Assembly (NCBI GenBank): GCA_018806915.1 | Contig: JAGKQI010000079.1 | Coordinates: 372,001-436,000 of the forward strand | Direction of reading: 5' to 3' | Origin: Phytophthora colocasiae | Lineage: Eukaryota > Oomycota > Peronosporomycetes > Peronosporales > Peronosporaceae | DNA: 64,000 nucleotides | Shown: piece after piece, positions 1 to 64,000 of the stretch | How positions within the stretch are numbered: position 1 is the stretch's first letter | How the letters are laid out: the number at the start of each line of letters is the position of its first letter | Made by a program: the position numbers and the translations under genes | Notes under the pieces: generated by a model | The model's database searches: none | Seen by the model: only the letters and a program-made list of their open reading frames with translations | Told to the model about the DNA's origin: nothing

Positions 1-9
1 AACATATTA

Positions 10-155
10 CAAGCTGTAGTTCTACCAGAGTAGTTCGCTACAGCTTGGCATTAAGCCAACAAATTTTGTTTTAATATTCGTGATACAACAAGCCGTAGTT
101 CTACTACCGTAGTTCGCTACAGCTTCGGCGTCAAGCCAGCAAATTTTGGTTGTAC
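10..155. repeat. Tandem 79-bp repeat with internal hairpin arms
   Basis: Two diverged copies start at 10 and 89, a period of about 79 bp. Each contains a short inverted pair, AAGCTGTAG/CTACAGCTT in the first copy and a slightly changed version in the second, so each could fold as a hairpin. The copies lie just outside the mariner-type element at 176. No coding signal is seen. They could be remnants of a miniature transposon or a local duplication. Confidence 0.6.
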
Positions 156-175
156 GACTGGTATTCTACTACGTA

Positions 176-758
176 CAGCGGGTGGAAAAAATTTACGCCC
201 ACCAGGATATGCGTGATTTTGTATTGAAGTAGGTATTACCATACTGAAATCAAGTCAAGAGTAGTGTCCGGTCTCAGTATTTAGTATGCCCCCCAAGGCA
301 AGCACGCACAGCCTCAAGTCGCTTCGGCATCGATAGAACACAGTCTTCTACCACCTTGTAATCGGGTGCGGAGGTCTTGCGAATACTGATGCCTAGGAGT
401 TCGTGTCATCGCTGGTAACTGCAGAAGTGAGCGTAGCGAAGCAGGGAGGACTGCTGCGGGCGCTGGTGACCAAGGATTTTTGCGGTCTAAGACTTTTACT
501 TCATTTTTGTATGCACGTTGCACAGAAGGTGCGCAACTGAAGCGGACTACTAAATTCGTTGACGGTAATTGGTGGAATTCTAAGCAAACGCACCAATCAG
601 GATAGAGCGAACTCAGAAGAGAAAACGTTTGTGTATCGAGCAGTGCCAGTTTCGTTTAAAGCTAGTATTGAAGTCACAGTGAGCCGATTCATATCACCTT
701 CTATATCTCGGTACATTTACTTAATGAATGGGTGGGCGTAAACTTTTTCCACCCGCTG
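176..758 (-). mobile_element. Non-autonomous Tc1/mariner-type element (internally deleted)
   Basis: The ends are inverted repeats of about 28 bp: CAGCGGGTGG at 176 and CCACCCGCTG ending at 758, continuing inward through a poly-A tract and TTTACGCCCACC with one mismatch. Both ends abut TA (174-175 and 759-760), the target duplication of Tc1/mariner elements. The 583-bp body is too short for a transposase. It retains only the start and the end of one on the minus strand, so it is a deletion derivative that would need a transposase in trans. Confidence 0.85.
274..409 (-). pseudogene. Transposase remnant: N-terminus fused to C-terminus by deletion
   Basis: On the minus strand an ATG at 409 opens MTRTPRHQYSQDL, which resembles the N-terminal region of Tc1/mariner transposases. 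Within about 15 codons the sequence passes, in another frame, into YKVVEDCVLSMPKRL followed by a short tail ending GGHTKY and a TGA at 276-274. That is the kind of C-terminal tail such transposases carry. The whole DDE catalytic core is missing between the two parts, and the frames do not match across the junction. No function is expected. Confidence 0.65.
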
Positions 759-1129
759 TAGTACAGAGGGACATTATGACAATACTAGTAGTACTATTGT
801 AGTAAAGTAGTTTTTATGATCTCCTCGTAATACTGCAGCAATGCTGCGTGGCAGACGCAAAAGACGGAATTTGCTTCGCTTCAGTTTGTAAGAGCATGTA
901 TGTTTGAGTTGTATGAGCAGAGATGTGCACTTTGTGCATACTCTATATCAAAATGTTGTGAATACTTCATGTAGTATTTCTTTCAGTCAAAAGTGTTGAC
1001 GTATTACCATTGGTTGTAGTACTACGTAGATCGTACTACTATATAAGTAGTAATCAAACTGAACGAGTATGCGAATGTAATTAGAGAGCTGATAGCGTCT
1101 CAGAACTACTACATGTGGTAGTATAGTGT
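759..1129. other. AT-rich spacer with repeated TAGTAC-type motifs
   Basis: No credible coding region is seen. The stretch is rich in GTAGTAC/GTACTAC pairs, for example the imperfect palindrome near 1015-1038 and CTACTAC...GTAG near 1108-1123. These suggest remnants of short inverted-repeat elements, but no pair of ends with a target duplication could be assigned. Confidence 0.4.
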
Positions 1130-1260
1130 ATGTACAGGCAGTATGCCATGTCAGCTAGCCTGCCTCCATGGGCGGTCTTACAGCGTGGTAGGCTCAAGCT
1201 CAGTGGCTGGCCTGGGGCTCACCCAGCACGTCGAGCGTGCGGTGCTACAGCAACATTGCT

Positions 1261-1490
1261 GACGTGGGGACACGATGGCCTCCCAGCACGGCGTGCGTGC
1301 GTCTTCACAGCTCAGTGGCTGGAGCATAGGATAGATGGCTGGAGGACTGGGCCGTTGCGTGCGTGCAGCATGGCTGACGCGGGGACACGATGGCCTCCCA
1401 GCACGGTGTGCGTGCGTCTTCACAGCTCAGTGGCTGGAACATAGGACAGATGGCTCGAGAACTGGGCCGATGCGCGACAGCCGATGTACT
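1261..1490. repeat. Tandem direct repeat, 115-bp unit (two clear copies)
   Basis: Units begin at 1261 and 1376 (GACG[T/C]GGGGACACGATGGC) and run through CACAGCTCAGTGGCTGGA and GGGCCG. They differ at scattered positions. A more diverged partial unit can be seen at about 1185-1260. Open frames across the region arise because the unit lacks stops, and they look like repeat artefacts. No array-type spacers are present. Confidence 0.75.
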
Positions 1491-1590
1491 TCTTGGCTTG
1501 GCTTGTGTCCGCGTGGCCTTGCTTCATCCCTGTCGGTCTTTATCTCCACGCTGAGGAAGCGTTGGGCTCATAACCTGTTGAAGTAATGAT

Positions 1591-1818
1591 TTGCGCAGAG
1601 ATATTAGTACGACAGGTAGGTCTTAAAGAAGGATCGAAGTTAATAAATGGAGAAGCCTTGTGACTTGGAGATGGTAAAAGAAGTAGTTGTGTGGGAGCTT
1701 GTAAAAAGCAGAAGAAGTGATGAATTAGAGATTCTGGTGTTCTGGAGGGGAGTTATTCTCCACCAACCAGTCCAGTTAGGTACGATTTCTCTATATGGAA
1801 CTGCACAATTTAATACCC
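1591..1818. other. Intergenic stretch, nothing recognised
   Basis: Purine-rich spacer between the 115-bp repeats and the downstream end of the zinc-binding-repeat pseudogene. No repeat, RNA gene or coding signal was recognised. Confidence 0.4.
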
Positions 1819-2158
1819 CTAGATAGGTGTCATCACTGCAGAGATGGTAACTTCAACAGGCATGATCTTCGAGTGCGACTTGCAGTGGCCGCGCACCTGC
1901 GCGAATTTATCGCAGTCGGCGACGTGGCAGCGGCGACCACCGCCGTGCGAGATGCAGAAACCTTTGGACTGCGCGAGCTTGGAACAACCGTCGAACGCGC
2001 ATCGACGGCCACCGCCGTGCGCAATGCACAAGCCACGGCTCTGAGCCAGTTTCTGACAGCTCGGGTCACGGCACCGCGAGCCACCGCCGTGCGCTTTGCA
2101 GAGGCCGCATGCGGCACCGGGCACGGTTGGCGTTGCGACGGGCACTAGATATAGGCAT
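1819..2158 (-). pseudogene. Frameshifted WRKY19-like zinc-binding-repeat gene
   Basis: This is a paralogue of the gene at 7175-7804. The ATG at 2158 opens MPISSARRNANRARCR, matching the start of the intact copy. Compared with that copy about 29 bp are then missing, which removes the rest of the first zinc-binding unit and changes frame. Downstream, in the other frame, three units of the form CxxHGGGxxC / CxKxAQSxGxC are still readable (CKAHGGG, CIAHGGG, CISHGGG). The C-terminus is also short: it stops at 1819, where the paralogue has about 90 further residues. An ORF continuing upstream to 2508 in the zinc-finger frame has no paralogue support. A spliced functional form cannot be excluded. 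Confidence 0.6.
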
Positions 2159-3126
2159 GATAGCGGACTTTCTGAAGTGTGGGGTGCTGCGGGATTTGGC
2201 GAATGCTGGAGTGGTGAAGCGAATTTTGTTTGCGTCCGCTCGTGCCCAAGGCGGACAATCCGCCGCACAGCCGGCTTTGTTTTTGAACCAAGCGCCAAGT
2301 GTACATTCGATCCGACGATTGGGGGTGGAGATCGGCTGTAGTAGCTCACGCTCACGTTGTTATATTGCCGCGCCTTTGCCTTGGTCTCTCTGGCCAAAGG
2401 GGGGACCAGAGTGTTCACGTTGAGACCAGCATGCGCTCGAACGGAAACACAAGCTGTGGACTCTGGTCCGCAGCCATTACTGGAGCATGTTGCTTGAGAC
2501 GTACGCAACCACGTAGTACGTGTGGAGATTGCCGTGGGCCATGCGGTGGATGAACGATGTGGCCCATGTAGATCGCCTCAGGTGTTCCCATTCAACCCCA
2601 GCAGGCACCGAAACACGTGCCGGTCGCCGTTCCAAAGTCCACCAACACGCTGAGCCACGACGCAGCTGGACTGATCTCTCTCGTGTAGAGGCGTCCCCCA
2701 CATCCTCGCCATCTCTTTCACGTGCATCCACACACTGTAGTGGGCCAGGAATCTGACGCACACCTGACCGCGGCGCTTTCATTGACGTTGTTCGCTCGTC
2801 CCAAAGGCTCACAGATGGCTAAAGCTGTGAACTTTCGCGGCGCTGCCACATCGGCGCCAGGTGGACTTGTCCTTGGACAGCCTCGCCATGAGATGTTGGG
2901 TCTTTGCGGCTTGCAACTTCGACGTCACTGCTAGAGCTGAAAACGTCCCACCATCGAACGTTCCTCAAACACCTCACTTTGATACCCCAGGGAGGTTCGC
3001 ATGAACCTCCTGGGATATCCATCGAACGTACTGGGTACACCTTTTGACTTGAAATTACTACCAGCATACGAACATGAAGTAATAAAACTTCAGCTGATTT
3101 TTCAGATGTAGCACGCATTCCCCAAG
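2159..3126. other. Intergenic region between zinc-repeat pseudogene and hAT ORF
   Basis: Several short open frames on both strands overlap and none resembles a known family. A bulged inverted repeat at 2986-3015 (CCCAGGGAGGTTC, loop GCAT, GAACCTCCTGGG) is the one obvious structure. No terminal inverted repeat pairing with sequence downstream of the hAT ORF was found. Confidence 0.4.
2986..3015. repeat. Short inverted repeat / hairpin
   Basis: Arms of 12-13 nt with a single bulge around a GCAT loop, about 110 bp upstream of the hAT transposase ORF. It may be a structural element of the transposon end or untranslated leader. No function can be assigned from sequence. Confidence 0.5.
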
Positions 3127-5706
3127 ATGCACGTCTGGCACCAGGCTTCCTCCCGAACGAGAGGCGAATATCGTACAGAGGAGGAGGATGCAGCTGAGTA
3201 TCCTAGAACACCCCCAGGAAATAGCCATCAATGGGTTTCCCCTGTTCCCCAAACACCTCGAAAGCCGAGGCACCCTGAGTCAGCTGAAAGCTTTTCTGTT
3301 CGAACCGAGCCTGGTGGAGTTCATGCACTTGCTCGTTCGACGCCACGCTCAGCCTGTCAAGCACAACCACGTATTCCTACATCGCAGCAACGAAAGAACA
3401 GATCCAGGCCCATCGCAGAACCACAACAATCTACAGATATCGCTGTATTGGAATCACGAGTGAGGAGCGAGACTGGATTACGGCTCTACAAGATGAAAAT
3501 GCAAAAGCGAAAGGATGTCTGGCATTTTGCACGTTTAATTCCGAAAGACCAGTTCACTGACGTTGCGGATATAGATCTTACGAATGATCATGCTGGCAAA
3601 GCGATATGCTTACTTTGTAAAGCGAAGCTGGCATTTCGTGTTGGGAAGCACAAAATGCGGGAGCATATGGCCGAAAAGCACTCTGTTGACCTCGAGCGCT
3701 ATTTAGCCGAACGTGACTTAGTTATAACTTCTGGGGGAGGTCTCCAGAAGCAGCGCGTGACTCGACGTTTGGATGCAGACCTTCAAGAGGTCTCCGGAGC
3801 CGTGATGAAGCCTCCTGTTCGTACCATTACGTCAAAAGAACAAAAGAAGCTGAACAGATTACTTGCGTCGTGGATTTCACGTCACTTTCGCCCTATGGCT
3901 ATCGTTGAAGACGAGGGATTCTTGGAGTTCGTTAGCTTCATTACGCACGACTTGGGTCGTATTGATGTGGTCGTGCCAACTCGCTCCAAGATTCGAAGCG
4001 AAATCATTGCGCTTGCAAATTACTACCGTAGACTGGTCAAGAAGGATATTCAAGACAACTGCGTTTACTACTCCATGACAAGTGATATATGGACCGGCCG
4101 GGATGGACGAAGCTACGTATCGCTCACCATCCACTACATAACAGAAGGCTTTGAGGCAAGGAACTGGTCTCTAGAAGTACGTGAGCTTCCTGGAATTCAC
4201 GACGCTACAGCAATTGCTACTTCGTTGAATCGTATTATGGAGGAGTGGTCCCTGTTCAAGTCGTTCTGCACGAAACTTCTGCGCGACGGAGGGGCAAACA
4301 TCGTTAGCGCTGCAAACAAGATGCAGGTGAGAAGCATGTCCTGTATTGCACACTCGCTTCATTTGGTCGTTGCCGGTGCTTTAATCAAGAAGAAGAGAAA
4401 ACTGGGGCAACGCGAGGTGGTGCCAGATTGGATGGCGGAAGTCGAGAGAGAATGTGTTGAGACCATTCTAGTACATCACGAAGATGAACAATTATCCAGC
4501 GATGATCGTAAAAAGATGGACTCTCTCCGCAACCTCGCTATGGATGAAATGGATACATATCTAAACGCAACTATTGAGAGTATCAGACGCGATGAAATGG
4601 ATGCTGTACGCGAAGTGGTACAACATTTTCGTACTCTAGCAACGTACTTCCGGAAATCGCCGAAAGGACAACATCGACTCGGCGAATGCCAGGTTAGCAC
4701 CCGTGGTATTAAGCCTAGCGAGGTGCTTCGCGTGCAAGTGGATTGCCCTACCCGATGGAATAGCTCATGGATGATGTTGCAGAGATTTATCGTGCTTGAG
4801 TTGAGCCTGGTAAATTTCTTTGCTCACTTAAAAAACCGTGAAGGCATGGTCGAGTTTAAGGATATGGGAGAGAAGTTGCGGCGACCGACAGTGTCAGACT
4901 GGCTCACTATTAAGTGTTTATCTACGTTATTGGACCCATTTGCGGCTGCTACCGAAGCATTAAGCGGCCAACAGTACCCGACAATGCCGTTGGTGCTACC
5001 AGTACTCCACAGTATTCGCAAACACTTGTCCAAGGCCGATATGTTTGAAGCACACGTCGCTATGGTGGACGACGCGCTCTACGTTAAGGAGACCATATCC
5101 ATGATGAACAAGTGCAGGGAAACGATGTTGACGCTGTTTGATCAACGATTTTCGGCGCTGAGCAACAGTGAGCTGATGTGGGTCGCTTACTTGGACCCCA
5201 GGGTTGGCAAAAGGATGACTCATCTCACTCCAGCAGGGAAGCACATTGCAGGGGACGCACTTATCAACGCGGCTTACGATCTCGCAAAAGAAACTATGGA
5301 GTCAGAAGGAGATGATGCTTATCGTTTCGCTTCTCAAAGTACGCCCCAGTCTTGTGAAGGGAAAAAACATTTCTTTTTAGACGTGTTTGGAGTGGATGAC
5401 CATCCTCAGCAACGAAATGATCTCCGAAAGACCTGCAGCGACGAGTTTACATTGTATGTGAGTCAGATCGCAAGCGTGCGAAGCACAGATGATCCTTTGT
5501 TGTGGTGGCGAGTAAATGGTTCCAAGTATCCCAACTTAAGTAGGCTCGCGAGAAAGTGGTTGGGAGCTGTCGCTACTAGTGTACCCTCCGAGCGAGCGTT
5601 CTCTACGAGTGGAAACACTTTGACAGCAAAACGAAGTTCACTTGCTCCTGGTATGGTGAGAGATTTAGTTTTCATCTCCCAGAATTGGAGGATCGATTAT
5701 GAGTAA
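3127..5706 (+). CDS. hAT-superfamily transposase with BED-like zinc finger
   Basis: An uninterrupted 859-codon ORF. Family features in order: a BED-type zinc finger at about residues 155-185 (CLLCKAKL...HKMREHMAEKH); an RNase H-like core beginning at MTSDIWTGRDGRSYVSLTIHY at about 318 and a later DGGANIV segment; the CPTRWNSSWMMLQR motif at about 540; and the C-terminal hAT dimerisation block near the end (WLGAVATSVPSERAFSTSGN). The product is expected to be a nuclear cut-and-paste transposase. The first 122 residues are low-complexity Pro/Ser/Arg-rich, and a second Met at 3494 begins the typical fold, so translation may start there. Terminal inverted repeats and an 8-bp target duplication were not found, so mobility or domestication is open. 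Confidence 0.85.
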   Translation: MHVWHQASSRTRGEYRTEEEDAAEYPRTPPGNSHQWVSPVPQTPRKPRHPESAESFSVRTEPGGVHALARSTPRSACQAQPRIPTSQQRKNRSRPIAEPQQSTDIAVLESRVRSETGLRLYKMKMQKRKDVWHFARLIPKDQFTDVADIDLTNDHAGKAICLLCKAKLAFRVGKHKMREHMAEKHSVDLERYLAERDLVITSGGGLQKQRVTRRLDADLQEVSGAVMKPPVRTITSKEQKKLNRLLASWISRHFRPMAIVEDEGFLEFVSFITHDLGRIDVVVPTRSKIRSEIIALANYYRRLVKKDIQDNCVYYSMTSDIWTGRDGRSYVSLTIHYITEGFEARNWSLEVRELPGIHDATAIATSLNRIMEEWSLFKSFCTKLLRDGGANIVSAANKMQVRSMSCIAHSLHLVVAGALIKKKRKLGQREVVPDWMAEVERECVETILVHHEDEQLSSDDRKKMDSLRNLAMDEMDTYLNATIESIRRDEMDAVREVVQHFRTLATYFRKSPKGQHRLGECQVSTRGIKPSEVLRVQVDCPTRWNSSWMMLQRFIVLELSLVNFFAHLKNREGMVEFKDMGEKLRRPTVSDWLTIKCLSTLLDPFAAATEALSGQQYPTMPLVLPVLHSIRKHLSKADMFEAHVAMVDDALYVKETISMMNKCRETMLTLFDQRFSALSNSELMWVAYLDPRVGKRMTHLTPAGKHIAGDALINAAYDLAKETMESEGDDAYRFASQSTPQSCEGKKHFFLDVFGVDDHPQQRNDLRKTCSDEFTLYVSQIASVRSTDDPLLWWRVNGSKYPNLSRLARKWLGAVATSVPSERAFSTSGNTLTAKRSSLAPGMVRDLVFISQNWRIDYE

Positions 5707-7174
5707 TGAATGAACGTGATCACCTTGACTACATTGAGAAGCCCACCACCTGCATGATCGCTAGAGATACCAGTATACCGCGAATTGGGTCATTCTCCGG
5801 TGCGTCACTGGTAGCAGTCCAAACGCAGCAATAACCGTGCTTCCTTTGTCATTCACCAGAAATTTATTGATCGTTCCTTCGCAGTCGTAAACGCACTTTT
5901 GGGCATTTGCAAATGCGTTCTGCAGTCGTTCGAGCATTTAAGTTAGGTCCTGCTCACTGTAATTCCATAATGCACATGGGTCAGTCAAGATGCTGCCAAC
6001 ATCAGAATTATGAAGCGTACCTGAAGCCGAGGCTGATAAATAATACGGTTACGTCTGATCTCCTGTGGAAAGCGGTCCATGAAGCGGTTGTCGGCCTCCT
6101 CGCCACTGTATTGCCAGCAGTGGCCACCCCCTCGAAGACGCCCTCCTCGATAAACAGGAGGAGCCCAGTGAAACATTTACATTGTCCTCGACCACCAGCT
6201 TATGGTGGGTGTGCAGTGCATTCGGTTTCTCGGTCTTGTACAGCTTGAACTTGCCCAGGAAGCTGTCTGGATCGGCGACACCATGTCGTACATGTTAGTC
6301 GGTTCAGAATCAGATGCTTCATTTTGTCGAATGGTGTGAACCACACACAAACATACTTGAATTTAGTATAGAGAGGTTCGAAGGTAGTACGTGGTACGTT
6401 TTGCCCGTCGAACTACCCCACAGAACGTTCGGGGTGTTTGTCGGTGGTGTTCGCAAACGTTTTCAGCTCTAGTCACTGCAACTCGAAGGACTTCAGTACA
6501 TGAGTCTGATTACCGGTACAACGCCCAAAACGCCTAACAATCCAGCGTTTGTGCTCTCGTGAAGCTCTCGGAAGCCTGCAACGTTGTGGAATTGACTGCA
6601 GTAGCAATACAGCTGAAGCTTTAACCGCCTCACGAAACGTAACGTTCATGAAGAGATGAAGCTCTTCGTAGAGTGAAATTCGCACTACCGGTAGGACTTC
6701 CATGCAGCGTTGATGTTCTCAAAGAAGCGGAAAAAATGCAACGCGAAAGAGCGCGGTGAGCGAAGATTTGCCTGCCAGGTGGAGGTTGGTCGAAATCGGC
6801 TGCGTCCAACTTGAAACCAAACCATTGCTTGCCATCGTCTTGATAAGAACGTAAGACGACCGGGTAAGTTGACCAAAGCCGCCGGAAAGCAGCAAACCTT
6901 GGGCTAGTCCGTCTGTAGACGTGGCGGCAATATAGTATCTCCCAGAGAGTTTATTGGTGTCGTACAGCCAAACGTGTTGTGGGACACCACTTGACCCTCA
7001 ACGTTTATCGAGCAGGACATGAGAAACATCGCTCTGATCATATTGCGTTAAGTACAACATCTTGAAGGACGTATTGACAATTATCGACCACACTGCTCAC
7101 CAAGTCGATGGAATGGAAGCAATGCATGAAAGGTGTCCATGTATGTCAAGCGGTATTAAATAGATTGTTAGTCC
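5707..7174 (-). other. Decayed coding fragments on the minus strand
   Basis: There is no continuous gene, but minus-strand segments in different frames read like protein: a segment around 6130-6270 (SFLGKFKLYKTEKPNALHT), one around 6770-6870 (QDDGKQWFGFKLDAADFDQ) and one around 6895-6990 (WLYDTNKLSGRYYIAATSTD). They are separated by stops and frame changes, which fits an old pseudogene or several. I do not recognise the family. The remaining sequence shows nothing clear. Confidence 0.35.
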
Positions 7175-7804
7175 TTAGCGGTAGAGCGCTAGCGGTCGAA
7201 GGGTGATCGGTGGTAACTTCAGCACGGACTGCGGAGACACTCTGCTCTCGGGTCTAAGGAACGACAGCAATGAACGCTCCTTCGCCATGCTGTTGGATAG
7301 CGGCAGTTGAAAGACTGGGAGTTTGAACGGAGCGTTAGCCGTGGCCGGTTGCTCCGGATTCACGAGGAAGTCAATGGAGAGCTTCGACTTGGCCGGTGAC
7401 ATGGGGCTGCAACTGGTTGAAGCCGGCGGAGTCATGAGCGCAGCGCGCGTAGGAGATGACGGGGCCCTGAAGACCATCAGCACCTTGGCGTGCGCTTTAC
7501 AATAGCCGCGGACCTGCGAGAACTTGTCACAATGAGGGATCGCGCAGCGCCGGCCGCCGCCGTGCGAGATGCAGTGGCCTTTCGACTGCGCGAGCTTATT
7601 GCAGCCGTCGATAATGCATCGGCGACCGCCGCCGTGCGCGATGCACAGACCTCGACTCTGAGCGAGCTTGTGGCACTCCGGATGGCGACAGCGCGAGCCA
7701 CCGCCGTGCGCCTTGCAGAGTCCACGCGTCTGCGCGAATTTGTTGCAGTCCGTCAACCGGCATCGCGTACGGTTAACGTTGCGACGGGTGCTGGGTGCTG
7801 GCAT
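7175..7804 (-). CDS. WRKY19-like protein with tandem CxxHGGGxxC zinc-binding repeats
   Basis: The predicted protein has 209 residues. After a short basic N-terminus come four tandem units of about 25 residues with the pattern C-x4-C-x-K-[FL]-[AS]-Q-x-[RK]-G-x-C-x2-H-G-G-G (for example CNKFAQTRGLCKAHGGG, CNKLAQSKGHCISHGGG). The last unit is degenerate. The repeat is usually annotated in oomycetes as WRKY transcription factor 19-like; binding of zinc through the Cys and His residues is inferred. A Ser/Pro-rich C-terminal half has no recognised domain. I chose the ATG at 7804 because the paralogue at 2158 begins at the same point. An in-frame ATG at 7891 would add 29 residues. The chromovirus LTR starts only 136 bp upstream of 7804, so its native promoter has been displaced. 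Confidence 0.7.
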   Translation of the reverse strand: MPAPSTRRNVNRTRCRLTDCNKFAQTRGLCKAHGGGSRCRHPECHKLAQSRGLCIAHGGGRRCIIDGCNKLAQSKGHCISHGGGRRCAIPHCDKFSQVRGYCKAHAKVLMVFRAPSSPTRAALMTPPASTSCSPMSPAKSKLSIDFLVNPEQPATANAPFKLPVFQLPLSNSMAKERSLLSFLRPESRVSPQSVLKLPPITLRPLALYR

Positions 7805-7939
7805 GGTGGAGTGGGCTGGTATGCGTGATGAATGGTAAAACTCGGAATAAGCGAGATACGCGCACGGGTCCCGAGTTGCCTTGCCGTACAATCGGACACG
7901 CCACTATCTGCTCTGTCCCCGTGGGTTGCAATGCATTTG

Positions 7940-8167
7940 TGTAGTGGTGGGGATCTCGATGGTAAGCCTCCGCCACCTCACACAGGGCAAAGCTCATGAG
8001 AGCATTGCCAAGCTGGCTAGTTAAGGGTTAGGACAGCATTGGTTAGGACTTAGCTGTGCCAACCAGTGGACATTAGAGATTCTACATTCTACGACTCACA
8101 ATAGACTTTGGGTTTACCAGGAAGCGCCAGCTTCCCTAGGAGTGGTTTATCGTTAAGACCTACTACA
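7940..8167 (+). repeat. 5' LTR of chromovirus
   Basis: 228 bp, TGTAGTGG...CTACTACA. Same sequence by eye as the copy at 12998-13225. Preceded by the ATTTG target duplication at 7935-7939. Confidence 0.93.
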
Positions 8168-8215
8168 AAGAATTCTTTAGTTGCGTGGTCTCGCGACTAG
8201 AACTGCGAAAACGAA

Positions 8216-9235
8216 ATGGTGCTCAGCATGAACGAAGAAGACAACAATCAAAGTTTGGTTGCTGATTGCCCCAGTAACGCTGGATTGCAGACACCATCGG
8301 AGACGACAACTCCACCGGGCCCATCAGTTACGCCGAGTATACTGCGTGCACCACAGCCCATTTTTGCTGTTGTCGCTGCACCCTTGGTCACGTCGACGTC
8401 ACGCGAAGCACTGCTGGAGTGGTTGAAACTCCGCAAGGCCTACGAGGAAGCGACGCGAGAGAGGTGTAAGGATGGCAAAGAAGACTATAGATCGGTGCTG
8501 AAGAGTGTGCGAAGTTCTTTTGATGCTGATTTGTTGAACACGTTGTGCGAAGCAAGTTGGGGCATGGAGAGAAACCAACTGACGGACGAGTTCCTCTTAG
8601 AGAAGATTCATGCAATCACAGACAACTACCAGAATCAAGCGCTACCCCCCGTGAACGAGCTTTTTCTGAATGAGTTGAAGATGAACATGAGCAATGAAGA
8701 CATTCAGTCACGAGTGACAGATTATTTTCTCTCGTGTAACCTCCTGATTAAGAAGTACGGTTTTAATAGTTTCTTCGAAGGAGAGAAAGGAGCTAAGAAG
8801 AAATGCAAACTTCTCGTCAACTCACTACCCGAGAAGCTGAAGGAGAAGGTCAAGAACGAAATTGACTATCGCTCTCCTGAAGCACGGACGAGTGTGTTGA
8901 AACTGTCCAAGCTGATTAATCAGCAAGCTCTCGAACAGGCTATTGAGGTCCGTGCCCTTAAACGGTGCAATGGTGCAAAACCGAAAGGCTACAGCGCGCG
9001 AGCAACGTGGGGCCCAGGTAAAAACGCCTCAGCGACGGGAGGAACCAGCCGTTCGAGAAGCGTCCCAGGAAGGGTGACACGAGGAAACTTGAAAAACCTG
9101 CGGACAAGAAGGACAAACAAGGAACAAAAGGGGCCCCACAGGATGGGTGTTTTCACTGTGGAGGTCCCCATTACCTTAGTGGATGTCCAACCGCAACGAA
9201 AGACGATCGTGAGCGTCTTGCCTCGAAGCAGATAA
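8216..9235 (+). CDS. Chromovirus Gag (capsid part), frameshifted before zinc knuckle
   Basis: 339 codons from the ATG at 8216, just after the 5' LTR. The middle of the protein has the helical capsid character of Ty3-type Gag: TSREALLEWLKLRKAYEEA, then a segment around MSNEDIQSRVTDYFLSC. A CCHC zinc knuckle, CFHCGGPHYLSGC (C-x2-C-x4-H-x4-C), is encoded at about 9146-9184 but in the frame shifted by -1. That frame opens only after a TAA around 9020, beside the run GGTAAAAACGCC. The protease downstream is back in the original gag frame, so this segment is bounded by two compensating indels or a frameshift site. Gag would form the cytoplasmic particle. Confidence 0.75.
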   Translation: MVLSMNEEDNNQSLVADCPSNAGLQTPSETTTPPGPSVTPSILRAPQPIFAVVAAPLVTSTSREALLEWLKLRKAYEEATRERCKDGKEDYRSVLKSVRSSFDADLLNTLCEASWGMERNQLTDEFLLEKIHAITDNYQNQALPPVNELFLNELKMNMSNEDIQSRVTDYFLSCNLLIKKYGFNSFFEGEKGAKKKCKLLVNSLPEKLKEKVKNEIDYRSPEARTSVLKLSKLINQQALEQAIEVRALKRCNGAKPKGYSARATWGPGKNASATGGTSRSRSVPGRVTRGNLKNLRTRRTNKEQKGPHRMGVFTVEVPITLVDVQPQRKTIVSVLPRSR

Positions 9236-9273
9236 CAAAAAACGAGCGGCCTGTGACAGGGAGGCACCGCTAA

Positions 9274-9844
9274 CCTCCGTCGTCTAGCTGAATGCTTGCC
9301 AACACAAGCACGCTCACTTGTGTTGGAAGACACGTTTTCTGTGGATTTCTGCGCTGATAGTGGTGCGGACAGGTCAGGTATGAGCAGGACTGTTTGGGAA
9401 AGATTTGTGAAGGTTTGCCCGGAGGTGAAGGCAGTGCAGCTAAAGGAACCGCTGGTTTGCAGAGGCGCCGACGGCAAATCTATCGAAGTGAAATGGATTG
9501 TTAACCTACATTTGAGACTACGGACTGCTGCCGGCAGCGTTCGGATTGCAAAACCGGTTGAGTGCCTTATTATTCCCGGTGATGCTGACGAATTCTTGTT
9601 GGGAAATGATGTGTTGACAATGTTAGGTATTGATGTACAGCGGCAATTGGAACTTCTCGTCGCTGGTACTGTACAAAATGAATTGGATGACGAATTTGAC
9701 GACGTCGACGAGCCAAGAATTGGTAGCAGTGTGGATTTGAGTGACGAATTAGTGGTTGCAGTGGAGAAACTGGTGGAAAGGCAGTGGAAAAGGATTTCCT
9801 GCCAAACTTGCACCAGAGTTGCGACGCATCGCTGTTCAGTTTGA
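9274..9844 (+). CDS. Chromovirus protease region of Pol
   Basis: The frame is the same as the gag start. An aspartic-protease active site reads VDFCADSGADRSGMS, so the catalytic triad is D-S-G. A flap-like region follows, and LLGNDVLTMLGIDV gives the usual second half of retropepsins. The ORF runs to a stop at 9844, overlapping by about 90 bp the reverse-transcriptase frame at +1. The last roughly 20 residues look out of frame, so a net indel near 9780-9800 separates protease from RT. Its job would be to cut the Gag-Pol polyprotein. Confidence 0.75.
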
Positions 9845-11660
9845 CATTTGGAGATTAAAGCTGGGAGATGACCCGCCTGCTCGAGTTCCACCTATGAAAG
9901 TTCGACTGCGGGACGGAGCCAAGCCTTATCGCTGTAAAGCGAGACGGTATCCGCCGGAAGTGCGCAATTTCCTGGACGACTTCAACAACGAACTTGTCCG
10001 ATTAGGTTGGGTGTATGAGAATGCTGAGAGCCGGTGGGCGTGCCCGGTGTTACCGGTGCGCAAGAGTGGCGGTGAATATCGACAAACCGCTGATTACAAA
10101 CCTGTGAATGCAGACATTGTGGCTATTGTCGGTGTAATGCCGGACTTGCATGTGGACTTGGAGGAAGTGAAAGGAGCTAAGTTTTTTGGGCTATTTGATT
10201 TTATTAAAGGCTATTGGCAACTAGCACTAGCTGAAGAGTGCCAGGAGTGGTTGTCGTATATGACGCATCGGAAAGTTTACACACCTCGGAGAGTACCCCA
10301 AGGATGCACGGATGCTACTCTTTTCTTTCAGTCGACAATTCAGAAATGTCTTGAAGAACTGTTGCACCACCATTTACTGGTTTGGATCGATGATTTGTTG
10401 CTGTTCGCAAATGATGCAGGTACATATCTCTCCAAGCTCGAGCGTTTGTTCGAGTTGCTTGATTTCTTTGGTTTTAAGATCAGTCCGAAGAAGTCGAGTT
10501 TGTTCGAACAAGAGGTCCGGTGGTGTGGCAAACTAATTAATGGTGACGGAGTTCACCACGACCCGGAACGAATCCGGGCCCTGCAAACTCTTCCTTACCC
10601 GAAAAATGCTGGAGAACTGCAACAATTCCTGTGTGCGACGAACTGGATGAGAGACTCGTTGGTCGACTACGCTCGGAAAGATCGGCTACTGCAAGATGCG
10701 CTGGACCTAGCGTTAGCAAAAGCGTCTAGGCGGACAAAACGCGTTGCTGCAGGGATCGCCATCGAGTTTGGGGACACAGAACGATCTGCGTACGATCAAA
10801 TGAAGGAAATGTTGGCCTCCAGCGCCACACTGGCATTCCCGAAGGATGGAGCGACAATGGGTTTGCTCACTGATGCTTCTGACGTTGGATGGAGTGTACT
10901 GGTTAGTCAAGTGGTAGAGTGGGAAGCCGACAAGGAAGTTCAGGAACAGACGCACGAACTTCTGATCTGTTTGAGCGGCAGTTTTACGGGCTCGCAGTGT
11001 AATTGGTCGGTCATAGAGAAGGAGGCCTACCCGATTGTGTGTGCATGCGAGAAACTCAGCTACCTGCTTTTGCGTCCTGGTGGATTTAGGCTCTACTGCG
11101 ACCACCGAAACCTGATCTACGTGTTTGCACCCGGCAAGGAAGTGAAAAAGCACATTAGGGGCAAACTACTGAGATGGTCAACGAAACTGATGGAGTACAG
11201 GTATGAAGTGGAGCACATTGACGGAGAAGCGAATGTATGGGCAGATATGATTTCTCGATGGGCTGGGAATCACGATCCTACCGTACACCTGAATGTAATG
11301 ACGCTAAGAAAGCGAAGTCCGGCCGAACAACAGACAGATATACAGCCACGACGAAAGAGGACTCGCTGTCGTCGAAAGAAGACTACTGTCGACGACCAAA
11401 AATTACTACCACAGCTACTTCGACCTCTAGACGACCCGGATTTCGTGTGGCCTTCAGCCTCAGCTATCAGAGCCACACAGCAGCTACATGCAGACTGCAG
11501 GCCGCAAGTGGCGGTGGGTGATGAAGAAAACGGTTGGTTCATTAAGGACAAAGTGTGGATCCCCCAAAGCAGGCGACCTCGTACAACGGCTCCTAGTGGT
11601 GGCTCACTGCGGCCCACAGGGCCATCGTGGACGCGATGCAATGATGGAGAGTGTTGGTAG
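9756..11660 (+). CDS. Chromovirus reverse transcriptase and RNase H
   Basis: The polymerase core includes the palm region around YRQTADYKPVNADIV, a fingers/palm segment GLFDFIKGYWQLAL, and the catalytic box LLVWIDDLLLFA, an IDD variant of the usual YxDD. The RNase H domain follows with GLLTDASDVGWSVLVSQV, a W-S-x-x-E-K-E-A segment (NWSVIEKEAYPIVCACEKL) and DHRNLIYVF. The first codons (9756) are TTG and out of phase with the preceding protease, so this is one part of a broken gag-pol. After about 11570 the sequence leaves the integrase frame at a run of five C residues. Confidence 0.85.
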   Translation: MQWRNWWKGSGKGFPAKLAPELRRIAVQFDIWRLKLGDDPPARVPPMKVRLRDGAKPYRCKARRYPPEVRNFLDDFNNELVRLGWVYENAESRWACPVLPVRKSGGEYRQTADYKPVNADIVAIVGVMPDLHVDLEEVKGAKFFGLFDFIKGYWQLALAEECQEWLSYMTHRKVYTPRRVPQGCTDATLFFQSTIQKCLEELLHHHLLVWIDDLLLFANDAGTYLSKLERLFELLDFFGFKISPKKSSLFEQEVRWCGKLINGDGVHHDPERIRALQTLPYPKNAGELQQFLCATNWMRDSLVDYARKDRLLQDALDLALAKASRRTKRVAAGIAIEFGDTERSAYDQMKEMLASSATLAFPKDGATMGLLTDASDVGWSVLVSQVVEWEADKEVQEQTHELLICLSGSFTGSQCNWSVIEKEAYPIVCACEKLSYLLLRPGGFRLYCDHRNLIYVFAPGKEVKKHIRGKLLRWSTKLMEYRYEVEHIDGEANVWADMISRWAGNHDPTVHLNVMTLRKRSPAEQQTDIQPRRKRTRCRRKKTTVDDQKLLPQLLRPLDDPDFVWPSASAIRATQQLHADCRPQVAVGDEENGWFIKDKVWIPQSRRPRTTAPSGGSLRPTGPSWTRCNDGECW

Positions 11661-12960
11661 ACATTTCAACGTGCACCATCTACGAGCTCGGATCGAGCAT
11701 TTCCTCGCGTCATGCCTCATGTGTAAACATGTAAAGGGTGGGAAGACCATCCCACGACCATGGGGCCCAACATTTCGAACGAACGAAAGAAACGGCGCGT
11801 TGCACTTTGATTTTCTGACGTTGGGTGAAAGCTTTTCGGGTGACAGCTACTTACTGGTATTGAAGGACGAAGCTACGCATTTTACGGAGCTCGTGCCATG
11901 TTCGGCTCCAACGAGTACAGTCGTTGTCGAGGCAATCCTGGCTTGGTACAGTAGGTTTGGTGTGGCACCTGTGTGGATTTCAGATCAAGGTTCACATTTC
12001 AAAGCTGAGATTGTGGGAGAACTTTGCAGGCGCTTGAAAGCGCGTCATGAATTCACTGTGGTATACTCACCATGGATAAATGGTAGTGTGGAGCGAGCTA
12101 ATCGAGACATCATGCAGGTGCTTCGAGTGATGTGCCTAGAGTACAAAGTGGACACTCACGACTGGACATTCTTCGTGCCTATGTTGCAGGCTAGTTTGAA
12201 CCATACACCAGTTCCGTCACTGGGAAATGCTGCTCCGGTGGAATTGTTCTGCGGTCTACCACTACCATCGCCGCTGAATCTCTGCATGGATGCTAAGCAG
12301 AAGGTAATCATGGAACTACCGGAGCAACCAGAGGCCATACAGACTTGGCTCGGCAACCTAAGGAACAGTATCCATGAACTCCACAAACCTATGATCAGAG
12401 AGCGAACACGACAGACTGTGCGGAACAAACGGATGCAAAAATACGCCCGTCGACCAAACTTCTCGGTTGGCGACTACGTATTACGGTCGAGAGTAGACCA
12501 AAAACACCACGACAAATTGCTCGTTACGTGGGTCGGACCGTACCAAGTAATTCGAGCGGACCCGCACTCGTTTCAAGTGCGTCATTTGGTAACAGGGGTG
12601 CAAACCGATGTGCACTCCTCGCGGCTAAAATTTTACGCGGACAAATCCTTGTCGGTCACCGAGGAGCTGCGTGATCATGTTGCAGCACAAGGAATTGTAC
12701 TGTCAGTGGGAGAACTGAAAGATACGCGATGGAATGCGGACACAAACGACTACGAAGTGTTGGTCGGATGGAAAGGGCTGGAGCCGATTGAAGACTCCTG
12801 GGAACCGGTCCGACAACTTTGTAAAGATATTCCTGTACTGCTAACGGAATTTGCAGAAACTGTTAAGGACAAACTATTTCAGCGGCACGTCACCGCGGAA
12901 ACGAAGCTCAAGCAACGGTCAACGGATCGACCACAGCCGCGAGCACAACGGAACGTGTAG
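11488..12960 (+). CDS. Chromovirus integrase with C-terminal chromodomain
   Basis: The meaningful protein starts near 11570. A zinc-binding HHCC-type region includes HCGPQGHRGRDAMMESVGRHF and CLMCKHVKGG. The DDE core follows: an acidic residue in LHFDFLTLGES, the second in WISDQGSHFKAEI, and the glutamate in SVERANRDIMQVLR. A basic linker and a GPY/F-like segment (VTWVGPYQVIRADPHSFQVR) lead to a chromodomain near the C-terminus, YEVLVGWKGLEPIEDSWEPV, which in this clade targets insertion to chromatin marks. The frame is offset from RT by one at the C-run near 11570. It ends 37 bp before the 3' LTR. Confidence 0.87.
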   Translation: MQTAGRKWRWVMKKTVGSLRTKCGSPKAGDLVQRLLVVAHCGPQGHRGRDAMMESVGRHFNVHHLRARIEHFLASCLMCKHVKGGKTIPRPWGPTFRTNERNGALHFDFLTLGESFSGDSYLLVLKDEATHFTELVPCSAPTSTVVVEAILAWYSRFGVAPVWISDQGSHFKAEIVGELCRRLKARHEFTVVYSPWINGSVERANRDIMQVLRVMCLEYKVDTHDWTFFVPMLQASLNHTPVPSLGNAAPVELFCGLPLPSPLNLCMDAKQKVIMELPEQPEAIQTWLGNLRNSIHELHKPMIRERTRQTVRNKRMQKYARRPNFSVGDYVLRSRVDQKHHDKLLVTWVGPYQVIRADPHSFQVRHLVTGVQTDVHSSRLKFYADKSLSVTEELRDHVAAQGIVLSVGELKDTRWNADTNDYEVLVGWKGLEPIEDSWEPVRQLCKDIPVLLTEFAETVKDKLFQRHVTAETKLKQRSTDRPQPRAQRNV

Positions 12961-12997
12961 CACAAGATGTATGAGTGGCTGAAGCTTGGGAGGGCAG

Positions 12998-13225
12998 TGT
13001 AGTGGTGGGGATCTCGATGGTAAGCCTCCGCCACCTCACACAGGGCAAAGCTCATGAGAGCATTGCCAAGCTGGCTAGTTAAGGGTTAGGACAGCATTGG
13101 TTAGGACTTAGCTGTGCCAACCAGTGGACATTAGAGATTCTACATTCTACGACTCACAATAGACTTTGGGTTTACCAGGAAGCGCCAGCTTCCCTAGGAG
13201 TGGTTTATCGTTAAGACCTACTACA
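12998..13225 (+). repeat. 3' LTR of chromovirus
   Basis: 228 bp. No difference from the 5' LTR was seen by eye. Followed by ATTTG at 13226-13230, completing the target duplication. Confidence 0.93.
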
Positions 13226-14483
13226 ATTTGGCGTTGCTTGATGCCCTCGAGGATAGAGACGAGCTCACCGGGTGTGCCTTGTCGGGATTTCATGTTCACG
13301 GGCAGCACGGGAGGACCTACGCGTCCAATTTTTCATAGCGAATTGTGCTCATGCGAGGCGACGACAAGATGTGCGTGAACTGCAGCGGCTGGAAGCGAAG
13401 AAGCCCGTGCAACTTCTGAGCTGTTCATGGTGCCTGTACGCTAACGTTTGCCGCTTCGCAAGCGAGTGCATGCTGTGCCGGTGTCGCTCGTGGTGCCATT
13501 ACGTCCGACACAGCGCCATCAGCAATCGGTGGGCGTTCAATTGCACCGTCAAGTGGCAAGATGTCCGCTATCTTCCGGCTTTGTAAGCCGGTCGCGAGGG
13601 TCTCCGCTGCCAGAAGATATCCAAGAACCACCGGGTTTGTGGTCTCCGTTACGCCACGGAGCACAGAGAGCAAAGATATAACAGAGCGATGACCAAAAGT
13701 AGACGGATCACTGCACGGTTCACCTGGTGAAAGCGTGGAGAGTAGGGCCACCGATCCACCGTGACGAACTCTCTCAGTTACTGCCCTCCGACTCTTCTGA
13801 GTGGTTTTCTCGACCGACAGCCAGCAAAGTCTCTCGAGTCGAGGGGCAACGGCTTGACGAACTGAGCTTGAAGCGTGAAATTTGGCTCGAGCTCCAGCTG
13901 GGACTGGGCAACAAGTGTCAATTCAATACTGAAGCTGCTGTCTTCGAACACGGCAGCTGTTCTGACGGTGATAGAAACCATTTCGACGAACGTTTGGGAG
14001 TGTTGCAGCAGTGCAAGTGATCGACTACTGTAGACACCAACGGTTGGTACTGCACCTGGTATGGTCGACTTCCTCCGTCCACGCCCGATGCTAATGGCGA
14101 ATCACTCCGTTGTTCCAGCTCAAACTCTGCTGGTAGAGATATACTTGTACGCTGGATCTCGCAGTTACTGCCCACCGTCTCTCGGTACCGGATACGTGTA
14201 CTCGAGTTGATCAGCTTGATCGGATACGGTTGACATCTTGACGAACGCACAGCTTCAAGAGCTGGCAATTGCATGAACCATCTGGGACTGCAGCGTCGCC
14301 GTAACACTTCACCGTACAGGATCTCTAGACTTCACCGCCATGTTACCGATACTTTAGCTCGCCACCAAAGCCGTTGTTCTGCATGTACCTCGGAAGCGTT
14401 TCTCCATTGCAATGCAGATTAAACTGCCGTCTCGGTGAGCGACCGCTTCAACTGCCGGCGCATGAGGCTAAGAGACATTTTTG
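13226..14483. other. Region between chromovirus and MYB gene
   Basis: Directly next to the LTR, the minus strand of 13231-13320 reads like protein (NMKSRQGTPGELVSILEGIK) and would have run into 7940 and below before the insertion. No family is recognised. A minus-strand frame at 13425-13751 and a plus-strand frame at 13727-14020 are open but have no recognisable content. The rest probably holds the upstream region of the MYB gene. Confidence 0.35.
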
Positions 14484-15560
14484 ATGCCTCTTGGCCAATA
14501 TCTTAGGCAGTTTCGTCTCGGCGTCTTTGCGTCTTTGACTCAGGTTCGGCCTCCAGTGTGCGAACAGCCTTCCTCCCCGCTTCTAATGCCTCCTACCAGT
14601 CCATCGTCGATCCCGTTCGTGCCGGAGTCCAACAGAAGCCCCATGTGGGATGATTACTTGGGTACCAGCTCCACCAACGCCTTCGACTTGAGCTTCCCAG
14701 CGTCTACTGTAAACTTCGGAGACCCAATCATGTCGACGCCACGTGAGACTCGTCTTGGTCCAGGAACTTTGGTGTCTGGATATGCTTCAACGTCGACGTT
14801 GTATGGTCCACCACTGCCGTACGCCCGTCCAGATTACCTGCAACGGCTCAGTCCAGCGCCAATTACCAAGCGTAAAGCAGTTGTGACCTTCCCATTGTCC
14901 GTCATGCGACCGGATCCGGTCCGGACGGATGCAGACACGCCTCGTAGTACTCAAGTGGGGCGCTGGACCAAGAGAGAGCACGAACTGTTCCTTGAAGGTC
15001 TTCAACGCTTCGGCAAGTCGTGGAAGAAGATCTCCAGCCTGGTGCACACTCGAACGCTCGTGCAGATCCGCACGCACGCACAAAAGTACCTCCAGAAACA
15101 GTCTCGGGCAGCTCTCAAAGCCGACGTGAAAGCTGCGCAGCTAATGAACCACCAGGAACTGCCGTCGTTCACGCCTATGGCCTTCCCGAGCTCATTGCCC
15201 GCCACGTCCAGAGCTTCATCATCAATCTCCCATCGACCTACCACTGTGAGCAGACTGGACCAGCTCCTCCAGGACGATAATGGCCCCATTCCAGCTTTCA
15301 TCGACGAGTACTACACAAGTCCCACCGCCATCGAGGACAGCCTGCTGAGACCGTTGTACACCAGCGAACAGTGGACCCCTCATGTGGATCATTCAATCAA
15401 CTACTCCAACAAACGTCGCCGGTTGAACACCAGTATGTCCGCTCCAGTACCTCCGATCCTGGAGCCACTGCCGGTGCCTGACAATTTGTCATTACCCAAC
15501 GCCTGCCCGTCCGTACTGCTCGCTGCTCACGAGACTGAAGAAGCCAACGCGTGGCTGTAG
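14484..15560 (+). CDS. MYB-related (SHAQKYF-class) transcription factor
   Basis: 358 codons. A single MYB/SANT repeat lies at about residues 155-205: GRWTKREHELFLEGLQRFGK, then SWKKISSLVHTRTLVQIRTHAQKYLQK. The spaced tryptophans (W...W) and the THAQKY signature define the SHAQKYF class, which binds I-box/GATA-like or evening-element-like sites in plants; in oomycetes such genes are often stage-regulated. N- and C-terminal parts are Pro/Ser-rich with no other domain. The preceding in-frame TTG at 14481 was not used. A later ATG at 14587 is possible. The gene converges with the CCDC61 gene, with 98 bp between the stops. Confidence 0.88.
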   Translation: MPLGQYLRQFRLGVFASLTQVRPPVCEQPSSPLLMPPTSPSSIPFVPESNRSPMWDDYLGTSSTNAFDLSFPASTVNFGDPIMSTPRETRLGPGTLVSGYASTSTLYGPPLPYARPDYLQRLSPAPITKRKAVVTFPLSVMRPDPVRTDADTPRSTQVGRWTKREHELFLEGLQRFGKSWKKISSLVHTRTLVQIRTHAQKYLQKQSRAALKADVKAAQLMNHQELPSFTPMAFPSSLPATSRASSSISHRPTTVSRLDQLLQDDNGPIPAFIDEYYTSPTAIEDSLLRPLYTSEQWTPHVDHSINYSNKRRRLNTSMSAPVPPILEPLPVPDNLSLPNACPSVLLAAHETEEANAWL

Positions 15561-15658
15561 ATACCAAGACGTTGCTGTAACTTGTTTCTCTCCTGCTTTT
15601 TCTCCTTTGCTCCAAGCCAACTTTATAAGCGAAATCAAAGAGCCTGTTGTACTTCCTT

Positions 15659-17762
15659 TCATGCTGCTGTACTTGCACCTGTGACTGCTCCTTGCTTGGC
15701 CTCTCGAAGAAACTGCTGCAATGCTGTGAGACGGTCGTCAATATCACTGAAAGAGTCTGCCGACGTGTCTAACAACGCCTGTGGCGGTTGCTTCCGTCTT
15801 CGAACTGCTGGAGGCTCCTTGTTCTTCTTCTGTGGAGTTGAAGGTGGCGTTTTAAGTGGTGAAGACGTCGCAGGCGCTCTACGACCACCTCTACTGCTGG
15901 TTGACGGCGTGGGGGACGGTGAACGACCACGACTTAGAGAACGTGTGCTGGCAGTACTCGATCGCGGCAACGGGGAGTTGTTGGACGCGCGTGGACGCAA
16001 GGGAGGTGGCTCCAGCACCCGCTTAGGCGATGATAAGCGCTCAATAGATTCCCGCTGTCGGTCTCTAGATAGTCTTGAGCTGCGCGACCGCGTAGAGCGA
16101 GAAGAAGCCTTGGAATCTCGGGAATCGGTTGACGAGTATCCGCCCACTGAGCTGTCTGAAGAGTAGCCGCCATTGGAACGTGTGCGTGAGTTGGAACGAG
16201 CTCGGGCCTCCCGTAATTTGCGCTCCTTTTCCTGTTGGTAAGCAGTCGGATCGAAGCGGCGGAAAGCTGCTCGGGTGGGGGTTCGGCGTCTAGCACTCCT
16301 AGGTGCCTTATCTCCTGCTTCATCGTCATCTGAAGGGCCGTAATGAGACACAGGGGATTGGAACTGCGCGGGGAACGCTGCACGGGTTTGTTGCTGCCTT
16401 GGTAGGCTTCTTGCCGGAGACTGAATGGGTCGCGTGGAAGGAGATCTACCTCTTGAGAATCTCGACACGTCGCTGCCTCGACTTCCATTGAGACTTGACA
16501 TTGATCGTTGCCGCGTGCCCTGCTGACCTGCTTGAGCTCGAGCAATAGCAAGTTGACGCAGTAGTTCACGGTTTTTCAGTTGCATTTCCTCCAGTTGAGC
16601 CTTCATCTGCACCATTTGAGCAAGGGTCTCCTGAACTGCGTCGCTGCTGTCCTTCTAAACTCAACAACAACTGAGGGTCAGCGGGTGGTAATTGTAACTA
16701 CAATCGCGTGAACTACTCACGATTTTGCGCCTTGTTTCCAGTCTCTCTTGTTCCAGCCTCGCTACCTCCGTTCGGTCATTCTGCTGAGATGACAAACGTA
16801 GTTGTCTGTGTATGCAGAGAACGTAAGTCAGACAACAAATACTCAACTCCAACGTAGTAGTAGGCGTATACTTGATCTCAGTTCGAAGCCGTGCTGTTTC
16901 TGCTACTGAGTCCTCTCGGAATTGCTGATAGAGTGCAATTAGCTCCCTGTTTTCCTCAATAGAAGTCTGTGAATGATGTAAACAAATAGTCAGTTAACTG
17001 TAACATCCATGCTTAGTAGTGTTGCACACCTCAAGCTCTCGTTGTAGCTCTGCCGTCGAATGAAATCCTCCATTCCCGCTCAAATCGTCGCAATACTGCT
17101 TCAATGTGTTCTTCAGGCATCGATTCTCTTCTCTGAGTGCTGCGTTCTCCTCTGCTAGTCGATTAGTACTCTCAGTTGTAGTAGAATTCTCCTTTTCAGC
17201 CAATTGCAGTCTCAATCTTCGGATTGTTCGTTGTAAAACTTCAGGAGAAGGCGTAGTTTCTTGGGTCAAAGGTAGTGGGTAGTGTACCCGGTCGAATTCG
17301 ACAGCGTATGTCAATATCAAATATCGTTTAGCGTTGTTTGTAGCTGTAGCTGTACTGGTAAGCCTAGACATGCAGCATAACAAAACAAAAATTAATGTTA
17401 AGTTGCGCTAAGAATTAGTCAATGGCTTACCCTTCCGAGACCACTCCAGGCTGCAGCTTTCTCTGTCTATACAGATCCAGATCTGCTGCAGTTAATAAAT
17501 CCACGAATACAGCGTCACTACGTCGTTGTAGTGCTGTTAACAGCATCTGAACGAATACTGGAAATCGCTTTGAGTTGCCCGTCTGCCGCGTAAGTTGCTC
17601 GATGTCTGACGCCGGAAACTTGCCCGTCCAGACGTATGAGGCTACTGCATCTGTAGCCACCGCCTCTACCTGAACATATAGAAGCTGCTGTTGTACCTGC
17701 ACAGTCACGATGTAGCGTGCACCGTGAAACTCGAGCGTCGCTGACGTCTCCAGATCCTCCAT
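15659..17762 (-). CDS. CCDC61: CCDC61/VFL3 centriolar protein, five exons
   Basis: Exons on the minus strand are 17762-17431, 17363-17030, 16966-16872, 16805-16721 and 16654-15659. All four introns (63-67 bp) have GT...AG ends and join in phase, giving 613 residues. The N-terminal head matches the CCDC61/VFL3 family of the XRCC4/SAS-6 fold: WTGKF.ASDIEQLTRQTGN, SDAVFVDLLTAADLDLYR across exon 1, and KRYLILTYAVEFDRVHYPLP in exon 2. A coiled coil follows (exons 2-5, for example ARLEQERLETRR). The C-terminal 250 residues are Ser/Arg-rich and disordered. VFL3 proteins organise basal bodies and ciliary rootlets, so a role in zoospore flagella is inferred. The start shares a 336-bp divergent spacer with the gene at 18099. 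Confidence 0.85.
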
Positions 17763-18098
17763 CTTGCAGCAACTTTAGTTCTGTCGACTCTTTAGGTAAA
17801 TGGCAGACAATTCAACCTGCTCTTAAATCGTCTTTGCTTGTTATATTTAAAACTAAAACATGATGGTATGCTGTAATAATGAAGAATGGTAAAAACAATG
17901 TTTTTAGCGCTACGACCTTTCAAGATCCAACGTATCCAAGACAATCGTATCCGTCCGCCATAGTCGTAAAACTTGTCCGGCATTGCACGACCATCAAAGA
18001 TGTAAATCCCTGTGTATCTCTGCATGGACGATATCGATAACCACTTTATCCAACTGCAACTAACCAGTTTGTGTATTTGTGCCCAACTCTGTGTTTAG
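17763..18098. promoter_or_regulatory. Divergent promoter spacer (CCDC61 / 18099 gene)
   Basis: A 336-bp gap between two start codons on opposite strands, so it must hold the promoters of both genes. No specific element was recognised with confidence. The middle is AT-rich (for example near 17840-17890). Confidence 0.5.
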
Positions 18099-18911
18099 AT
18101 GAAAGTATCCGCTTCTCACCATTCCACTGCATCATCTTCTTTGGATGCCTACGACTTTGAGGACGCGTCCGCTGCAACTCAAGGCATTGTGGAGGCATGT
18201 AAGCGCCGGAATTTCCGTCATCAAGCGAGGGCCAAGCGACCGCAACGCAACCAGCAGCGGGTCATATCGACGAATTCTCCTGGTGCGACCTATCAGTTCG
18301 CGAACGCCAGTAGTCAGGATCCTGCGGTGTTTGCGCACCTTTTAGCGGATCATTTCGTGGCTCGTGAGGCGTCCAATGCAGTGGTTGCATCTCCGTCTGC
18401 ATCTGCCAATTCGCAGCAATTGGTGAGGCCTGTAGCTGGAACTGTGGGCTTGGGAAGTTTCACGAGTTGGCAGTTTGGTGAAAGGTGTCTGGCTACGTAT
18501 CGCGTGCTCTTTGGTCGTCCGCTATGGGCTGCAACGTCGTCAATCCCACCGGCGTCACCTAGACCAAGGAAGAGGAAGCATGTACTGCCGCCTACAAGCT
18601 CTGAAGTGAATGCTGGAAATGAGCTGGAGATGGAAGCGAGTTCTGGTGAAATGCTGGTTCTTCCGACTGTTGACGAACTGCTGGAACTCCCGACGGACGA
18701 TACCTTCGAGTTGGATGGAGCTGCAGAGGAAGATGTGCTTGCTGGACTGGCGATTGATTTGGGTGGCCTGGGAACGGAAGCTGCAGATGTAGACGGCATG
18801 GACTTGTTGTGGGATCTTGACGCTAGTGGTGTTGGAACAGCCATGCTAACTGAAGGGGAAGAAGAAGAACTACGCTTTTTGACAGGTGCAGAGGATATGG
18901 AAGACATCTAA
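18099..18911 (+). CDS. Unidentified protein with acidic C-terminus
   Basis: 270 codons and no family recognised. Residues 30-55 are strongly basic (ACKRRNFRHQARAKRPQRNQ). A middle stretch has WQFGERCLATYRVLFGRPLW, followed by a basic patch RPRKRKH that could be a nuclear localisation signal. The last 90 residues are acidic with hydrophobic residues (for example TVDELLELPTDDTFELDG), the composition of a transcriptional activation domain; that reading is inference. It is divergent from the CCDC61 gene and convergent with the P5B ATPase, with 54 bp between stops. Confidence 0.65.
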   Translation: MKVSASHHSTASSSLDAYDFEDASAATQGIVEACKRRNFRHQARAKRPQRNQQRVISTNSPGATYQFANASSQDPAVFAHLLADHFVAREASNAVVASPSASANSQQLVRPVAGTVGLGSFTSWQFGERCLATYRVLFGRPLWAATSSIPPASPRPRKRKHVLPPTSSEVNAGNELEMEASSGEMLVLPTVDELLELPTDDTFELDGAAEEDVLAGLAIDLGGLGTEAADVDGMDLLWDLDASGVGTAMLTEGEEEELRFLTGAEDMEDI

Positions 18912-18965
18912 AGGGGCAAATGAAATACTACGCAAAGAGTATTATAAAAACCTTCGCTTCACCTT

Positions 18966-21900
18966 TTAGACGATCTCCGGAGAGTGGAGGTTTAAGACAT
19001 CTTCCTCTTCGTCATCGTCACTGCCGACAGCATCGACGTTCCCTCGAGGGCCGATGGGCTGCAACGACTGCTTCTTGATGTTCACCTGCTTACCTCCTTC
19101 GAGCTTCTCCTGGTCACCTAGTAGGCCATTACGTTCATTCACGTAAGGTGACACGAGACTCTGTTTATCACTGTCTTTGCTGCCACCAAATAAAGATCTC
19201 CAGCCACTGGACTTACCCTTGCGATTCCGAAATCTGCCTGGGTGCTGTGTCTGGAATCGAGGGAGTATGATACCAACCACTAAGATTTCCCAGCTGAGGA
19301 CGCAACCCACGTCAAAGAGAAAGAGAGGGAAGAGAGACCACGCGAAGCCCACCGGTAGCTCAAGAGCTCCTAAGCTGACATCCACTCCACGTGCCTTTAG
19401 GGCCTGCGCCACTTGTGCTGATGTCGAAGTCGATGTATCTTCGTCACGAATGTTCCCGTTGTCACCCAGAAGCTGCACCAGTAGAATAATTAGCAGGACA
19501 AACGAGTACATCACGAAAGCGCGGTTCGATCGTAACAGTGGGGCTCGGTAGTTGTCACGGAAGTTGAGAGTTACGGCCGCAATCCAGTACTGCAGATGTC
19601 CAAAGCGCCACAGAACGCTGTTTTCGTACGAATGCGACGTCAGGTCCGCAGGGACACCGGGGATAAACACGTAACATGGGGCCTCTACAACGTCGGGGTC
19701 ATTCTCACCGCCATCCGATGCAGCCCTTGTAAGCTCCAGGGCTTTCTCAGCCGAACAGAACCACGGTCGCGCCTCTGCAGCCGCTAATGCGATGTACACG
19801 CACCCCAGGAATATTGTAAGCTGGCCAAGAAGCGACAACAAGATCTCGGCTGAAAACAGTGTCCTTGGAGGCATGCGGTTGAACAGAGCAACAGAAGAGG
19901 ACCCAAGTTGGGAGGCTGCAGGGGTCCGGACCATCAGGAGTGACAAGATAAATACCACAACCAGATCATCAAATAGGAATTGTGAGTCGCTCATCTGAGA
20001 GTGGAGTCCGTTCATCGTCGCTGACAAAGTCACTTGCACAACCGAGTAAACCACCATATACCGGAAAGCCACGAACGCGGCGCTGAGTGCTCCGCGTCCT
20101 TCACGTAACAGTTCCACGGCGTCACTCACACGAAGTGAGCGACTTGTGAAGGGAGCCACCAAGGCAGCATCGTCTTTTGACAAAGCTAGTCCAACATGAG
20201 CTGCTTTAAGCGCTCCACAATCATTCGCGCCATCACCGCACATGGCCACACAAGCGCCGTGGCGAGTCATGAGTGTCTCCACAATCCACGTCTTCTGATG
20301 CGGTCTCACACGAGCAAACACTTTTGTTCGTCCCACCAGCTCCTCGGCGAACTCCGCTAGAGACTTTACTGGGGGAGCTGATACTGACGAATCCGTAGGT
20401 GTTTCTTCTTCTTCTGTAGTCGACATGACCAGGAGCTGCTCGATTGCAGAGCCGGTTAGAGCAATAGAACTACCTTCAGCAAGCGACAGAAATGAGTGCC
20501 GATCCACGGGAGCCCAAGTTCCTTCGGAGTTGCCTCCAGATGTATCTTCACGAGTGCTTTGAGCCAATTCGTCCACGTCAGTGTAAACAACGACCGGCTC
20601 AGCACTTTCATGTTGACGTTGTGCATCAAGGAGAAAAACCGACTGCTGCATGTCCATATTGATCTTACGCGATACGTGAATAGCGGTGAGTGCGTCGTCA
20701 CCGGTAATCATTCGTACGTCAACACCAGCTTCTTCCAAAGACCCCACGACGTAAGGCGCCTCAGGCTTCACTTGATTAACAAACAACATGAAGCCCAGGA
20801 ATCCCAGCGATCCCTCGACATCATCCCGTGACACTGGCTGCGATGTTTCAGACTTCGGTGACACGACTGCAGCGGCAAATGGCTTCGTTGCTATTGCTAC
20901 CACATAGAAACCTTGGTGTGCGTAGGAACGAGCTCGAGCAACGTAGTTATTGGGGATCGTATTCGGCGTGCAGATCTTGTTGATAGCCTCAGGCGAGCCC
21001 TTGACGTAAACATACCGATTTCCACTGTCAAGATCTTCCACTACGACCGACGAGCGTTGTCGAGCTGCGTCAAATGGGAAACGAGCCACAAGACCAAACA
21101 GTTTCCCGATCGGAGATGCAACCAGAGCCGCAAATTGACCAGGCATTACTGTATTCTCGGACGTTTCCGGTTCAAGGGAGTAACCTGTAGCGCGAAACAT
21201 GTCCCTTTCGAGTGCATAACCTTCAATTTGACCAGCTCTCTCACTGAGACCATGGCATGTGGCCAAACCAATAATAGTGGGGGGAGAAAGCACCTCAACT
21301 TCACGCTGAAGACCGTGAAAAGTAGGTTGACGCTTTTGCGTCGATGCAGCCCCAGGTGCTGCAGCCGAGCACTCATCGACGCCATGATAATCCAAATGGT
21401 CACTGGACAACGTCCCGGTCTTGTCAAAGCAGAAGCAGTCGATGTGACCAGCGATATTCATACGTGCTGCGTCAATGCAGGCCACATCTGCCTGACTTTC
21501 AAGACGTGAGAGTGCGAAGCCAACTCCAGCAGTTAAAACCACAGGTAGTGCCGGAGGAACAGCGATCGTGATTAGGTCGAATCCAGACAGAAGCGCCTCT
21601 CCAAATGTCACGCTTGTGTCTTGAGCAGCTTCATGCATCCGGTCCACAAACAAAATAAAGGCCAAGATTGACAGTGCGCCCATAAAGCGATAACTATCGC
21701 TCTCAAGACGCTTTGTAAGCTGCAGAGGCGTAGGGAACAAGATGGAGCGGAAGAGTTCGCCTTTGGAAGTCGAAAATCCAGCACTCAGCACCACACCTCG
21801 TGTTGATGTCTTTGTTTCATCTCTGCTTCCCTGAGTGGAGTTTGAGTGGGCTAACTCCAACACGGTAGACCCGGCAAAAAGCACGTTTTCACGGTGCGTA

Positions 21901-22913
21901 GACTTCAGTTTCGCATTAACTGCAAAAGAAGCGTCAGCAGCTGCGAGTGCTTGCTTGGTGACAGGAATGGCCTCCCCTGTAAGCGTTGCTTCATCAGCCA
22001 TACAATGACCTGAAAGTAGCGCAATGTCCGCAGGCATAACACCTTGCTCTATCACTACAACGTCTCCAACAACAAGATCTGCAGGGCTGACACGCTTCTC
22101 CTTGGCGTCGCGAATCACTTTGATCCCATTTGCAATACTCTGCTCTGCATGGGCCAGTCGTGAATGCAGTTTCTTGTCGTTCGTCACCAGTTCATGAACT
22201 TCCCAAACAATCGACAGAGCTGAGAGAACCAGAATAATAACAGCATAGTACTCATACCCTTCAGAAAGCCATACCAAGCCGCTGAGAACTTGAAAGACAT
22301 AGAAAGGATGAGATACCTTCCTCAACAGTACTGCCGGCCATGTCTGCGCCTTCAATGCCAACTCGTTAGCTCCATGTACCCCAGCAAGCCCTTCAACTTG
22401 TGATGTTGACCACCCACTACCCTCCAAGCATCTTCGTTGTGCCGAGCTGAGTTTCTCATCTAGCGCATTCTCAAGTCTCGAAAAGCCCAACGATTCGCGC
22501 TCGTCGACCACATAGCGAAACTTCCTGAATTCAAACCACGGCGGACTATCTACTGGTTGCAATAGCTGACACTCTTCGTAGAACCTCTTCATTTTCTTCT
22601 TCTTTTTGCTGCTTGTCCACGTCAAAGTATGTGCTACAAGCACCGACGTGGCATCCATCGTCCCGGGGGCTGGCCGTCGGAGCATCTTGACTTTCCACTT
22701 TGGCTTCCACGACGCCAGAGCTGCAAGAATCCCTCCCGTCACCACGCAGCCGAACCCGAAAAGCGCCTGCTGAACACCATCAGCGTCTTGGAGCAGCTCC
22801 ACACGCTCCAGCTCCACTGCAGGAGCAGTCACAAATCCAGATCGTGGAGCACGAGCTGCGAGATCCAGATCTTCCATGTCCACATCCGCGACGTCTGCAG
22901 AAGAGGAAGCCAT
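18966..22913 (-). CDS. P5B-type ATPase (ATP13A2-like cation/polyamine transporter)
   Basis: A single exon of 1315 residues from the ATG at 22913 (an in-frame GTG six bases upstream was not used). P-type ATPase hallmarks in order: actuator loop MADEATLTGEAIPVTK; the M4 motif PPALPVVLTAGVGFA at about residue 450, where PPALP marks the P5B subgroup; phosphorylation site CFDKTGTLSSDHLD at about 497; nucleotide-binding KGSPE; and the hinge MCGDGANDCGALKAAHVGLALS. Hydrophobic spans lie at both ends, with an acidic C-terminal tail. P5B pumps sit in late endosomal or lysosomal membranes, and the animal member exports polyamines; the substrate here is inferred. No frame break is seen in almost 4 kb. 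Confidence 0.92.
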   Translation of the reverse strand: MASSSADVADVDMEDLDLAARAPRSGFVTAPAVELERVELLQDADGVQQALFGFGCVVTGGILAALASWKPKWKVKMLRRPAPGTMDATSVLVAHTLTWTSSKKKKKMKRFYEECQLLQPVDSPPWFEFRKFRYVVDERESLGFSRLENALDEKLSSAQRRCLEGSGWSTSQVEGLAGVHGANELALKAQTWPAVLLRKVSHPFYVFQVLSGLVWLSEGYEYYAVIILVLSALSIVWEVHELVTNDKKLHSRLAHAEQSIANGIKVIRDAKEKRVSPADLVVGDVVVIEQGVMPADIALLSGHCMADEATLTGEAIPVTKQALAAADASFAVNAKLKSTHRENVLFAGSTVLELAHSNSTQGSRDETKTSTRGVVLSAGFSTSKGELFRSILFPTPLQLTKRLESDSYRFMGALSILAFILFVDRMHEAAQDTSVTFGEALLSGFDLITIAVPPALPVVLTAGVGFALSRLESQADVACIDAARMNIAGHIDCFCFDKTGTLSSDHLDYHGVDECSAAAPGAASTQKRQPTFHGLQREVEVLSPPTIIGLATCHGLSERAGQIEGYALERDMFRATGYSLEPETSENTVMPGQFAALVASPIGKLFGLVARFPFDAARQRSSVVVEDLDSGNRYVYVKGSPEAINKICTPNTIPNNYVARARSYAHQGFYVVAIATKPFAAAVVSPKSETSQPVSRDDVEGSLGFLGFMLFVNQVKPEAPYVVGSLEEAGVDVRMITGDDALTAIHVSRKINMDMQQSVFLLDAQRQHESAEPVVVYTDVDELAQSTREDTSGGNSEGTWAPVDRHSFLSLAEGSSIALTGSAIEQLLVMSTTEEEETPTDSSVSAPPVKSLAEFAEELVGRTKVFARVRPHQKTWIVETLMTRHGACVAMCGDGANDCGALKAAHVGLALSKDDAALVAPFTSRSLRVSDAVELLREGRGALSAAFVAFRYMVVYSVVQVTLSATMNGLHSQMSDSQFLFDDLVVVFILSLLMVRTPAASQLGSSSVALFNRMPPRTLFSAEILLSLLGQLTIFLGCVYIALAAAEARPWFCSAEKALELTRAASDGGENDPDVVEAPCYVFIPGVPADLTSHSYENSVLWRFGHLQYWIAAVTLNFRDNYRAPLLRSNRAFVMYSFVLLIILLVQLLGDNGNIRDEDTSTSTSAQVAQALKARGVDVSLGALELPVGFAWSLFPLFLFDVGCVLSWEILVVGIILPRFQTQHPGRFRNRKGKSSGWRSLFGGSKDSDKQSLVSPYVNERNGLLGDQEKLEGGKQVNIKKQSLQPIGPRGNVDAVGSDDDEEEDVLNLHSPEIV

Positions 22914-23185
22914 TGCCACGTTGTCGTTGTCACTACTGCTGCTATCGCCAGCGTACGACTGAGGGCGTGTTGAGAGTAGCGCAGAGGAAGCTTTGGCGGT
23001 TATGAGCTGCAGGGGGTTTCAGGCCAGAGGGACGTCCCTAAAATGGCTGCAGTTATGTTAGACATGGGACCAAAGAAAGCGGATACCTCGTCGCTTCAAC
23101 TCCAGGATACGCCTGCATCACGAATAAAGCTCAAATGTAAAATATCTACTATTCCCTGTTGACATGTGAGTACATGTATCTCCAG

Positions 23186-26100
23186 CTACATGGTGAACTT
23201 TTTGACGGGACATCGCGGACAATACCAGTTGCCTGGTGGGATCGAAGCAAGCGGCGGCTGCAAACAGAAGGCGTGATACGCTGCGTCACAACTATCGCAT
23301 AGCAGCATACTCTCCTGCGCGTTCATCTGGCCACACTGTCGGCACAATTCCTCTGAGGCAAGGTGCGTCACCGGGGTGTGGGGCGGCACGTTTGTAATCC
23401 ACTGCTCGAATAGCCGATTAAAGATGGCTGTAAACACACAAAAGCAGGTTAGCAAAGCCGTTCATACGAGAGAGCTACAGCTGTGGGAAACTTACATCGC
23501 AAGCGATTCGCATACTTGGAAATCTCGGCATCCAGCCGATTGAACGTGAAACAGTTTTCCCACACGAGATTAACGTCACGCACCAGCATCTCAAAGCGCT
23601 GGTCATAGAACCCTCGACTCAATCGGATCTTGATTGTTCCCAGATCTATCGGGTGCTTGATCAGATCTAAGTATCCTGGTACCTCCTTCACGTTCACCGG
23701 TGCCGAGAACGCCACCGCCAGCTCGTTCCGTAATAGCATGTCCATGATGAATTCCAAACGCGAGCGTAGTGTTACATCTTGCGCGCTCCCCATGGGAAAA
23801 CAGTGCTGAAGAGTCTTCATCTGAAAACAGCGGAGCTCCACATACTGCGTCTCTTGTGGAGGGGTAGCAGCAGGCATCGGGGCAGTTGAACCTTGAGCTC
23901 TACGCTTCCGACCAGTCCGCTGGCTACTTGAGCTCGATGGCTGCGACCCAGGCTGCTTTCTCTTTGGTGTGGAGTGGCGCCCGGATCCGCTCTGCGATTG
24001 TCCAGATGCTGTCTGGGCTTGGTGTGCTGAGCTCGCTTGAATCCACTCCTCGATCTGATCGTCTGTAAGTGAAGTAATGGCAGCCACCTCGCTTCTTGCC
24101 TTCCGGTACGCATATGCTGTCGAAGATTTCTCTCGCTGAGCCTCAAGAATGTTATTGATCATCTTGTCAACTAAGGCAACGAGTCCAGGAGACAATCGGC
24201 CCACGAAAGGCAACTGGGATGGATCTGAAATAGGCTCAGATGCCTTTGCTTCCTGGCTGATGATGGCAGTCTTCTGTGGCGACCCTGGTCGACTTGAATT
24301 CGCACTCGACGGGTTTCTGACTTTGCGCTTGCCTCCTCGTTTCAAACGTCCGTACGAAATAGCATCATCGAGCGAGTATAGACGCATCGAAGCTGATGCA
24401 ATCGTTGCTGTGGCAATTGCGTTCTTAGCTGACGGAAGCGGAGAGGCCTTCCAGCCGGGGTCAAGCCATTCTGGGTCAATATTAGCTTCTAAAAACACAA
24501 CAGCTTCCATCAGGATAGCCGACGTATCGCACGCATACACCATTTCAGCCCATGCTGCACGCACAGGACGCCCCCAACGACCAGATCGGAAAGCGTCACG
24601 TGGGATTGCAGACTCCATCATTAGCAGTTGGGCTCGAAGCAGCAGCAATGAGCGTGGGATATCTTTCTTCAGTGGGCGGATCGTCGAACTGAAACTCTCC
24701 AACAACTCCGTCGATAATTCCCCAATCTCACCATCGGTAGGGTCATCCATGCCAGCTTCACTGCCGCTTCCTGCTCCACCTCTCGTATGGGCTTTCACGA
24801 AGTCCGGATCGTACATGTCAGCAATGTTCGTGATCTTCCGAGATACTCGTGATGACCTTCTTGAAGCGGTCTCCTCTGTTAGACGAAGCGCCTTTCCACC
24901 AACTTGGGCACGAGGCGATCTAGCAGTTTGAAGAGGGGGTTTGCCATCAGGTACCAGTGCTTCTGGTGCTTGGTCTGGTGATGCAACAGGGGCTACTGCT
25001 TCTGCTGTTTCGTTCGCTGAGTGTACATCAGGTGCGTTTCCTGTCTGTTGGTCCTGATCAAGGGTGGGGGTTGGGGTAGTACTTGAAGTCACCTCAGAAG
25101 AAGTGTTTTGCAACGCGTTTGATGCTGCAGTTAATGCCGCCAACTGAGCCTCACGATCACGTTGTCTGTCAGCTTCGCTACGCTCTCCATCAGTGTCTGA
25201 CTGGGCTGGCGTCGTAACCTGTGAAATAGACGGAGACTCCGGCTCCGTTTCGACATCCGCAATATCATCCTCAGCAGACGCACTGGGTGCTGCTGCTTGG
25301 GTTGCTGATTCAGTTGTCGCATTGATACTGGTATCAATCTCGAAATCCCCGGCTGCACGGTAAGTTGTGCCGTTCGCATCATAATAATTTACCTGTGACG
25401 GGTCTCCCTGCGGCAGTTGCGGGTCATTCCCAGCAACAAAATTCACGTACTCCCCACCCGAGTTGTTTTGATATGAAACTGGGGCTCCCGACGACGGCGG
25501 TGGGCCTGATGAATACCCCATAGCTGAGGATGCGTTGGGCATCATAGGCATAGGATTCATAGGCATCGGTACGTTTCCACTGTCACTCATGGGCATTCCA
25601 TTTGTTGTTGGTCCAGTCGGAAATGTCGGAACTATCGGAGTAGGTGCCCCTTGCCATCCTCCCGAGGGCTGGGCACCTGCACCAGAACCATCACCGAAGA
25701 CATTTGGCATCGCAGTGTAATTCTGACCACCCATCGGTGCTGGGGGAAACGGCTGCCCCGACATATCGCCCATAATGCTCGGTATGTTGCCTGCCATCGG
25801 CGGATTGCTGAACTGCGAAGCCGGGTCTCCTCCCATCGACTGACTCGACGGTGCCGACTGATATGGGAACGGGTTCATACCATCGCCCATGCCAGAAAAC
25901 TGCCCAGGAGTCGAGTTTTGATAGTTTCCACCTGTACTTGCGCTGTCACCACCAATATTCATTGGCCCGTTGCTTGGTTGCGGATTTCCATAAACCCCGT
26001 TGTTGTTAATGGGTGCTGCTGGAGGCTGCTGAACGAAGGTATTCGGCTGCTGTCCTTGTTGGCTCATCGCGGAAGAAACCTGTGGAAGAGGAGCAGGAGC

Positions 26101-29100
26101 AGTTCCTTGAAGTGCTCCACTCACGGAGTACCCAAAGTTGGAAACAGGATTCTGTGCGTTCGCCGATAATGCTGCACCGACCAGAGCAGCAGGTGAAAGA
26201 CGCCGAAATGTCACTCGAAGAGGCCGTTTGCTTGTAGCAACCACAGTTTTGAAGCCTTCCATACCGATAGCCTCCAGCATCTGGCCGTTCACAGCATAAA
26301 CCTCGTCATTGACCTGTACCTTGCCGCTTGCTTGAGCCTGTCCCATCATGTTGTTGCTGTCATTCGAAAATTCAGTGACGATAATAGTCCCGCTGTTGGA
26401 ATAATTAATCACAACACCTAATGGGCCAAGCCCAAACTCCACATCCACAAGCGTGCCGTTGTTGCTGGTCTGGCTGGACGGTTGAGGCGCGTTTGTCGGC
26501 ATCGCCGTTGAAGCAGAACCCAGTGCCACGCCATAGGTCGCAGGAGCCTGGAGAGATGGAATAGGGGCCCGCGACTGATTTTGAGCTGGAAAACCTCCAC
26601 TGGGCGCCATGTTTACCTTGCGATAGAACGCCTGACGGATGTTCTCCAGAAGATTGACTTGCTGCACAAATGATGCTGGTAAAGACTCAACACCTGGAGT
26701 CGAAGGTGTAAACAATGGTCGGCAAGTGCTCAAATCATCGAAACTAGTACCCGACAAGTAACGAGTTGTCCGTAAAAACATCAATACGAAATTCGCGACA
26801 TTGTGGAGCTCGACCGACAAGTCACCAGCACGCTGAGAAGGCTCGCATTTTTTCGCTGCAGCGGCAAAACCACTCAATGCTCGCGCACGCAACATGTTTG
26901 ACGGGTCAACACAACTGAGAATCGCCGTCGCGAAAGCATCTGCGACCTGCTTAACCAGTGCAGAGTCCGAATGTGTTTTCTGACTCGTTGTGAGCGCTTG
27001 AGTTGCCATCGCACAAATCAATCCCATCACATACGCGTGGTGTAGGCACACGAACGTTTTGGGGTCTGGGTGTATCGCGTTAGGATCCACCACGATACGT
27101 GATACCACCTTTTTCACTTCTTCGAAACTGGATAAGCAAGCATATGCCAGGCCATTCGTGGTCTGGACTGTGGTTGCTGTGGCAAACTGATTCCAAGCTG
27201 CTAACATCGCTCGTCCCTGGTCCACGAGTGCCTGGAGCGAGCGCTTGAAAGAAACGGGATTACTACCACCATTAAGTGCGAACTGTTGCTGCATTCTAGC
27301 AGCAGTATTTGGATCTGCATAACGTGTCCGCTTCATCTGGTCAGCGATCTGGAGCGCATACGGATCATCTGTTTGAGCAAATTTCCGTTTCAATGCCTCC
27401 TGATAACGAACTTGAGCGGAAGCGTATGCCGATGACTGTAAATCTCCTTGTGCTCTTGGCATTGTTACTTGCGGCATACCAGCTTGGTATATACCGGGTC
27501 TTACTGCGTCCACGTTGTTCAGCATTGCAGTTTGTGACCGAAGACTACGCTTGATGATGTTATACACGCCATGCGAGATCGGAATGGGCCTCGCTCCGCC
27601 TTGCCCGTCCATCACACTTCCATATTCGTACTTGCGTGATAAGATTCGCTTCACCACATTTTCTGCCTTCGGATAAGGGGCAGTGAGCGAAGAAGGGAAA
27701 TGTGCATTGCGTAAAGTAGACGCATCAGAAGCCACTGCCACGTGGAAACCAGAAGTCTGGATCGAAGTCTCAGCACGTTGGATCGCATTTTCAGCCTCTT
27801 GTTGTGTGGGAAATGATCCGAGGAAAAACTTGCGGCCATTGTAAGACACAAGAGATTCATACTTTTCCAAGTCTCCATCCATTGCAAGAAGTACTTCCTT
27901 CTCAATCGAAAAAGGGCCGTCGCGGAGGAAATCTTTGCTTGAGTACTCGCAGCATGCTAATCCTTGCTGAAGCTGAAGTTTTGCATTGTCGTCATGAAGG
28001 ACCCAGTGAAAGCACCACTTAATCCTAGAGGCAACCTTCGAGTCTCTGGGGTCTTCTTCCAAATACGCAAGTAGTTGCATCAGCTGATTTCTAGTAGCGC
28101 ATACGGCCCACTTCTTGTCTGATGACAGCACGAACAAACGGTGATGGTCACTGAAAAAGCGGTAGAACGAGTAACCGTGACGACATTTTCCAAATGATAT
28201 TGTCCTTGGAATGATCAGCCACTTGATAAAACTCTCCAGCTCTCGAGCCTTCTCGACACGAGGAAGCATCGACCCACATTCTGACCATGCCGTATTTGCA
28301 CTTTCAACGCAGCTTTCGTGTGCCTGCAGCAACGTCACGGGTCTGATGAATGGTGTAAGGTGCAGATAAACTGGGGTCGTGGGTGACATCTCCGCACACA
28401 TCTCCTTCACAGAGGCCCAGCTTAAACCAGCAACAGATTTACCGTTCAACCCCACAATAACGTCACCGATCGCAACTGTGAGAGGAACGGTGTGCTGGTC
28501 CGTTTCCACTGCGTAGGCACGCTGTTCACAGTATACAAGGCCCTTTGTCGCAGTGACACCAATATTTCCGAGCAGATTTTCAGCCTCGAAAGGCAGTGGG
28601 AAAGAGTCGACACGGAATGTCTTTATGTCACTGGATCCAGGGAGTTCAAGCTCCTTGCACAGTTGTGACGGATCGCTCACCAATTCAGACAAACGTTTGC
28701 TTGCCTGTTCAGGTGTCATCAGTGGTGTCGTACTCGCAGGCGGTTGCCTTGAAAGAGTCATTTTCAATGGCCGAGGTAAACTCAGCAACCATGAAGTAAA
28801 CTGAGATAGGTCGCTCAGTTGACCATATGTCGCACCATTCACCCGCTCCACCAAGTCTCCACGCAAAATACGTCCACTGAGGGATGCTTGACCGAGCGTT
28901 CCGTCTGCGTGGTCATTCAATGATTTAACAACCACACCTCGGGGCTCCAGTGCCAACGCCAAACCTAACGGGCCATCTTGGAATACAACGTCATACGAGA
29001 GTGCGCCATTCGCTTGTGAGGTCATTAGGCCTGCTCGAAACGTACTCTCCTTTGCTCGTTGCGAGGGCACGTCGTACACAACACTCTGCCTTTCTTCTTG

Positions 29101-32100
29101 GTCCTTTCTCATCTTCGCCGATGGAGGACGGACGAAAACGGTGTATATGACGTCTGATGACTTGTCCATGCGAAGCAAATCCTCGACATCTTCAGCACTT
29201 TTTCCCCGGGTTGTGACACCATTTACCATGAGTAGAACATCACCCGGAAATACTTGACCAGACAGCTCGCCGAAGCCTAGCGGGAGTTCCTCCGTAGAAC
29301 GAAAAGATTGCACAAACACAAAAGATTCATGCACATCCAGGTTCAGACCAACAGGTAGACCCTGGTACTTTGTAATCGAGACAGATGCACGCACAGCGTC
29401 ACCAGGCACAGACGTCAAGTACAGCAAGACCGGCTGAGCGACACTTCGCAACTGTTCCTCAATTGAAGCACGACTCGAACCGAATACAATGCGGTCATTG
29501 ATCGCATACACAATTCCTTTTGCACCCACAGGTTCAGTAGTTTGACCAATCATGCCAATCCGATGGTTGGCCGGAGAGCGTTCCGAGTATTGCACACCCT
29601 CTGTTGTATCTTCAAGAATGACATTAGCGAGATCATTCGCCCCGATTGTCTTTACAACGAGGAGTTCCGGTTCATCTCCTTTCAACAATTCAGGAACTTC
29701 ATAGTGGTTCAGCAGTGTTGTGTGGGATGTCAATGCTGATTGTTTGCAAACGTGCAATCGCCCGTTTAAAATTCCGTCTTCCAAACCGCAGAACGCACAC
29801 AGCGGGCGTAGCGTGATCGAACCGTTTCCATCATCACAAGCATTCGGTTCGTTCACACCTACTGAATCCAACAAAAATCGATCACCAAACTCTTCAAGGA
29901 TTATCGCTTCCTCAGCCTCAGAGTTGTCGGACGAATCTTCCTCGTCATCATCCATAATCATATCAACGGATTCTTCCTTAGTGACATCGGTACCACCACC
30001 AAGTTTTTTCCGCGCGATTTCGGGTAACACGGGGACAGGCTTCGATTCCAACTCTGCATTTGCTTTATCCTCCAAATATGCCAGTAATTCATCCGTTAGT
30101 TCGTGCTCAACACCATCAATGATAAACTTCTTGGTTTGTTCTACACCATGTGACGAACGTGGCGGGGTAAACCGATTCCATTCACGCTGCAAGTCCGCTA
30201 GCGATTCACCCAGCTTCTTTCGAGCATCACTTGCTTTGTCCTCAAGCGAATGATAGACTGACTGAACGGCTGACGTTTCTTCAACCAGCTCACACAATAC
30301 CCTCAGTACCTTCAATCGATCAGCCACAGTAAGTTTTGAGTAGTTTTCCTGGGATAATAACTCAATCGCAGACAAAAGTCGCTTTTCCAGCTCCGTAAAA
30401 TCGTCGTCCTTCCGATCGCTGCTACCTACGTTGTCACTTGAATCAGCAGCCATATCGCGGGCTCTCTTCCGAAACTGCTCAGGTGAAAAAGAGGGATTGT
30501 CAAGGCATGTCGGGCAAAACCATTCAGCTTTTGGGATCTCAAGGAGCGGAAACTTGAGGCAAAAGGTGTGATATGGTGCATCACATCGATCACAAAGCAA
30601 TAGGCGTCCCTTCGCGTGGATAGTTTGGCAATTACGACAATTGTCTTCCTCGGCTGCAACCATGGGCTTGTTATCTGTTGTGTACACCCATTCTTTCATC
30701 AACCGCTCAAAAATTACTGCCAGCTTCTGGGCCAGGTTCGAGATTTCTGCCTTCAATGAGTTGTATGTGTAACAGTTTCTCCATACCAGCTGAACGTCGT
30801 CGACAAATGAATCAACGTCATCGTTTTCGTAGTCTTCGTCCTCGATTTTTTCCGCGATCGTACCCAAATCCATGGGTTCGGTAATATCCCCGCTAGAATA
30901 GTAGTCAGGGTAAAGTTCTGCATCCACTGGCTGATTAAACGGGGAAGCGATTTCTTTAGCTCGGAGAAGCTTGAGTACAAATGCACAGCACTTCATCTTC
31001 GACGCCCCTTGCGTAGTGGCAATATGCTTCAAAGGGTTCTTAACCACTGGGGTAATCGAGGACATTAGCAATCCATGAGGGCTCGGAAGCTTGTCCACAA
31101 GACTATTGAAGTCTTCAAGTGACATCTCACGCACATCTTGTCCATTAATGAACATCAGATAGTCTCCAACTTGGATCATAACAGCATTATCATCGGTCAA
31201 TTTTTTTGCAGTATCGCTCGGCTTCCCGTTTTCCGTCCCGAATTGCGTGACGATAAGGTGACCATCTTTCTCCCCCACCTTGATCTTGCTCGATACACCG
31301 CCAGTAAGCACGACACCATAGTAATCACGTGACGCTGCAGATACAGTATTTGTCTCTGAAAGTGCCGTAACCGAATTCTTTCCATTCAAGTTCAGGACCA
31401 CAGCCTCAGACTCCTCCTTCTCTTCCTCGAACTGAACCCCTTTCAACAAGTTGGTTCCACGGCGATATAGCTTCTGACGAAGAGGCTGCGTTACCGCGTC
31501 ATCTCGATATGATTTAGAGCCCTTGATTGATTTGAGCAATTGTTCATCTGGACTTGGGTGTTTAAACTCCATCGCCAACTGACATACTTCGCGTGCAAGT
31601 TCTGGCCAGCTAAATGCGTTTATGGGCCGTGTACGATGGAATTCTTCAAGCGTATTACCCATTTGAAGCAACGGAAAATACTCAGCGATCAACACCTTCA
31701 ACAGCTCAGCATGCAACGAAGCGAAAAGTGTGCTAACCGAGTCGTCGTCTAGATCACCGTCCCCAACGGGGCTGGAGCCGTCACTCAACGTCACCATACT
31801 CACGAAGACACCCAGCGAAGGCAGCGCTGTCAACTTCAAGCAGTCTGAGAACGTTGAAATGAAATCCCACACGAAAAGCAAATCTGAGTGTGATTCCGCC
31901 GGCACTGAATCCAGCTCTACCGCTGGGGAGATTACCTGAGATGGAAATTTAGCGTCTTTACTTGCCGCAGACTCATGGCCAGAGTGCGATTCCTCAGACA
32001 ACCAGTGGCTGCTTTCCAACTGCTGAGTATAACGCGCTTTCACGCGAGTCCAAACTTCGGCCTCAACGTCATTCCTCTTGTCCCACACACGAATCTGCCT

Positions 32101-33967
32101 CCTTCGCTCTCTTTCCTCCTCCACAAATTTTAGCAACGCAAGCCGCTGTTGCTTCAGAGACTGAGGATCAGGGGCAGCTTTTCTCTTTCTGGAGTCACTG
32201 AACCTCCTCGGAGATGAAGACGTCACGACACCATTCTCAAGAATAGCCTTCTGCTCCTCTCGCATTTGACGCCGTTGTCGCAGCTCCTCTATCCTCCGTT
32301 TCATCGATATTTCCTTTTCCTCAATTTTCTTGCGCTTTTCCTCCTCGCGTAGTGCACGCTTCATCTCTTTTTCTTGCTCGCGCATGCGCTTTTCCTCTTC
32401 TCTGGCCTGTCGTAAAGCTTCTTTTCTCGCCTCTTTTTGCCGAGCAGCTTCCATTTTTGCCTCAAGAATTGCATTTTTACGGTCTTCTTTTGCACGCCGC
32501 TGAGCTTCTTTCGCATCCTCTTGAGCCTTCATTTCGATTTCGAGGAGTTTGCGAGCAGCTTCCCGGACACTGCGTTTATCAGCTTCACGTTGCTCTTTCT
32601 CCTTCTGCTGCTGTAAGCGTTGTACGTCCTCAGGATCACGACAGTGCTCACCTAACAGTACCTCTTGTGAGAGCTGACGGTTTATCTCATCTTTGGAAAT
32701 GGCGTTTTGAAGCTTGAAAACATCTTTCACTTGATTTTTCAGACGTGAGCGAATTTTTGCATGGGCGTCTGGCGTGATCGGATGCCGTTGCTCCCATAGT
32801 TGATAATCCTTGCACGAAAGTACTTGATGAAGTCCTTCCAGCACACGTGTAATATTTCGCCGAAGCAAACCAAAGCCATCTTCTCCAGTAGCAGGTGTCA
32901 GCACGTCCACAGGTTTGCCGCTATCGTCAGTCTCTACTGTAAAGACCGACTCACTCACCACCGCCATTAAATCGTCGGCTGACAAGCTCTCGAAATGAAC
33001 CAGAGCTTTCTTCCATGCCTTACTCGCCACGTACGACCTGAACACGATCTCGGCTAGCAAAAACAAAAGAATCAGCCAGACGCACATTTAATCTTGAAAG
33101 AAAATGCAGTCCTACCTGCACTGTTCTCCAGTTCCACCACAAAAATCGGCGATTTCTTTTTGTTGCCCTGCACAATTTCTACAATCAAAACACAATAATT
33201 CTCATCAGTATCCTGCAGCAAATTAAATATCAACAAACACATCTCCGCGTACTGCATCGTAGTCGGAACGCAACAGTCATGGGCTTCGTCACCATGACTC
33301 TCACGACAGTTTCATATCCAATAGGAAAGAGCTTTTTACTCGTGTAAAAGTGCTCTTCTGGGATCACTGAGCCCAGCGCAGTCACCGTAATAGGTCCATC
33401 AACAAGTGGCATCTCCAGCTCTGCCAACTTCCGTCTGAGGATGGCTAGGTAGTACATGTCTTCTCTGGGGATAATTCCCTCCTTTAGATGAGTATATGCT
33501 CGCAGGGCGTCCCTCAAGCTGCGGTATTTGTGCTGCTCTGGATCCAGCAGCTTTCCGTCTTCTCGGACACTCCACATATTTAGGGCAGCAGTATCTAAGC
33601 CTCTTTGTTGGGCTAGGAGCTTTAGAGACTCGATGCTGAGCTCCAAGTCGTCGATAGAGTCGCTGCGACGAGCACGCGCCTTCTGTTGGCTCTTGGACTG
33701 CGATGCAATGGCCAGCACGGCTGAAGCAGCGTTTACATCTTCGTCTTCTTCCTCAGCTGAGGGTGCGCGCGTAGTGGAGCTGCTGTCACCGCCGTCTTCG
33801 CCTTCGCTGCTGCTGTAAGAGCACGGGGCCAGTAACAAGTTCATGCCACGCGGCTTGGGCTCCTCTTTTTCCTCCTCGAAGCTCTCGGCCTCGGACTGTG
33901 AAGGGGAAATCTCCATGGCGGGCGTCCAGTGGCCACCGCCGCCGCTGGCGTAGGGCGGAGGATCCAT
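23186..33967 (-). CDS. Giant FYR-DDT-bromodomain-PHD-PDZ chromatin protein, four exons
   Basis: Exons 33967-33253, 33178-33116, 33053-23496 and 23427-23186. The introns (74, 62, 68 bp) are GT...AG, all phases join, and the product is 3525 residues. Order by approximate residue: acidic N-terminus; FYRN (EEHFYTSKKLFPIGYE, about 200) and FYRC split over exons 1-3 (ending near 290); long charged coiled coil (380-540); DDT (LFVWDFISTFSDCLKLTALP, about 655); PDZ-like (835-915); bromodomain 1 (945-1055, ending in the WRNCYTYN box); PHD (CRNCQ...CDRCDAPYHTFC, 1065-1110); three or four more PDZ-like modules (1430-1820); WHIM/WSD-like block (1865-1960); AP2-like YNGRKFFLGSFPTQQEAENA (about 2000); another PDZ-like (2465-2550); Gln/Pro/Asn-rich linker; bromodomain 2 (3350-3470, WENCFTFN); C-terminal PHD. 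DDT, WHIM, PHD and bromodomain together recall BAZ/ACF1 subunits of ISWI remodelers. A nuclear histone-reading scaffold is inferred. Confidence 0.85.
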
Positions 33968-34406
33968 TGCGGAGAGCAGAAGGAGTGATGGTCAGCCTTC
34001 CGCTTTGATAAAAGTGACTGAGGGGCCAAACCAACTTTATCATACACTGTACCAAGAAAATGGTACATTGAGTCCCGGTATCATGGAAGTGATGGTATTG
34101 AACCGGTTTAGGACCGGTATACAGGTAGTTTTTTTTACTCGACCTGACTGGTGTCTATGTACGATCGGCAAAGGTTTTATCGATGCAGTCGCAGTCACCG
34201 GCATCACTCGCCTCATATTCTACGGCCGTCACGCGCAGAAGATCAACATCAGCGCAGTCCGACGCCAAAACGATGTCCCATTTACCTTCAGCACCGAAGG
34301 CTGAAATGTGCCAATACTGTCTGTCACAGCTCGCTTGGTTGTAGCTAGGCAAGACAAATTGGATGCTCATAACATTAGATACTTAGACAGTTTAACTACA
34401 TTCTTA
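33968..34406. promoter_or_regulatory. Upstream region of the chromatin gene, truncated by element E1
   Basis: 439 bp remain between the start codon at 33967 and the LTR of E1 at 34407. A short inverted pair ACCGGT...ACCGGT is seen near 34097-34118. No gene or RNA is recognised. Regulatory sequence further upstream is now 14.4 kb away. Confidence 0.45.
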
Positions 34407-34947
34407 TGTCGCGCACCTCCCCGGCTGGGTCGGTACCTGTGGCTGTTTGGGTGAGTACAGTCCTGAGTGGGGCCTCGGAGTTTGTCGAAGTAGAGTCTTG
34501 TAGAACGCTTTTAGTAATATAAAAATACGTAAATTTGTTCTTGTCTTCTCTCGACCAGGGAAATTCGCAACTAAAAGAAATAGGGGGAGCGATAGCACTA
34601 CGCTCCTAGGGACGACACCTCGTCCACCTCGCACACCTGGGCCTATGACCTGCCATCCGTCCTTGCAGTAGGCACCTGTCGCCCAACGAGAGTAGCATCT
34701 TCCCACCTTCAGGGGCGTCCATTGGTCCGAGCAGCTCTGCGGACCTCCACGCTTCCGGATCACGAGCGTCTAGCGCCATCTTTCCAAGGGGCGCATCCCC
34801 CTAGTGATACGGTACCACAGGAACGGTACCGGGAGTGTAGCCGCTGGGTGGTGTAGCCATCCTACGGGTCCTAGGTCGGGTCCTCATCCTAGCTTGGCTC
34901 GAGCCCACCACCGCTGGAATGGGTCCTGCAATCCCGGGTACGGGACA
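34407..34947 (-). repeat. E1 3' LTR (left copy)
   Basis: 541 bp, with TGTC at one end and GACA at the other. Contains the last codons of the membrane-protein ORF (34801-34947). Preceded by CTTA. Confidence 0.93.
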
Positions 34948-36021
34948 TTCCCCCCGACTAGACGTTCGCCGTCCTCGGCGAACACGGTGTTGGAACTCGT
35001 CAGCCAAGCCCCGTAGCGATTCGACCATGTAGGCGTCGGCCGTCGTGAAGTGTTCCGGCATCGAAGCTCGACGAGCAGGAACGCTAGCGGCAGGTGAAGG
35101 TCCTTCTTCAGGCTCGTCCTCTGACGAGGCTGACTCTTCATTCCCTCCGCGATCACTCTCCTCACTAGACGCCTCTTCCTTGGGCATCACTTCGGGCCCA
35201 CGTAGACGTTGCAGGCTGGCTTCCTCCGCACGGCAACGCTCGTCAGCGTTCCTCTGCACGCTGTCCAAAGCTTCTTCAATGATTCCTCGAGGAGCAATCT
35301 TGCGCAGACGACCTCCACGGTCTCCCAGGCGCCATCCATGCGTTACTAGACCGACAACGGCCACGACTCCGGTGATATTATACCCCCAAGAAGTCCATCT
35401 CTCACCGTAGTTCAGCACATTCAGGACAATCAACACCACGACCACACCTGTGCTTCCGCACAGCACAAACTCCAGTAGATCGTAGAGCATCATTGGCAGA
35501 TGTATAGCCATCGAAAGCGTTAGAAGCGTTATCCAGCACAGTCCTTGCACGCCAGCATACACGCGTCTCCAAGCGTTCACGCTTCCCTCCCTCCAGGCCT
35601 GGTAGTAGCGTCTAGCTGACTCAGTAGTTTCCAGCAAAAGGTCGGGACCGTACTCTCCGAACGTGATCTGTCCCGCAACCCACCAACTTCGGTGCATTTG
35701 TCCATAGCGACCGTACTCGAGAGCGTTCTGCTCCAATACTTGAACAGGGACAGCAAAGAGAGCGCTCCACAGAGCAAAACCGTAGGCTAAACCGTTCAGC
35801 TGGCGCAAAGCAGGGTTCCGCATCACTTCCTGGTATCGCGCCGTGAAGTCAAGCCACATGCCACCGTTCAAACGAGTCACTCTCCACGCTTCAGCACCAA
35901 ACGTCCAGAACACATTCCTCAGGGGCGTGGTCACAATCCAGATGAGAACCGTCCCCAAGTAAACCGGCAATAGCTCCCAGCGAGCGTATTCTACGAGCAC
36001 AAAGCTCGCCCACTCGTCCAT
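34801..36021 (-). CDS. E1 multi-span membrane protein (env-position ORF)
   Basis: 406 codons from the ATG at 36021; the frame stays open to 36129, where a TTG lies. Hydrophobic segments occur around LLPVYLGTVLIWIVTTPL, GFALWSALFAVPVQVL, GLCWITLLTLSMAIHLPM, GSTGVVVVLIVLNVLN and NITGVVAVVGLVT, so five or so membrane spans are predicted. A charged Glu/Ser/Arg-rich tail of about 150 residues follows and finishes inside the 3' LTR. A homologue sits in the same place in E2 (51657-52877): the first spans share the pattern GxVLxWxxTxPLxN. It occupies the position of envelope genes in errantivirus-like elements but resembles no fusion protein I know. Divergent from the antisense gene. Confidence 0.65.
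   Translation of the reverse strand: MDEWASFVLVEYARWELLPVYLGTVLIWIVTTPLRNVFWTFGAEAWRVTRLNGGMWLDFTARYQEVMRNPALRQLNGLAYGFALWSALFAVPVQVLEQNALEYGRYGQMHRSWWVAGQITFGEYGPDLLLETTESARRYYQAWREGSVNAWRRVYAGVQGLCWITLLTLSMAIHLPMMLYDLLEFVLCGSTGVVVVLIVLNVLNYGERWTSWGYNITGVVAVVGLVTHGWRLGDRGGRLRKIAPRGIIEEALDSVQRNADERCRAEEASLQRLRGPEVMPKEEASSEESDRGGNEESASSEDEPEEGPSPAASVPARRASMPEHFTTADAYMVESLRGLADEFQHRVRRGRRTSSRGECPVPGIAGPIPAVVGSSQARMRTRPRTRRMATPPSGYTPGTVPVVPYH
34948..34958 (-). other. E1 polypurine tract
   Basis: On the minus strand GTCGGGGGGAA lies directly before the 3' LTR, the place where plus-strand DNA synthesis is primed. It confirms the minus orientation. Confidence 0.75.
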
Positions 36022-36348
36022 CAGTCCTTCTTGCGAGAGGTGAGACCAAAACGGAAATGGCCCCTTCGGCAACTTCCGACTCGAGCGTTCGGTCAGTTTT
36101 TCAGAGCTTATCGCACGCTGTAGTACCAAAACCAGTCACCTGGCATCATCGAAGGTATTTCCTTTCAACCATCGGGACTCGATAGTCCAATCCACCCACC
36201 AACCGTAGTTAGTAGTCAAAATCGGTCTATTTGGATCACACGCTTCACTTTCTCGGATAAGGCCTTCGCAAAGTCCCAACGAGAAAGGGGCTCTTTCTCA
36301 CATTACAGTTCCTTCCACGTCGAGAACACCACCGGCAACAACGTCGCC
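36022..36348. promoter_or_regulatory. E1 internal divergent promoter region
   Basis: A spacer of about 330 bp between the start of the membrane ORF (minus) and the antisense gene (plus). E2 has the same layout with 258 bp (52878-53135), so a bidirectional promoter inside the element is inferred. CTCACATT near 36297 resembles an oomycete initiator-like TCA motif, a weak indication. Confidence 0.4.
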
Positions 36349-37365
36349 ATGGGCAAGTCCAGGCTCGAGGAGGAATACGACGGGCTGTTCAAGCGTCTCG
36401 TCAAGCGCTACGCCGCGGAGGATGAGAGGGAAGAGAGGGAGGAGGAAGACATGTCGCCCACGCAGGCTCAAGTCGCCTTCTGGTCCGAGATGAGAGAGGT
36501 GTTGAGCGTCAACGAATGTTCCACCGGGCTCGACATCCTGGACGACATTGCCGAAGCTGTCATCGACCAGACAGGGTACGCTTCGGACGCGTTCGGGGGC
36601 CCCGTTCTCGTATTGCCCAAGCCTTCGCGTCAGCGTTTCAGCAAGAGGGCTGAGCTGCATCCCCGCTTCACAGGTCCTTCGCCCAAGAGCGCTTCATCCC
36701 GGGGCTCTTCCAAGACGACGTCCTCCCCTAAGTCATCTTTGTCCAAGAAGCGCAAGGAACGGTCTCGAAACTCTTCGCCTTCGTCCTCTCCGGAGCGCAA
36801 GAAGTCGTTCTTCACGGTCGAGCTCGCTGTCACCACGCCCCAAGAGATTCACGACGACCTTGAAGAGCTCTACAGCGACGCCGCGGAGAAGGGGAAGACA
36901 CCGTTCCAGTTGGCGTATCCGTGGGAAGGCTCGAGTCTCTGGTACGATCCTGAAGCGTACCCCGAAGTGTACCGAGCTCATTGGCGCTGGTGGAATCATG
37001 ATCGTCCCGTCTTCTGGGAATGGCAGCTTCACGCGCCTCTCAAGTCTTCAGCCGCACAGACTCGTCGTCGCAAGGCCAAGATGGAAGCGGTTGCCGGGCG
37101 CATGAAGTTTCTGAGCCTCTGCATCGAGACGTGGGGGTATTATAACTTCCTCCAGCTCCTCGAGGACTGCCACGACCCCAAGCTGCTGATGTGGTGGGGT
37201 GGTCAACCGGGACGGAACCAGTCGCGAGGCCCGGGTTACCATGGCCCGATCATCGACAGTCTCGTTTCTCTCCGTCGCAGGGACAAGGCCGAGTATGAAA
37301 AGAAGATGAAGCACGCCTTGGAACCGTTCTTCCTGAACCGCGACTCCTCTCTCCGACGTTCCTGA
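36349..37365 (+). CDS. E1 antisense gene, part 1 (novel conserved protein)
   Basis: 338 codons, opposite to gag-pol, with no recognised family. Two blocks are conserved with E2 (53136-54104). An N-terminal block of about 55 residues contains VLSVNECSTGLDILDD (E2: LLAINDASTGLEALDN). A C-terminal block at about residues 170-285 contains FQLAYPWEGSSLWYDPEAYP (E2: FRLAYPWSQQRAWYDPSEYP) and ETWGYYNFLQLLED. Between them lies a Ser/Pro/Lys-rich linker with KKRKERSR, a probable nuclear signal. The stop at 37363-37365 is followed, in the +1 frame, by part 2. The many aromatic residues in the second block suggest a folded domain. Function is unknown. Confidence 0.6.
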   Translation: MGKSRLEEEYDGLFKRLVKRYAAEDEREEREEEDMSPTQAQVAFWSEMREVLSVNECSTGLDILDDIAEAVIDQTGYASDAFGGPVLVLPKPSRQRFSKRAELHPRFTGPSPKSASSRGSSKTTSSPKSSLSKKRKERSRNSSPSSSPERKKSFFTVELAVTTPQEIHDDLEELYSDAAEKGKTPFQLAYPWEGSSLWYDPEAYPEVYRAHWRWWNHDRPVFWEWQLHAPLKSSAAQTRRRKAKMEAVAGRMKFLSLCIETWGYYNFLQLLEDCHDPKLLMWWGGQPGRNQSRGPGYHGPIIDSLVSLRRRDKAEYEKKMKHALEPFFLNRDSSLRRS

Positions 37366-38275
37366 TCTTCTCTACTGGACGGAGGCTTTGGACCCGGACA
37401 ACATCAAGGTGGAGAATCGTCTCTCCGACGAAGCGTTGGCCCGATGCTTGATCGACATCCAGTCCGATCGCACGCCTCGTAAGGGGTGGGCCGTGGACAC
37501 TCACCAAGGTACCTGGCTGTGTCTTCGCAAGAGTTCTCGCATCGTCGCGTTGGCTAAGAGCATGGTGAAGCAGCTCCAGAACGGTTCGTACAAGGTCTCC
37601 ACGACAGTTCCAGCGCTCGAGTCCTCCGAGGTGGTCGGCGGCTATGATCGTTTCCGACGCAAGGGCCGTCCGACAGCTCGCGGTACGGGGCGCCTGGATC
37701 CCAAGCTTCTCGTTCCCCACTTCAAGAAGTCCAGGTCTAAGTCGGGATCCTCGCCAAAGACGCGTTCCAGCGACTTCTCGGTGGCTCCGGACGCTTCCCC
37801 GGAAACGTCCCCTCCGGTCCCCAAGGCTGCGACTCCTCCGAAGTCTCCCAGGAACGCTTCTCCTGCCGTGACGCCCAAGTCCAGCCCCAAGAACGCTTCT
37901 CCTACTGCTTCAGGGAACGCCTCGCCGACCAAGTCCAAGCCGGCTTCCCCATCGTCACCCGAGGCGAAAGCGTCCACGCCGTCCAAGCCTAAGTCTCGCA
38001 GCCCTTCGCCGGCCAAGGCCGACTCCCCGAAGAAGCCGAGTCCCCCACCCAAAGTGTCCAACCGCGACCAGAAGGCCGAAGAAACTACCCAAGTCAAGAA
38101 GGAGACGTCAGATGACTTCCTGGGCAGCAGTAGCGACGAGAGTGATTCCGAGGCAAGCGAGAACGACGACGAGCATCAGTCCGACGACGAGTCTCACGAA
38201 GACGAGGACGAGGAGAAACCCGCAGCCAAGAAGCAAAAGATCCTCGACTTGTCGGGAGGTAACAGCACTTCGTAG
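37337..38275 (+). CDS. E1 antisense gene, part 2 (+1 frame, disordered tail)
   Basis: The frame opens at 37337 and has no ATG near its start, so it should be reached from part 1 by +1 frameshifting or splicing. The first 100 residues align with E2 part 2: VPDLL.....ALDP then LSDEALARCLIDI (E2: LSDVALARIVLDV) and the region around WLCLRKSSR. The remainder is a long Ser/Pro/Lys-rich tract (repeated KSPRNASP-like units), then an acidic Asp/Glu/Ser tail and a basic AAKKQKIL end. The composition suggests a nuclear, disordered regulator. No known family. Confidence 0.5.
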   Translation, partial: TATPLSDVPDLLYWTEALDPDNIKVENRLSDEALARCLIDIQSDRTPRKGWAVDTHQGTWLCLRKSSRIVALAKSMVKQLQNGSYKVSTTVPALESSEVVGGYDRFRRKGRPTARGTGRLDPKLLVPHFKKSRSKSGSSPKTRSSDFSVAPDASPETSPPVPKAATPPKSPRNASPAVTPKSSPKNASPTASGNASPTKSKPASPSSPEAKASTPSKPKSRSPSPAKADSPKKPSPPPKVSNRDQKAEETTQVKKETSDDFLGSSSDESDSEASENDDEHQSDDESHEDEDEEKPAAKKQKILDLSGGNSTS

Positions 38276-38409
38276 TGTCCCGAGCTTCTAGGAACGGTAG
38301 CGTAGCGTTCCTTGCATATCCTTCATAATAATCTTTTCTCTTTTCCTTTCTGCTTTAGTCGTCTTCATTTGTTTTTCGTAGCTTCTTTCCCCCAAAATAT
38401 AAACACACT

Positions 38410-38660
38410 GGCCCCTTTGCGTTCTCCAACACGCATACAGTTTCACATCGAGCGTTCCTCGATAGCCTTACGGTCCCCGACCGCGGACGCATCGATGAGC
38501 ACGTACAGCTTCGACAGTGTGTTTTTCGACAAGAATAAACACGCACGGCCCACGACCGAGCGTTCTCCAACGTGTAGGCACGATCCTCTGACCGAGCATT
38601 ATCCAAGAATGTAAACACGGTCCCCTGACCGAGCGTTCTCCAAAATATAATCAAATATAA
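38410..38660. repeat. Diverged 36-37-bp minisatellite in E1
   Basis: Clear units begin GACCGAGCGTTCTCCAA at 38554, 38590 (changed to GAGCATTATCCAA) and 38627, with periods of 36 and 37 bp. More diverged units reach upstream to about 38410. The array lies in the non-coding gap between two convergent genes (the antisense gene and the end of pol). Confidence 0.6.
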
Positions 38661-38754
38661 AGCCACCACACGAGAGCCTTCTTCTCGCCCTCGTTCTTCA
38701 AGCTCGCATTGTCCGTAATAGTCACCACACAGACAATCAGCCCCCCTCTTCTCT

Positions 38755-39537
38755 CTAGAAGAGCATGTCATCCTCGTCGACAGCGACGTTGGCCTCTGCC
38801 AACCGTGCACTGCGACGCAGTTCAGGTAGACCCTTCTCCTTTCGTCGAGCGTTATCGAATGCCTGCAGAAGCGTTCGATAGTTAGGAAGAAGCGTAGCAG
38901 CAGGCCTCCAGCTCACTTCGTAGGTAGCCAACAGTACTAAGTACTGCGTGACACCGTTCTCCTTCCGTCGAGCCAGGATGTCGACAACCGGGTTGCTCGT
39001 CCCAGAGACAGCCGTCTCTTCACCACCGATTACCAACCGTTCCACGTAGCTGGTCGAAGGTAGGTCGGCCTCCTCAAGAGGTCCTTCATCATCAATACCA
39101 GGACGGGACGTCACACCCTCAGGCACCTCCGTCGGGTACGGTCGACTCCAGCGTCCTCGAAAACGCTTCAAACGGTTCACGTTGATGGTCACCACCCGGT
39201 TCGGGTGCGAAGGGATCGCCACCCGGTACGCGTTCTCGCCCACCGTTCCTACAACGCGGTAGGGACCGTGCCAGGAGAAAGCTAACTTCTTGGTGGTACG
39301 CTCGCCTCTGCGAGCTCGGAAGTATTGGTAGACCCACACCGGGTCTCCTTCTTCGAACTTCACCTCCACCTGCTCCTCAAGGCGAGCAGCGTGCCGGTCC
39401 TGCGCCTTCAGCAGCTGACGCTCCACCATCCTTCTGGTGTCCCTCAGCGACAGGTACAAACGCCGTCGGTAGGCGGCCACTTCGTTGCTCTTCCACTTGT
39501 TATCCGTGTTTAGGAACGCTAGGTCTAGCGGTAACAC
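38755..39537 (-). CDS. E1 integrase C-terminus with degenerate chromodomain
   Basis: This continues integrase from the ORF ending at 39500, in a different frame; E2 is uninterrupted at the same place, so a frameshift near 39530 is inferred. It holds the GPY/F module (LAFSWHGPYRVVGTVGENAY) and, further on, VVDILARRKENGVTQYLVLL, then a tail LLQAFDNARRKEKGLPE. That is the layout of a chromodomain, but the W-x-G-Y...W-E-P core is replaced by ATYEVSWRPA. Ends at 38755. Confidence 0.75.
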   Translation of the reverse strand: MLPLDLAFLNTDNKWKSNEVAAYRRRLYLSLRDTRRMVERQLLKAQDRHAARLEEQVEVKFEEGDPVWVYQYFRARRGERTTKKLAFSWHGPYRVVGTVGENAYRVAIPSHPNRVVTINVNRLKRFRGRWSRPYPTEVPEGVTSRPGIDDEGPLEEADLPSTSYVERLVIGGEETAVSGTSNPVVDILARRKENGVTQYLVLLATYEVSWRPAATLLPNYRTLLQAFDNARRKEKGLPELRRSARLAEANVAVDEDDMLF

Positions 39538-41629
39538 GGGATCGACCGTACAGCGAGAAGAACGGCGAGTCCTTTAACGCTTCGTGATAAGAAGTACGAT
39601 AAGCGAACAGTACGCGCGGCAGATACAGATCCCAGTCGGTCTGGGCCTCATTCACGAACATCTTCAGCATGCCAATAAGCGTTCCGTTGAACCGCTCTAC
39701 CAATCCCTGAGTTTGCGGGTGGTAGGCGGCTCCGAACAGCTTCTTAATGCCAAGCGTTTCGTAAAACGAGCGCGCCAGCTCCGAAATAAAGTTGGATCCT
39801 TGGTCGCTAAGCAACCTCTCGGGCACCCCGTGCCGCGAGATAACTTCATTCACCATCGTCTCGACGAAGGTGATCGTGTCCAAGGCTTCGATCGCGAACG
39901 CCTCCACCCAGCGGGTGAAGTAGTCGGCAAAGACTAGAATAAACTTCTTGCCCCGAGGCGTCGTAACCAGGGGCCCGATAGCGTCCACGACCAGCAACGA
40001 GAACGGTCCAGACAGGTCGTGCACCGGCATCCTTTGCATCAGACCGTTCCGCCAGGGACGGTAGCCCTTGCCGCTGCCGCAGATCGTGCACTCGCGCACG
40101 TACTCCGCCACATCCTGCTTCCAGCCATGCCAGAACGCATGCTTGCGGACCTTGTCCAGCGTCTTCGTCACTCCGACGTGGGCCGCCAATACGTCCGTGT
40201 GGCAGTGGTGCAGAACGGTTGAGATGAACGGTAACGGGATCACTGGCACCTCAATAGAACTAGCAGGTCCCGCCCGGGCCTTCAAGTAGACCTTCCTCAT
40301 CAGCACGCCGTTCTTGACGGCATAGTTAGGAGCCATCAACAACGTCCGCGCCCGAAGCTGGGGATCAAAGGCGAGAGCCCCATCCTGGAGATACGCGATC
40401 ATCGCCAAGATCCACGGCGTCCGTTTCTGCTCGTCCAGGAACCGTTCCTGTTGCAGGCCGAACAAGTCCACTGGGGACACCAACAGTTGATCGTCGGGGT
40501 CAGGAGGAGCAGCGTTACGACGAGCTGACCCCCCGACCGGAATGGAACCACGCTCTCCAGCTTCACTGTCTCCCGTCCCATCCACCGTTCCGTGTTCAGG
40601 AACGGTTCTCCGCGTAGTATCGTCTCCTGGCACAGCAGTCCCCCCGACTTCGTCGGGACCATCCACCACAGGATCGGCCGCGTTAAGCAGATCCGCCATC
40701 GAAACGGCGTTAATAGTCACCGCATGTAGACGCGAGAGTCCATCCACGTGGCCCATAGCCGTTCCAGGCTTGTGGAACACCTTAAATCGTAGCTGGGAGA
40801 GTTCCATCGCCCACCGTGCCAATTTAGCGTTACTGGTACGGTTCCTCTCGTCAAAGACCCACGTCAACGCTTTGTGGTCCGTGTACAGGTCGAACTCACG
40901 CCGATCGAGGTAGCAACGGAACTTCCGCGTAGCCCAAACAATGCCCCAGCACTCAATCTCCGAGGTGCCGTTCTGTTTGTTGACCCAGTTCTTTTCGGAT
41001 CCAACTAGCAACTTGCTAGCGTAGGCTACCACGCGTTCCCTTCCTTCCACGGTCTGCATAAGACACGCCCCGATCGCCAACGTGGAGGAGTCCACGTACA
41101 GTTTAAAACGCTTCGAGAAATCCGGGTACACCAGGATAGGCGGCTTCACGAGCCTCCGTTTCAGCTGTCGGAACGCTGACTCGCAGTCCTCCGACCACTT
41201 GAACGGTACTCCCTTCCCCTTCAACCGTTCTATGGGCGCCGTGATAGCGGCGTAGCCCGGTATATAGCGACGGAAGTAGCTCGTAAGCCCCAGGAACGCT
41301 CGCACGGTATGAAGGTCGTGTGGGCTCTTCAAAGTCATCACTGACTTCACCTTCTCAGGGTTCGGCAGGATGCCGGACGGCGTTACAATATGACCCAAGA
41401 ACGCTACCTGGTCACGCCCCCACTTGCACTTCTTCATCTTCAATTTGAAGCCGGCCGCTCGGAAGCGTTCCAACACCTGCTTCAACCTTACCAGGTGCGT
41501 CGGGAAGTCCTCGCTGAAGACAACGCAGTCGTCCAAGTACACAAGGCACGTCCTCCACTTGAGGTCCACGAGCACGTTCTCCATGAGTCTCTCGAAGGCA
41601 GGCACAGCGTTACATAGGCCAAAAGGCAT
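39500..41629 (-). CDS. E1 reverse transcriptase (C-terminal part), RNase H, integrase
   Basis: 709 codons beginning MPFGLCNAVPAFERLMENVL. The polymerase catalytic box is CLVYLDDCVVFSEDF. RNase H follows (KLYVDSSTLAIGACLMQ, SEIECWGIVWATRKFRCYL, YTDHKALTWVF). Then a linker with VDGPDEVGG and the integrase: HHCC zinc region (HHCHTDVLAAHVGVTKTL ... CTICGSGKG), first catalytic Asp in LLVVDAIGPL, second in LLSDQGSNF, Glu in QGLVERFNGTL. The 5' side is a different frame from the ORF ending at 41632; the frame change lies close to 41680. Confidence 0.88.
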   Translation of the reverse strand: MPFGLCNAVPAFERLMENVLVDLKWRTCLVYLDDCVVFSEDFPTHLVRLKQVLERFRAAGFKLKMKKCKWGRDQVAFLGHIVTPSGILPNPEKVKSVMTLKSPHDLHTVRAFLGLTSYFRRYIPGYAAITAPIERLKGKGVPFKWSEDCESAFRQLKRRLVKPPILVYPDFSKRFKLYVDSSTLAIGACLMQTVEGRERVVAYASKLLVGSEKNWVNKQNGTSEIECWGIVWATRKFRCYLDRREFDLYTDHKALTWVFDERNRTSNAKLARWAMELSQLRFKVFHKPGTAMGHVDGLSRLHAVTINAVSMADLLNAADPVVDGPDEVGGTAVPGDDTTRRTVPEHGTVDGTGDSEAGERGSIPVGGSARRNAAPPDPDDQLLVSPVDLFGLQQERFLDEQKRTPWILAMIAYLQDGALAFDPQLRARTLLMAPNYAVKNGVLMRKVYLKARAGPASSIEVPVIPLPFISTVLHHCHTDVLAAHVGVTKTLDKVRKHAFWHGWKQDVAEYVRECTICGSGKGYRPWRNGLMQRMPVHDLSGPFSLLVVDAIGPLVTTPRGKKFILVFADYFTRWVEAFAIEALDTITFVETMVNEVISRHGVPERLLSDQGSNFISELARSFYETLGIKKLFGAAYHPQTQGLVERFNGTLIGMLKMFVNEAQTDWDLYLPRVLFAYRTSYHEALKDSPFFSLYGRSRVTARPSVPKHG

Positions 41630-41631
41630 AA

Positions 41632-44172
41632 CTAACCACTCGAATAAACCGTACTTGCACGTGAACGCCGTTTTCTCGATGCTCCCACGGCCATAGGCAC
41701 GTTCCAGTAACCGGACGCGATATCCATTGTCGAGAAGAGCTTAGCGTTCCCCAGGACATCTAGAATGTCATCGATAAGGGGCATAGGGTAACAGTCCTTG
41801 ATGGTGACAGCGTTCAGGCGCCTATAGTCGATGCAGAAGCGTATCCCGCCGTCAGGTTTGCGTATCATCAGGACAGGACTCGCCCACGGACTCGTGGACG
41901 GTCGGATGATCCCCAAGTCGAGGTATTGTTGGATCTCCGCCTCCATGACATCCCCTTCCGCTCTCGACACTCGGTACGGTCTTTGCTTGATAGGAGCGTT
42001 CTCTCCAGTGTCGATCGAGAACTCTAATAGATCCGTTCTGCCAGGCTTCATCGAAGTCTCCACAAACATGTCAGAGAAGGACTCGAGCAGCTCCGAGAAC
42101 AGCCCCTGCTGCTCGGGCGATAGTTTGGAGTCCGTGAAATCCACCTTGAACTCCTTCTTCAGCTCCTCATTCAACTCAGGCATGGGATCTATGGACGTTC
42201 CAGGTAGCGACTCAACCGCGCCGATGATCGAACCTACCCAGTCCGATCCACGCTTCGAAGCGTTCTCTGCATCCTCGAAAGTGAAGGCTGACTCCGGAAC
42301 GACCGTGGCGGCCGCGATAAGCGTTCCTTTCTTGATGATCACGTCTTCAGTGGAAGCGTTACAGACCTCCACCACCACCTTGCCTTCGTTCACCGTGCAC
42401 AAGGTCCGAGCTACCTTCACAGTTTCATCCAGGTCCACGTAACCCTCGACTAGCACAGTAGTGTTATCGGCCGCCTCTCCCTGCACATCCGAGACCACTA
42501 ACGCCTGGCCTCCCGGGCATAGTCGAACGGTCGAGTTGATTCGGGCCGTGTACATCTCCTCCACACGAGGCGATCCGATGGGGAACACTTCCTTAGTGTC
42601 CTTGAGAGTCACGGTGCTAGCGTCTAAATCCACGACAGCCCGGTACGCTTTGAGCGTGTCCGTCCCCAATATGACGTCCACATGCAGCTTGTCGACAACC
42701 ACGAACGGTCTTGTCATCTCACGGGACCCAAGTCGCATGGGTAGATCGACCATCCCGCGTACTCGCAGCGAGTGACCCGAAACACCCTTCAATCCTTGCG
42801 GGTACGGGGACATCGGAGCGTCCGCCCTTCCCAACCGTTTCAGCACACGGTAGTCGATCAAACTCGCGACAGCACCGGAGTCGATCAGCATAGCTGTCGG
42901 CAGGCAGTCAATGTAACCCACAGAGAGAGCCTCCACCCCTCCCACGGAGCCGATGATTCGCTTACCTTCCGGGACTACCTCGTCCTCATCCTCGGAGTCG
43001 CCAGCCCCCGGCCCTAGAACCTCCCTGAGTCCACCCTTCTGGGGTTTAGCCTTTCGGTCGTCCGAAACTGCCTGAGCGTACTCGTACACTCCGTTCGCTT
43101 GGTCTTCCTTCGAACTGAGCGTTCCCAACGCCTCAGAACGATTAGCGAACAACGCCGAGCAGTCGAACGACACGCTTCGTAGATACGGTCCTCTTTCAGG
43201 GTTCCTCACGAGTGTGCGACACCGTTCACAAGTCGGGGTCCTCTCAAGTATCTTACACCGGATGGTGTCGGCGAAGCGTAAGTAGTTGTTCTTGATCTCT
43301 TGAACAAGCATACTCTTGAACGGTTCACTCAGGTGAGGGTCCGCCTGCTGGAGGAACGGTTCGATCTTCCTGTCCATGGACTGCAACTGGAAGTCGAGCC
43401 AGCGGTCTCGAACGCCATTTAGGTCCTTCCTTCCCCGAATCTTCACTTGGCAGGACCCACAGGAACGCTCCTTGACCATCAATTCCTGGCCAATGAGTTG
43501 ATACACCGTTCTCCGGATTAGTTGTCTCCATTGAGGGTCAGCGTCGATCTTGTCCAGCACGGGCACGGTCGACAAAGGCGACGATTGCGTTCCCGGTACG
43601 GGTTCCCTCAAGGGAATCCCGATGTTCTCGGCCACGGTTTCAGTCTCGACGGGGTCGCCCTTTTGCACCAACTTCCTCTTCTTCCTCTCCTTCTCCCTCT
43701 TGTACGACCTTCGATGAAGTTTGCGTCCACCGCCGACGTCTCGTTGGTCTGAATCCCGGCCATCCTCGACGACAACGCTCGCCACGGCGCCTTCGTCAGG
43801 CGGTTCCTTGCTGAAGTTACGGTTAGCACGCTTCGCAGCCTCGGAGGCAGCGAGAGTGGAAGCGTACCACTTAACCCAGTACTCTGGCGTCGACAGCTCA
43901 CCAGGCGACGACTCCTTCGTTCTCTCCAGCGTCTCTTCGGGGATGCTGAGGATGCAGCTCAGCTCCGCGAGAGTCAATTCCTTCTTTCCTTCTTTGTTTT
44001 TCTTCACACGTCTCCTCAGTTCTACCTCATCCAGAGGGAACAGGCGATCCTCGAGCTCCTTCTCGAACTCCTCCTTCTCTTCTCCAACCGCAGACGCGAG
44101 GCCTTCTTCCAATGCGTCTAACTCCTTGGTTGTGAAGAACTTAGCCCTGGGTCGTCTCCCTCTAGGAGTCAC
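41632..44172 (-). CDS. E1 protease and reverse transcriptase (N-terminal part)
   Basis: 846 codons. After a charged linker with a Cys-rich segment (CGSCQVKIRG ... CERCRTLV), the retropepsin site reads TAMLIDSGAVASLIDYRVLK, and DVILGTDTLKAYRAVVD gives the second half. RT begins near PYRVSRAEGDVMEAEIQQYL and runs through SPVLMIRKPDGGIRFCIDYR to FSTMDIASGYWNVPMA. The next 17 residues are out of frame, so the protein ends in the middle of RT. E2 keeps the frame at that point, so a 1-bp-type indel near 41680 is inferred. Confidence 0.85.
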   Translation of the reverse strand: MTPRGRRPRAKFFTTKELDALEEGLASAVGEEKEEFEKELEDRLFPLDEVELRRRVKKNKEGKKELTLAELSCILSIPEETLERTKESSPGELSTPEYWVKWYASTLAASEAAKRANRNFSKEPPDEGAVASVVVEDGRDSDQRDVGGGRKLHRRSYKREKERKKRKLVQKGDPVETETVAENIGIPLREPVPGTQSSPLSTVPVLDKIDADPQWRQLIRRTVYQLIGQELMVKERSCGSCQVKIRGRKDLNGVRDRWLDFQLQSMDRKIEPFLQQADPHLSEPFKSMLVQEIKNNYLRFADTIRCKILERTPTCERCRTLVRNPERGPYLRSVSFDCSALFANRSEALGTLSSKEDQANGVYEYAQAVSDDRKAKPQKGGLREVLGPGAGDSEDEDEVVPEGKRIIGSVGGVEALSVGYIDCLPTAMLIDSGAVASLIDYRVLKRLGRADAPMSPYPQGLKGVSGHSLRVRGMVDLPMRLGSREMTRPFVVVDKLHVDVILGTDTLKAYRAVVDLDASTVTLKDTKEVFPIGSPRVEEMYTARINSTVRLCPGGQALVVSDVQGEAADNTTVLVEGYVDLDETVKVARTLCTVNEGKVVVEVCNASTEDVIIKKGTLIAAATVVPESAFTFEDAENASKRGSDWVGSIIGAVESLPGTSIDPMPELNEELKKEFKVDFTDSKLSPEQQGLFSELLESFSDMFVETSMKPGRTDLLEFSIDTGENAPIKQRPYRVSRAEGDVMEAEIQQYLDLGIIRPSTSPWASPVLMIRKPDGGIRFCIDYRRLNAVTIKDCYPMPLIDDILDVLGNAKLFSTMDIASGYWNVPMAVGASRKRRSRASTVYSSG

Positions 44173-44394
44173 TTTCCAGCCTGGGACCTGGGCTCACCGG
44201 CGACAGGGTTTGCCCTTCGCTACTCTTCTCCGTTATCTCCTCCGACGCCAAGGTAGTCGGTCCTCCAGATTCTACGTAGCGTTCTTTGCCAGACTCTTCA
44301 TTCTTGTCCGGATACGAAGCGTTCTCCAGATGGAGCGTTTCAGTGTCAGGTTCTCGTCCAGAGACCTCAGGGCCCTTAGTCGTCGCCTCATCCG

Positions 44395-45375
44395 CTACCG
44401 CAGCGGTTTTGTCTTCTCGTGGGCTAACTGACTCCCCGGCTTGGTCCTTATTTTCTCGGCACCTCCTCCCTCCTCCGTTCCACGCTCTCGTTCCTCGCTA
44501 GACTTAGAGTCCGCCAAAAAGCGTACGTAGATCTTCTCCGCGTCCTTATTGTGTTTGCACGCGGGTCCCTGGAACAGTACTCGAACAGCACTCACATCGC
44601 TGTCAAACCGTTCCGTCGACTCCTTAGACATCTCCAACTTGGGTGACTTAGAACCTGGTGGCACTCTGTACCGTTCTTCTTCAGCGTTCCGCTTGATGTC
44701 ACCCTCCACAACTCCTCCTACCTCAGGAACAGTCTCGCTATCATTATCTTTTTCAGCTTCATCAGGAACATTCTCGTCCCATTGAACGCTACCAGCGACT
44801 CCTAGTTGCGCGGTCAACTCAACCGGCATTCCTTCTTCCAGACTAGCGATCCCTTTGTAGTCTGCATAGTAATCGCAAAAGTAATCCTCTTCTCCTTCGG
44901 AGACCACCGCGGCCTCGTGCTCTGCTGGTAGTAGCGTTCCTTCTCTAGTTTCTTCGGGTAGTTCCGAAGCCTCTCGATAATCGTAGATGAACTCTCTTCC
45001 GGGAGCGCTAGCCTCTGCTTGGATCCTCTGACCCGCACGCTCCCAACGTTCCTCCGAACGTCCTTCGCTGTAGTTGCTTTCTTCTTCGGGAACGCTTGCC
45101 TCTGCTAGGATCCTCTGACCCTGGCGTTCCCAACGTTCCTCTGAACGCTCTTCCTTGTAGTTGTTTTCTTCTTCAGGAACGCTTGCCTCTGCTAGGATCC
45201 TCTGACCCTGGCGTTCCCAACGTTCCTCAGAACGCTCTTCTCTTTCTTCAGTAACAGTCTTGTTCACAGCAATTTCAGTCGTTTCACTCCCAAATCCTAC
45301 GGCGGTAACCGCGTATTCTCCCCCTCCGAACGCTCTACTCCCTTCTTCCTCAAAGGAAGAAGCGTTCTCGGACAT
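44395..45375 (-). CDS. E1 acidic gag-pol linker ORF with 29-residue repeats
   Basis: 326 codons starting 57 bp after the gag frame ends. It is rich in Glu, Ser and Arg. Three tandem copies of a 29-residue unit (87 bp) occur at about residues 45-130: RSEERWERQGQRILAEASVP, then a variable EEENNYKE-type end. The last 20 residues look out of frame, and an acidic frame continues beside it to about 44160 before protease, so indels near 44460 and 44170 separate pieces of one polyprotein. E2 has a comparable acidic N-terminal region at the start of its 723-codon ORF, without the repeats. No enzymatic motif. Confidence 0.6.
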   Translation of the reverse strand: MSENASSFEEEGSRAFGGGEYAVTAVGFGSETTEIAVNKTVTEEREERSEERWERQGQRILAEASVPEEENNYKEERSEERWERQGQRILAEASVPEEESNYSEGRSEERWERAGQRIQAEASAPGREFIYDYREASELPEETREGTLLPAEHEAAVVSEGEEDYFCDYYADYKGIASLEEGMPVELTAQLGVAGSVQWDENVPDEAEKDNDSETVPEVGGVVEGDIKRNAEEERYRVPPGSKSPKLEMSKESTERFDSDVSAVRVLFQGPACKHNKDAEKIYVRFLADSKSSEERERGTEEGGGAEKIRTKPGSQLAHEKTKPLR

Positions 45376-45432
45376 GTCGCTCGTCAGACAAGAGGAAGGG
45401 TCGACACCCCCTTCCCCTCCCTCCTGTCCTCT

Positions 45433-46143
45433 TCATTGTCGCCTAGACGCTGGTCCCTGCTCGGACGAGCCTCCAGCCTTGCTTTGAGCCGACAGTTGAG
45501 TAAGTATTTTCTTCGTTGGGCAATTGGCCACTCGATGGTCAGTGCCGTCGCAGAGGAAGCATCCAGGGTTCCTGTAATAACCGTTCGTCTGTCTGTTTGA
45601 AGCGGGTTGCGAGTTGGAACGGTTCTGCTGCTGTTGTTGTCCTCTTGGTTGTTCACATTCCAAATACACATGGCCCTTAACCTTGCAATTCGAGCAAGTA
45701 GCACCAGCCCGACGACAGTTAATGCGGTTGCACCCTAAGGTGTGGCATCGACCGCAAACTATCTTCCCTTCCTGCGTGTACATGTCCGGACCTTGCCGTA
45801 TTCCTCTGACCGGGCCCTCCGGAGCAACTGCATTCACGGTGGGCGGAGCGTTCTCGAACGCAGGATCCTCGTAGTGAGCCACAGCAATGGTAGGAGCAGT
45901 TTGCGGAACGCTCGAGTGAGCGTACTGCTGCTGTTGCTGCTGTTGTTGTTGAGCCAACATGTTCTGCGTTTGCTGCATCAAGTTCAGCATCTGCTGCATC
46001 ATCGTATTCTCTGAACCCTTGAGGACGCCGAGTCTTCGAAGTCCGCGTCGTTCTCGACTGGGAGATGCATGTTCTTGTATAGCAGAACGGTCACGGCTTG
46101 AGGAATGGAGTCGACCATAGCGTTCGAAAGCGTGGCCTTCCAT
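45433..46143 (-). CDS. E1 Gag nucleocapsid part (zinc knuckles)
   Basis: The useful protein begins at about 46020 with ENTMMQQMLNLMQQTQNMLA and a polyglutamine run. It contains Cys/His zinc-binding boxes: CGRCHTLGCNRINC, CSNCKVKGHVYLEC (C-x2-C-x4-H-x4-C) and CFLCDGTDHRVANC. These bind genomic RNA in the particle. The capsid part is in another frame (ORF 45999-47012); the two overlap between 45999 and 46143, so either a frameshift site or an indel near 46010 connects them. Confidence 0.8.
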   Translation of the reverse strand: MEGHAFERYGRLHSSSRDRSAIQEHASPSRERRGLRRLGVLKGSENTMMQQMLNLMQQTQNMLAQQQQQQQQQYAHSSVPQTAPTIAVAHYEDPAFENAPPTVNAVAPEGPVRGIRQGPDMYTQEGKIVCGRCHTLGCNRINCRRAGATCSNCKVKGHVYLECEQPRGQQQQQNRSNSQPASNRQTNGYYRNPGCFLCDGTDHRVANCPTKKILTQLSAQSKAGGSSEQGPASRRQ

Positions 46144-47012
46144 TCACGGTTCCTCAACCCAGACAAGAAGTACTGGTAACGCATATCCGGATCATAACAG
46201 CGTGCGTCGTCACACAACCGAGAGATCAGGTCACCCCACACTTCCGCTGACATTCCCCTCGATCGGGTCGTCTTCTTCAGCAACTCGATGCGCTGTTGAG
46301 GCGTCTGACAAATGAACTGGTTGTAGAACCGCGTCTTCAGCGTGTCGAAGTCATTGATGCTCGAGTGCACCCACCACTGGTCGCCAGCCTTACCCTTGAG
46401 GCACTCACGGAACGCACTCAACCGTAATACATCGTCTAGACCCACTGTAGCACGCTCAAACGACTCCCAGAAACTTCCAGCTCTCTCAGCAGTGGAGTCA
46501 TCCGAATAGAACGGTTGTAGCATCCTAATAGCGTTCCTTATACTCGTCGGCATACCGATCACAGGCTGAGCAGGTTGCGAGGGCTGCACGGCCGGGAACG
46601 GCTGCTGAGCAGGAACGGTAGGAGTTGGCTGAAATGCGTGCCCAAGAGCAGGCGGGCGAGCGTACCCATGCCACGCTCCAGTAGATGCTCCAACTTGCGA
46701 AGGCCCAGGGTACATCCCGGGGTGGCCAAGGGAGGCCGACGACGGGAGCTGTCCCGGTGGACCGCTCGGGGCACCGCCTCCCCGAGGGTAATACGACCCT
46801 CGATTCATCACTGTCGTCTTCAGGGGCCCGGGTGTTCGCTGCGAGGGCATCACCGGGGCGGCCGTCGAGTCTGGAGCCGATTTCTGGAACGGTTGTTGGC
46901 GATACGGTAGCTGTTGCCGCGGCAACGGTTGTCGTGGGGCACCCCATAGGCTGCGTCGAGTGCTCAGGGTTTTCGACCGTTCCAGGATAGGCCGAGACGT
47001 CCACTGGAGCAT
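45999..47012 (-). CDS. E1 Gag capsid part
   Basis: 337 codons. A Pro/Gln-rich N-terminal half precedes a retrotransposon Gag domain at about residues 150-310: FWESFERATVGLDDVLRLSA, LKGKAGDQWWVHSSINDFDT, TRFYNQFICQTPQQRIELL, and DPDMRYQYFLSGLRNREWKA. The frame is the same as the leader ORF 47037-47984, separated by a stop at 47037-47039. The tail after FEDS is out of frame with the nucleocapsid. Confidence 0.78.
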   Translation of the reverse strand: MLQWTSRPILERSKTLSTRRSLWGAPRQPLPRQQLPYRQQPFQKSAPDSTAAPVMPSQRTPGPLKTTVMNRGSYYPRGGGAPSGPPGQLPSSASLGHPGMYPGPSQVGASTGAWHGYARPPALGHAFQPTPTVPAQQPFPAVQPSQPAQPVIGMPTSIRNAIRMLQPFYSDDSTAERAGSFWESFERATVGLDDVLRLSAFRECLKGKAGDQWWVHSSINDFDTLKTRFYNQFICQTPQQRIELLKKTTRSRGMSAEVWGDLISRLCDDARCYDPDMRYQYFLSGLRNREWKATLSNAMVDSIPQAVTVLLYKNMHLPVENDADFEDSASSRVQRIR

Positions 47013-47036
47013 GGGTCTGGTGCGAAGAAGCCGAGA

Positions 47037-47984
47037 TCATCGTCGACGGCTTCGATTGACAGGCACCCGACTGGCCGGCGGGTGGAACAGACCGTGAAGC
47101 CCATAATCTCCAGGACTCGAAGGGTTCTCCATGGTTACGTTACGGTAACTCGCTATCGCGCCCCTTGTCTGAGGCGTCTTCGAGGCCGACGAAGCGTTCT
47201 TCACAGGGTCACTGACTCCTTCCCACGCTGGGATCGACGGTCGGGACGACTCAGCGAACGCGGAATATCCAGGAGCACGCCCGCTAGCGTACTCTCGCGT
47301 CCAGGTTACTGGGGCCTGAACGGTCTCTCCGGTGGAACTCCACGCTCCCGGAGGCATCGAGGCGGAAGGCTCTGCTCGCCAGTAGCGTTCCGGGTCTCTA
47401 CTAGTACGGCCGTAGTACTCATCTCGGTAGGCGAACTCCTCGGCGCTCGGCTTCTCCTCAAGCGGCTCAGGGGGTTTCATGCCAAAGGGATCTCCACCGC
47501 AGGGTGTATGCTGTCGGGGCGCTCCCCGAGCATACTCACTTGGGTTGGTTCCTTCCCCTGAAGGAACCGTTCTTCTTGAAGCGTCGCCCGCACTCGGGTC
47601 CTCGGACTTCCCAAATCCCACTCTGGGAGCCACACTTCTTCCTGGTTGTTCAGTCGACGTTCTGCCTCCTCCGGCCGCCCACTGAAGAACGGTAGACCTC
47701 ACTGCACTAAGGCCTGCCGTCGTCGTCACATCCGGAGCGTCACCTTCCAGCACGCTCCCGGCCCTGGAGTAACGGTCCGCTGAGCCCAGCGACCTGTGTC
47801 CTCCACTTCCGTCCTCAGATCCGCCTGAGAACGCTCTCTCCCCTCTGGGGCTGCCCCGTAGGGTTGCTTCCTGCCCGAGAGTCTCCATCGTCACCTTCAC
47901 GATGTAGTCCTCCGGGACTTCCTCCTTGCTGCTCGCGTAAAGTCGAGGTCCCACCCAGGGAATCAACTCAAAGATAAAGCGCAC
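47037..47984 (-). CDS. E1 leader ORF upstream of Gag
   Basis: 315 codons beginning MRFIFELIPWVGPRLYASSK, rich in Ser, Pro and Gly, with no recognised domain. In frame with the Gag ORF across one stop, it may be the N-terminus of Gag in an intact copy. E2 has a leader ORF in the same place (62354-63028) with little obvious similarity. Confidence 0.5.
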   Translation of the reverse strand: MRFIFELIPWVGPRLYASSKEEVPEDYIVKVTMETLGQEATLRGSPRGERAFSGGSEDGSGGHRSLGSADRYSRAGSVLEGDAPDVTTTAGLSAVRSTVLQWAAGGGRTSTEQPGRSVAPRVGFGKSEDPSAGDASRRTVPSGEGTNPSEYARGAPRQHTPCGGDPFGMKPPEPLEEKPSAEEFAYRDEYYGRTSRDPERYWRAEPSASMPPGAWSSTGETVQAPVTWTREYASGRAPGYSAFAESSRPSIPAWEGVSDPVKNASSASKTPQTRGAIASYRNVTMENPSSPGDYGLHGLFHPPASRVPVNRSRRR

Positions 47985-48279
47985 AGCACTTGGCTTCTAG
48001 TAGCGACAGCTACTGTCTCCTTCGAACGGTCCGCTTGGACTTCTTCGGTCGCTCTCGACTCCGGCAGAACGGTTCCGCGCCTCAGTAGTCTCTCGTCGGT
48101 GAGTGTTCCCGGCGACGTTCACTCCACGCGTTTGGCTTGTAAATGGCCCTCTGGCTTGCCAAGCGTGTTAACGACCCGTTCCTGACTCGATTACCCCGAG
48201 ACCTTGCTACTTCGCAGCCACCTCTGTGGTTGTTCTGGAACTCCTAGTGCGCCAAACGGGACCTTCTCCAGCTAACAGG
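47985..48279. other. E1 5' untranslated leader
   Basis: Between the primer site and the first ORF (minus orientation). No gene is seen. Probably the packaging/leader region of element RNA. Confidence 0.45.
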
Positions 48280-48297
48280 TACCCTGCTTCTCCACCA
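48280..48297 (-). other. E1 primer-binding site
   Basis: Minus-strand TGGTGGAGAAGCAGGGTA, two bases inside the 5' LTR. It begins TGG as expected for pairing with a tRNA CCA end. The same 18 bases occur in E2 at 63334-63351. The tRNA species was not identified. Confidence 0.8.
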
Positions 48298-48299
48298 AA

Positions 48300-48840
48300 T
48301 GTCGCGCACCTCCCCGGCTGGGTCGGTACCTGTGGCTGTTTGGGTGAGTACAGTCCTGAGTGGGGCCTCGGAGTTTGTCGAAGTAGAGTCTTGTAGAACG
48401 CTTTTAGTAATATAAAAATACGTAAATTTGTTCTTGTCTTCTCTCGACCAGGGAAATTCGCAACTAAAAGAAATAGGGGGAGCGATAGCACTACGCTCCT
48501 AGGGACGACACCTCGTCCACCTCGCACACCTGGGCCTATGACCTGCCATCCGTCCTTGCAGTAGGCACCTGTCGCCCAACGAGAGTAGCATCTTCCCACC
48601 TTCAGGGGCGTCCATTGGTCCGAGCAGCTCTGCGGACCTCCACGCTTCCGGATCACGAGCGTCTAGCGCCATCTTTCCAAGGGGCGCATCCCCCTAGTGA
48701 TACGGTACCACAGGAACGGTACCGGGAGTGTAGCCGCTGGGTGGTGTAGCCATCCTACGGGTCCTAGGTCGGGTCCTCATCCTAGCTTGGCTCGAGTCCA
48801 CCACCGCTGGAATGGGTCCTGCAATCCCGGGTACGGGACA
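48300..48840 (-). repeat. E1 5' LTR (right copy)
   Basis: 541 bp. One mismatch to the left copy was seen. Followed by CTTA (48841-48844). Confidence 0.93.
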
Positions 48841-48864
48841 CTTACCGCGAACTTCCTGACAGAT

Positions 48865-50283
48865 TTACACTAGCATGTTGGGACTGGGCGTCGACGCCTT
48901 CTTGTACACGTCTGGCGTCGTGTTCATGTTGACCGAGTTGAACGACTCGCGAGTGAAGTCGTCCGCCCCATTGAGACGACAGTAAAAGTCGGCGTCCATC
49001 TCGTCGATGCCCTTGGTGTTGTCAAACACGCAGAACCATGTGAGTGGGATGGATACGAGCGAGATGGCTGCGAACGTGTAGAAGGCGCCAGAGTAGCCGT
49101 AGCTCGGGTTGTCTACCCAGATGGAGAACCCGAAGGAGCCGATCGCAGCCCCGGCCTTGCCAGCAGCGGCGGAGATACCGTGGCACGTCGACCGGATTGG
49201 CGTTGGGAACATCTCCGTAGGCAGCACGAACGTCGACATGTTGGGGCCAAAGTTGGAGAAGAACAATGTGAGGCCGTACAGAATGATAAACAGGATGGAC
49301 TGGTCCTTGAGGTCGTCCCAGAAGATGGGACACAGGATCGTCATGAAGAAGAAACCCTGTAGCTGCATATTCTTACGGCCAAGGCGGTTGATGGCGTAGA
49401 CAGCGACGAAATAGCCAGGAAGCGCCATGAGGGACACGAAAGCAACCTCAGTCGTCACTTGCTGTAGCGACGGGTTGCTGAGGCCCACTACCTTGAGAAT
49501 ACTGGCCGAGAACAGGTTCTGCGAGTAGTACACGATATCGAACAGGAACCACGTGCCGGCCGTTCCCAGGAGACTTACGCCGTAGTGGCGAAGGATGAAG
49601 CTGAGACGAGCCTGTTGCTGCGTTGTGGCCTGAGCCAGCTGACCACGCTGTTGGGCGTTCTTGTATGCTTCCGATTCCTCGGCAGTGAAACGGTAGTAGC
49701 ACACTACCAAGGCGGGGATCACACCAATGGCAAATAGCAGGCGCCACACAGCTTCCAGTCGTGAGCCACTGTTCTCACCGGGTTCTCCATCAGCAAAAGC
49801 CTGTACTAACAGATTGCCGAGGATTGCGGCCGTCACCTGACCAACACCTTGCAGGGAGAAGGTTTTGGCCACGGCCGTGTTGCGATCCGCAGAGTCCGTC
49901 GAGTCTTCAGCCGTGGAGCTGGCCGCCAGCGGGTACTCTCCACCAATGCCAACGCCCAGAATGAGACGGGCGGCCACAAGGAACCAGAGCGTGGAGCGGC
50001 CGTCGCCCGCGTAAGCGGCAGCACAGAGGACACCGCCGATGATGAGCAGACAACAGGTGAAGATCATGTTAACCTTGCGGCCAAAGACATCACCCAGGAA
50101 ACCGAAGCCCAGTTGACCGATCACCGCACCAATGATGGCTCCGGCGGAGACCCAGGACTTCATCGTGGACGAGTACGTGTCGGAGCCGTACTGCTCCGTG
50201 AGCACGACGTTGACGACGTTCATGACGAAGAGATCGTACGCGTCATTATAGAAGCCGAGGCCACGCACGAGGAACTTGTTCAT
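48865..50283 (-). CDS. Phosphate:H+ symporter (PHO84/PHS-like, MFS)
   Basis: 472 residues from the ATG at 50283; an in-frame TTG further upstream was ignored. Twelve membrane spans are expected. Signatures: GLGFYNDAYDLFVMNVVNVV in span 1, where the Asp is conserved in PHS phosphate transporters; the MFS loop GFLGDVFGRKVN; GVGIGGEYPLAASSTAED, typical of PHO84-like carriers; and NFGPNMSTFVLPTEMFPTPI in the second half. It would import inorganic phosphate with protons at the plasma membrane. E1 ends 24 bp after its stop codon and E2 begins 354 bp upstream of its start, so it is an isolated host gene between two large elements. Confidence 0.9.
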   Translation of the reverse strand: MNKFLVRGLGFYNDAYDLFVMNVVNVVLTEQYGSDTYSSTMKSWVSAGAIIGAVIGQLGFGFLGDVFGRKVNMIFTCCLLIIGGVLCAAAYAGDGRSTLWFLVAARLILGVGIGGEYPLAASSTAEDSTDSADRNTAVAKTFSLQGVGQVTAAILGNLLVQAFADGEPGENSGSRLEAVWRLLFAIGVIPALVVCYYRFTAEESEAYKNAQQRGQLAQATTQQQARLSFILRHYGVSLLGTAGTWFLFDIVYYSQNLFSASILKVVGLSNPSLQQVTTEVAFVSLMALPGYFVAVYAINRLGRKNMQLQGFFFMTILCPIFWDDLKDQSILFIILYGLTLFFSNFGPNMSTFVLPTEMFPTPIRSTCHGISAAAGKAGAAIGSFGFSIWVDNPSYGYSGAFYTFAAISLVSIPLTWFCVFDNTKGIDEMDADFYCRLNGADDFTRESFNSVNMNTTPDVYKKASTPSPNMLV

Positions 50284-50637
50284 CTTGACTTGATCAGCTC
50301 TAAGAGTACTGGTACAGTGGAGAAGCTTGGGGTGAGCTGAAGAGAGCAAATTCGGAAGTGACTCGTATCATCGCTGAGACCGTCCGCGGATCTTGCAGTA
50401 GTCGGAACTCGATCTGCGCCCGGTGATTGGTCAATTGGACTCGCATGGCCTGACTAACGACATCTTGATCTTTGTATGGTGACCAAAATGGCTCGTCTTC
50501 GTCCACATTACGATTGCGCCACAGATTCGAACTCTATAATAGACGAATCTGGAGCTAGATAGATCCCGTTTAGCAAATCGAATGGCGGCTGCGCGTCGCG
50601 AGTCTCTCATACATGTAGCGAGACCTGAACTTCGCAA
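50284..50637 (-). promoter_or_regulatory. Remaining promoter of the phosphate transporter
   Basis: 354 bp between the start codon and the E2 composite. No other gene is seen. Its upstream boundary is the GCAA target duplication (50634-50637). Confidence 0.5.
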
Positions 50638-51214
50638 TGTCCCGAGTGAGAACGGTGGCCACCGTCTCGGGTACGGTCCCGACCGTTCCCCCTCTCAAAC
50701 CCGATCCACGACCCGTCGCATTGCGGAAGACCATATGTATGGCGAGGAGTTGTTCGAGCCGGCCCCGGTCGCAGCCAGCACGAGGGTGAGTGCGCGCCGC
50801 TATTGCTAAGGAAACGAGATCTGCGCAGCCAAGAAAGAGCGTGGAGCGTGCGCCAGGTTGCGTGTAAGCTGATGCCAAGGACGGAAGACACGGACTAGAA
50901 CTACGCTGGGCTTAACAGCGCCCCGAGTATGCGTGAGGAAGGGGTGAGTGGTACCGTCGAGGAGGTACGGACCCGGGAAGGACAAGGAAGAGGACTCTGG
51001 AGGACGTGAGACGTTGGAAAACAGTGAAGGAAGGGCGTGCTGGTGGAGGTCAGTCGTGAATTTACCTTGGGCACCGCAGCACAAGCCCCAAGTCAAAGAA
51101 TAATCGCTTTTTATATTTTTCTTTACTTTTTGTGGTGCGCTTTTATAGCTCTACCGTTCCGTTCTACTTGTAACCCGCAGCGTCTACCGTCCCGCCCAAG
51201 ACCGACTCGCGACA
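50638..51214 (+). repeat. E2 LTR copy A (inverted)
   Basis: 577 bp, reading TGTCCCGAG...GCGACA on the plus strand, opposite to B and C. Followed by 19 bp that match the start of the element interior (CG plus 17 bases of primer site). Confidence 0.92.
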
Positions 51215-51251
51215 CGTGGTGGAGAAGCAGGGTCCGACTCGCGACACCACG
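51215..51251. other. Palindromic junction between LTRs A and B
   Basis: The 37 bp contain CG plus 17 bases of primer site (51217-51233), then 13 bases equal to the LTR end (CCGACTCGCGACA, 51234-51246), then CCACG, running into inverted LTR B. With the first bases of B this makes a palindrome with 13-bp arms (51234-51264). It looks like a reverse-transcription or end-joining scar. Confidence 0.8.
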
Positions 51252-51828
51252 TGTCGCGAGTCGGTCTTGGGCGGGACGGTAGACGCTGCGGGTTACAAGT
51301 AGAACGGAACGGTAGAGCTATAAAAGCGCACCACAAAAAGTAAAGAAAAATATAAAAAGCGATTATTCTTTGACTTGGGGCTTGTGCTGCGGTGCCCAAG
51401 GTAAATTCACGACTGACCTCCACCAGCACGCCCTTCCTTCACTGTTTTCCAACGTCTCACGTCCTCCAGAGTCCTCTTCCTTGTCCTTCCCGGGTCCGTA
51501 CCTCCTCGACGGTACCACTCACCCCTTCCTCACGCATACTCGGGGCGCTGTTAAGCCCAGCGTAGTTCTAGTCCGTGTCTTCCGTCCTTGGCATCAGCTT
51601 ACACGCAACCTGGCGCACGCTCCACGCTCTTTCTTGGCTGCGCAGATCTCGTTTCCTTAGCAATAGCGGCGCGCACTCACCCTCGTGCTGGCTGCGACCG
51701 GGGCCGGCTCGAACAACTCCTCGCCATACATATGGTCTTCCGCAATGCGACGGGTCGTGGATCGGGTTTGAGAGGGGGAACGGTCGGGACCGTACCCGAG
51801 ACGGTGGCCACCGTTCTCACTCGGGACA
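51252..51828 (-). repeat. E2 3' LTR (copy B)
   Basis: 577 bp in the orientation of copy C. The membrane-protein ORF ends inside it at 51657. The minus-strand purine tract CGGGGAGGA lies next to it (51829-51838). Confidence 0.93.
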
Positions 51829-52877
51829 TCCTCCCCGACTGAAACTCGACGCCCACGTCGAGCGGCTCGCTCTCGAGCAGCAGCAGCGAGCTCGTCCCTT
51901 TGCACTTGTTCCTTCAGCTCCTGTCTCTCGGCTTCCCACTTCCGACCGAGATTCACGCGAGGTCTAGGACCTACGCAACCGTCTTGACGCCAGAACGCTT
52001 CACTCAGACGCTCGGCCTGCTCTTGATCTTTCAGATCCTTGACCCACTGGGCGTAACGGTCCCCAGCCATTTCAAAAGGCGTCAGACCTCCTGAAGACGC
52101 TTCGTAATAACGGAGAGCCCTACTCGCAAAACCCACGACGACGACAGCACCGCTCACTCTTATTGTATCATAGTCGAACACGAACCCGTCCTCGGACGCT
52201 AAGCCACCGTCCGCCAAGGCGTAGTTCAGGACGGTTAGGAGCACTCCGACCCCCGACACTCCATAACAGGCCCACTCCAACAGTTCGTATACGTACACAA
52301 CCGTGTAAAACACAGCGTATAGCGTCAGCGACGTAAAAGCCCAGAACCCACGACCGGCACAGCACGCTCTATCAACCGTTCTCCGGCACTCCACTTGCGA
52401 ACCGTTCCAGTATTTCACGGAGGAACGGCAGCCTAGTTCCAAGACGTCCGGTACGAACACGCACCACAGGGCATGGAAAGCCTCCAACCACTTGTACAGC
52501 AGGCGTCCCAGGCCGTGTAAATGTTCATCTCTAACTTCCAGTATAGTCAATGGTGCCAGCCACAAAGCTTCGTACATCTTCCACCGACGCTCGGACGGAG
52601 AGTTGTGAAGAAGCACGCTCCGACTAACAACCCGGCGGTAGCTCTTGATGCTTTCCTTGGCGATATCGGCCCACTTGTACGAGAAACAGAAAGCCGTCCA
52701 TCCCAACCGCGCCACTATGTTCCAAAGGGGCTTGGTAATCAACCAGAGGAGCACACCCCCGAGCGCCCACAGCAATCCTAACCAGTGGTAGCGAACGAGG
52801 TGCCACACCAGCACAGTAGACGAGCGTACCATCCACAGACACCATTCCATAACTTCCTCAGTCGAGTCGTCCTCCAT
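51657..52877 (-). CDS. E2 multi-span membrane protein (env-position ORF)
   Basis: 406 codons from the ATG at 52877. Hydrophobic spans: WLGLLWALGGVLLWLITKPL near the N-terminus; CCAGRGFWAFTSLTLYAVFY and YGVSGVGVLLTVLNYAL in the middle; and IRVSGAVVVVGFASRAL. A charged tail of about 130 residues follows. The last roughly 57 codons lie within the 3' LTR. Homologous in position and in its first spans to E1 34801-36021. There is no N-terminal signal peptide or furin-like site. It could be an envelope analogue, a membrane anchor for particles or a captured host gene. Confidence 0.65.
   Translation of the reverse strand: MEDDSTEEVMEWCLWMVRSSTVLVWHLVRYHWLGLLWALGGVLLWLITKPLWNIVARLGWTAFCFSYKWADIAKESIKSYRRVVSRSVLLHNSPSERRWKMYEALWLAPLTILEVRDEHLHGLGRLLYKWLEAFHALWCVFVPDVLELGCRSSVKYWNGSQVECRRTVDRACCAGRGFWAFTSLTLYAVFYTVVYVYELLEWACYGVSGVGVLLTVLNYALADGGLASEDGFVFDYDTIRVSGAVVVVGFASRALRYYEASSGGLTPFEMAGDRYAQWVKDLKDQEQAERLSEAFWRQDGCVGPRPRVNLGRKWEAERQELKEQVQRDELAAAARERAARRGRRVSVGEDVPSENGGHRLGYGPDRSPSQTRSTTRRIAEDHMYGEELFEPAPVAASTRVSARRYC
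51829..51838 (-). other. E2 polypurine tract
   Basis: Minus-strand TCGGGGAGGA directly before the 3' LTR, equivalent to the E1 tract at 34948-34958. Confidence 0.72.
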
Positions 52878-53135
52878 GCCGACACCAATTGCAAAGTGCT
52901 TAGCAGTTCCATATAGCTTCTCCGTTCCGCTAGTCCGTGGTCAACAATCTCAATTAGATGTGTACCGTGTCCCACATCACTCAATTGTCAGATCCGGTTC
53001 TTTCCTCTAAATTTCCTGGTCCTCAACTGGCGTATCAACCGCAGTCTCGCGACATCAATCACAGAGGCAGGGCATCAGGCGTCTCACTCGTCAGTCCCGC
53101 ATTCGCCTCCAGTCTCCAAAGTTACCCCCGCCACC
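52878..53135. promoter_or_regulatory. E2 internal divergent promoter region
   Basis: 258 bp between two opposite start codons, in the same layout as E1 36022-36348. CACTCAATTG near 52976 resembles an initiator-type TCAWT motif. Little direct sequence identity to E1 is apparent. Confidence 0.4.
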
Positions 53136-54104
53136 ATGCCGAAATCCCCAGAATCAAACAAGGACGCCATCGTTGGTCGTCTCCGCGCCCGCCTGGACAC
53201 CATGGCCAAGTCCAGCGGCGCCGACAAGTCTCTCGCCGCCCAAGTGGACTTCTACACGCAGTTCCGTTCCCTCCTAGCCATCAACGACGCTTCCACAGGC
53301 CTTGAAGCCCTCGACAACCTCGCTCTCTCCATTGTTACTGCTGACGGGACGGTTCCTTCCGTTCTTAGTGAAGTAGTAACGCTCCTACCCGCTCCGGACT
53401 CCATGCGTTCAGGCAGTCCTCCGCCACATTCTCTCTTCAATCCGTCCTCCTCGTCCAAGCGTCCAGCCACCCGAGGCTCCTCCAAGTCCAGCCCTCCAGC
53501 CAAGAAGCAACGCACCAGCAGCTCGTCATCTCCATCTCCCGCGCCCAGCAAACTGGCTTACAAGTTTGAGTTGCCGCGCGACATTCCCAAGCCCATCAAG
53601 AACGACATTAACAAGATCCTCACGGAGGCTACCGAGCGTGGCAAGGCTCCGTTCCGTCTCGCGTATCCATGGTCCCAGCAGCGCGCCTGGTACGACCCCA
53701 GCGAGTACCCCGACCTCTACCTCTCGCACTACCGTTTCTGGATGAGACACCGCTCCGTCTTCTTCGACTGCGCGCTGTACGCGCCCACCGACAAGGCCGG
53801 CGCCCGGCGCAAACAGAAATACGCCGCCGTTCAAGCTCGGCTTCGTTTCATCAGCAAGAACATCGAGACCTTCGGCTACTACGACTTCCTCGACCGTCTT
53901 GAGAACGGCACCCACGACACGCTCATGTGGTACGGGGGCAAGGCCGCCACTCACTCAGCTGCAGCCGCTAAGGCCCAGTCCGACTCCTCCGCCCCAGCTC
54001 AATCCGACCTCGCAACACTCTTCCGCCGTGACCGTTCGCGATATGAGCGTACCGTCGCTCGACCCTCTCTCTGTGGACGAAGACGGCTACTCATCCGTCC
54101 CTGA
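53136..54104 (+). CDS. E2 antisense gene, part 1 (novel conserved protein)
   Basis: 322 codons with a strong start context (GCCACCATGC). The homologue is E1 36349-37365. The N-terminal conserved block includes LLAINDASTGLEALDNLALS. A Ser/Pro-rich linker with PAKKQRTSSSS could carry a nuclear signal. The second block at about 137-260 has FRLAYPWSQQRAWYDPSEYP, RFWMRHRSVFFDCALYAP, RLRFISKNIETFGYYDFLDR and TLMWYGGKAA. The last residues run out of frame with part 2, which overlaps it in +1. No similarity to a known family is recognised. Confidence 0.6.
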   Translation: MPKSPESNKDAIVGRLRARLDTMAKSSGADKSLAAQVDFYTQFRSLLAINDASTGLEALDNLALSIVTADGTVPSVLSEVVTLLPAPDSMRSGSPPPHSLFNPSSSSKRPATRGSSKSSPPAKKQRTSSSSSPSPAPSKLAYKFELPRDIPKPIKNDINKILTEATERGKAPFRLAYPWSQQRAWYDPSEYPDLYLSHYRFWMRHRSVFFDCALYAPTDKAGARRKQKYAAVQARLRFISKNIETFGYYDFLDRLENGTHDTLMWYGGKAATHSAAAAKAQSDSSAPAQSDLATLFRRDRSRYERTVARPSLCGRRRLLIRP

Positions 54105-54750
54105 TCTTCTCGAGCAGACTCAAGCACTGGACCCCACTCGCCGACCCCATCTCCGCCTCTCCGACGTTGCCTTGGCTCGCATCGTGCTTGACGTCAACGG
54201 AGGATCTCCTCCGACCGCAAGTTGGGTCGGCAACCGGTCCAGCGGCGTCTGGAAGCGCCTCCTCTCCGACCGTACCCTCCGTCCCGTCCAGATCGACGTG
54301 GCCAAGCGTGTCCTGAACGGTACGCACACCGTGGACTTTGACGACAAGCCGTTCAAGCTCTCCGATCTAGGTGACGACGACTCCGATTACGAAGACGAAG
54401 ACACTGGAGCGCCCACGATTCTTCCTCCGTCCCCGCCCATCGACGGAGCTTACCCAGCCGAAGACTCCGACCAAGAAGAAGGCTCCGACGAAGAACAAGA
54501 GGACCCTTCCCAAGAAGACGAAGAAGAAGACGAAGAAGAAGATAAGGAGACAAGCGACGGCCCCGACGACGACAAGTCCAGCGATTACCACGGCTCCGAC
54601 GAAGACAAGCCTCGCTCCACCAAGAAGGATGACAAGTCCAAGAAGTCGTCCCCCGAAGACAAGAAGCCCTCGTCCGAGTCGAAGAAGACGGGTGGCTCAC
54701 CATCTAGCGCCACCGCCGCTTCCCCCGCAGCCTCGCCTTCCACCAAGTAA
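54043..54750 (+). CDS. E2 antisense gene, part 2 (+1 frame, acidic tail)
   Basis: 235 codons from an ATG at 54043 that overlaps part 1 by 62 bp; the frame is open from 53899. Residues 1-110 align with E1 part 2 (SSVPDLLEQTQALDP, LSDVALARIVLDVN, VGNRSSGVWKRLLSD). The rest is Asp/Glu/Ser-rich, then Lys/Ser/Pro-rich, so disordered. The frame offset to part 1 is +1, exactly as in E1. It may be expressed separately from its ATG, or as a frameshift or splice extension. Confidence 0.55.
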   Translation: MSVPSLDPLSVDEDGYSSVPDLLEQTQALDPTRRPHLRLSDVALARIVLDVNGGSPPTASWVGNRSSGVWKRLLSDRTLRPVQIDVAKRVLNGTHTVDFDDKPFKLSDLGDDDSDYEDEDTGAPTILPPSPPIDGAYPAEDSDQEEGSDEEQEDPSQEDEEEDEEEDKETSDGPDDDKSSDYHGSDEDKPRSTKKDDKSKKSSPEDKKPSSESKKTGGSPSSATAASPAASPSTK

Positions 54751-54934
54751 CATCCACATTTCGCGCGCGCCATTCAGCTCTCTCTCTTTTCGGGTTTCTT
54801 TTTCCATAACAGCGCGTCACTAATCTCATTATCCAACATGCAATTCCACCTTCCAACCGTTCCCTTCAAGCGTTCTGTTCTCTTCATTGCCCTTAGCGTC
54901 CATTTCACTTAGGGTATTGCAGGTGTGAGGTCTG

Positions 54935-56458
54935 CTAAGCCAGCAGCAAGTCGTCCTCGTTGGCTTCAGCATTAGCCTCCTCCAACCGAGGACTCCGGCG
55001 CCACTCTGGCAAACCCTTCTTTCTTCTTTCTGCCTGCTCATAGGCGTCCACTAGGGGACGGTACTCAGGCATGAGCTCCGACCTAGGGACCCAAAACGTC
55101 TCGTAGCTCGCCGTCAACACCAAGTACTCGACCACTCTGTCCACTGTACGCTTTGCCACCACTTCGAGTAACGGAGAATCTACTCCTGCGAGAACGGTAT
55201 CGCTCCCGGCGACAGTTAATCGTTCCGCGAAGCTAGAATGGGGCAAATCTTCTTCCTCCAGCGGTCCGTCCTCCGCAGGTTCTCCGTCCCCTCCTAGCCC
55301 TTCGGGGACCTCGTCCAGGAACGGACGCGTCCACTTGCCACGGTACTTCTTCAAGCGGTTCACATTGACCGTGACTACCCGGCTCGGATGAGTAGGGATA
55401 GCAACCCGGTACGCATTGTCATTCACTTTCTCGACAACACGGTACGGTCCGTGCCATGCAAACGCTAGTTTCTTCGTTCGTGCCTCACCTCGCTTCGCCC
55501 TAAACAACTGGAACACCCACACTGGGTCGCCGTCCTCGTAAACCACCGGCACTTGACCGCCTAACCGACGCTCATGACGGTCCTGGGCCTTCACCAACTG
55601 ACGCTCCACCAGGAGCCGCGAGTTTCTCAGAGAACGGTGGAGTTCCCGACGGTACAGTGCCACCTCGTCACTTTTCCATTTCTTCCCCAAATTCAAAAAT
55701 GCCACATCCAGAGGCAACACAGGGTCACGACCATACAACGAGAAGAAAGGAGAGTCGCCCAACGCCTCATGGTAGGCCGTTCTATAGGCGAACAGCACTC
55801 TAGGGAGGTACAGATCCCAGTCCGTCTGTGCCTCGTTGACATGCATCCTTAGCATGCCCAGTAGTGTTCCGTTGAACCGTTCCACTAACCCCTGAGTCTG
55901 GGGATGGTACGCAGCCCCAAACAACTTCTTAATCCCCAAAATCTGGTAGAAGGACTTCGCGATCTCCGACGTGAAATTCGACCCTTGGTCACTCAGCAAC
56001 CGTGACGGCACACCGTGCCGCGCGACCACTCCATTAATCATTGCTTCCACAAAAGTCATCGAGTCCAACCGTTCTACCGCGAACGCTTCCGCCCAACGCG
56101 TGAAGTAGTCCACAAACACTAGGATATTCTTGTTCCTTCTCTCGGTCCTTGGTAACGGTCCCACGGCGTCGACCACTAACAGCGAGAACGGTCCGTTAAG
56201 GTCCGTTACCGGCATCCTTTGCATCTGGCCAGCTCTCCACGGTCTAGCCCCTTTACCGCTCCCACAAGTATTGCATTCCCGCACGTACTCCGCTACATCC
56301 TTCCTCCATCCTGGCCAGAACGCGTGTCTCCTCACCTTCTCTAGCGTCTTCGTCAGGCCCAAGTGCGACGACAAGACGTCCGCATGACAGTAGTGGAGGA
56401 CGGTTTCCATGTAAGGCACGGGGACCACTGGCACGGTCAACGACCGTGCTGGCCCCAC
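54935..56458 (-). CDS. E2 integrase with degenerate chromodomain
   Basis: 507 codons. HHCC zinc region (HYCHADVLSSHLGLTKTLEK ... CNTCGSGKG); first catalytic Asp in LLVVDAVGPL; second in LLSDQGSNFTSEI; Glu in QTQGLVERFNGTLL. GPY/F module: LAFAWHGPYRVVEKVNDNAY. Near the end, LLEVVAKRTVDRVVEYLVLT and ASYETFWVPRSELMPEYRPL look like a chromodomain with a changed aromatic cage. Its first residues are out of frame with RNase H upstream (frame change near 56455). The stop is 184 bp from the convergent antisense gene. Confidence 0.87.
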   Translation of the reverse strand: MGPARSLTVPVVPVPYMETVLHYCHADVLSSHLGLTKTLEKVRRHAFWPGWRKDVAEYVRECNTCGSGKGARPWRAGQMQRMPVTDLNGPFSLLVVDAVGPLPRTERRNKNILVFVDYFTRWAEAFAVERLDSMTFVEAMINGVVARHGVPSRLLSDQGSNFTSEIAKSFYQILGIKKLFGAAYHPQTQGLVERFNGTLLGMLRMHVNEAQTDWDLYLPRVLFAYRTAYHEALGDSPFFSLYGRDPVLPLDVAFLNLGKKWKSDEVALYRRELHRSLRNSRLLVERQLVKAQDRHERRLGGQVPVVYEDGDPVWVFQLFRAKRGEARTKKLAFAWHGPYRVVEKVNDNAYRVAIPTHPSRVVTVNVNRLKKYRGKWTRPFLDEVPEGLGGDGEPAEDGPLEEEDLPHSSFAERLTVAGSDTVLAGVDSPLLEVVAKRTVDRVVEYLVLTASYETFWVPRSELMPEYRPLVDAYEQAERRKKGLPEWRRSPRLEEANAEANEDDLLLA

Positions 56459-57972
56459 CAGGCGGGTAAATTAACACGCCGTGTCAACATGCCGTCCTCG
56501 ACAGCGTATCTAGGCCCCATCTGTACTACACGAGCACGCAGGTACGGATCAAGCGGAAGCGCTCCGTCCTTCAGGTAGGCCACCAAAGCTCGCACCCACG
56601 AAATTTTCTGCTGTTCGGCCACGAACTGGTCGCGGTTCAGACCGAACCTATCCAAAGAAGACCTCGCGCGTTCCCCATCCTGCTCAACCTCAGCTTCCTC
56701 CCTCAACTCCTCGTGCGGCGGATCGTCTACGTGTCCGTCCGCCTGCTCTCCTACGGCCGCTCCGTCCATTTCATCGAAATCCGGCTCACCGTCCTTCTGC
56801 TCACCGTCCTCTGTCCCCCCGTAGTCAACATCACCGTCCAATTCGTACGGCTCCCCGACTGAAGGCGGAAGCGCGTCTCCGTCTTTCGGATTCAGCAGGT
56901 CCTGTATCGTCAGAGCAGCCACTCGCCCCCTTGGCAGCCTCGAGAGACCATCCACGTGACCTAGCGACGTCCCAGGCTTGTGATGAACCTGGAACTGCAG
57001 GCTCGACAGCTCCATCGCCCACCGTGCCAACTTAGCGTTTGAGGTACGGTTCCCAGGACTGAAGATCCACTTCAGGGCCTGGTGGTCCGTGAACAGATCA
57101 AACTCGCGCCGATCCAGGTAGCAGCGGAACTTCCTAGTCGCCCACACTACTCCCCAGCACTCGATCTCAGAGATGCCATCTTGGTTGTTTATCCAGTTCT
57201 TTTGCGACCCCGTGAGCAACTTGCTCGCGTAGGAGACGGCACGGTCACGACCGTCCACTTCTTGCATGAGGCAAGCTCCAACAGCGTACCGTGACGAGTC
57301 GACATACAACTTGAACCGCTTCTGACTGTCCGGGTACACCAGAATCGGTGGCTTCATAAGGGCACGTTTGAGCTGCCTAAAGGCAGACTCACAGTCCTCC
57401 GTCCACACGAACGGTGCATCCTTTACTTTCAACCGTTCCAAGGGCGCCGAAATCGAGGCGTACCCCGGGATGTAGCGTCGAAAGTAGCTAGTCAGTCCGA
57501 GAAACGAGCGAATCCCATGTAAGTCCACTGGTCTCCTCACATTCAGCACAGCCTTCACCTTCTCGGGGTTAGGAAGGACGCCCGAGGGCGTGACGATGTG
57601 TCCTAGGAACGCCACTTGGCTCCGTCCCCAGTGACACTTCTTCATTTTGAGCTTGAAGCCCGCCTCCCTCAACCTCGTCAGGACTTGGCGAACGCGTAAC
57701 AGGTGCGTCGGGAAGTCCTTGCTGAACACTACGCAATCGTCCAAATAAACTAGGCACACTCGCCACTTCAAATCCACTAGAACCGTCTCCATCAACCGTT
57801 CGAACGCGGGTACAGCGTTACAGAGGCCAAAAGGCATAACGAGCCATTCGAAGAGGCCGTATTTGCACGTGAAAGCCGTCTTTGATACACTGTCCCGCGC
57901 CATCGGTACGTTCCAATACCCGGATGCGATGTCCATGGTCGAAAACAACTGGGCACCCCCGAGCACGTCCAA
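56437..57972 (-). CDS. E2 reverse transcriptase (main part) and RNase H
   Basis: 511 codons. FSTMDIASGYWNVPMARDSV, FEWLVMPFGLCNAVPAFERL, and the catalytic CLVYLDDCVVFSKDFPTHLL. RNase H: KLYVDSSRYAVGACLMQEVD, SEIECWGVVWATRKFRCYLD and FTDHQALKWIF. An acidic linker (DGDALPPSVGEPYELDGDVD) leads toward integrase. The N-terminal side is cut from the rest of RT by a 1-bp-type deletion near 57973. Confidence 0.87.
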   Translation of the reverse strand: MDVLGGAQLFSTMDIASGYWNVPMARDSVSKTAFTCKYGLFEWLVMPFGLCNAVPAFERLMETVLVDLKWRVCLVYLDDCVVFSKDFPTHLLRVRQVLTRLREAGFKLKMKKCHWGRSQVAFLGHIVTPSGVLPNPEKVKAVLNVRRPVDLHGIRSFLGLTSYFRRYIPGYASISAPLERLKVKDAPFVWTEDCESAFRQLKRALMKPPILVYPDSQKRFKLYVDSSRYAVGACLMQEVDGRDRAVSYASKLLTGSQKNWINNQDGISEIECWGVVWATRKFRCYLDRREFDLFTDHQALKWIFSPGNRTSNAKLARWAMELSSLQFQVHHKPGTSLGHVDGLSRLPRGRVAALTIQDLLNPKDGDALPPSVGEPYELDGDVDYGGTEDGEQKDGEPDFDEMDGAAVGEQADGHVDDPPHEELREEAEVEQDGERARSSLDRFGLNRDQFVAEQQKISWVRALVAYLKDGALPLDPYLRARVVQMGPRYAVEDGMLTRRVNLPAWWGQHGR

Positions 57973-58622
57973 ATGTCATCGATCAACGGCATCGGGTAAC
58001 AGTCCTTCACCGTTACTGCGTTCAACTTGCGGTAATCTATACAGAATCGGATACCACCGTCCGGTTTCCTTATCATGAGAACGGGGCTAGCCCACGGACT
58101 GTTCGATGGACGGATCAGTCCCGCGTCCAAATACTGCTGTATCTCCGCTTCCATCACTTCTCCTTCCGCTACGGATACACGGTACGGTTGCTGTTTGATG
58201 GGCCGACTATCGCCCGTGTCAATCTCGAAGTGTAGCAGTTCCGTCCGTCCCGGCATCGCCGAAGACTCGACAAACAGGTCACTGAAATTGTCCAGCTCTG
58301 CTTCAAATATCCGCTTCTGTTCCTCCGTCAACCTCGACTGCGAAAAGTCAGCCTTGACCGTGGCTTTGTCAGGCGGCACTTCCGGCCGAGACTTCCGTTC
58401 CTTCTCAGCAATCTGTTCTTTAGGCGCTCCTGTCGCGGACTGCACTCGACCGTCCGTTTCCGTTGTCTCCGGGTTCCTCGGTACCGCTCCATCCTTCGTC
58501 TGCATCTGGCCGAAAGCCGACTCCGGAACGACCGAAGCGCACGCAACCGGCGTACCACGGCGAATCCACCGTTCCTCTGTAGATGCGTTACAGACTTCAA
58601 CTATGACTTGACTGTCCTCCAC
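57792..58622 (-). CDS. E2 reverse transcriptase (N-terminal part)
   Basis: The protein-like part is about 57975-58622: VIVEVCNASTEERWIRRGTP (matching E1 VVVEVCNAST), DLFVESSAMPGRTELLHFEI, PYRVSVAEGEVMEAEIQQYL, and SPVLMIRKPDGGIRFCIDYR to CYPMPLIDDI. After that the frame is lost and the last 50 residues are meaningless. It is in a different frame from protease upstream (break near 58615). Confidence 0.8.
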   Translation of the reverse strand: MEDSQVIVEVCNASTEERWIRRGTPVACASVVPESAFGQMQTKDGAVPRNPETTETDGRVQSATGAPKEQIAEKERKSRPEVPPDKATVKADFSQSRLTEEQKRIFEAELDNFSDLFVESSAMPGRTELLHFEIDTGDSRPIKQQPYRVSVAEGEVMEAEIQQYLDAGLIRPSNSPWASPVLMIRKPDGGIRFCIDYRKLNAVTVKDCYPMPLIDDIWTCSGVPSCFRPWTSHPGIGTYRWRGTVYQRRLSRANTASSNGSLCLLASVTLYPRSNG

Positions 58623-60772
58623 AGTACTTCAACGAGTGCGCCACACAGTGTGGGCGGAAGGGATACAGCGCCTTCAATGAGCACCGTAGCCTTCTCCTCC
58701 GGTGTCCCTACCAACTTTGCCATGACTAAAGCTTGTCCTTTAGGCGGCAGGCGTATTGACTTCACCATCGTCGCCATGTAAGCGTCCTGTACAACCATAC
58801 CCCCAAGGGGCAACACCTCGCCTGAGTCTTTAAGCAGGAGCTGACGCTCAGCCACATCAATGACCGCTCCGAACGCTCCAAGAGCGTCTACCCCCAGGAT
58901 GGCGTCCACATGCAACTGATCCGCGACTACCAAACTCAGCGAAATCTCTGCACTTCCCATTCGTAACGACAAACTCGCCCACCCTCGGATCTTCAACTGA
59001 TGTCCGGAGGAGCTCTTGACCGATCCTTCGTACGGCTTCAGCGTCTTCGTCGACCGTCCTAGCCGCTTCAGCACACGGCTATCTACCAAACTCAGTGTAG
59101 CTCCCGTATCCACGAGTAAACGAGAAGGCAAACACTCAATAAACCCACTTGATAACGCTTCGAAGTTCCCAACAGCACACACCACGCGTCGACCGTCTTC
59201 AACCACAGTACATACTTCCATTTCATCCATGTCTCCCTCCGACACGCCGAAACCGTCCGGCATTTCTACCGTGACAACCTCAACAAGGCCCGGACGAGGG
59301 GGAGGCGCAACCGTTCCAGGCGGCGGTCCCACCACGTCCACATAGCTTATCACATCTTCATCACTCAGCAACAGTTCAGCATTCATCAACACCTCCGCGT
59401 ACGGTCTAAACATGGCCTCGAAGTCAATCTCGGGCCGCTGTCGACCTCGTCTCTTAGCAGCAATCTCCGGGTCCTCTCTTACTTCTCTCCGTTCTATCAG
59501 TTTCTCCCAAATGATCGTCGCGTTCTCGTCGTAATATTCCAAAGCCGTCGCCTCCAACCGTCCCCAATCCAAATTCCGAACGTTCCTGGAGGCAGCGACT
59601 TCCTTCGCTAGTTTCCCCAGTTTGGTCAGGTCCGCCTTCGGAACTTTATCACGCAACGGAATGATTTCCTGTTGGAACGCTTCCCTCAGGAACAAGTACA
59701 CTGCGCGTTGGACCACGGTCCTCGCCAAAGTAGGTGAAACAACGACACGGTTCCCCAGGACGGATTCTGGCTCCGTAGCAACAGTCCCACACGGCACTTG
59801 GATGGACGCCGCGAAGTCCTCTAGCTGCGACAAGATGTTAGCACTGACTTCCTCTTCCGTAGTAGATCCTTCCTTTGGACTCGCGTCTAGCTCTCTAAAT
59901 GGTTTAGGTTTCCGCGCGCTGGGTTCCTTTAACACCGTTCGTCCCACTACCTGCACGACTGACGACTTGAAATCGCGGTTAGCACGCTTGGCTTCTTCAG
60001 TCTTCTCGAGCGTCTCGCGGAACCATCCTAGCCAGTACTCGGGCGAGTCGGCTCCATCTGTGGACGCTCGCCGAGTACGCTCGACTACTTCGAGCGGGAC
60101 GTCCAACAGAGAGGACAGTTCCTCATTAGAGGGCTCTCGTAAAGATGCTGCGTTCAACCGTATCCGTTCCATAGTATCAGCTTCATCCAAAGGGTGCAAA
60201 CGATCCTCAATTTCTTTTTCGTATTCTTCTGACTCGCTGAAAACCTCCGTTCCATCCAGGTCACCAGGTGTCCCTTCACAATCCCTGGACTCGAGAGCCT
60301 CAAGCTCCGCGTCCGTGAACAAGCAGTCTGTAGGGTGTTCCGCGGGTGACACGACGTCCGCTCCGTCCCCTACTTCGGTCCGTTCCGTTACTGAATCCGC
60401 TCGCCCCTCAACTTCGGTACCAGAGGCGTCGAAGATGTCGAACGACAACTCCTCCTCCGACAGCTCGTCATCCTCGAGTACTTCCTCCTCTAGTAGGCCG
60501 TCTTCGACCGCCTCTTCCAGCGTGGAGGCGGGCTCCGCCAACTCACGAGTCGCTTTACTACCCGCCTCTACTTCATCGACGAACCGTACTGTCTTCTGTC
60601 GACGTTCACCGTTCTCTTCCACACGGGCGTCTTCCTTTCTTTCCGTTCCTTTTTCTTCAATCTTCTTTTTCTTCTTTTGTCTCTTTTCTTCAGCCTTCCG
60701 CGCGGTTTTCACCGTCCCTCGCGGCTTCTTCTTTTTCTTCTTTTTCTCGTTCATCCCACTCTCCGTCACCAC
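58601..60772 (-). CDS. E2 pol N-terminal region with protease
   Basis: 723 codons. It starts with lysine-rich runs (MNEKKKKKKKPRG) that resemble nuclear localisation signals. An acidic region follows, then a linker similar to E1 (DSPEYWLGWFRETLEKTEEAKRANR; E1 TPEYWVKWYASTLAASEAAK). The retropepsin site is SRLLVDTGATLSLVDSRVLK, with the second half AILGVDALGAFGAVIDVA. The equivalent in E1 is broken into two ORFs, but here it is continuous up to a frame change near 58615. Confidence 0.82.
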   Translation of the reverse strand: MVTESGMNEKKKKKKKPRGTVKTARKAEEKRQKKKKKIEEKGTERKEDARVEENGERRQKTVRFVDEVEAGSKATRELAEPASTLEEAVEDGLLEEEVLEDDELSEEELSFDIFDASGTEVEGRADSVTERTEVGDGADVVSPAEHPTDCLFTDAELEALESRDCEGTPGDLDGTEVFSESEEYEKEIEDRLHPLDEADTMERIRLNAASLREPSNEELSSLLDVPLEVVERTRRASTDGADSPEYWLGWFRETLEKTEEAKRANRDFKSSVVQVVGRTVLKEPSARKPKPFRELDASPKEGSTTEEEVSANILSQLEDFAASIQVPCGTVATEPESVLGNRVVVSPTLARTVVQRAVYLFLREAFQQEIIPLRDKVPKADLTKLGKLAKEVAASRNVRNLDWGRLEATALEYYDENATIIWEKLIERREVREDPEIAAKRRGRQRPEIDFEAMFRPYAEVLMNAELLLSDEDVISYVDVVGPPPGTVAPPPRPGLVEVVTVEMPDGFGVSEGDMDEMEVCTVVEDGRRVVCAVGNFEALSSGFIECLPSRLLVDTGATLSLVDSRVLKRLGRSTKTLKPYEGSVKSSSGHQLKIRGWASLSLRMGSAEISLSLVVADQLHVDAILGVDALGAFGAVIDVAERQLLLKDSGEVLPLGGMVVQDAYMATMVKSIRLPPKGQALVMAKLVGTPEEKATVLIEGAVSLPPTLCGALVEVLWRTVKS

Positions 60773-60880
60773 GGCAACCGTCTTCTCTTTCCCGAATTCC
60801 TCCTCAGCACGGTCACCGTTCGAGCCATTCGCCAGACAAGAGGAAGGAGTGGCTCGCTCCTCCCCTTCCTCACGTCCCCG

Positions 60881-61837
60881 TCAATTCCTAGGGGCCGCAG
60901 GCTGGGCCGTCGATCCAGCCGCCAATCCTTTCAAGGCAGCGATCGTCGGACACTGGGCCACTGGATGACCGTTCTCCCCACAGAAGTAGCACCTGAACCC
61001 TTGAGCGTTAGAGGGAGCTCCGTTCCGTCCTCCTAGTTGACCTCCATTATAAGGGAGCTCACACTCAGCTGCAACGTGACCATACTGATTACACCTCCGG
61101 CAAGTCATCGTCCTTCTCATACATGTAGCACGACCATGTCCCCTGTAGTAACATCGGCCACACACCGGTTCACCTTCCTGCGTACGGGTATCTTCCGCCA
61201 TCCTGATTCCACGATAGCTTCTGTTTCCGTCCCCAGTCGCAGGAGCGTTCCCTGCGGTAGTGGCAGCTACGGTCAGTGACCGTCCTCGAGGTGACGAAGG
61301 TCTAGCCTTGCGCTCGTCCATGAGTTGCTGCTGCCAAAGCTGCTGCTGGGCCATGAACGTCTGCAACTGCTGAGTCAATGCGTCCACCGTGGACGACGAA
61401 TGACCGTTCTTGTTACTTTCTGGAGCTCCGTCCGAGAACTCCTCGTCTTCCTCACTAGGCCGATGCATGTCCTTCGACATCAACCACTCACACGCCTCGG
61501 GAATGTCGCGAGCCGGGCTAGAATCCAAAGCAGCCAGCATCCGACGGTTCCTGAGACCTCGACGGAACAGTTTGTACCGCATCTGCGGGTTCGGATAGTC
61601 GAGCGAGTCGCACAAGTCCGTGACTCGATCGCCCCACTCTTCCACCGATTCGCCCCTCTGTCTCTTGGTAGTATGCAACCGATCCCAAAGCTCGTCAGCC
61701 GTCCTGCTCAGGAATTGGTTGTGAAAGCGAACCCTGAGAGTAGCAAATGTTTTGATCCTGGAGTTGCTCCACCACCGTTCCGCCTCTCTTCCTTTCAGCT
61801 TCTGACGGAACACCAACAACCGTTCTCGGTCGGGCAA
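60881..61837 (-). CDS. E2 Gag: capsid C-terminal part and nucleocapsid
   Basis: 318 codons. It begins inside the Gag domain (LLVFRQKLKGREAERWWSNS, RVRFHNQFLSRTADELWDRL, YPNPQMRYKLFRRGLRNRRM). A Gln-rich stretch follows. Then three zinc boxes: CGRCYYRGHGRATC, CRRCNQYGHVAAEC and CYFCGENGHPVAQC (the last two are C-x2-C-x4-H-x4-C). The first part of the Gag domain is in the neighbouring frame (61795-62382), with the break near 61833. Confidence 0.82.
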   Translation of the reverse strand: MPDRERLLVFRQKLKGREAERWWSNSRIKTFATLRVRFHNQFLSRTADELWDRLHTTKRQRGESVEEWGDRVTDLCDSLDYPNPQMRYKLFRRGLRNRRMLAALDSSPARDIPEACEWLMSKDMHRPSEEDEEFSDGAPESNKNGHSSSTVDALTQQLQTFMAQQQLWQQQLMDERKARPSSPRGRSLTVAATTAGNAPATGDGNRSYRGIRMAEDTRTQEGEPVCGRCYYRGHGRATCMRRTMTCRRCNQYGHVAAECELPYNGGQLGGRNGAPSNAQGFRCYFCGENGHPVAQCPTIAALKGLAAGSTAQPAAPRN

Positions 61838-62382
61838 CTGTCCTCGAACAGCTCCCAGAAGTCACGCGCCTTCTCCACAGTGGCCGTGTCTGAATAGAAC
61901 ATAGGCAACACCTTCATCACGTTTGACATCTTCTGCGTTAGGTCGTAGATCCTGGGCGGCGGAGGCGGTCTAGGAACGCCATACCCACCACCGTACTGTC
62001 CATAAGCTCCAGGGGGAGGTCCAACTAACACTCTTTGCCCTACCAGCACAGTCCTCGTCGGCACAGGTGGGACAGTAGGCTGTCTCCATCCTTGCGTCGG
62101 CGCAGCGTACGCTGTCCGAGGGACGCTCGTCTGGGTTCCAGCCAGGGATGGCCCCCGAGACACGCTCGTACGAAGAGGCGCTTGTCTAGGTGTACCCACT
62201 GGTTGGGTCGCAGGCGACTGAACGCCTATAGGAGTCGTTATTCCGGGCAGCGGTTCGGTCATCGGCGGGGCCGACGACGCAGCAGTCACCGCAGACCGGA
62301 GCGGTACGTCCTGCTGATCCCACGCGAACGGCGCAGCCGTCTCCGTCTTCACCTCATACGGGTGTTCCCCAACCCCATCCAA
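61795..62382 (-). CDS. E2 Gag N-terminal part
   Basis: 195 codons, Pro/Thr-rich, then MKVLPMFYSDTATVEKARDF and WELFE, the beginning of the Gag domain (E1: LQPFYSDDSTAERAGSFWES). The final 15 residues are out of frame. It overlaps the leader ORF (62354-63028) by 29 bp in another frame. Confidence 0.7.
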   Translation of the reverse strand: MDGVGEHPYEVKTETAAPFAWDQQDVPLRSAVTAASSAPPMTEPLPGITTPIGVQSPATQPVGTPRQAPLRTSVSRGPSLAGTQTSVPRTAYAAPTQGWRQPTVPPVPTRTVLVGQRVLVGPPPGAYGQYGGGYGVPRPPPPPRIYDLTQKMSNVMKVLPMFYSDTATVEKARDFWELFEDSCPTENGCWCSVRS

Positions 62383-63028
62383 GGGGACGGTCCGTGCGAC
62401 GCTTCTCCGTTCCCGTGTATCTCGAGATAAACCCTGTAGGCGTCCTCATAGGGACTTCTTCGACTACTTCCTCCTTCATCATCGGTTCTTCCGTAGGGTA
62501 CATCATGTGCGCTCGTTCATAGGCGTCGTAGTCCGGGTAACCTTCGTACATCTGCTGACCAGCGTACAGAGCGGCCAGCCGTGCCGAACCGTACACCGGA
62601 TCCATCAATGGAGCGCTCGGGACCGTACTCTCCACGGTCGGCTCCTCCGTTACTTCTTCCTTCTCGTCTTCCTCGTCGGCGGGTTCCGGCTCGTCCGGCT
62701 TCTCCTCCTCATCGCCGGCGTCAGCACCAGCCGTCAGGAGATCATCTCTCAACTCCTGCCTCAACGTCTCGCGACCAGCGGCCGTGCTGACTCCCACCGA
62801 CGGTTCATCATCTTCCTCTGCTTCTGCTCTCTTCTCCAGGCTAAGCGGGGCATCTCCACCGCCACTACGCGAAGCCTCTGCTTGGCGCGACCGTTCTTCC
62901 TCTTCCAGTCGCTCCACTTCGGACAGGACCCGGACCGTCTTCTGACCTCCGGCCCGTCCACCCCCACGACCACTGTTCCCTCGGCCTGGGGTACCTTTCC
63001 CTCCATCTCTTCTTCCAATCCCGGACAT
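62354..63028 (-). CDS. E2 leader ORF upstream of Gag
   Basis: 224 codons beginning MSGIGRRDGGKGTPGRGNSG, Gly/Arg-rich then strongly acidic (DEEEKPDEPEPADEEDEKEE). Tyr-rich YEGYPDYDAYERAHMMYPTE lies near the C-terminus. No family recognised. It may be the Gag N-terminus in an intact copy, as with the E1 leader. Confidence 0.5.
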   Translation of the reverse strand: MSGIGRRDGGKGTPGRGNSGRGGGRAGGQKTVRVLSEVERLEEEERSRQAEASRSGGGDAPLSLEKRAEAEEDDEPSVGVSTAAGRETLRQELRDDLLTAGADAGDEEEKPDEPEPADEEDEKEEVTEEPTVESTVPSAPLMDPVYGSARLAALYAGQQMYEGYPDYDAYERAHMMYPTEEPMMKEEVVEEVPMRTPTGFISRYTGTEKRRTDRPLGWGWGTPV

Positions 63029-63333
63029 TCTTCAAACTTCCAATACCTCCAAACTCCAATTCCCCAATACTTCACTTCCAATACTTCAACGCTTCACTTC
63101 CAACTCTTCCGGACCGTCTTCTACTTCTGACCTTGACTCTTCCGACCAATACTCCCGATACTCCAACTTCTGTTCCGTGGGAACTCACAAACTCGGGAAT
63201 TCCGCGCTCCCTGCGCCCCCGAGACTTTGCTTCTCAACCGTGACCGTCTGGACTCGATACCAGACCGCGTACACGCCGGGTTCTTCGACTCCACGGGCTC
63301 TTCCGACTTGCTCTTACTTGACAACGAATGCCG
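63029..63333. other. E2 5' untranslated leader
   Basis: A stretch between the primer site and the leader ORF, with short CTTCCAATAC-type repeats around 63037-63108. No gene is seen. Confidence 0.45.
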
Positions 63334-63351
63334 TACCCTGCTTCTCCACCA
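63334..63351 (-). other. E2 primer-binding site
   Basis: Minus-strand TGGTGGAGAAGCAGGGTA, two bases (CG) inside the 5' LTR. Same 18 bases as in E1. Confidence 0.8.
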
Positions 63352-63353
63352 CG

Positions 63354-63930
63354 TGTCGCGAGTCGGTCTTGGGCGGGACGGTAGACGCTGCGGGTTACAA
63401 GTAGAACGGAACGGTAGAGCTATAAAAGCGCACCACAAAAAGTAAAGAAAAATATAAAAAGCGATTATTCTTTGACTTGGGGCTTGTGCTGCGGTGCCCA
63501 AGGTAAATTCACGACTGACCTCCACCAGCACGCCCTTCCTTCACTGTTTTCCAACGTCTCACGTCCTCCAGAGTCCTCTTCCTTGTCCTTCCCGGGTCCG
63601 TACCTCCTCGACGGTACCACTCACCCCTTCCTCACGCATACTCGGGGCGCTGTTAAGCCCAGCGTAGTTCTAGTCCGTGTCTTCCGTCCTTGGCATCAGC
63701 TTACACGCAACCTGGCGCACGCTCCACGCTCTTTCTTGGCTGCGCAGATCTCGTTTCCTTAGCAATAGCGGCGCGCACTCACCCTCGTGCTGGCTGCGAC
63801 CGGGGCCGGCTCGAACAACTCCTCGCCATACATATGGTCTTCCGCAATGCGACGGGTCGTGGATCGGGTTTGAGAGGGGGAACGGTCGGGACCGTACCCG
63901 AGACGGTGGCCACCGTTCTCACTCGGGACA
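63354..63930 (-). repeat. E2 5' LTR (copy C)
   Basis: 577 bp; no difference from copy B was seen by eye. Followed by GCAA at 63931-63934, the partner of 50634-50637. Confidence 0.93.
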
Positions 63931-64000
63931 GCAAGGTTTTCCTGATCGCTCGGTCCGAGCTTGATCAAAACTTACAGCGATGAGGTGGAAAGTGGAGGTT

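Follow-up and report, generated by a model that had tools for sequence, protein, structure and literature searches.

Two diverged Ty3/gypsy elements of Phytophthora colocasiae carry, between pol and the 3' LTR, a two-gene module that is inherited together with pol, vertically, and both of its genes are protein-coding and subject to purifying selection. One gene, ORF-M, lies in sense orientation and probably encodes a multi-pass membrane protein, judging from its predicted structure, while the other, ORF-A, is antisense and has a probable nuclear product. The best explanation, to which we give about an even chance, is a Phytophthora Ty3/gypsy accessory module that combines a nuclear regulator (ORF-A) with a membrane protein in env position (ORF-M).

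Two elements with a divergent gene pair

Both elements lie within the 64,000-nucleotide stretch of DNA that was analysed (the window), have the minus strand as their sense strand and are each bounded by a near-identical LTR pair. Their features are the following:

34407..34947, minus strand: E1 3' LTR (BLAST LTR pair; TG...CA)
34801..36021, minus strand: E1 ORF-M, 406 aa, sense gene between integrase and 3' LTR
34948..34959, minus strand: E1 polypurine tract (PPT) AGTCGGGGGGAA, within the ORF-M reading frame
36022..36348, no strand: E1 spacer between the divergent start codons, putative two-way promoter
36349..38275, plus strand: E1 ORF-A, antisense, broken into frames 36349-37365 and 37388-38275
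38755..44172, minus strand: E1 pol (PR, RT, RNase H, IN), split frames
44395..47984, minus strand: E1 gag region, split frames
48300..48840, minus strand: E1 5' LTR (BLAST LTR pair)
51252..51828, minus strand: E2 3' LTR (BLAST LTR pair)
51657..52877, minus strand: E2 ORF-M, 406 aa, sense gene between integrase and 3' LTR
51829..51840, minus strand: E2 PPT AGTCGGGGAGGA, where the ORF-M frame is unlike that of E1
52878..53135, no strand: E2 spacer between the ORF-M and ORF-A starts
53136..54750, plus strand: E2 ORF-A, antisense, broken into frames 53136-54104 and 53899-54750
54935..60772, minus strand: E2 pol (PR, RT, RNase H, IN), split frames
60881..63028, minus strand: E2 gag region, with a zinc knuckle and Retrotrans_gag below cut-off
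63354..63930, minus strand: E2 5' LTR (BLAST LTR pair)

The LTRs match over 542 bp with 1 mismatch in E1 and over 584 bp with 0 mismatches in E2 (BLAST) and have TG...CA termini; a PPT adjoins the 3' LTR, a hallmark of Ty3/gypsy elements, a PBS-like stretch follows the 5' LTR, and the 4-bp repeat CTTA flanks E1 on either side. The domain order PR-RT-RNase H-IN between two LTRs places E1 and E2 among the Ty3/gypsy elements. Their pol regions share 70-73% DNA identity (two alignable stretches), and between representatives the protein identity is 60.7% across 415 aa for the RT frame and 77% across 226 aa for the integrase frame; coordinates and identities thus agree with a preliminary description of two such elements with different LTRs (541 vs 577 bp), diverged pol and a divergent cassette between integrase and 3' LTR. 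The pol frames are split in both window copies, and a single frame of 1,982-2,713 codons is present in 15 of 86 related integrase rows, two of these 15 having a stop within the match; the breaks in the window copies may be recent mutations or assembly indels, which are indistinguishable here. In E1 gag, zinc-knuckle matches stay below the cut-off and occur in 1 of 4 frames scanned. The chromodomain PF00385 gave no match in E1, E2 and L072 frames (limit E 5, with filters dropping most matches above about 0.1). By eye, a chromodomain-like stretch is visible in L072.

The ORF-M proteins of E1 and E2 are 26% identical across 231 aa (E 9e-13), contain several hydrophobic segments, are all-helical in the structure model and bear 1 or 2 N-glycosylation motifs each. 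As a predicted membrane-protein gene that follows pol in sense orientation, ORF-M occupies the env-type position. In both elements its frame continues through the PPT into U3, so that the final 49 codons (stop included) in E1 and about 57 in E2 lie inside the 3' LTR. The PPT is conserved at the DNA level, with a near-invariant E1 sequence among E1b copies (L025 deviates by one base), while the ORF-M frame through it differs between E1 and E2.

ORF-A of E1 and E2 shares 36% identity across 320 aa in the first part (E 3e-55), where the blocks LAYPW..WYDPxxYP and STGLxxLD pointed out earlier are present in both, and 30% across 60 aa in the second (E 3e-8). The gene had been described as two-part; this reading, like that of a spliced antisense gene, was rejected, since many relatives have a single open frame (715-766 codons from stop to stop in five E1-group copies, 609-651 in ten E2-group copies), and both window copies are therefore broken. 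In those intact copies that were measured, the product has a length of about 540-640 aa; across 24 copies picked for openness the frames run open for 536-641 codons. Its features are basic clusters, a conserved helical core, an S/P-rich linker and an acidic tail, the last 130 residues being net acidic in 8/8 proteins examined. A basic motif, KR...KKxR, is shared by E2 ORF-A and proteins of P. capsici, P. infestans and P. sojae, and no instance turned up in E1b or P. rubi ORF-A; in E1 and G3 ORF-A the loose pattern matched other stretches. The structure model of ORF-A is weak (pLDDT 56.9).

The homologue search proposed in the preliminary description retrieved named relatives of the two proteins in Phytophthora only, in seven named species, and in P. 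infestans and P. rubi the homologues of both carry neighbouring gene numbers. Neither protein had a match above noise among Pfam, PDB sequence profiles or PDB folds; fold searches found nothing for ORF-M against pdb or for ORF-A against pdb and viral libraries, and viral contigs (A3, A4) and phage records (P0005 only) yielded no relatives. Among 29 ORF-A homologues scanned (E <= 0.5), none matched TRP28 (PF04195) or bZIP families.

Co-inheritance with pol and purifying selection

The cassette recurs throughout this genome: ORF-M diverges from 80 of 88 placed ORF-A 5' ends, counting only matches that reach the N-terminal part of each protein, no ORF-A 5' end could be placed near 7 of 88 ORF-M 5' ends, and the two genes are on opposite strands in 24/24 chosen loci. 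ORF-A lies downstream of 72 of the 86 related integrase C-termini (from 149 rows; the 63 weaker ones, comprising fragments and distant integrases, were set aside), and the 14 elements without an ORF-A match indicate that the module is not required in cis by every copy. It is kept in four diverged groups, most of it is lost in deletion derivatives at several loci, and one locus, L073, has ORF-A alone. ORF-A and integrase agree in class in 71 of 72 elements, the one exception being a decayed E1 copy that contains two stops, and the order of divergence from E1 is the same for pol, ORF-A and ORF-M (one representative per group). On these grounds copying by recombination between E1 and E2 was rejected.

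Pairwise omega was computed for 24 loci at which the ORF-A frame is open (5 E1, 9 E1b, 10 E2), excluding the other L009-L060 loci as broken, partial or duplicate and ORF-M pieces of less than 180 codons; pairs with undefined dS were kept outside the medians, leaving 28 of 45 for E1 vs E1b ORF-M. Purifying selection is strong where the two proteins are best conserved (omega 0.06-0.08): pooled E1b values are 0.073 for the ORF-M body (six of nine copies) and 0.059-0.078 for three ORF-A core windows (eight of nine copies). Values are higher in the rest of ORF-A in this pool: windows as far as column 480 give 0.117-0.228, the S/P-rich linker 0.43-0.52 and the C-terminal end 0.265. For comparison, pol gives 0.05-0.06 between E1 and E1b, with saturated dS. 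Reverse-strand control frames of ORF-A have omega 1.10, 0.295 and 2.355 vs 0.175 in the coding frame, and chance ORFs were rejected on frame conservation and omega. Selection on the LTR-encoded ORF-M tail is weak at most (0.609). Higher values were also obtained: a median of 0.444 for ORF-M within E1, where, as in E2, several rows are truncated frames that inflate pN; 0.62 for E2 vs G3 ORF-M; and 0.30-0.54 for E1 or E1b vs E2, with saturated dS. The selection implied by the preliminary description is thus borne out by dN/dS well below 1 in both genes, although values for single ORF-A pairs go up to 0.948 within the E2 group. Since further elements with the cassette exist, dN/dS is not near 1 in both genes and a single capture spread by recombination is unlikely, its interpretation of a cassette kept by selection is supported; silencing control, packaging or transmission would be candidate functions.

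Possible roles of the two genes

According to the favoured reading of an accessory module, for which we infer the internal promoter and both protein functions, the spacer would be a two-way promoter from which both genes are expressed separately from the LTR transcript. ORF-A would enter the nucleus, as suggested by its basic clusters, helical core, S/P-rich linker and acidic tail, and there target the chromatin or transcription of the element that encodes it, for instance to counter silencing or to set a copy-number feedback. ORF-M may reside in an internal or the plasma membrane and traffic or dock particles or Gag. With both products potentially acting in trans, copies that have suffered deletions would still be able to spread. 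Grande gene23 offers a precedent for a nuclear antisense product with its own promoter (PMC7264820).

The evidence from INR motifs for such a promoter is mixed. The spacer has a median apparent length of 328 bp. Of 24 loci analysed for INRs, L047 gave no spacer. The INR-like motif YCAYTYY (PMC3599244) is located at -39 of the ORF-M ATG in 4/5 E1 copies and at -47/-48 in 7/9 E1b copies, with a shuffle chance of 0.06-0.15 for each position; copies within a group are related, and these amount to about two independent cases. On the ORF-A side, INRs are not above shuffles (5/5 E1, 4/9 E1b; shuffle chances 0.36-0.73), and E2 spacers have the motif on neither side in 9/9. TCATTCT, the commonest P. 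infestans INR, is found upstream of ORF-A in both group-3 loci looked at; the group-3 locus L074 has two INRs on the ORF-A side vs a shuffle chance of 0.41 and none on the ORF-M side within 200 bp. Spacer identity between E1 and E1b (0.507) is not above the shuffled control (mean 0.463, max 0.568), the E1 row being L010, a poor choice with a truncated ORF-M.

A rather unlikely alternative casts ORF-M as a non-canonical envelope or fusogen-like protein with ORF-A as regulatory partner; as env-bearing Ty3 elements do, these elements would then pass between cells or nuclei, for instance during hyphal fusion or mating. The sense gene in env position, its hydrophobic segments, the frame through the PPT into U3 and the strong constraint on the membrane body are consistent with this. 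The derivatives without most of the cassette, present at several loci, have a parallel in env-less retroviruses. There is also a precedent for unconventional transmembrane proteins of LTR elements in sORF2 (PMC11952523). However, ORF-M has several hydrophobic segments rather than a single anchor and few N-glycosylation motifs, no likeness to fusion glycoproteins emerged from Pfam, PDB-sequence or PDB-fold searches, and named homologues within one genus give no sign of wide horizontal spread.

It is unlikely that the two genes have separate roles and share a site with no functional link: L073 with ORF-A alone and the few unpaired ORF-M 5' ends would fit this, but the divergent pairing (80/88) and the agreement of ORF-A with the integrase class (71/72) argue against it. 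Quite unlikely is a single retrovirus-like module, in which ORF-M would be an unrecognised class of multi-pass protein for transfer or particle release, tied to replication via the PPT/U3 frame, ORF-A a nuclear anti-silencing factor encoded on the opposite strand and L073 a domesticated host ORF-A. That antisense transcription itself is the function, through dsRNA or siRNA feedback with the protein secondary, is improbable and disfavoured; ORF-A is convergent with pol, so that overlapping RNA is possible, and such a role has been proposed for plant antisense ORFs (PMC7264820), but the open frames and the amino-acid-level constraint in the core windows speak for the protein. Very improbable is that the cassette stems from host genes picked up a single time and carried since then as an unused passenger; the absence of known domains and the 14 elements without an ORF-A match could be adduced for this, and low omega in both genes, retention in four diverged groups and homologues in seven species, in two of which both bear neighbouring gene numbers, speak against it.

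Relation to known systems

Plants provide the best-described antisense accessory genes of LTR elements, whose function is not settled; the oomycete gene has no detectable sequence relation to the plant antisense proteins. Here it is paired with a constrained membrane gene, and tens of intact, broken and deleted natural copies in one genome make the role of antisense retrotransposon proteins testable. Judging from the two protein families, dozens of Phytophthora 'hypothetical proteins' are probably retroelement genes. As the preliminary description had supposed, the literature searched contained no description of paired sense membrane and antisense genes in such elements.

Among LTR elements, errantiviruses carry env, and the open frames of HIV nef and MMTV sag extend into the 3' LTR. 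Like nef and sag, ORF-M is a sense gene that crosses the PPT into U3. An additional membrane-protein gene next to gag and pol is likewise present in the bdelloid Vesta/TelKA elements (TM-ORF3 type; PMC5408684) and, as sORF2, in the Drosophila MDG1 group (PMC11952523). Unlike sORF2, which is described as short, ORF-M has about 400 aa and multiple helices without a Pfam or PDB match, and, in contrast to the extra genes of the env-carrying or TM-ORF3 elements, it has an antisense partner and extends into U3. HTLV-1 HBZ is, as recounted in PMC11963269, antisense and nuclear, as predicted for ORF-A; however, ORF-A begins at the internal spacer and not in the 3' LTR, and no sequence or domain relation to HBZ, nef or sag was found. 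E1 and E2 are oomycete Ty3/gypsy elements like Archon and Chronos, groups defined by an added archaeal-type RNase H (PMC5348765), in the main text of which the word 'antisense' occurs 0 times; in the pol frames scanned, only the retrotransposon RNase H models PF17917 and PF17919 and no second RNase H matched, with a model set that has no dedicated aRNH model. Among the nearest parallels are the plant Retand, Grande and RIRE2 elements of the Ty3/gypsy type, in which an antisense ORF sits between pol and 3' LTR (PMC7264820), Grande and Retand having been named by the preliminary description too; E1 and E2 share this ORF, the long pol-3' LTR region and the presence of the antisense gene in most copies. 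Yet Retand antisense proteins carry TRP28, for which none of the 29 ORF-A homologues scanned gave a match, and, according to PMC11963269, none of the sense ORFs of the region in Retand encoded putative transmembrane regions, whereas in the E1/E2 family a sense membrane gene accompanies the antisense gene.

Layout of E1, E2 and their neighbourhood

Both Ty3/gypsy elements, E1 and E2, show the usual domain order of protease, RT, RNase H and integrase.

34407-48840, minus strand: E1, Ty3/gypsy, LTR pair with one base difference
51252-63930, minus strand: E2, Ty3/gypsy, LTRs identical

In element sense, pol is followed by the antisense ORF-A, a spacer and the sense membrane-protein gene ORF-M, the stop of which lies within the 3' LTR. 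As the preliminary description held, pol has diverged between the elements, with 60.7% identity in the RT frame (415 aa) and 77% in the integrase frame (226 aa) of representatives, yet both carry this cassette. ORF-M is 26% identical between them (231 aa, E 9e-13) and ORF-A 36% (320 aa), with 30% over 60 aa in its second part; since the RT and integrase frames are more alike than this, the two accessory genes change more quickly than pol does. The plus-strand gene had been described as two-part, but ORF-A runs as a single open frame, counted from stop to stop, through 715-766 codons in five copies of the E1 group and 609-651 codons in ten of the E2 group; in the 24 copies analysed it spans 536-641 codons from the likely ATG. 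Judged from these frames, the two-part ORF-A of the window is a broken gene, through either a real break or an assembly indel. The window copies, which are young because their LTRs are near-identical, also have a split pol; 15 of 86 related integrase matches lie within one frame (1,982-2,713 codons), and in two of these 15 a stop interrupts the match.

The ORF-M frame of E1 and E2 stays open across the polypurine tract (AGTCGGGGGGAA / AGTCGGGGAGGA) and the LTR start TGTCCCG and continues into U3. The tract is kept as DNA, its reading frame differing between E1 and E2. Among seven inspected copies of the related group E1b, six read the tract in the E1 frame, while in the seventh (L025) it is one base shorter and the ORF-M tail is in another frame; at the group-3 (G3) loci L072, L074 and L076 the corresponding terminal stretch is GRGVCPVPG. 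Both window proteins have RRGRR immediately before the tract; synonymous differences between E1 and E2 at four of the five codons of this motif mean that RRGRR is kept as protein.

Three 87-bp repeats stand head-to-tail inside the E1 gag region (44983-45243). Left of E2, positions 50567-50806 match the LTR-encoded ORF-M tail at 83% on the opposite strand, and bases resembling an inverted LTR end adjoin the element (region 50567-51246), which makes it probable that a related LTR in inverted orientation is next to E2; no clear target-site repeat was seen for E2. In a third, short Ty3/gypsy element (7939-13226), two identical repeats of 230 bp, one at 7939 and one at 12997, flank RT, integrase and a chromodomain match just below cut-off; there is no space after integrase for the cassette. 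The window also holds a hAT-type transposase ORF (3127-5706), a P5-type ATPase ORF (18966-22919) and a single 3,212-codon ORF (23449-33087) that matches the bromodomain, PHD and PDZ domains and, below cut-off, DDT and FYRC; upstream of this ORF lies a near-threshold FYRN match (33230-33967).

Pairing, inheritance and loss in the genome

Protein searches of the genome (92.5 Mb, 105 contigs) gave at least 148 matches to E1 ORF-A and at least 126 to E2 ORF-A, in overlapping sets, and at least 104 and 79 to E1 and E2 ORF-M, respectively; the cassette matches fall into four main groups, E1, E1b, G3 and E2. The divergent pair recurs across the genome: at 80 of 88 placed ORF-A 5' ends an ORF-M 5' end diverges within 2 kb (median apparent distance 328 bp), at one further (C105) the partner match overlaps by a few bases, and seven have no partner. 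The strands are opposite in all 24 loci chosen for analysis. An ORF-A match lies within 6 kb downstream of 72 of 86 integrase C-termini. With integrase classed by identity to E1 (≥93, 80-92, 70-79 and <70%) and ORF-A by its group, the classes agree in 71 of the 72 elements, the sole mismatch being a decayed E1 copy, and, with each group represented by one element, pol, ORF-A and ORF-M show the same order of divergence from E1 (E1b, G3, E2). For the most part, therefore, the cassette has travelled with pol by inheritance rather than moving between elements, which argues against a single capture spread by recombination, the alternative named in the preliminary description.

Ten of the 14 elements lacking ORF-A have group-3 integrases. 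At L076 (G000:C43:388000-393500) integrase is followed by a short stretch that is shared with the 3' side of L074 ORF-A, and then by the end portion of ORF-M; this locus has lost the remainder of ORF-A and the beginning of ORF-M and keeps the ORF-M tail and LTR side. To the right of this tail lies an ORF that has a stretch rich in threonine and proline and, at its C-terminus, a hydrophobic segment. The L076 stretch is matched in one piece by C94 (G000:C94:212146), in two adjoining or overlapping pieces by C28 (304975), C63 (39669) and C29 (451081), and as two pieces with a gap of about 220-370 bp, too short for ORF-A, by C6, C50, C36 and C58. It is thus probable that copies lacking most of the cassette have spread, with segmental duplication as the alternative; such spread suggests either help in trans or a cassette that is dispensable in some cases.

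Two partnerless ORF-A loci were examined. Most of ORF-M is missing from L075, where the LTR-side tail is kept; the other holds a lone gene.

L073:1459-2955 (G000:C43, 194258-195754): lone ORF-A, intact, 498 aa

Within about 1.5 kb before and 0.9 kb after this gene no ORF-M and no convincing pol (best E 0.92) were found, and only the coding part matches other loci. It is 61% identical to L072 ORF-A over 483 aa, with a dN/dS (omega) of 0.134 at saturated dS, and is a candidate domesticated gene.

Selection and predicted protein features

Nei-Gojobori omega was taken within E1b, where dS is below saturation. The medians, 0.147 for ORF-A and 0.118 for ORF-M (36 pairs each), are well below 1, in line with the selection proposed earlier. 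Pooled by region, ORF-M gives 0.066-0.073 in the membrane body, 0.18-0.19 in the middle part and about 0.6 in the LTR tail. Windows of the ORF-A alignment give 0.059-0.078 at columns 181-300 and 361-420, 0.117-0.228 in the remaining windows up to column 480, 0.43-0.52 in the S/P-rich linker and 0.265 at the C-terminal end, against 1.10, 0.295 and 2.355 in three reverse-strand control frames. Constraint on the best-kept parts of both proteins thus comes close to that on pol (0.05-0.06 for E1 versus E1b, dS saturated). Within E1 and within E2 omega is noisier (medians 0.19-0.44) because of low divergence and several truncated ORF-M frames. There is good support for the structure of the cassette and for selection that maintains it.

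ORF-M is predicted to be all-helical (pLDDT 74.6, pTM 0.52), with three to six hydrophobic segments, some overlapping, in a Kyte-Doolittle scan of seven proteins; ORF-A has a predicted helical core and low confidence elsewhere (pLDDT 56.9). Searches of both against Pfam families, PDB sequences and PDB folds gave nothing above noise (ORF-M folds: none below E 0.6), nor did ORF-A match viral folds, and a nuclear location of ORF-A is therefore proposed from composition. A KR...KKxR cluster is present in ORF-A of E2, P. capsici, P. infestans and P. sojae and absent from that of E1b and P. rubi. In all eight proteins examined the C-terminal 130 residues have a net negative charge. A regulatory nuclear protein (ORF-A) paired with a membrane trafficking protein (ORF-M) is our best guess, and the boldest reading still tenable is an envelope-like role of an unconventional kind.

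The P. infestans initiator is given as YCAYTYY, most commonly TCATTCT, in PMC3599244. YCAYTYY precedes the ORF-M ATG by 39 bp in four of five E1 copies and by 47-48 bp in seven of nine E1b copies (shuffle chance 0.06-0.15 in each case, copies within a group being related). The group-3 spacers of L072 and L074 have TCATTCT upstream of ORF-A. On the ORF-A side YCAYTYY is not commoner than in shuffles, and it is missing on both sides in all nine E2 spacers. These motifs are at best suggestive of a two-way promoter.

Relatives and known systems

The entry of ORF-M into U3 resembles retroviral nef and sag, in layout only. The named homologues of the cassette proteins are all from Phytophthora, two of the lists covering the best-sharing candidates and four hits carrying no name; those nearest to the E2 proteins share 63% identity for ORF-A and 57-61% for ORF-M. 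Both have homologues in P. infestans, capsici (for ORF-M, species from the genome-project gene label), sojae, rubi, fragariae and fragariaefolia, and ORF-A also in cactorum. Adjacent gene numbers for the two proteins (PInf_020360/020359, PInf_004499/004498, PR003_g11696/g11697) suggest the same pairing in P. infestans and P. rubi.

No oomycete or ambisense equivalent of the cassette was found in the open-access literature searched, and "antisense" has no occurrence in the main text of an oomycete LTR-element paper (PMC5348765). The earlier view that the pair is not a described architecture stands within that literature; an antisense ORF after pol is by itself known in plants. According to PMC11963269, the Retand antisense ORFs carry TRP28, and the region has no sense ORF with putative transmembrane regions. 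Antisense ORFs in plant Ty3 lineages, named in the preliminary description, are borne out by PMC7264820: Grande, RIRE2, Retand and PvRetro13 carry them at the same position as E1 and E2, and the Grande product is nuclear and has its own promoter (PMC7264820).
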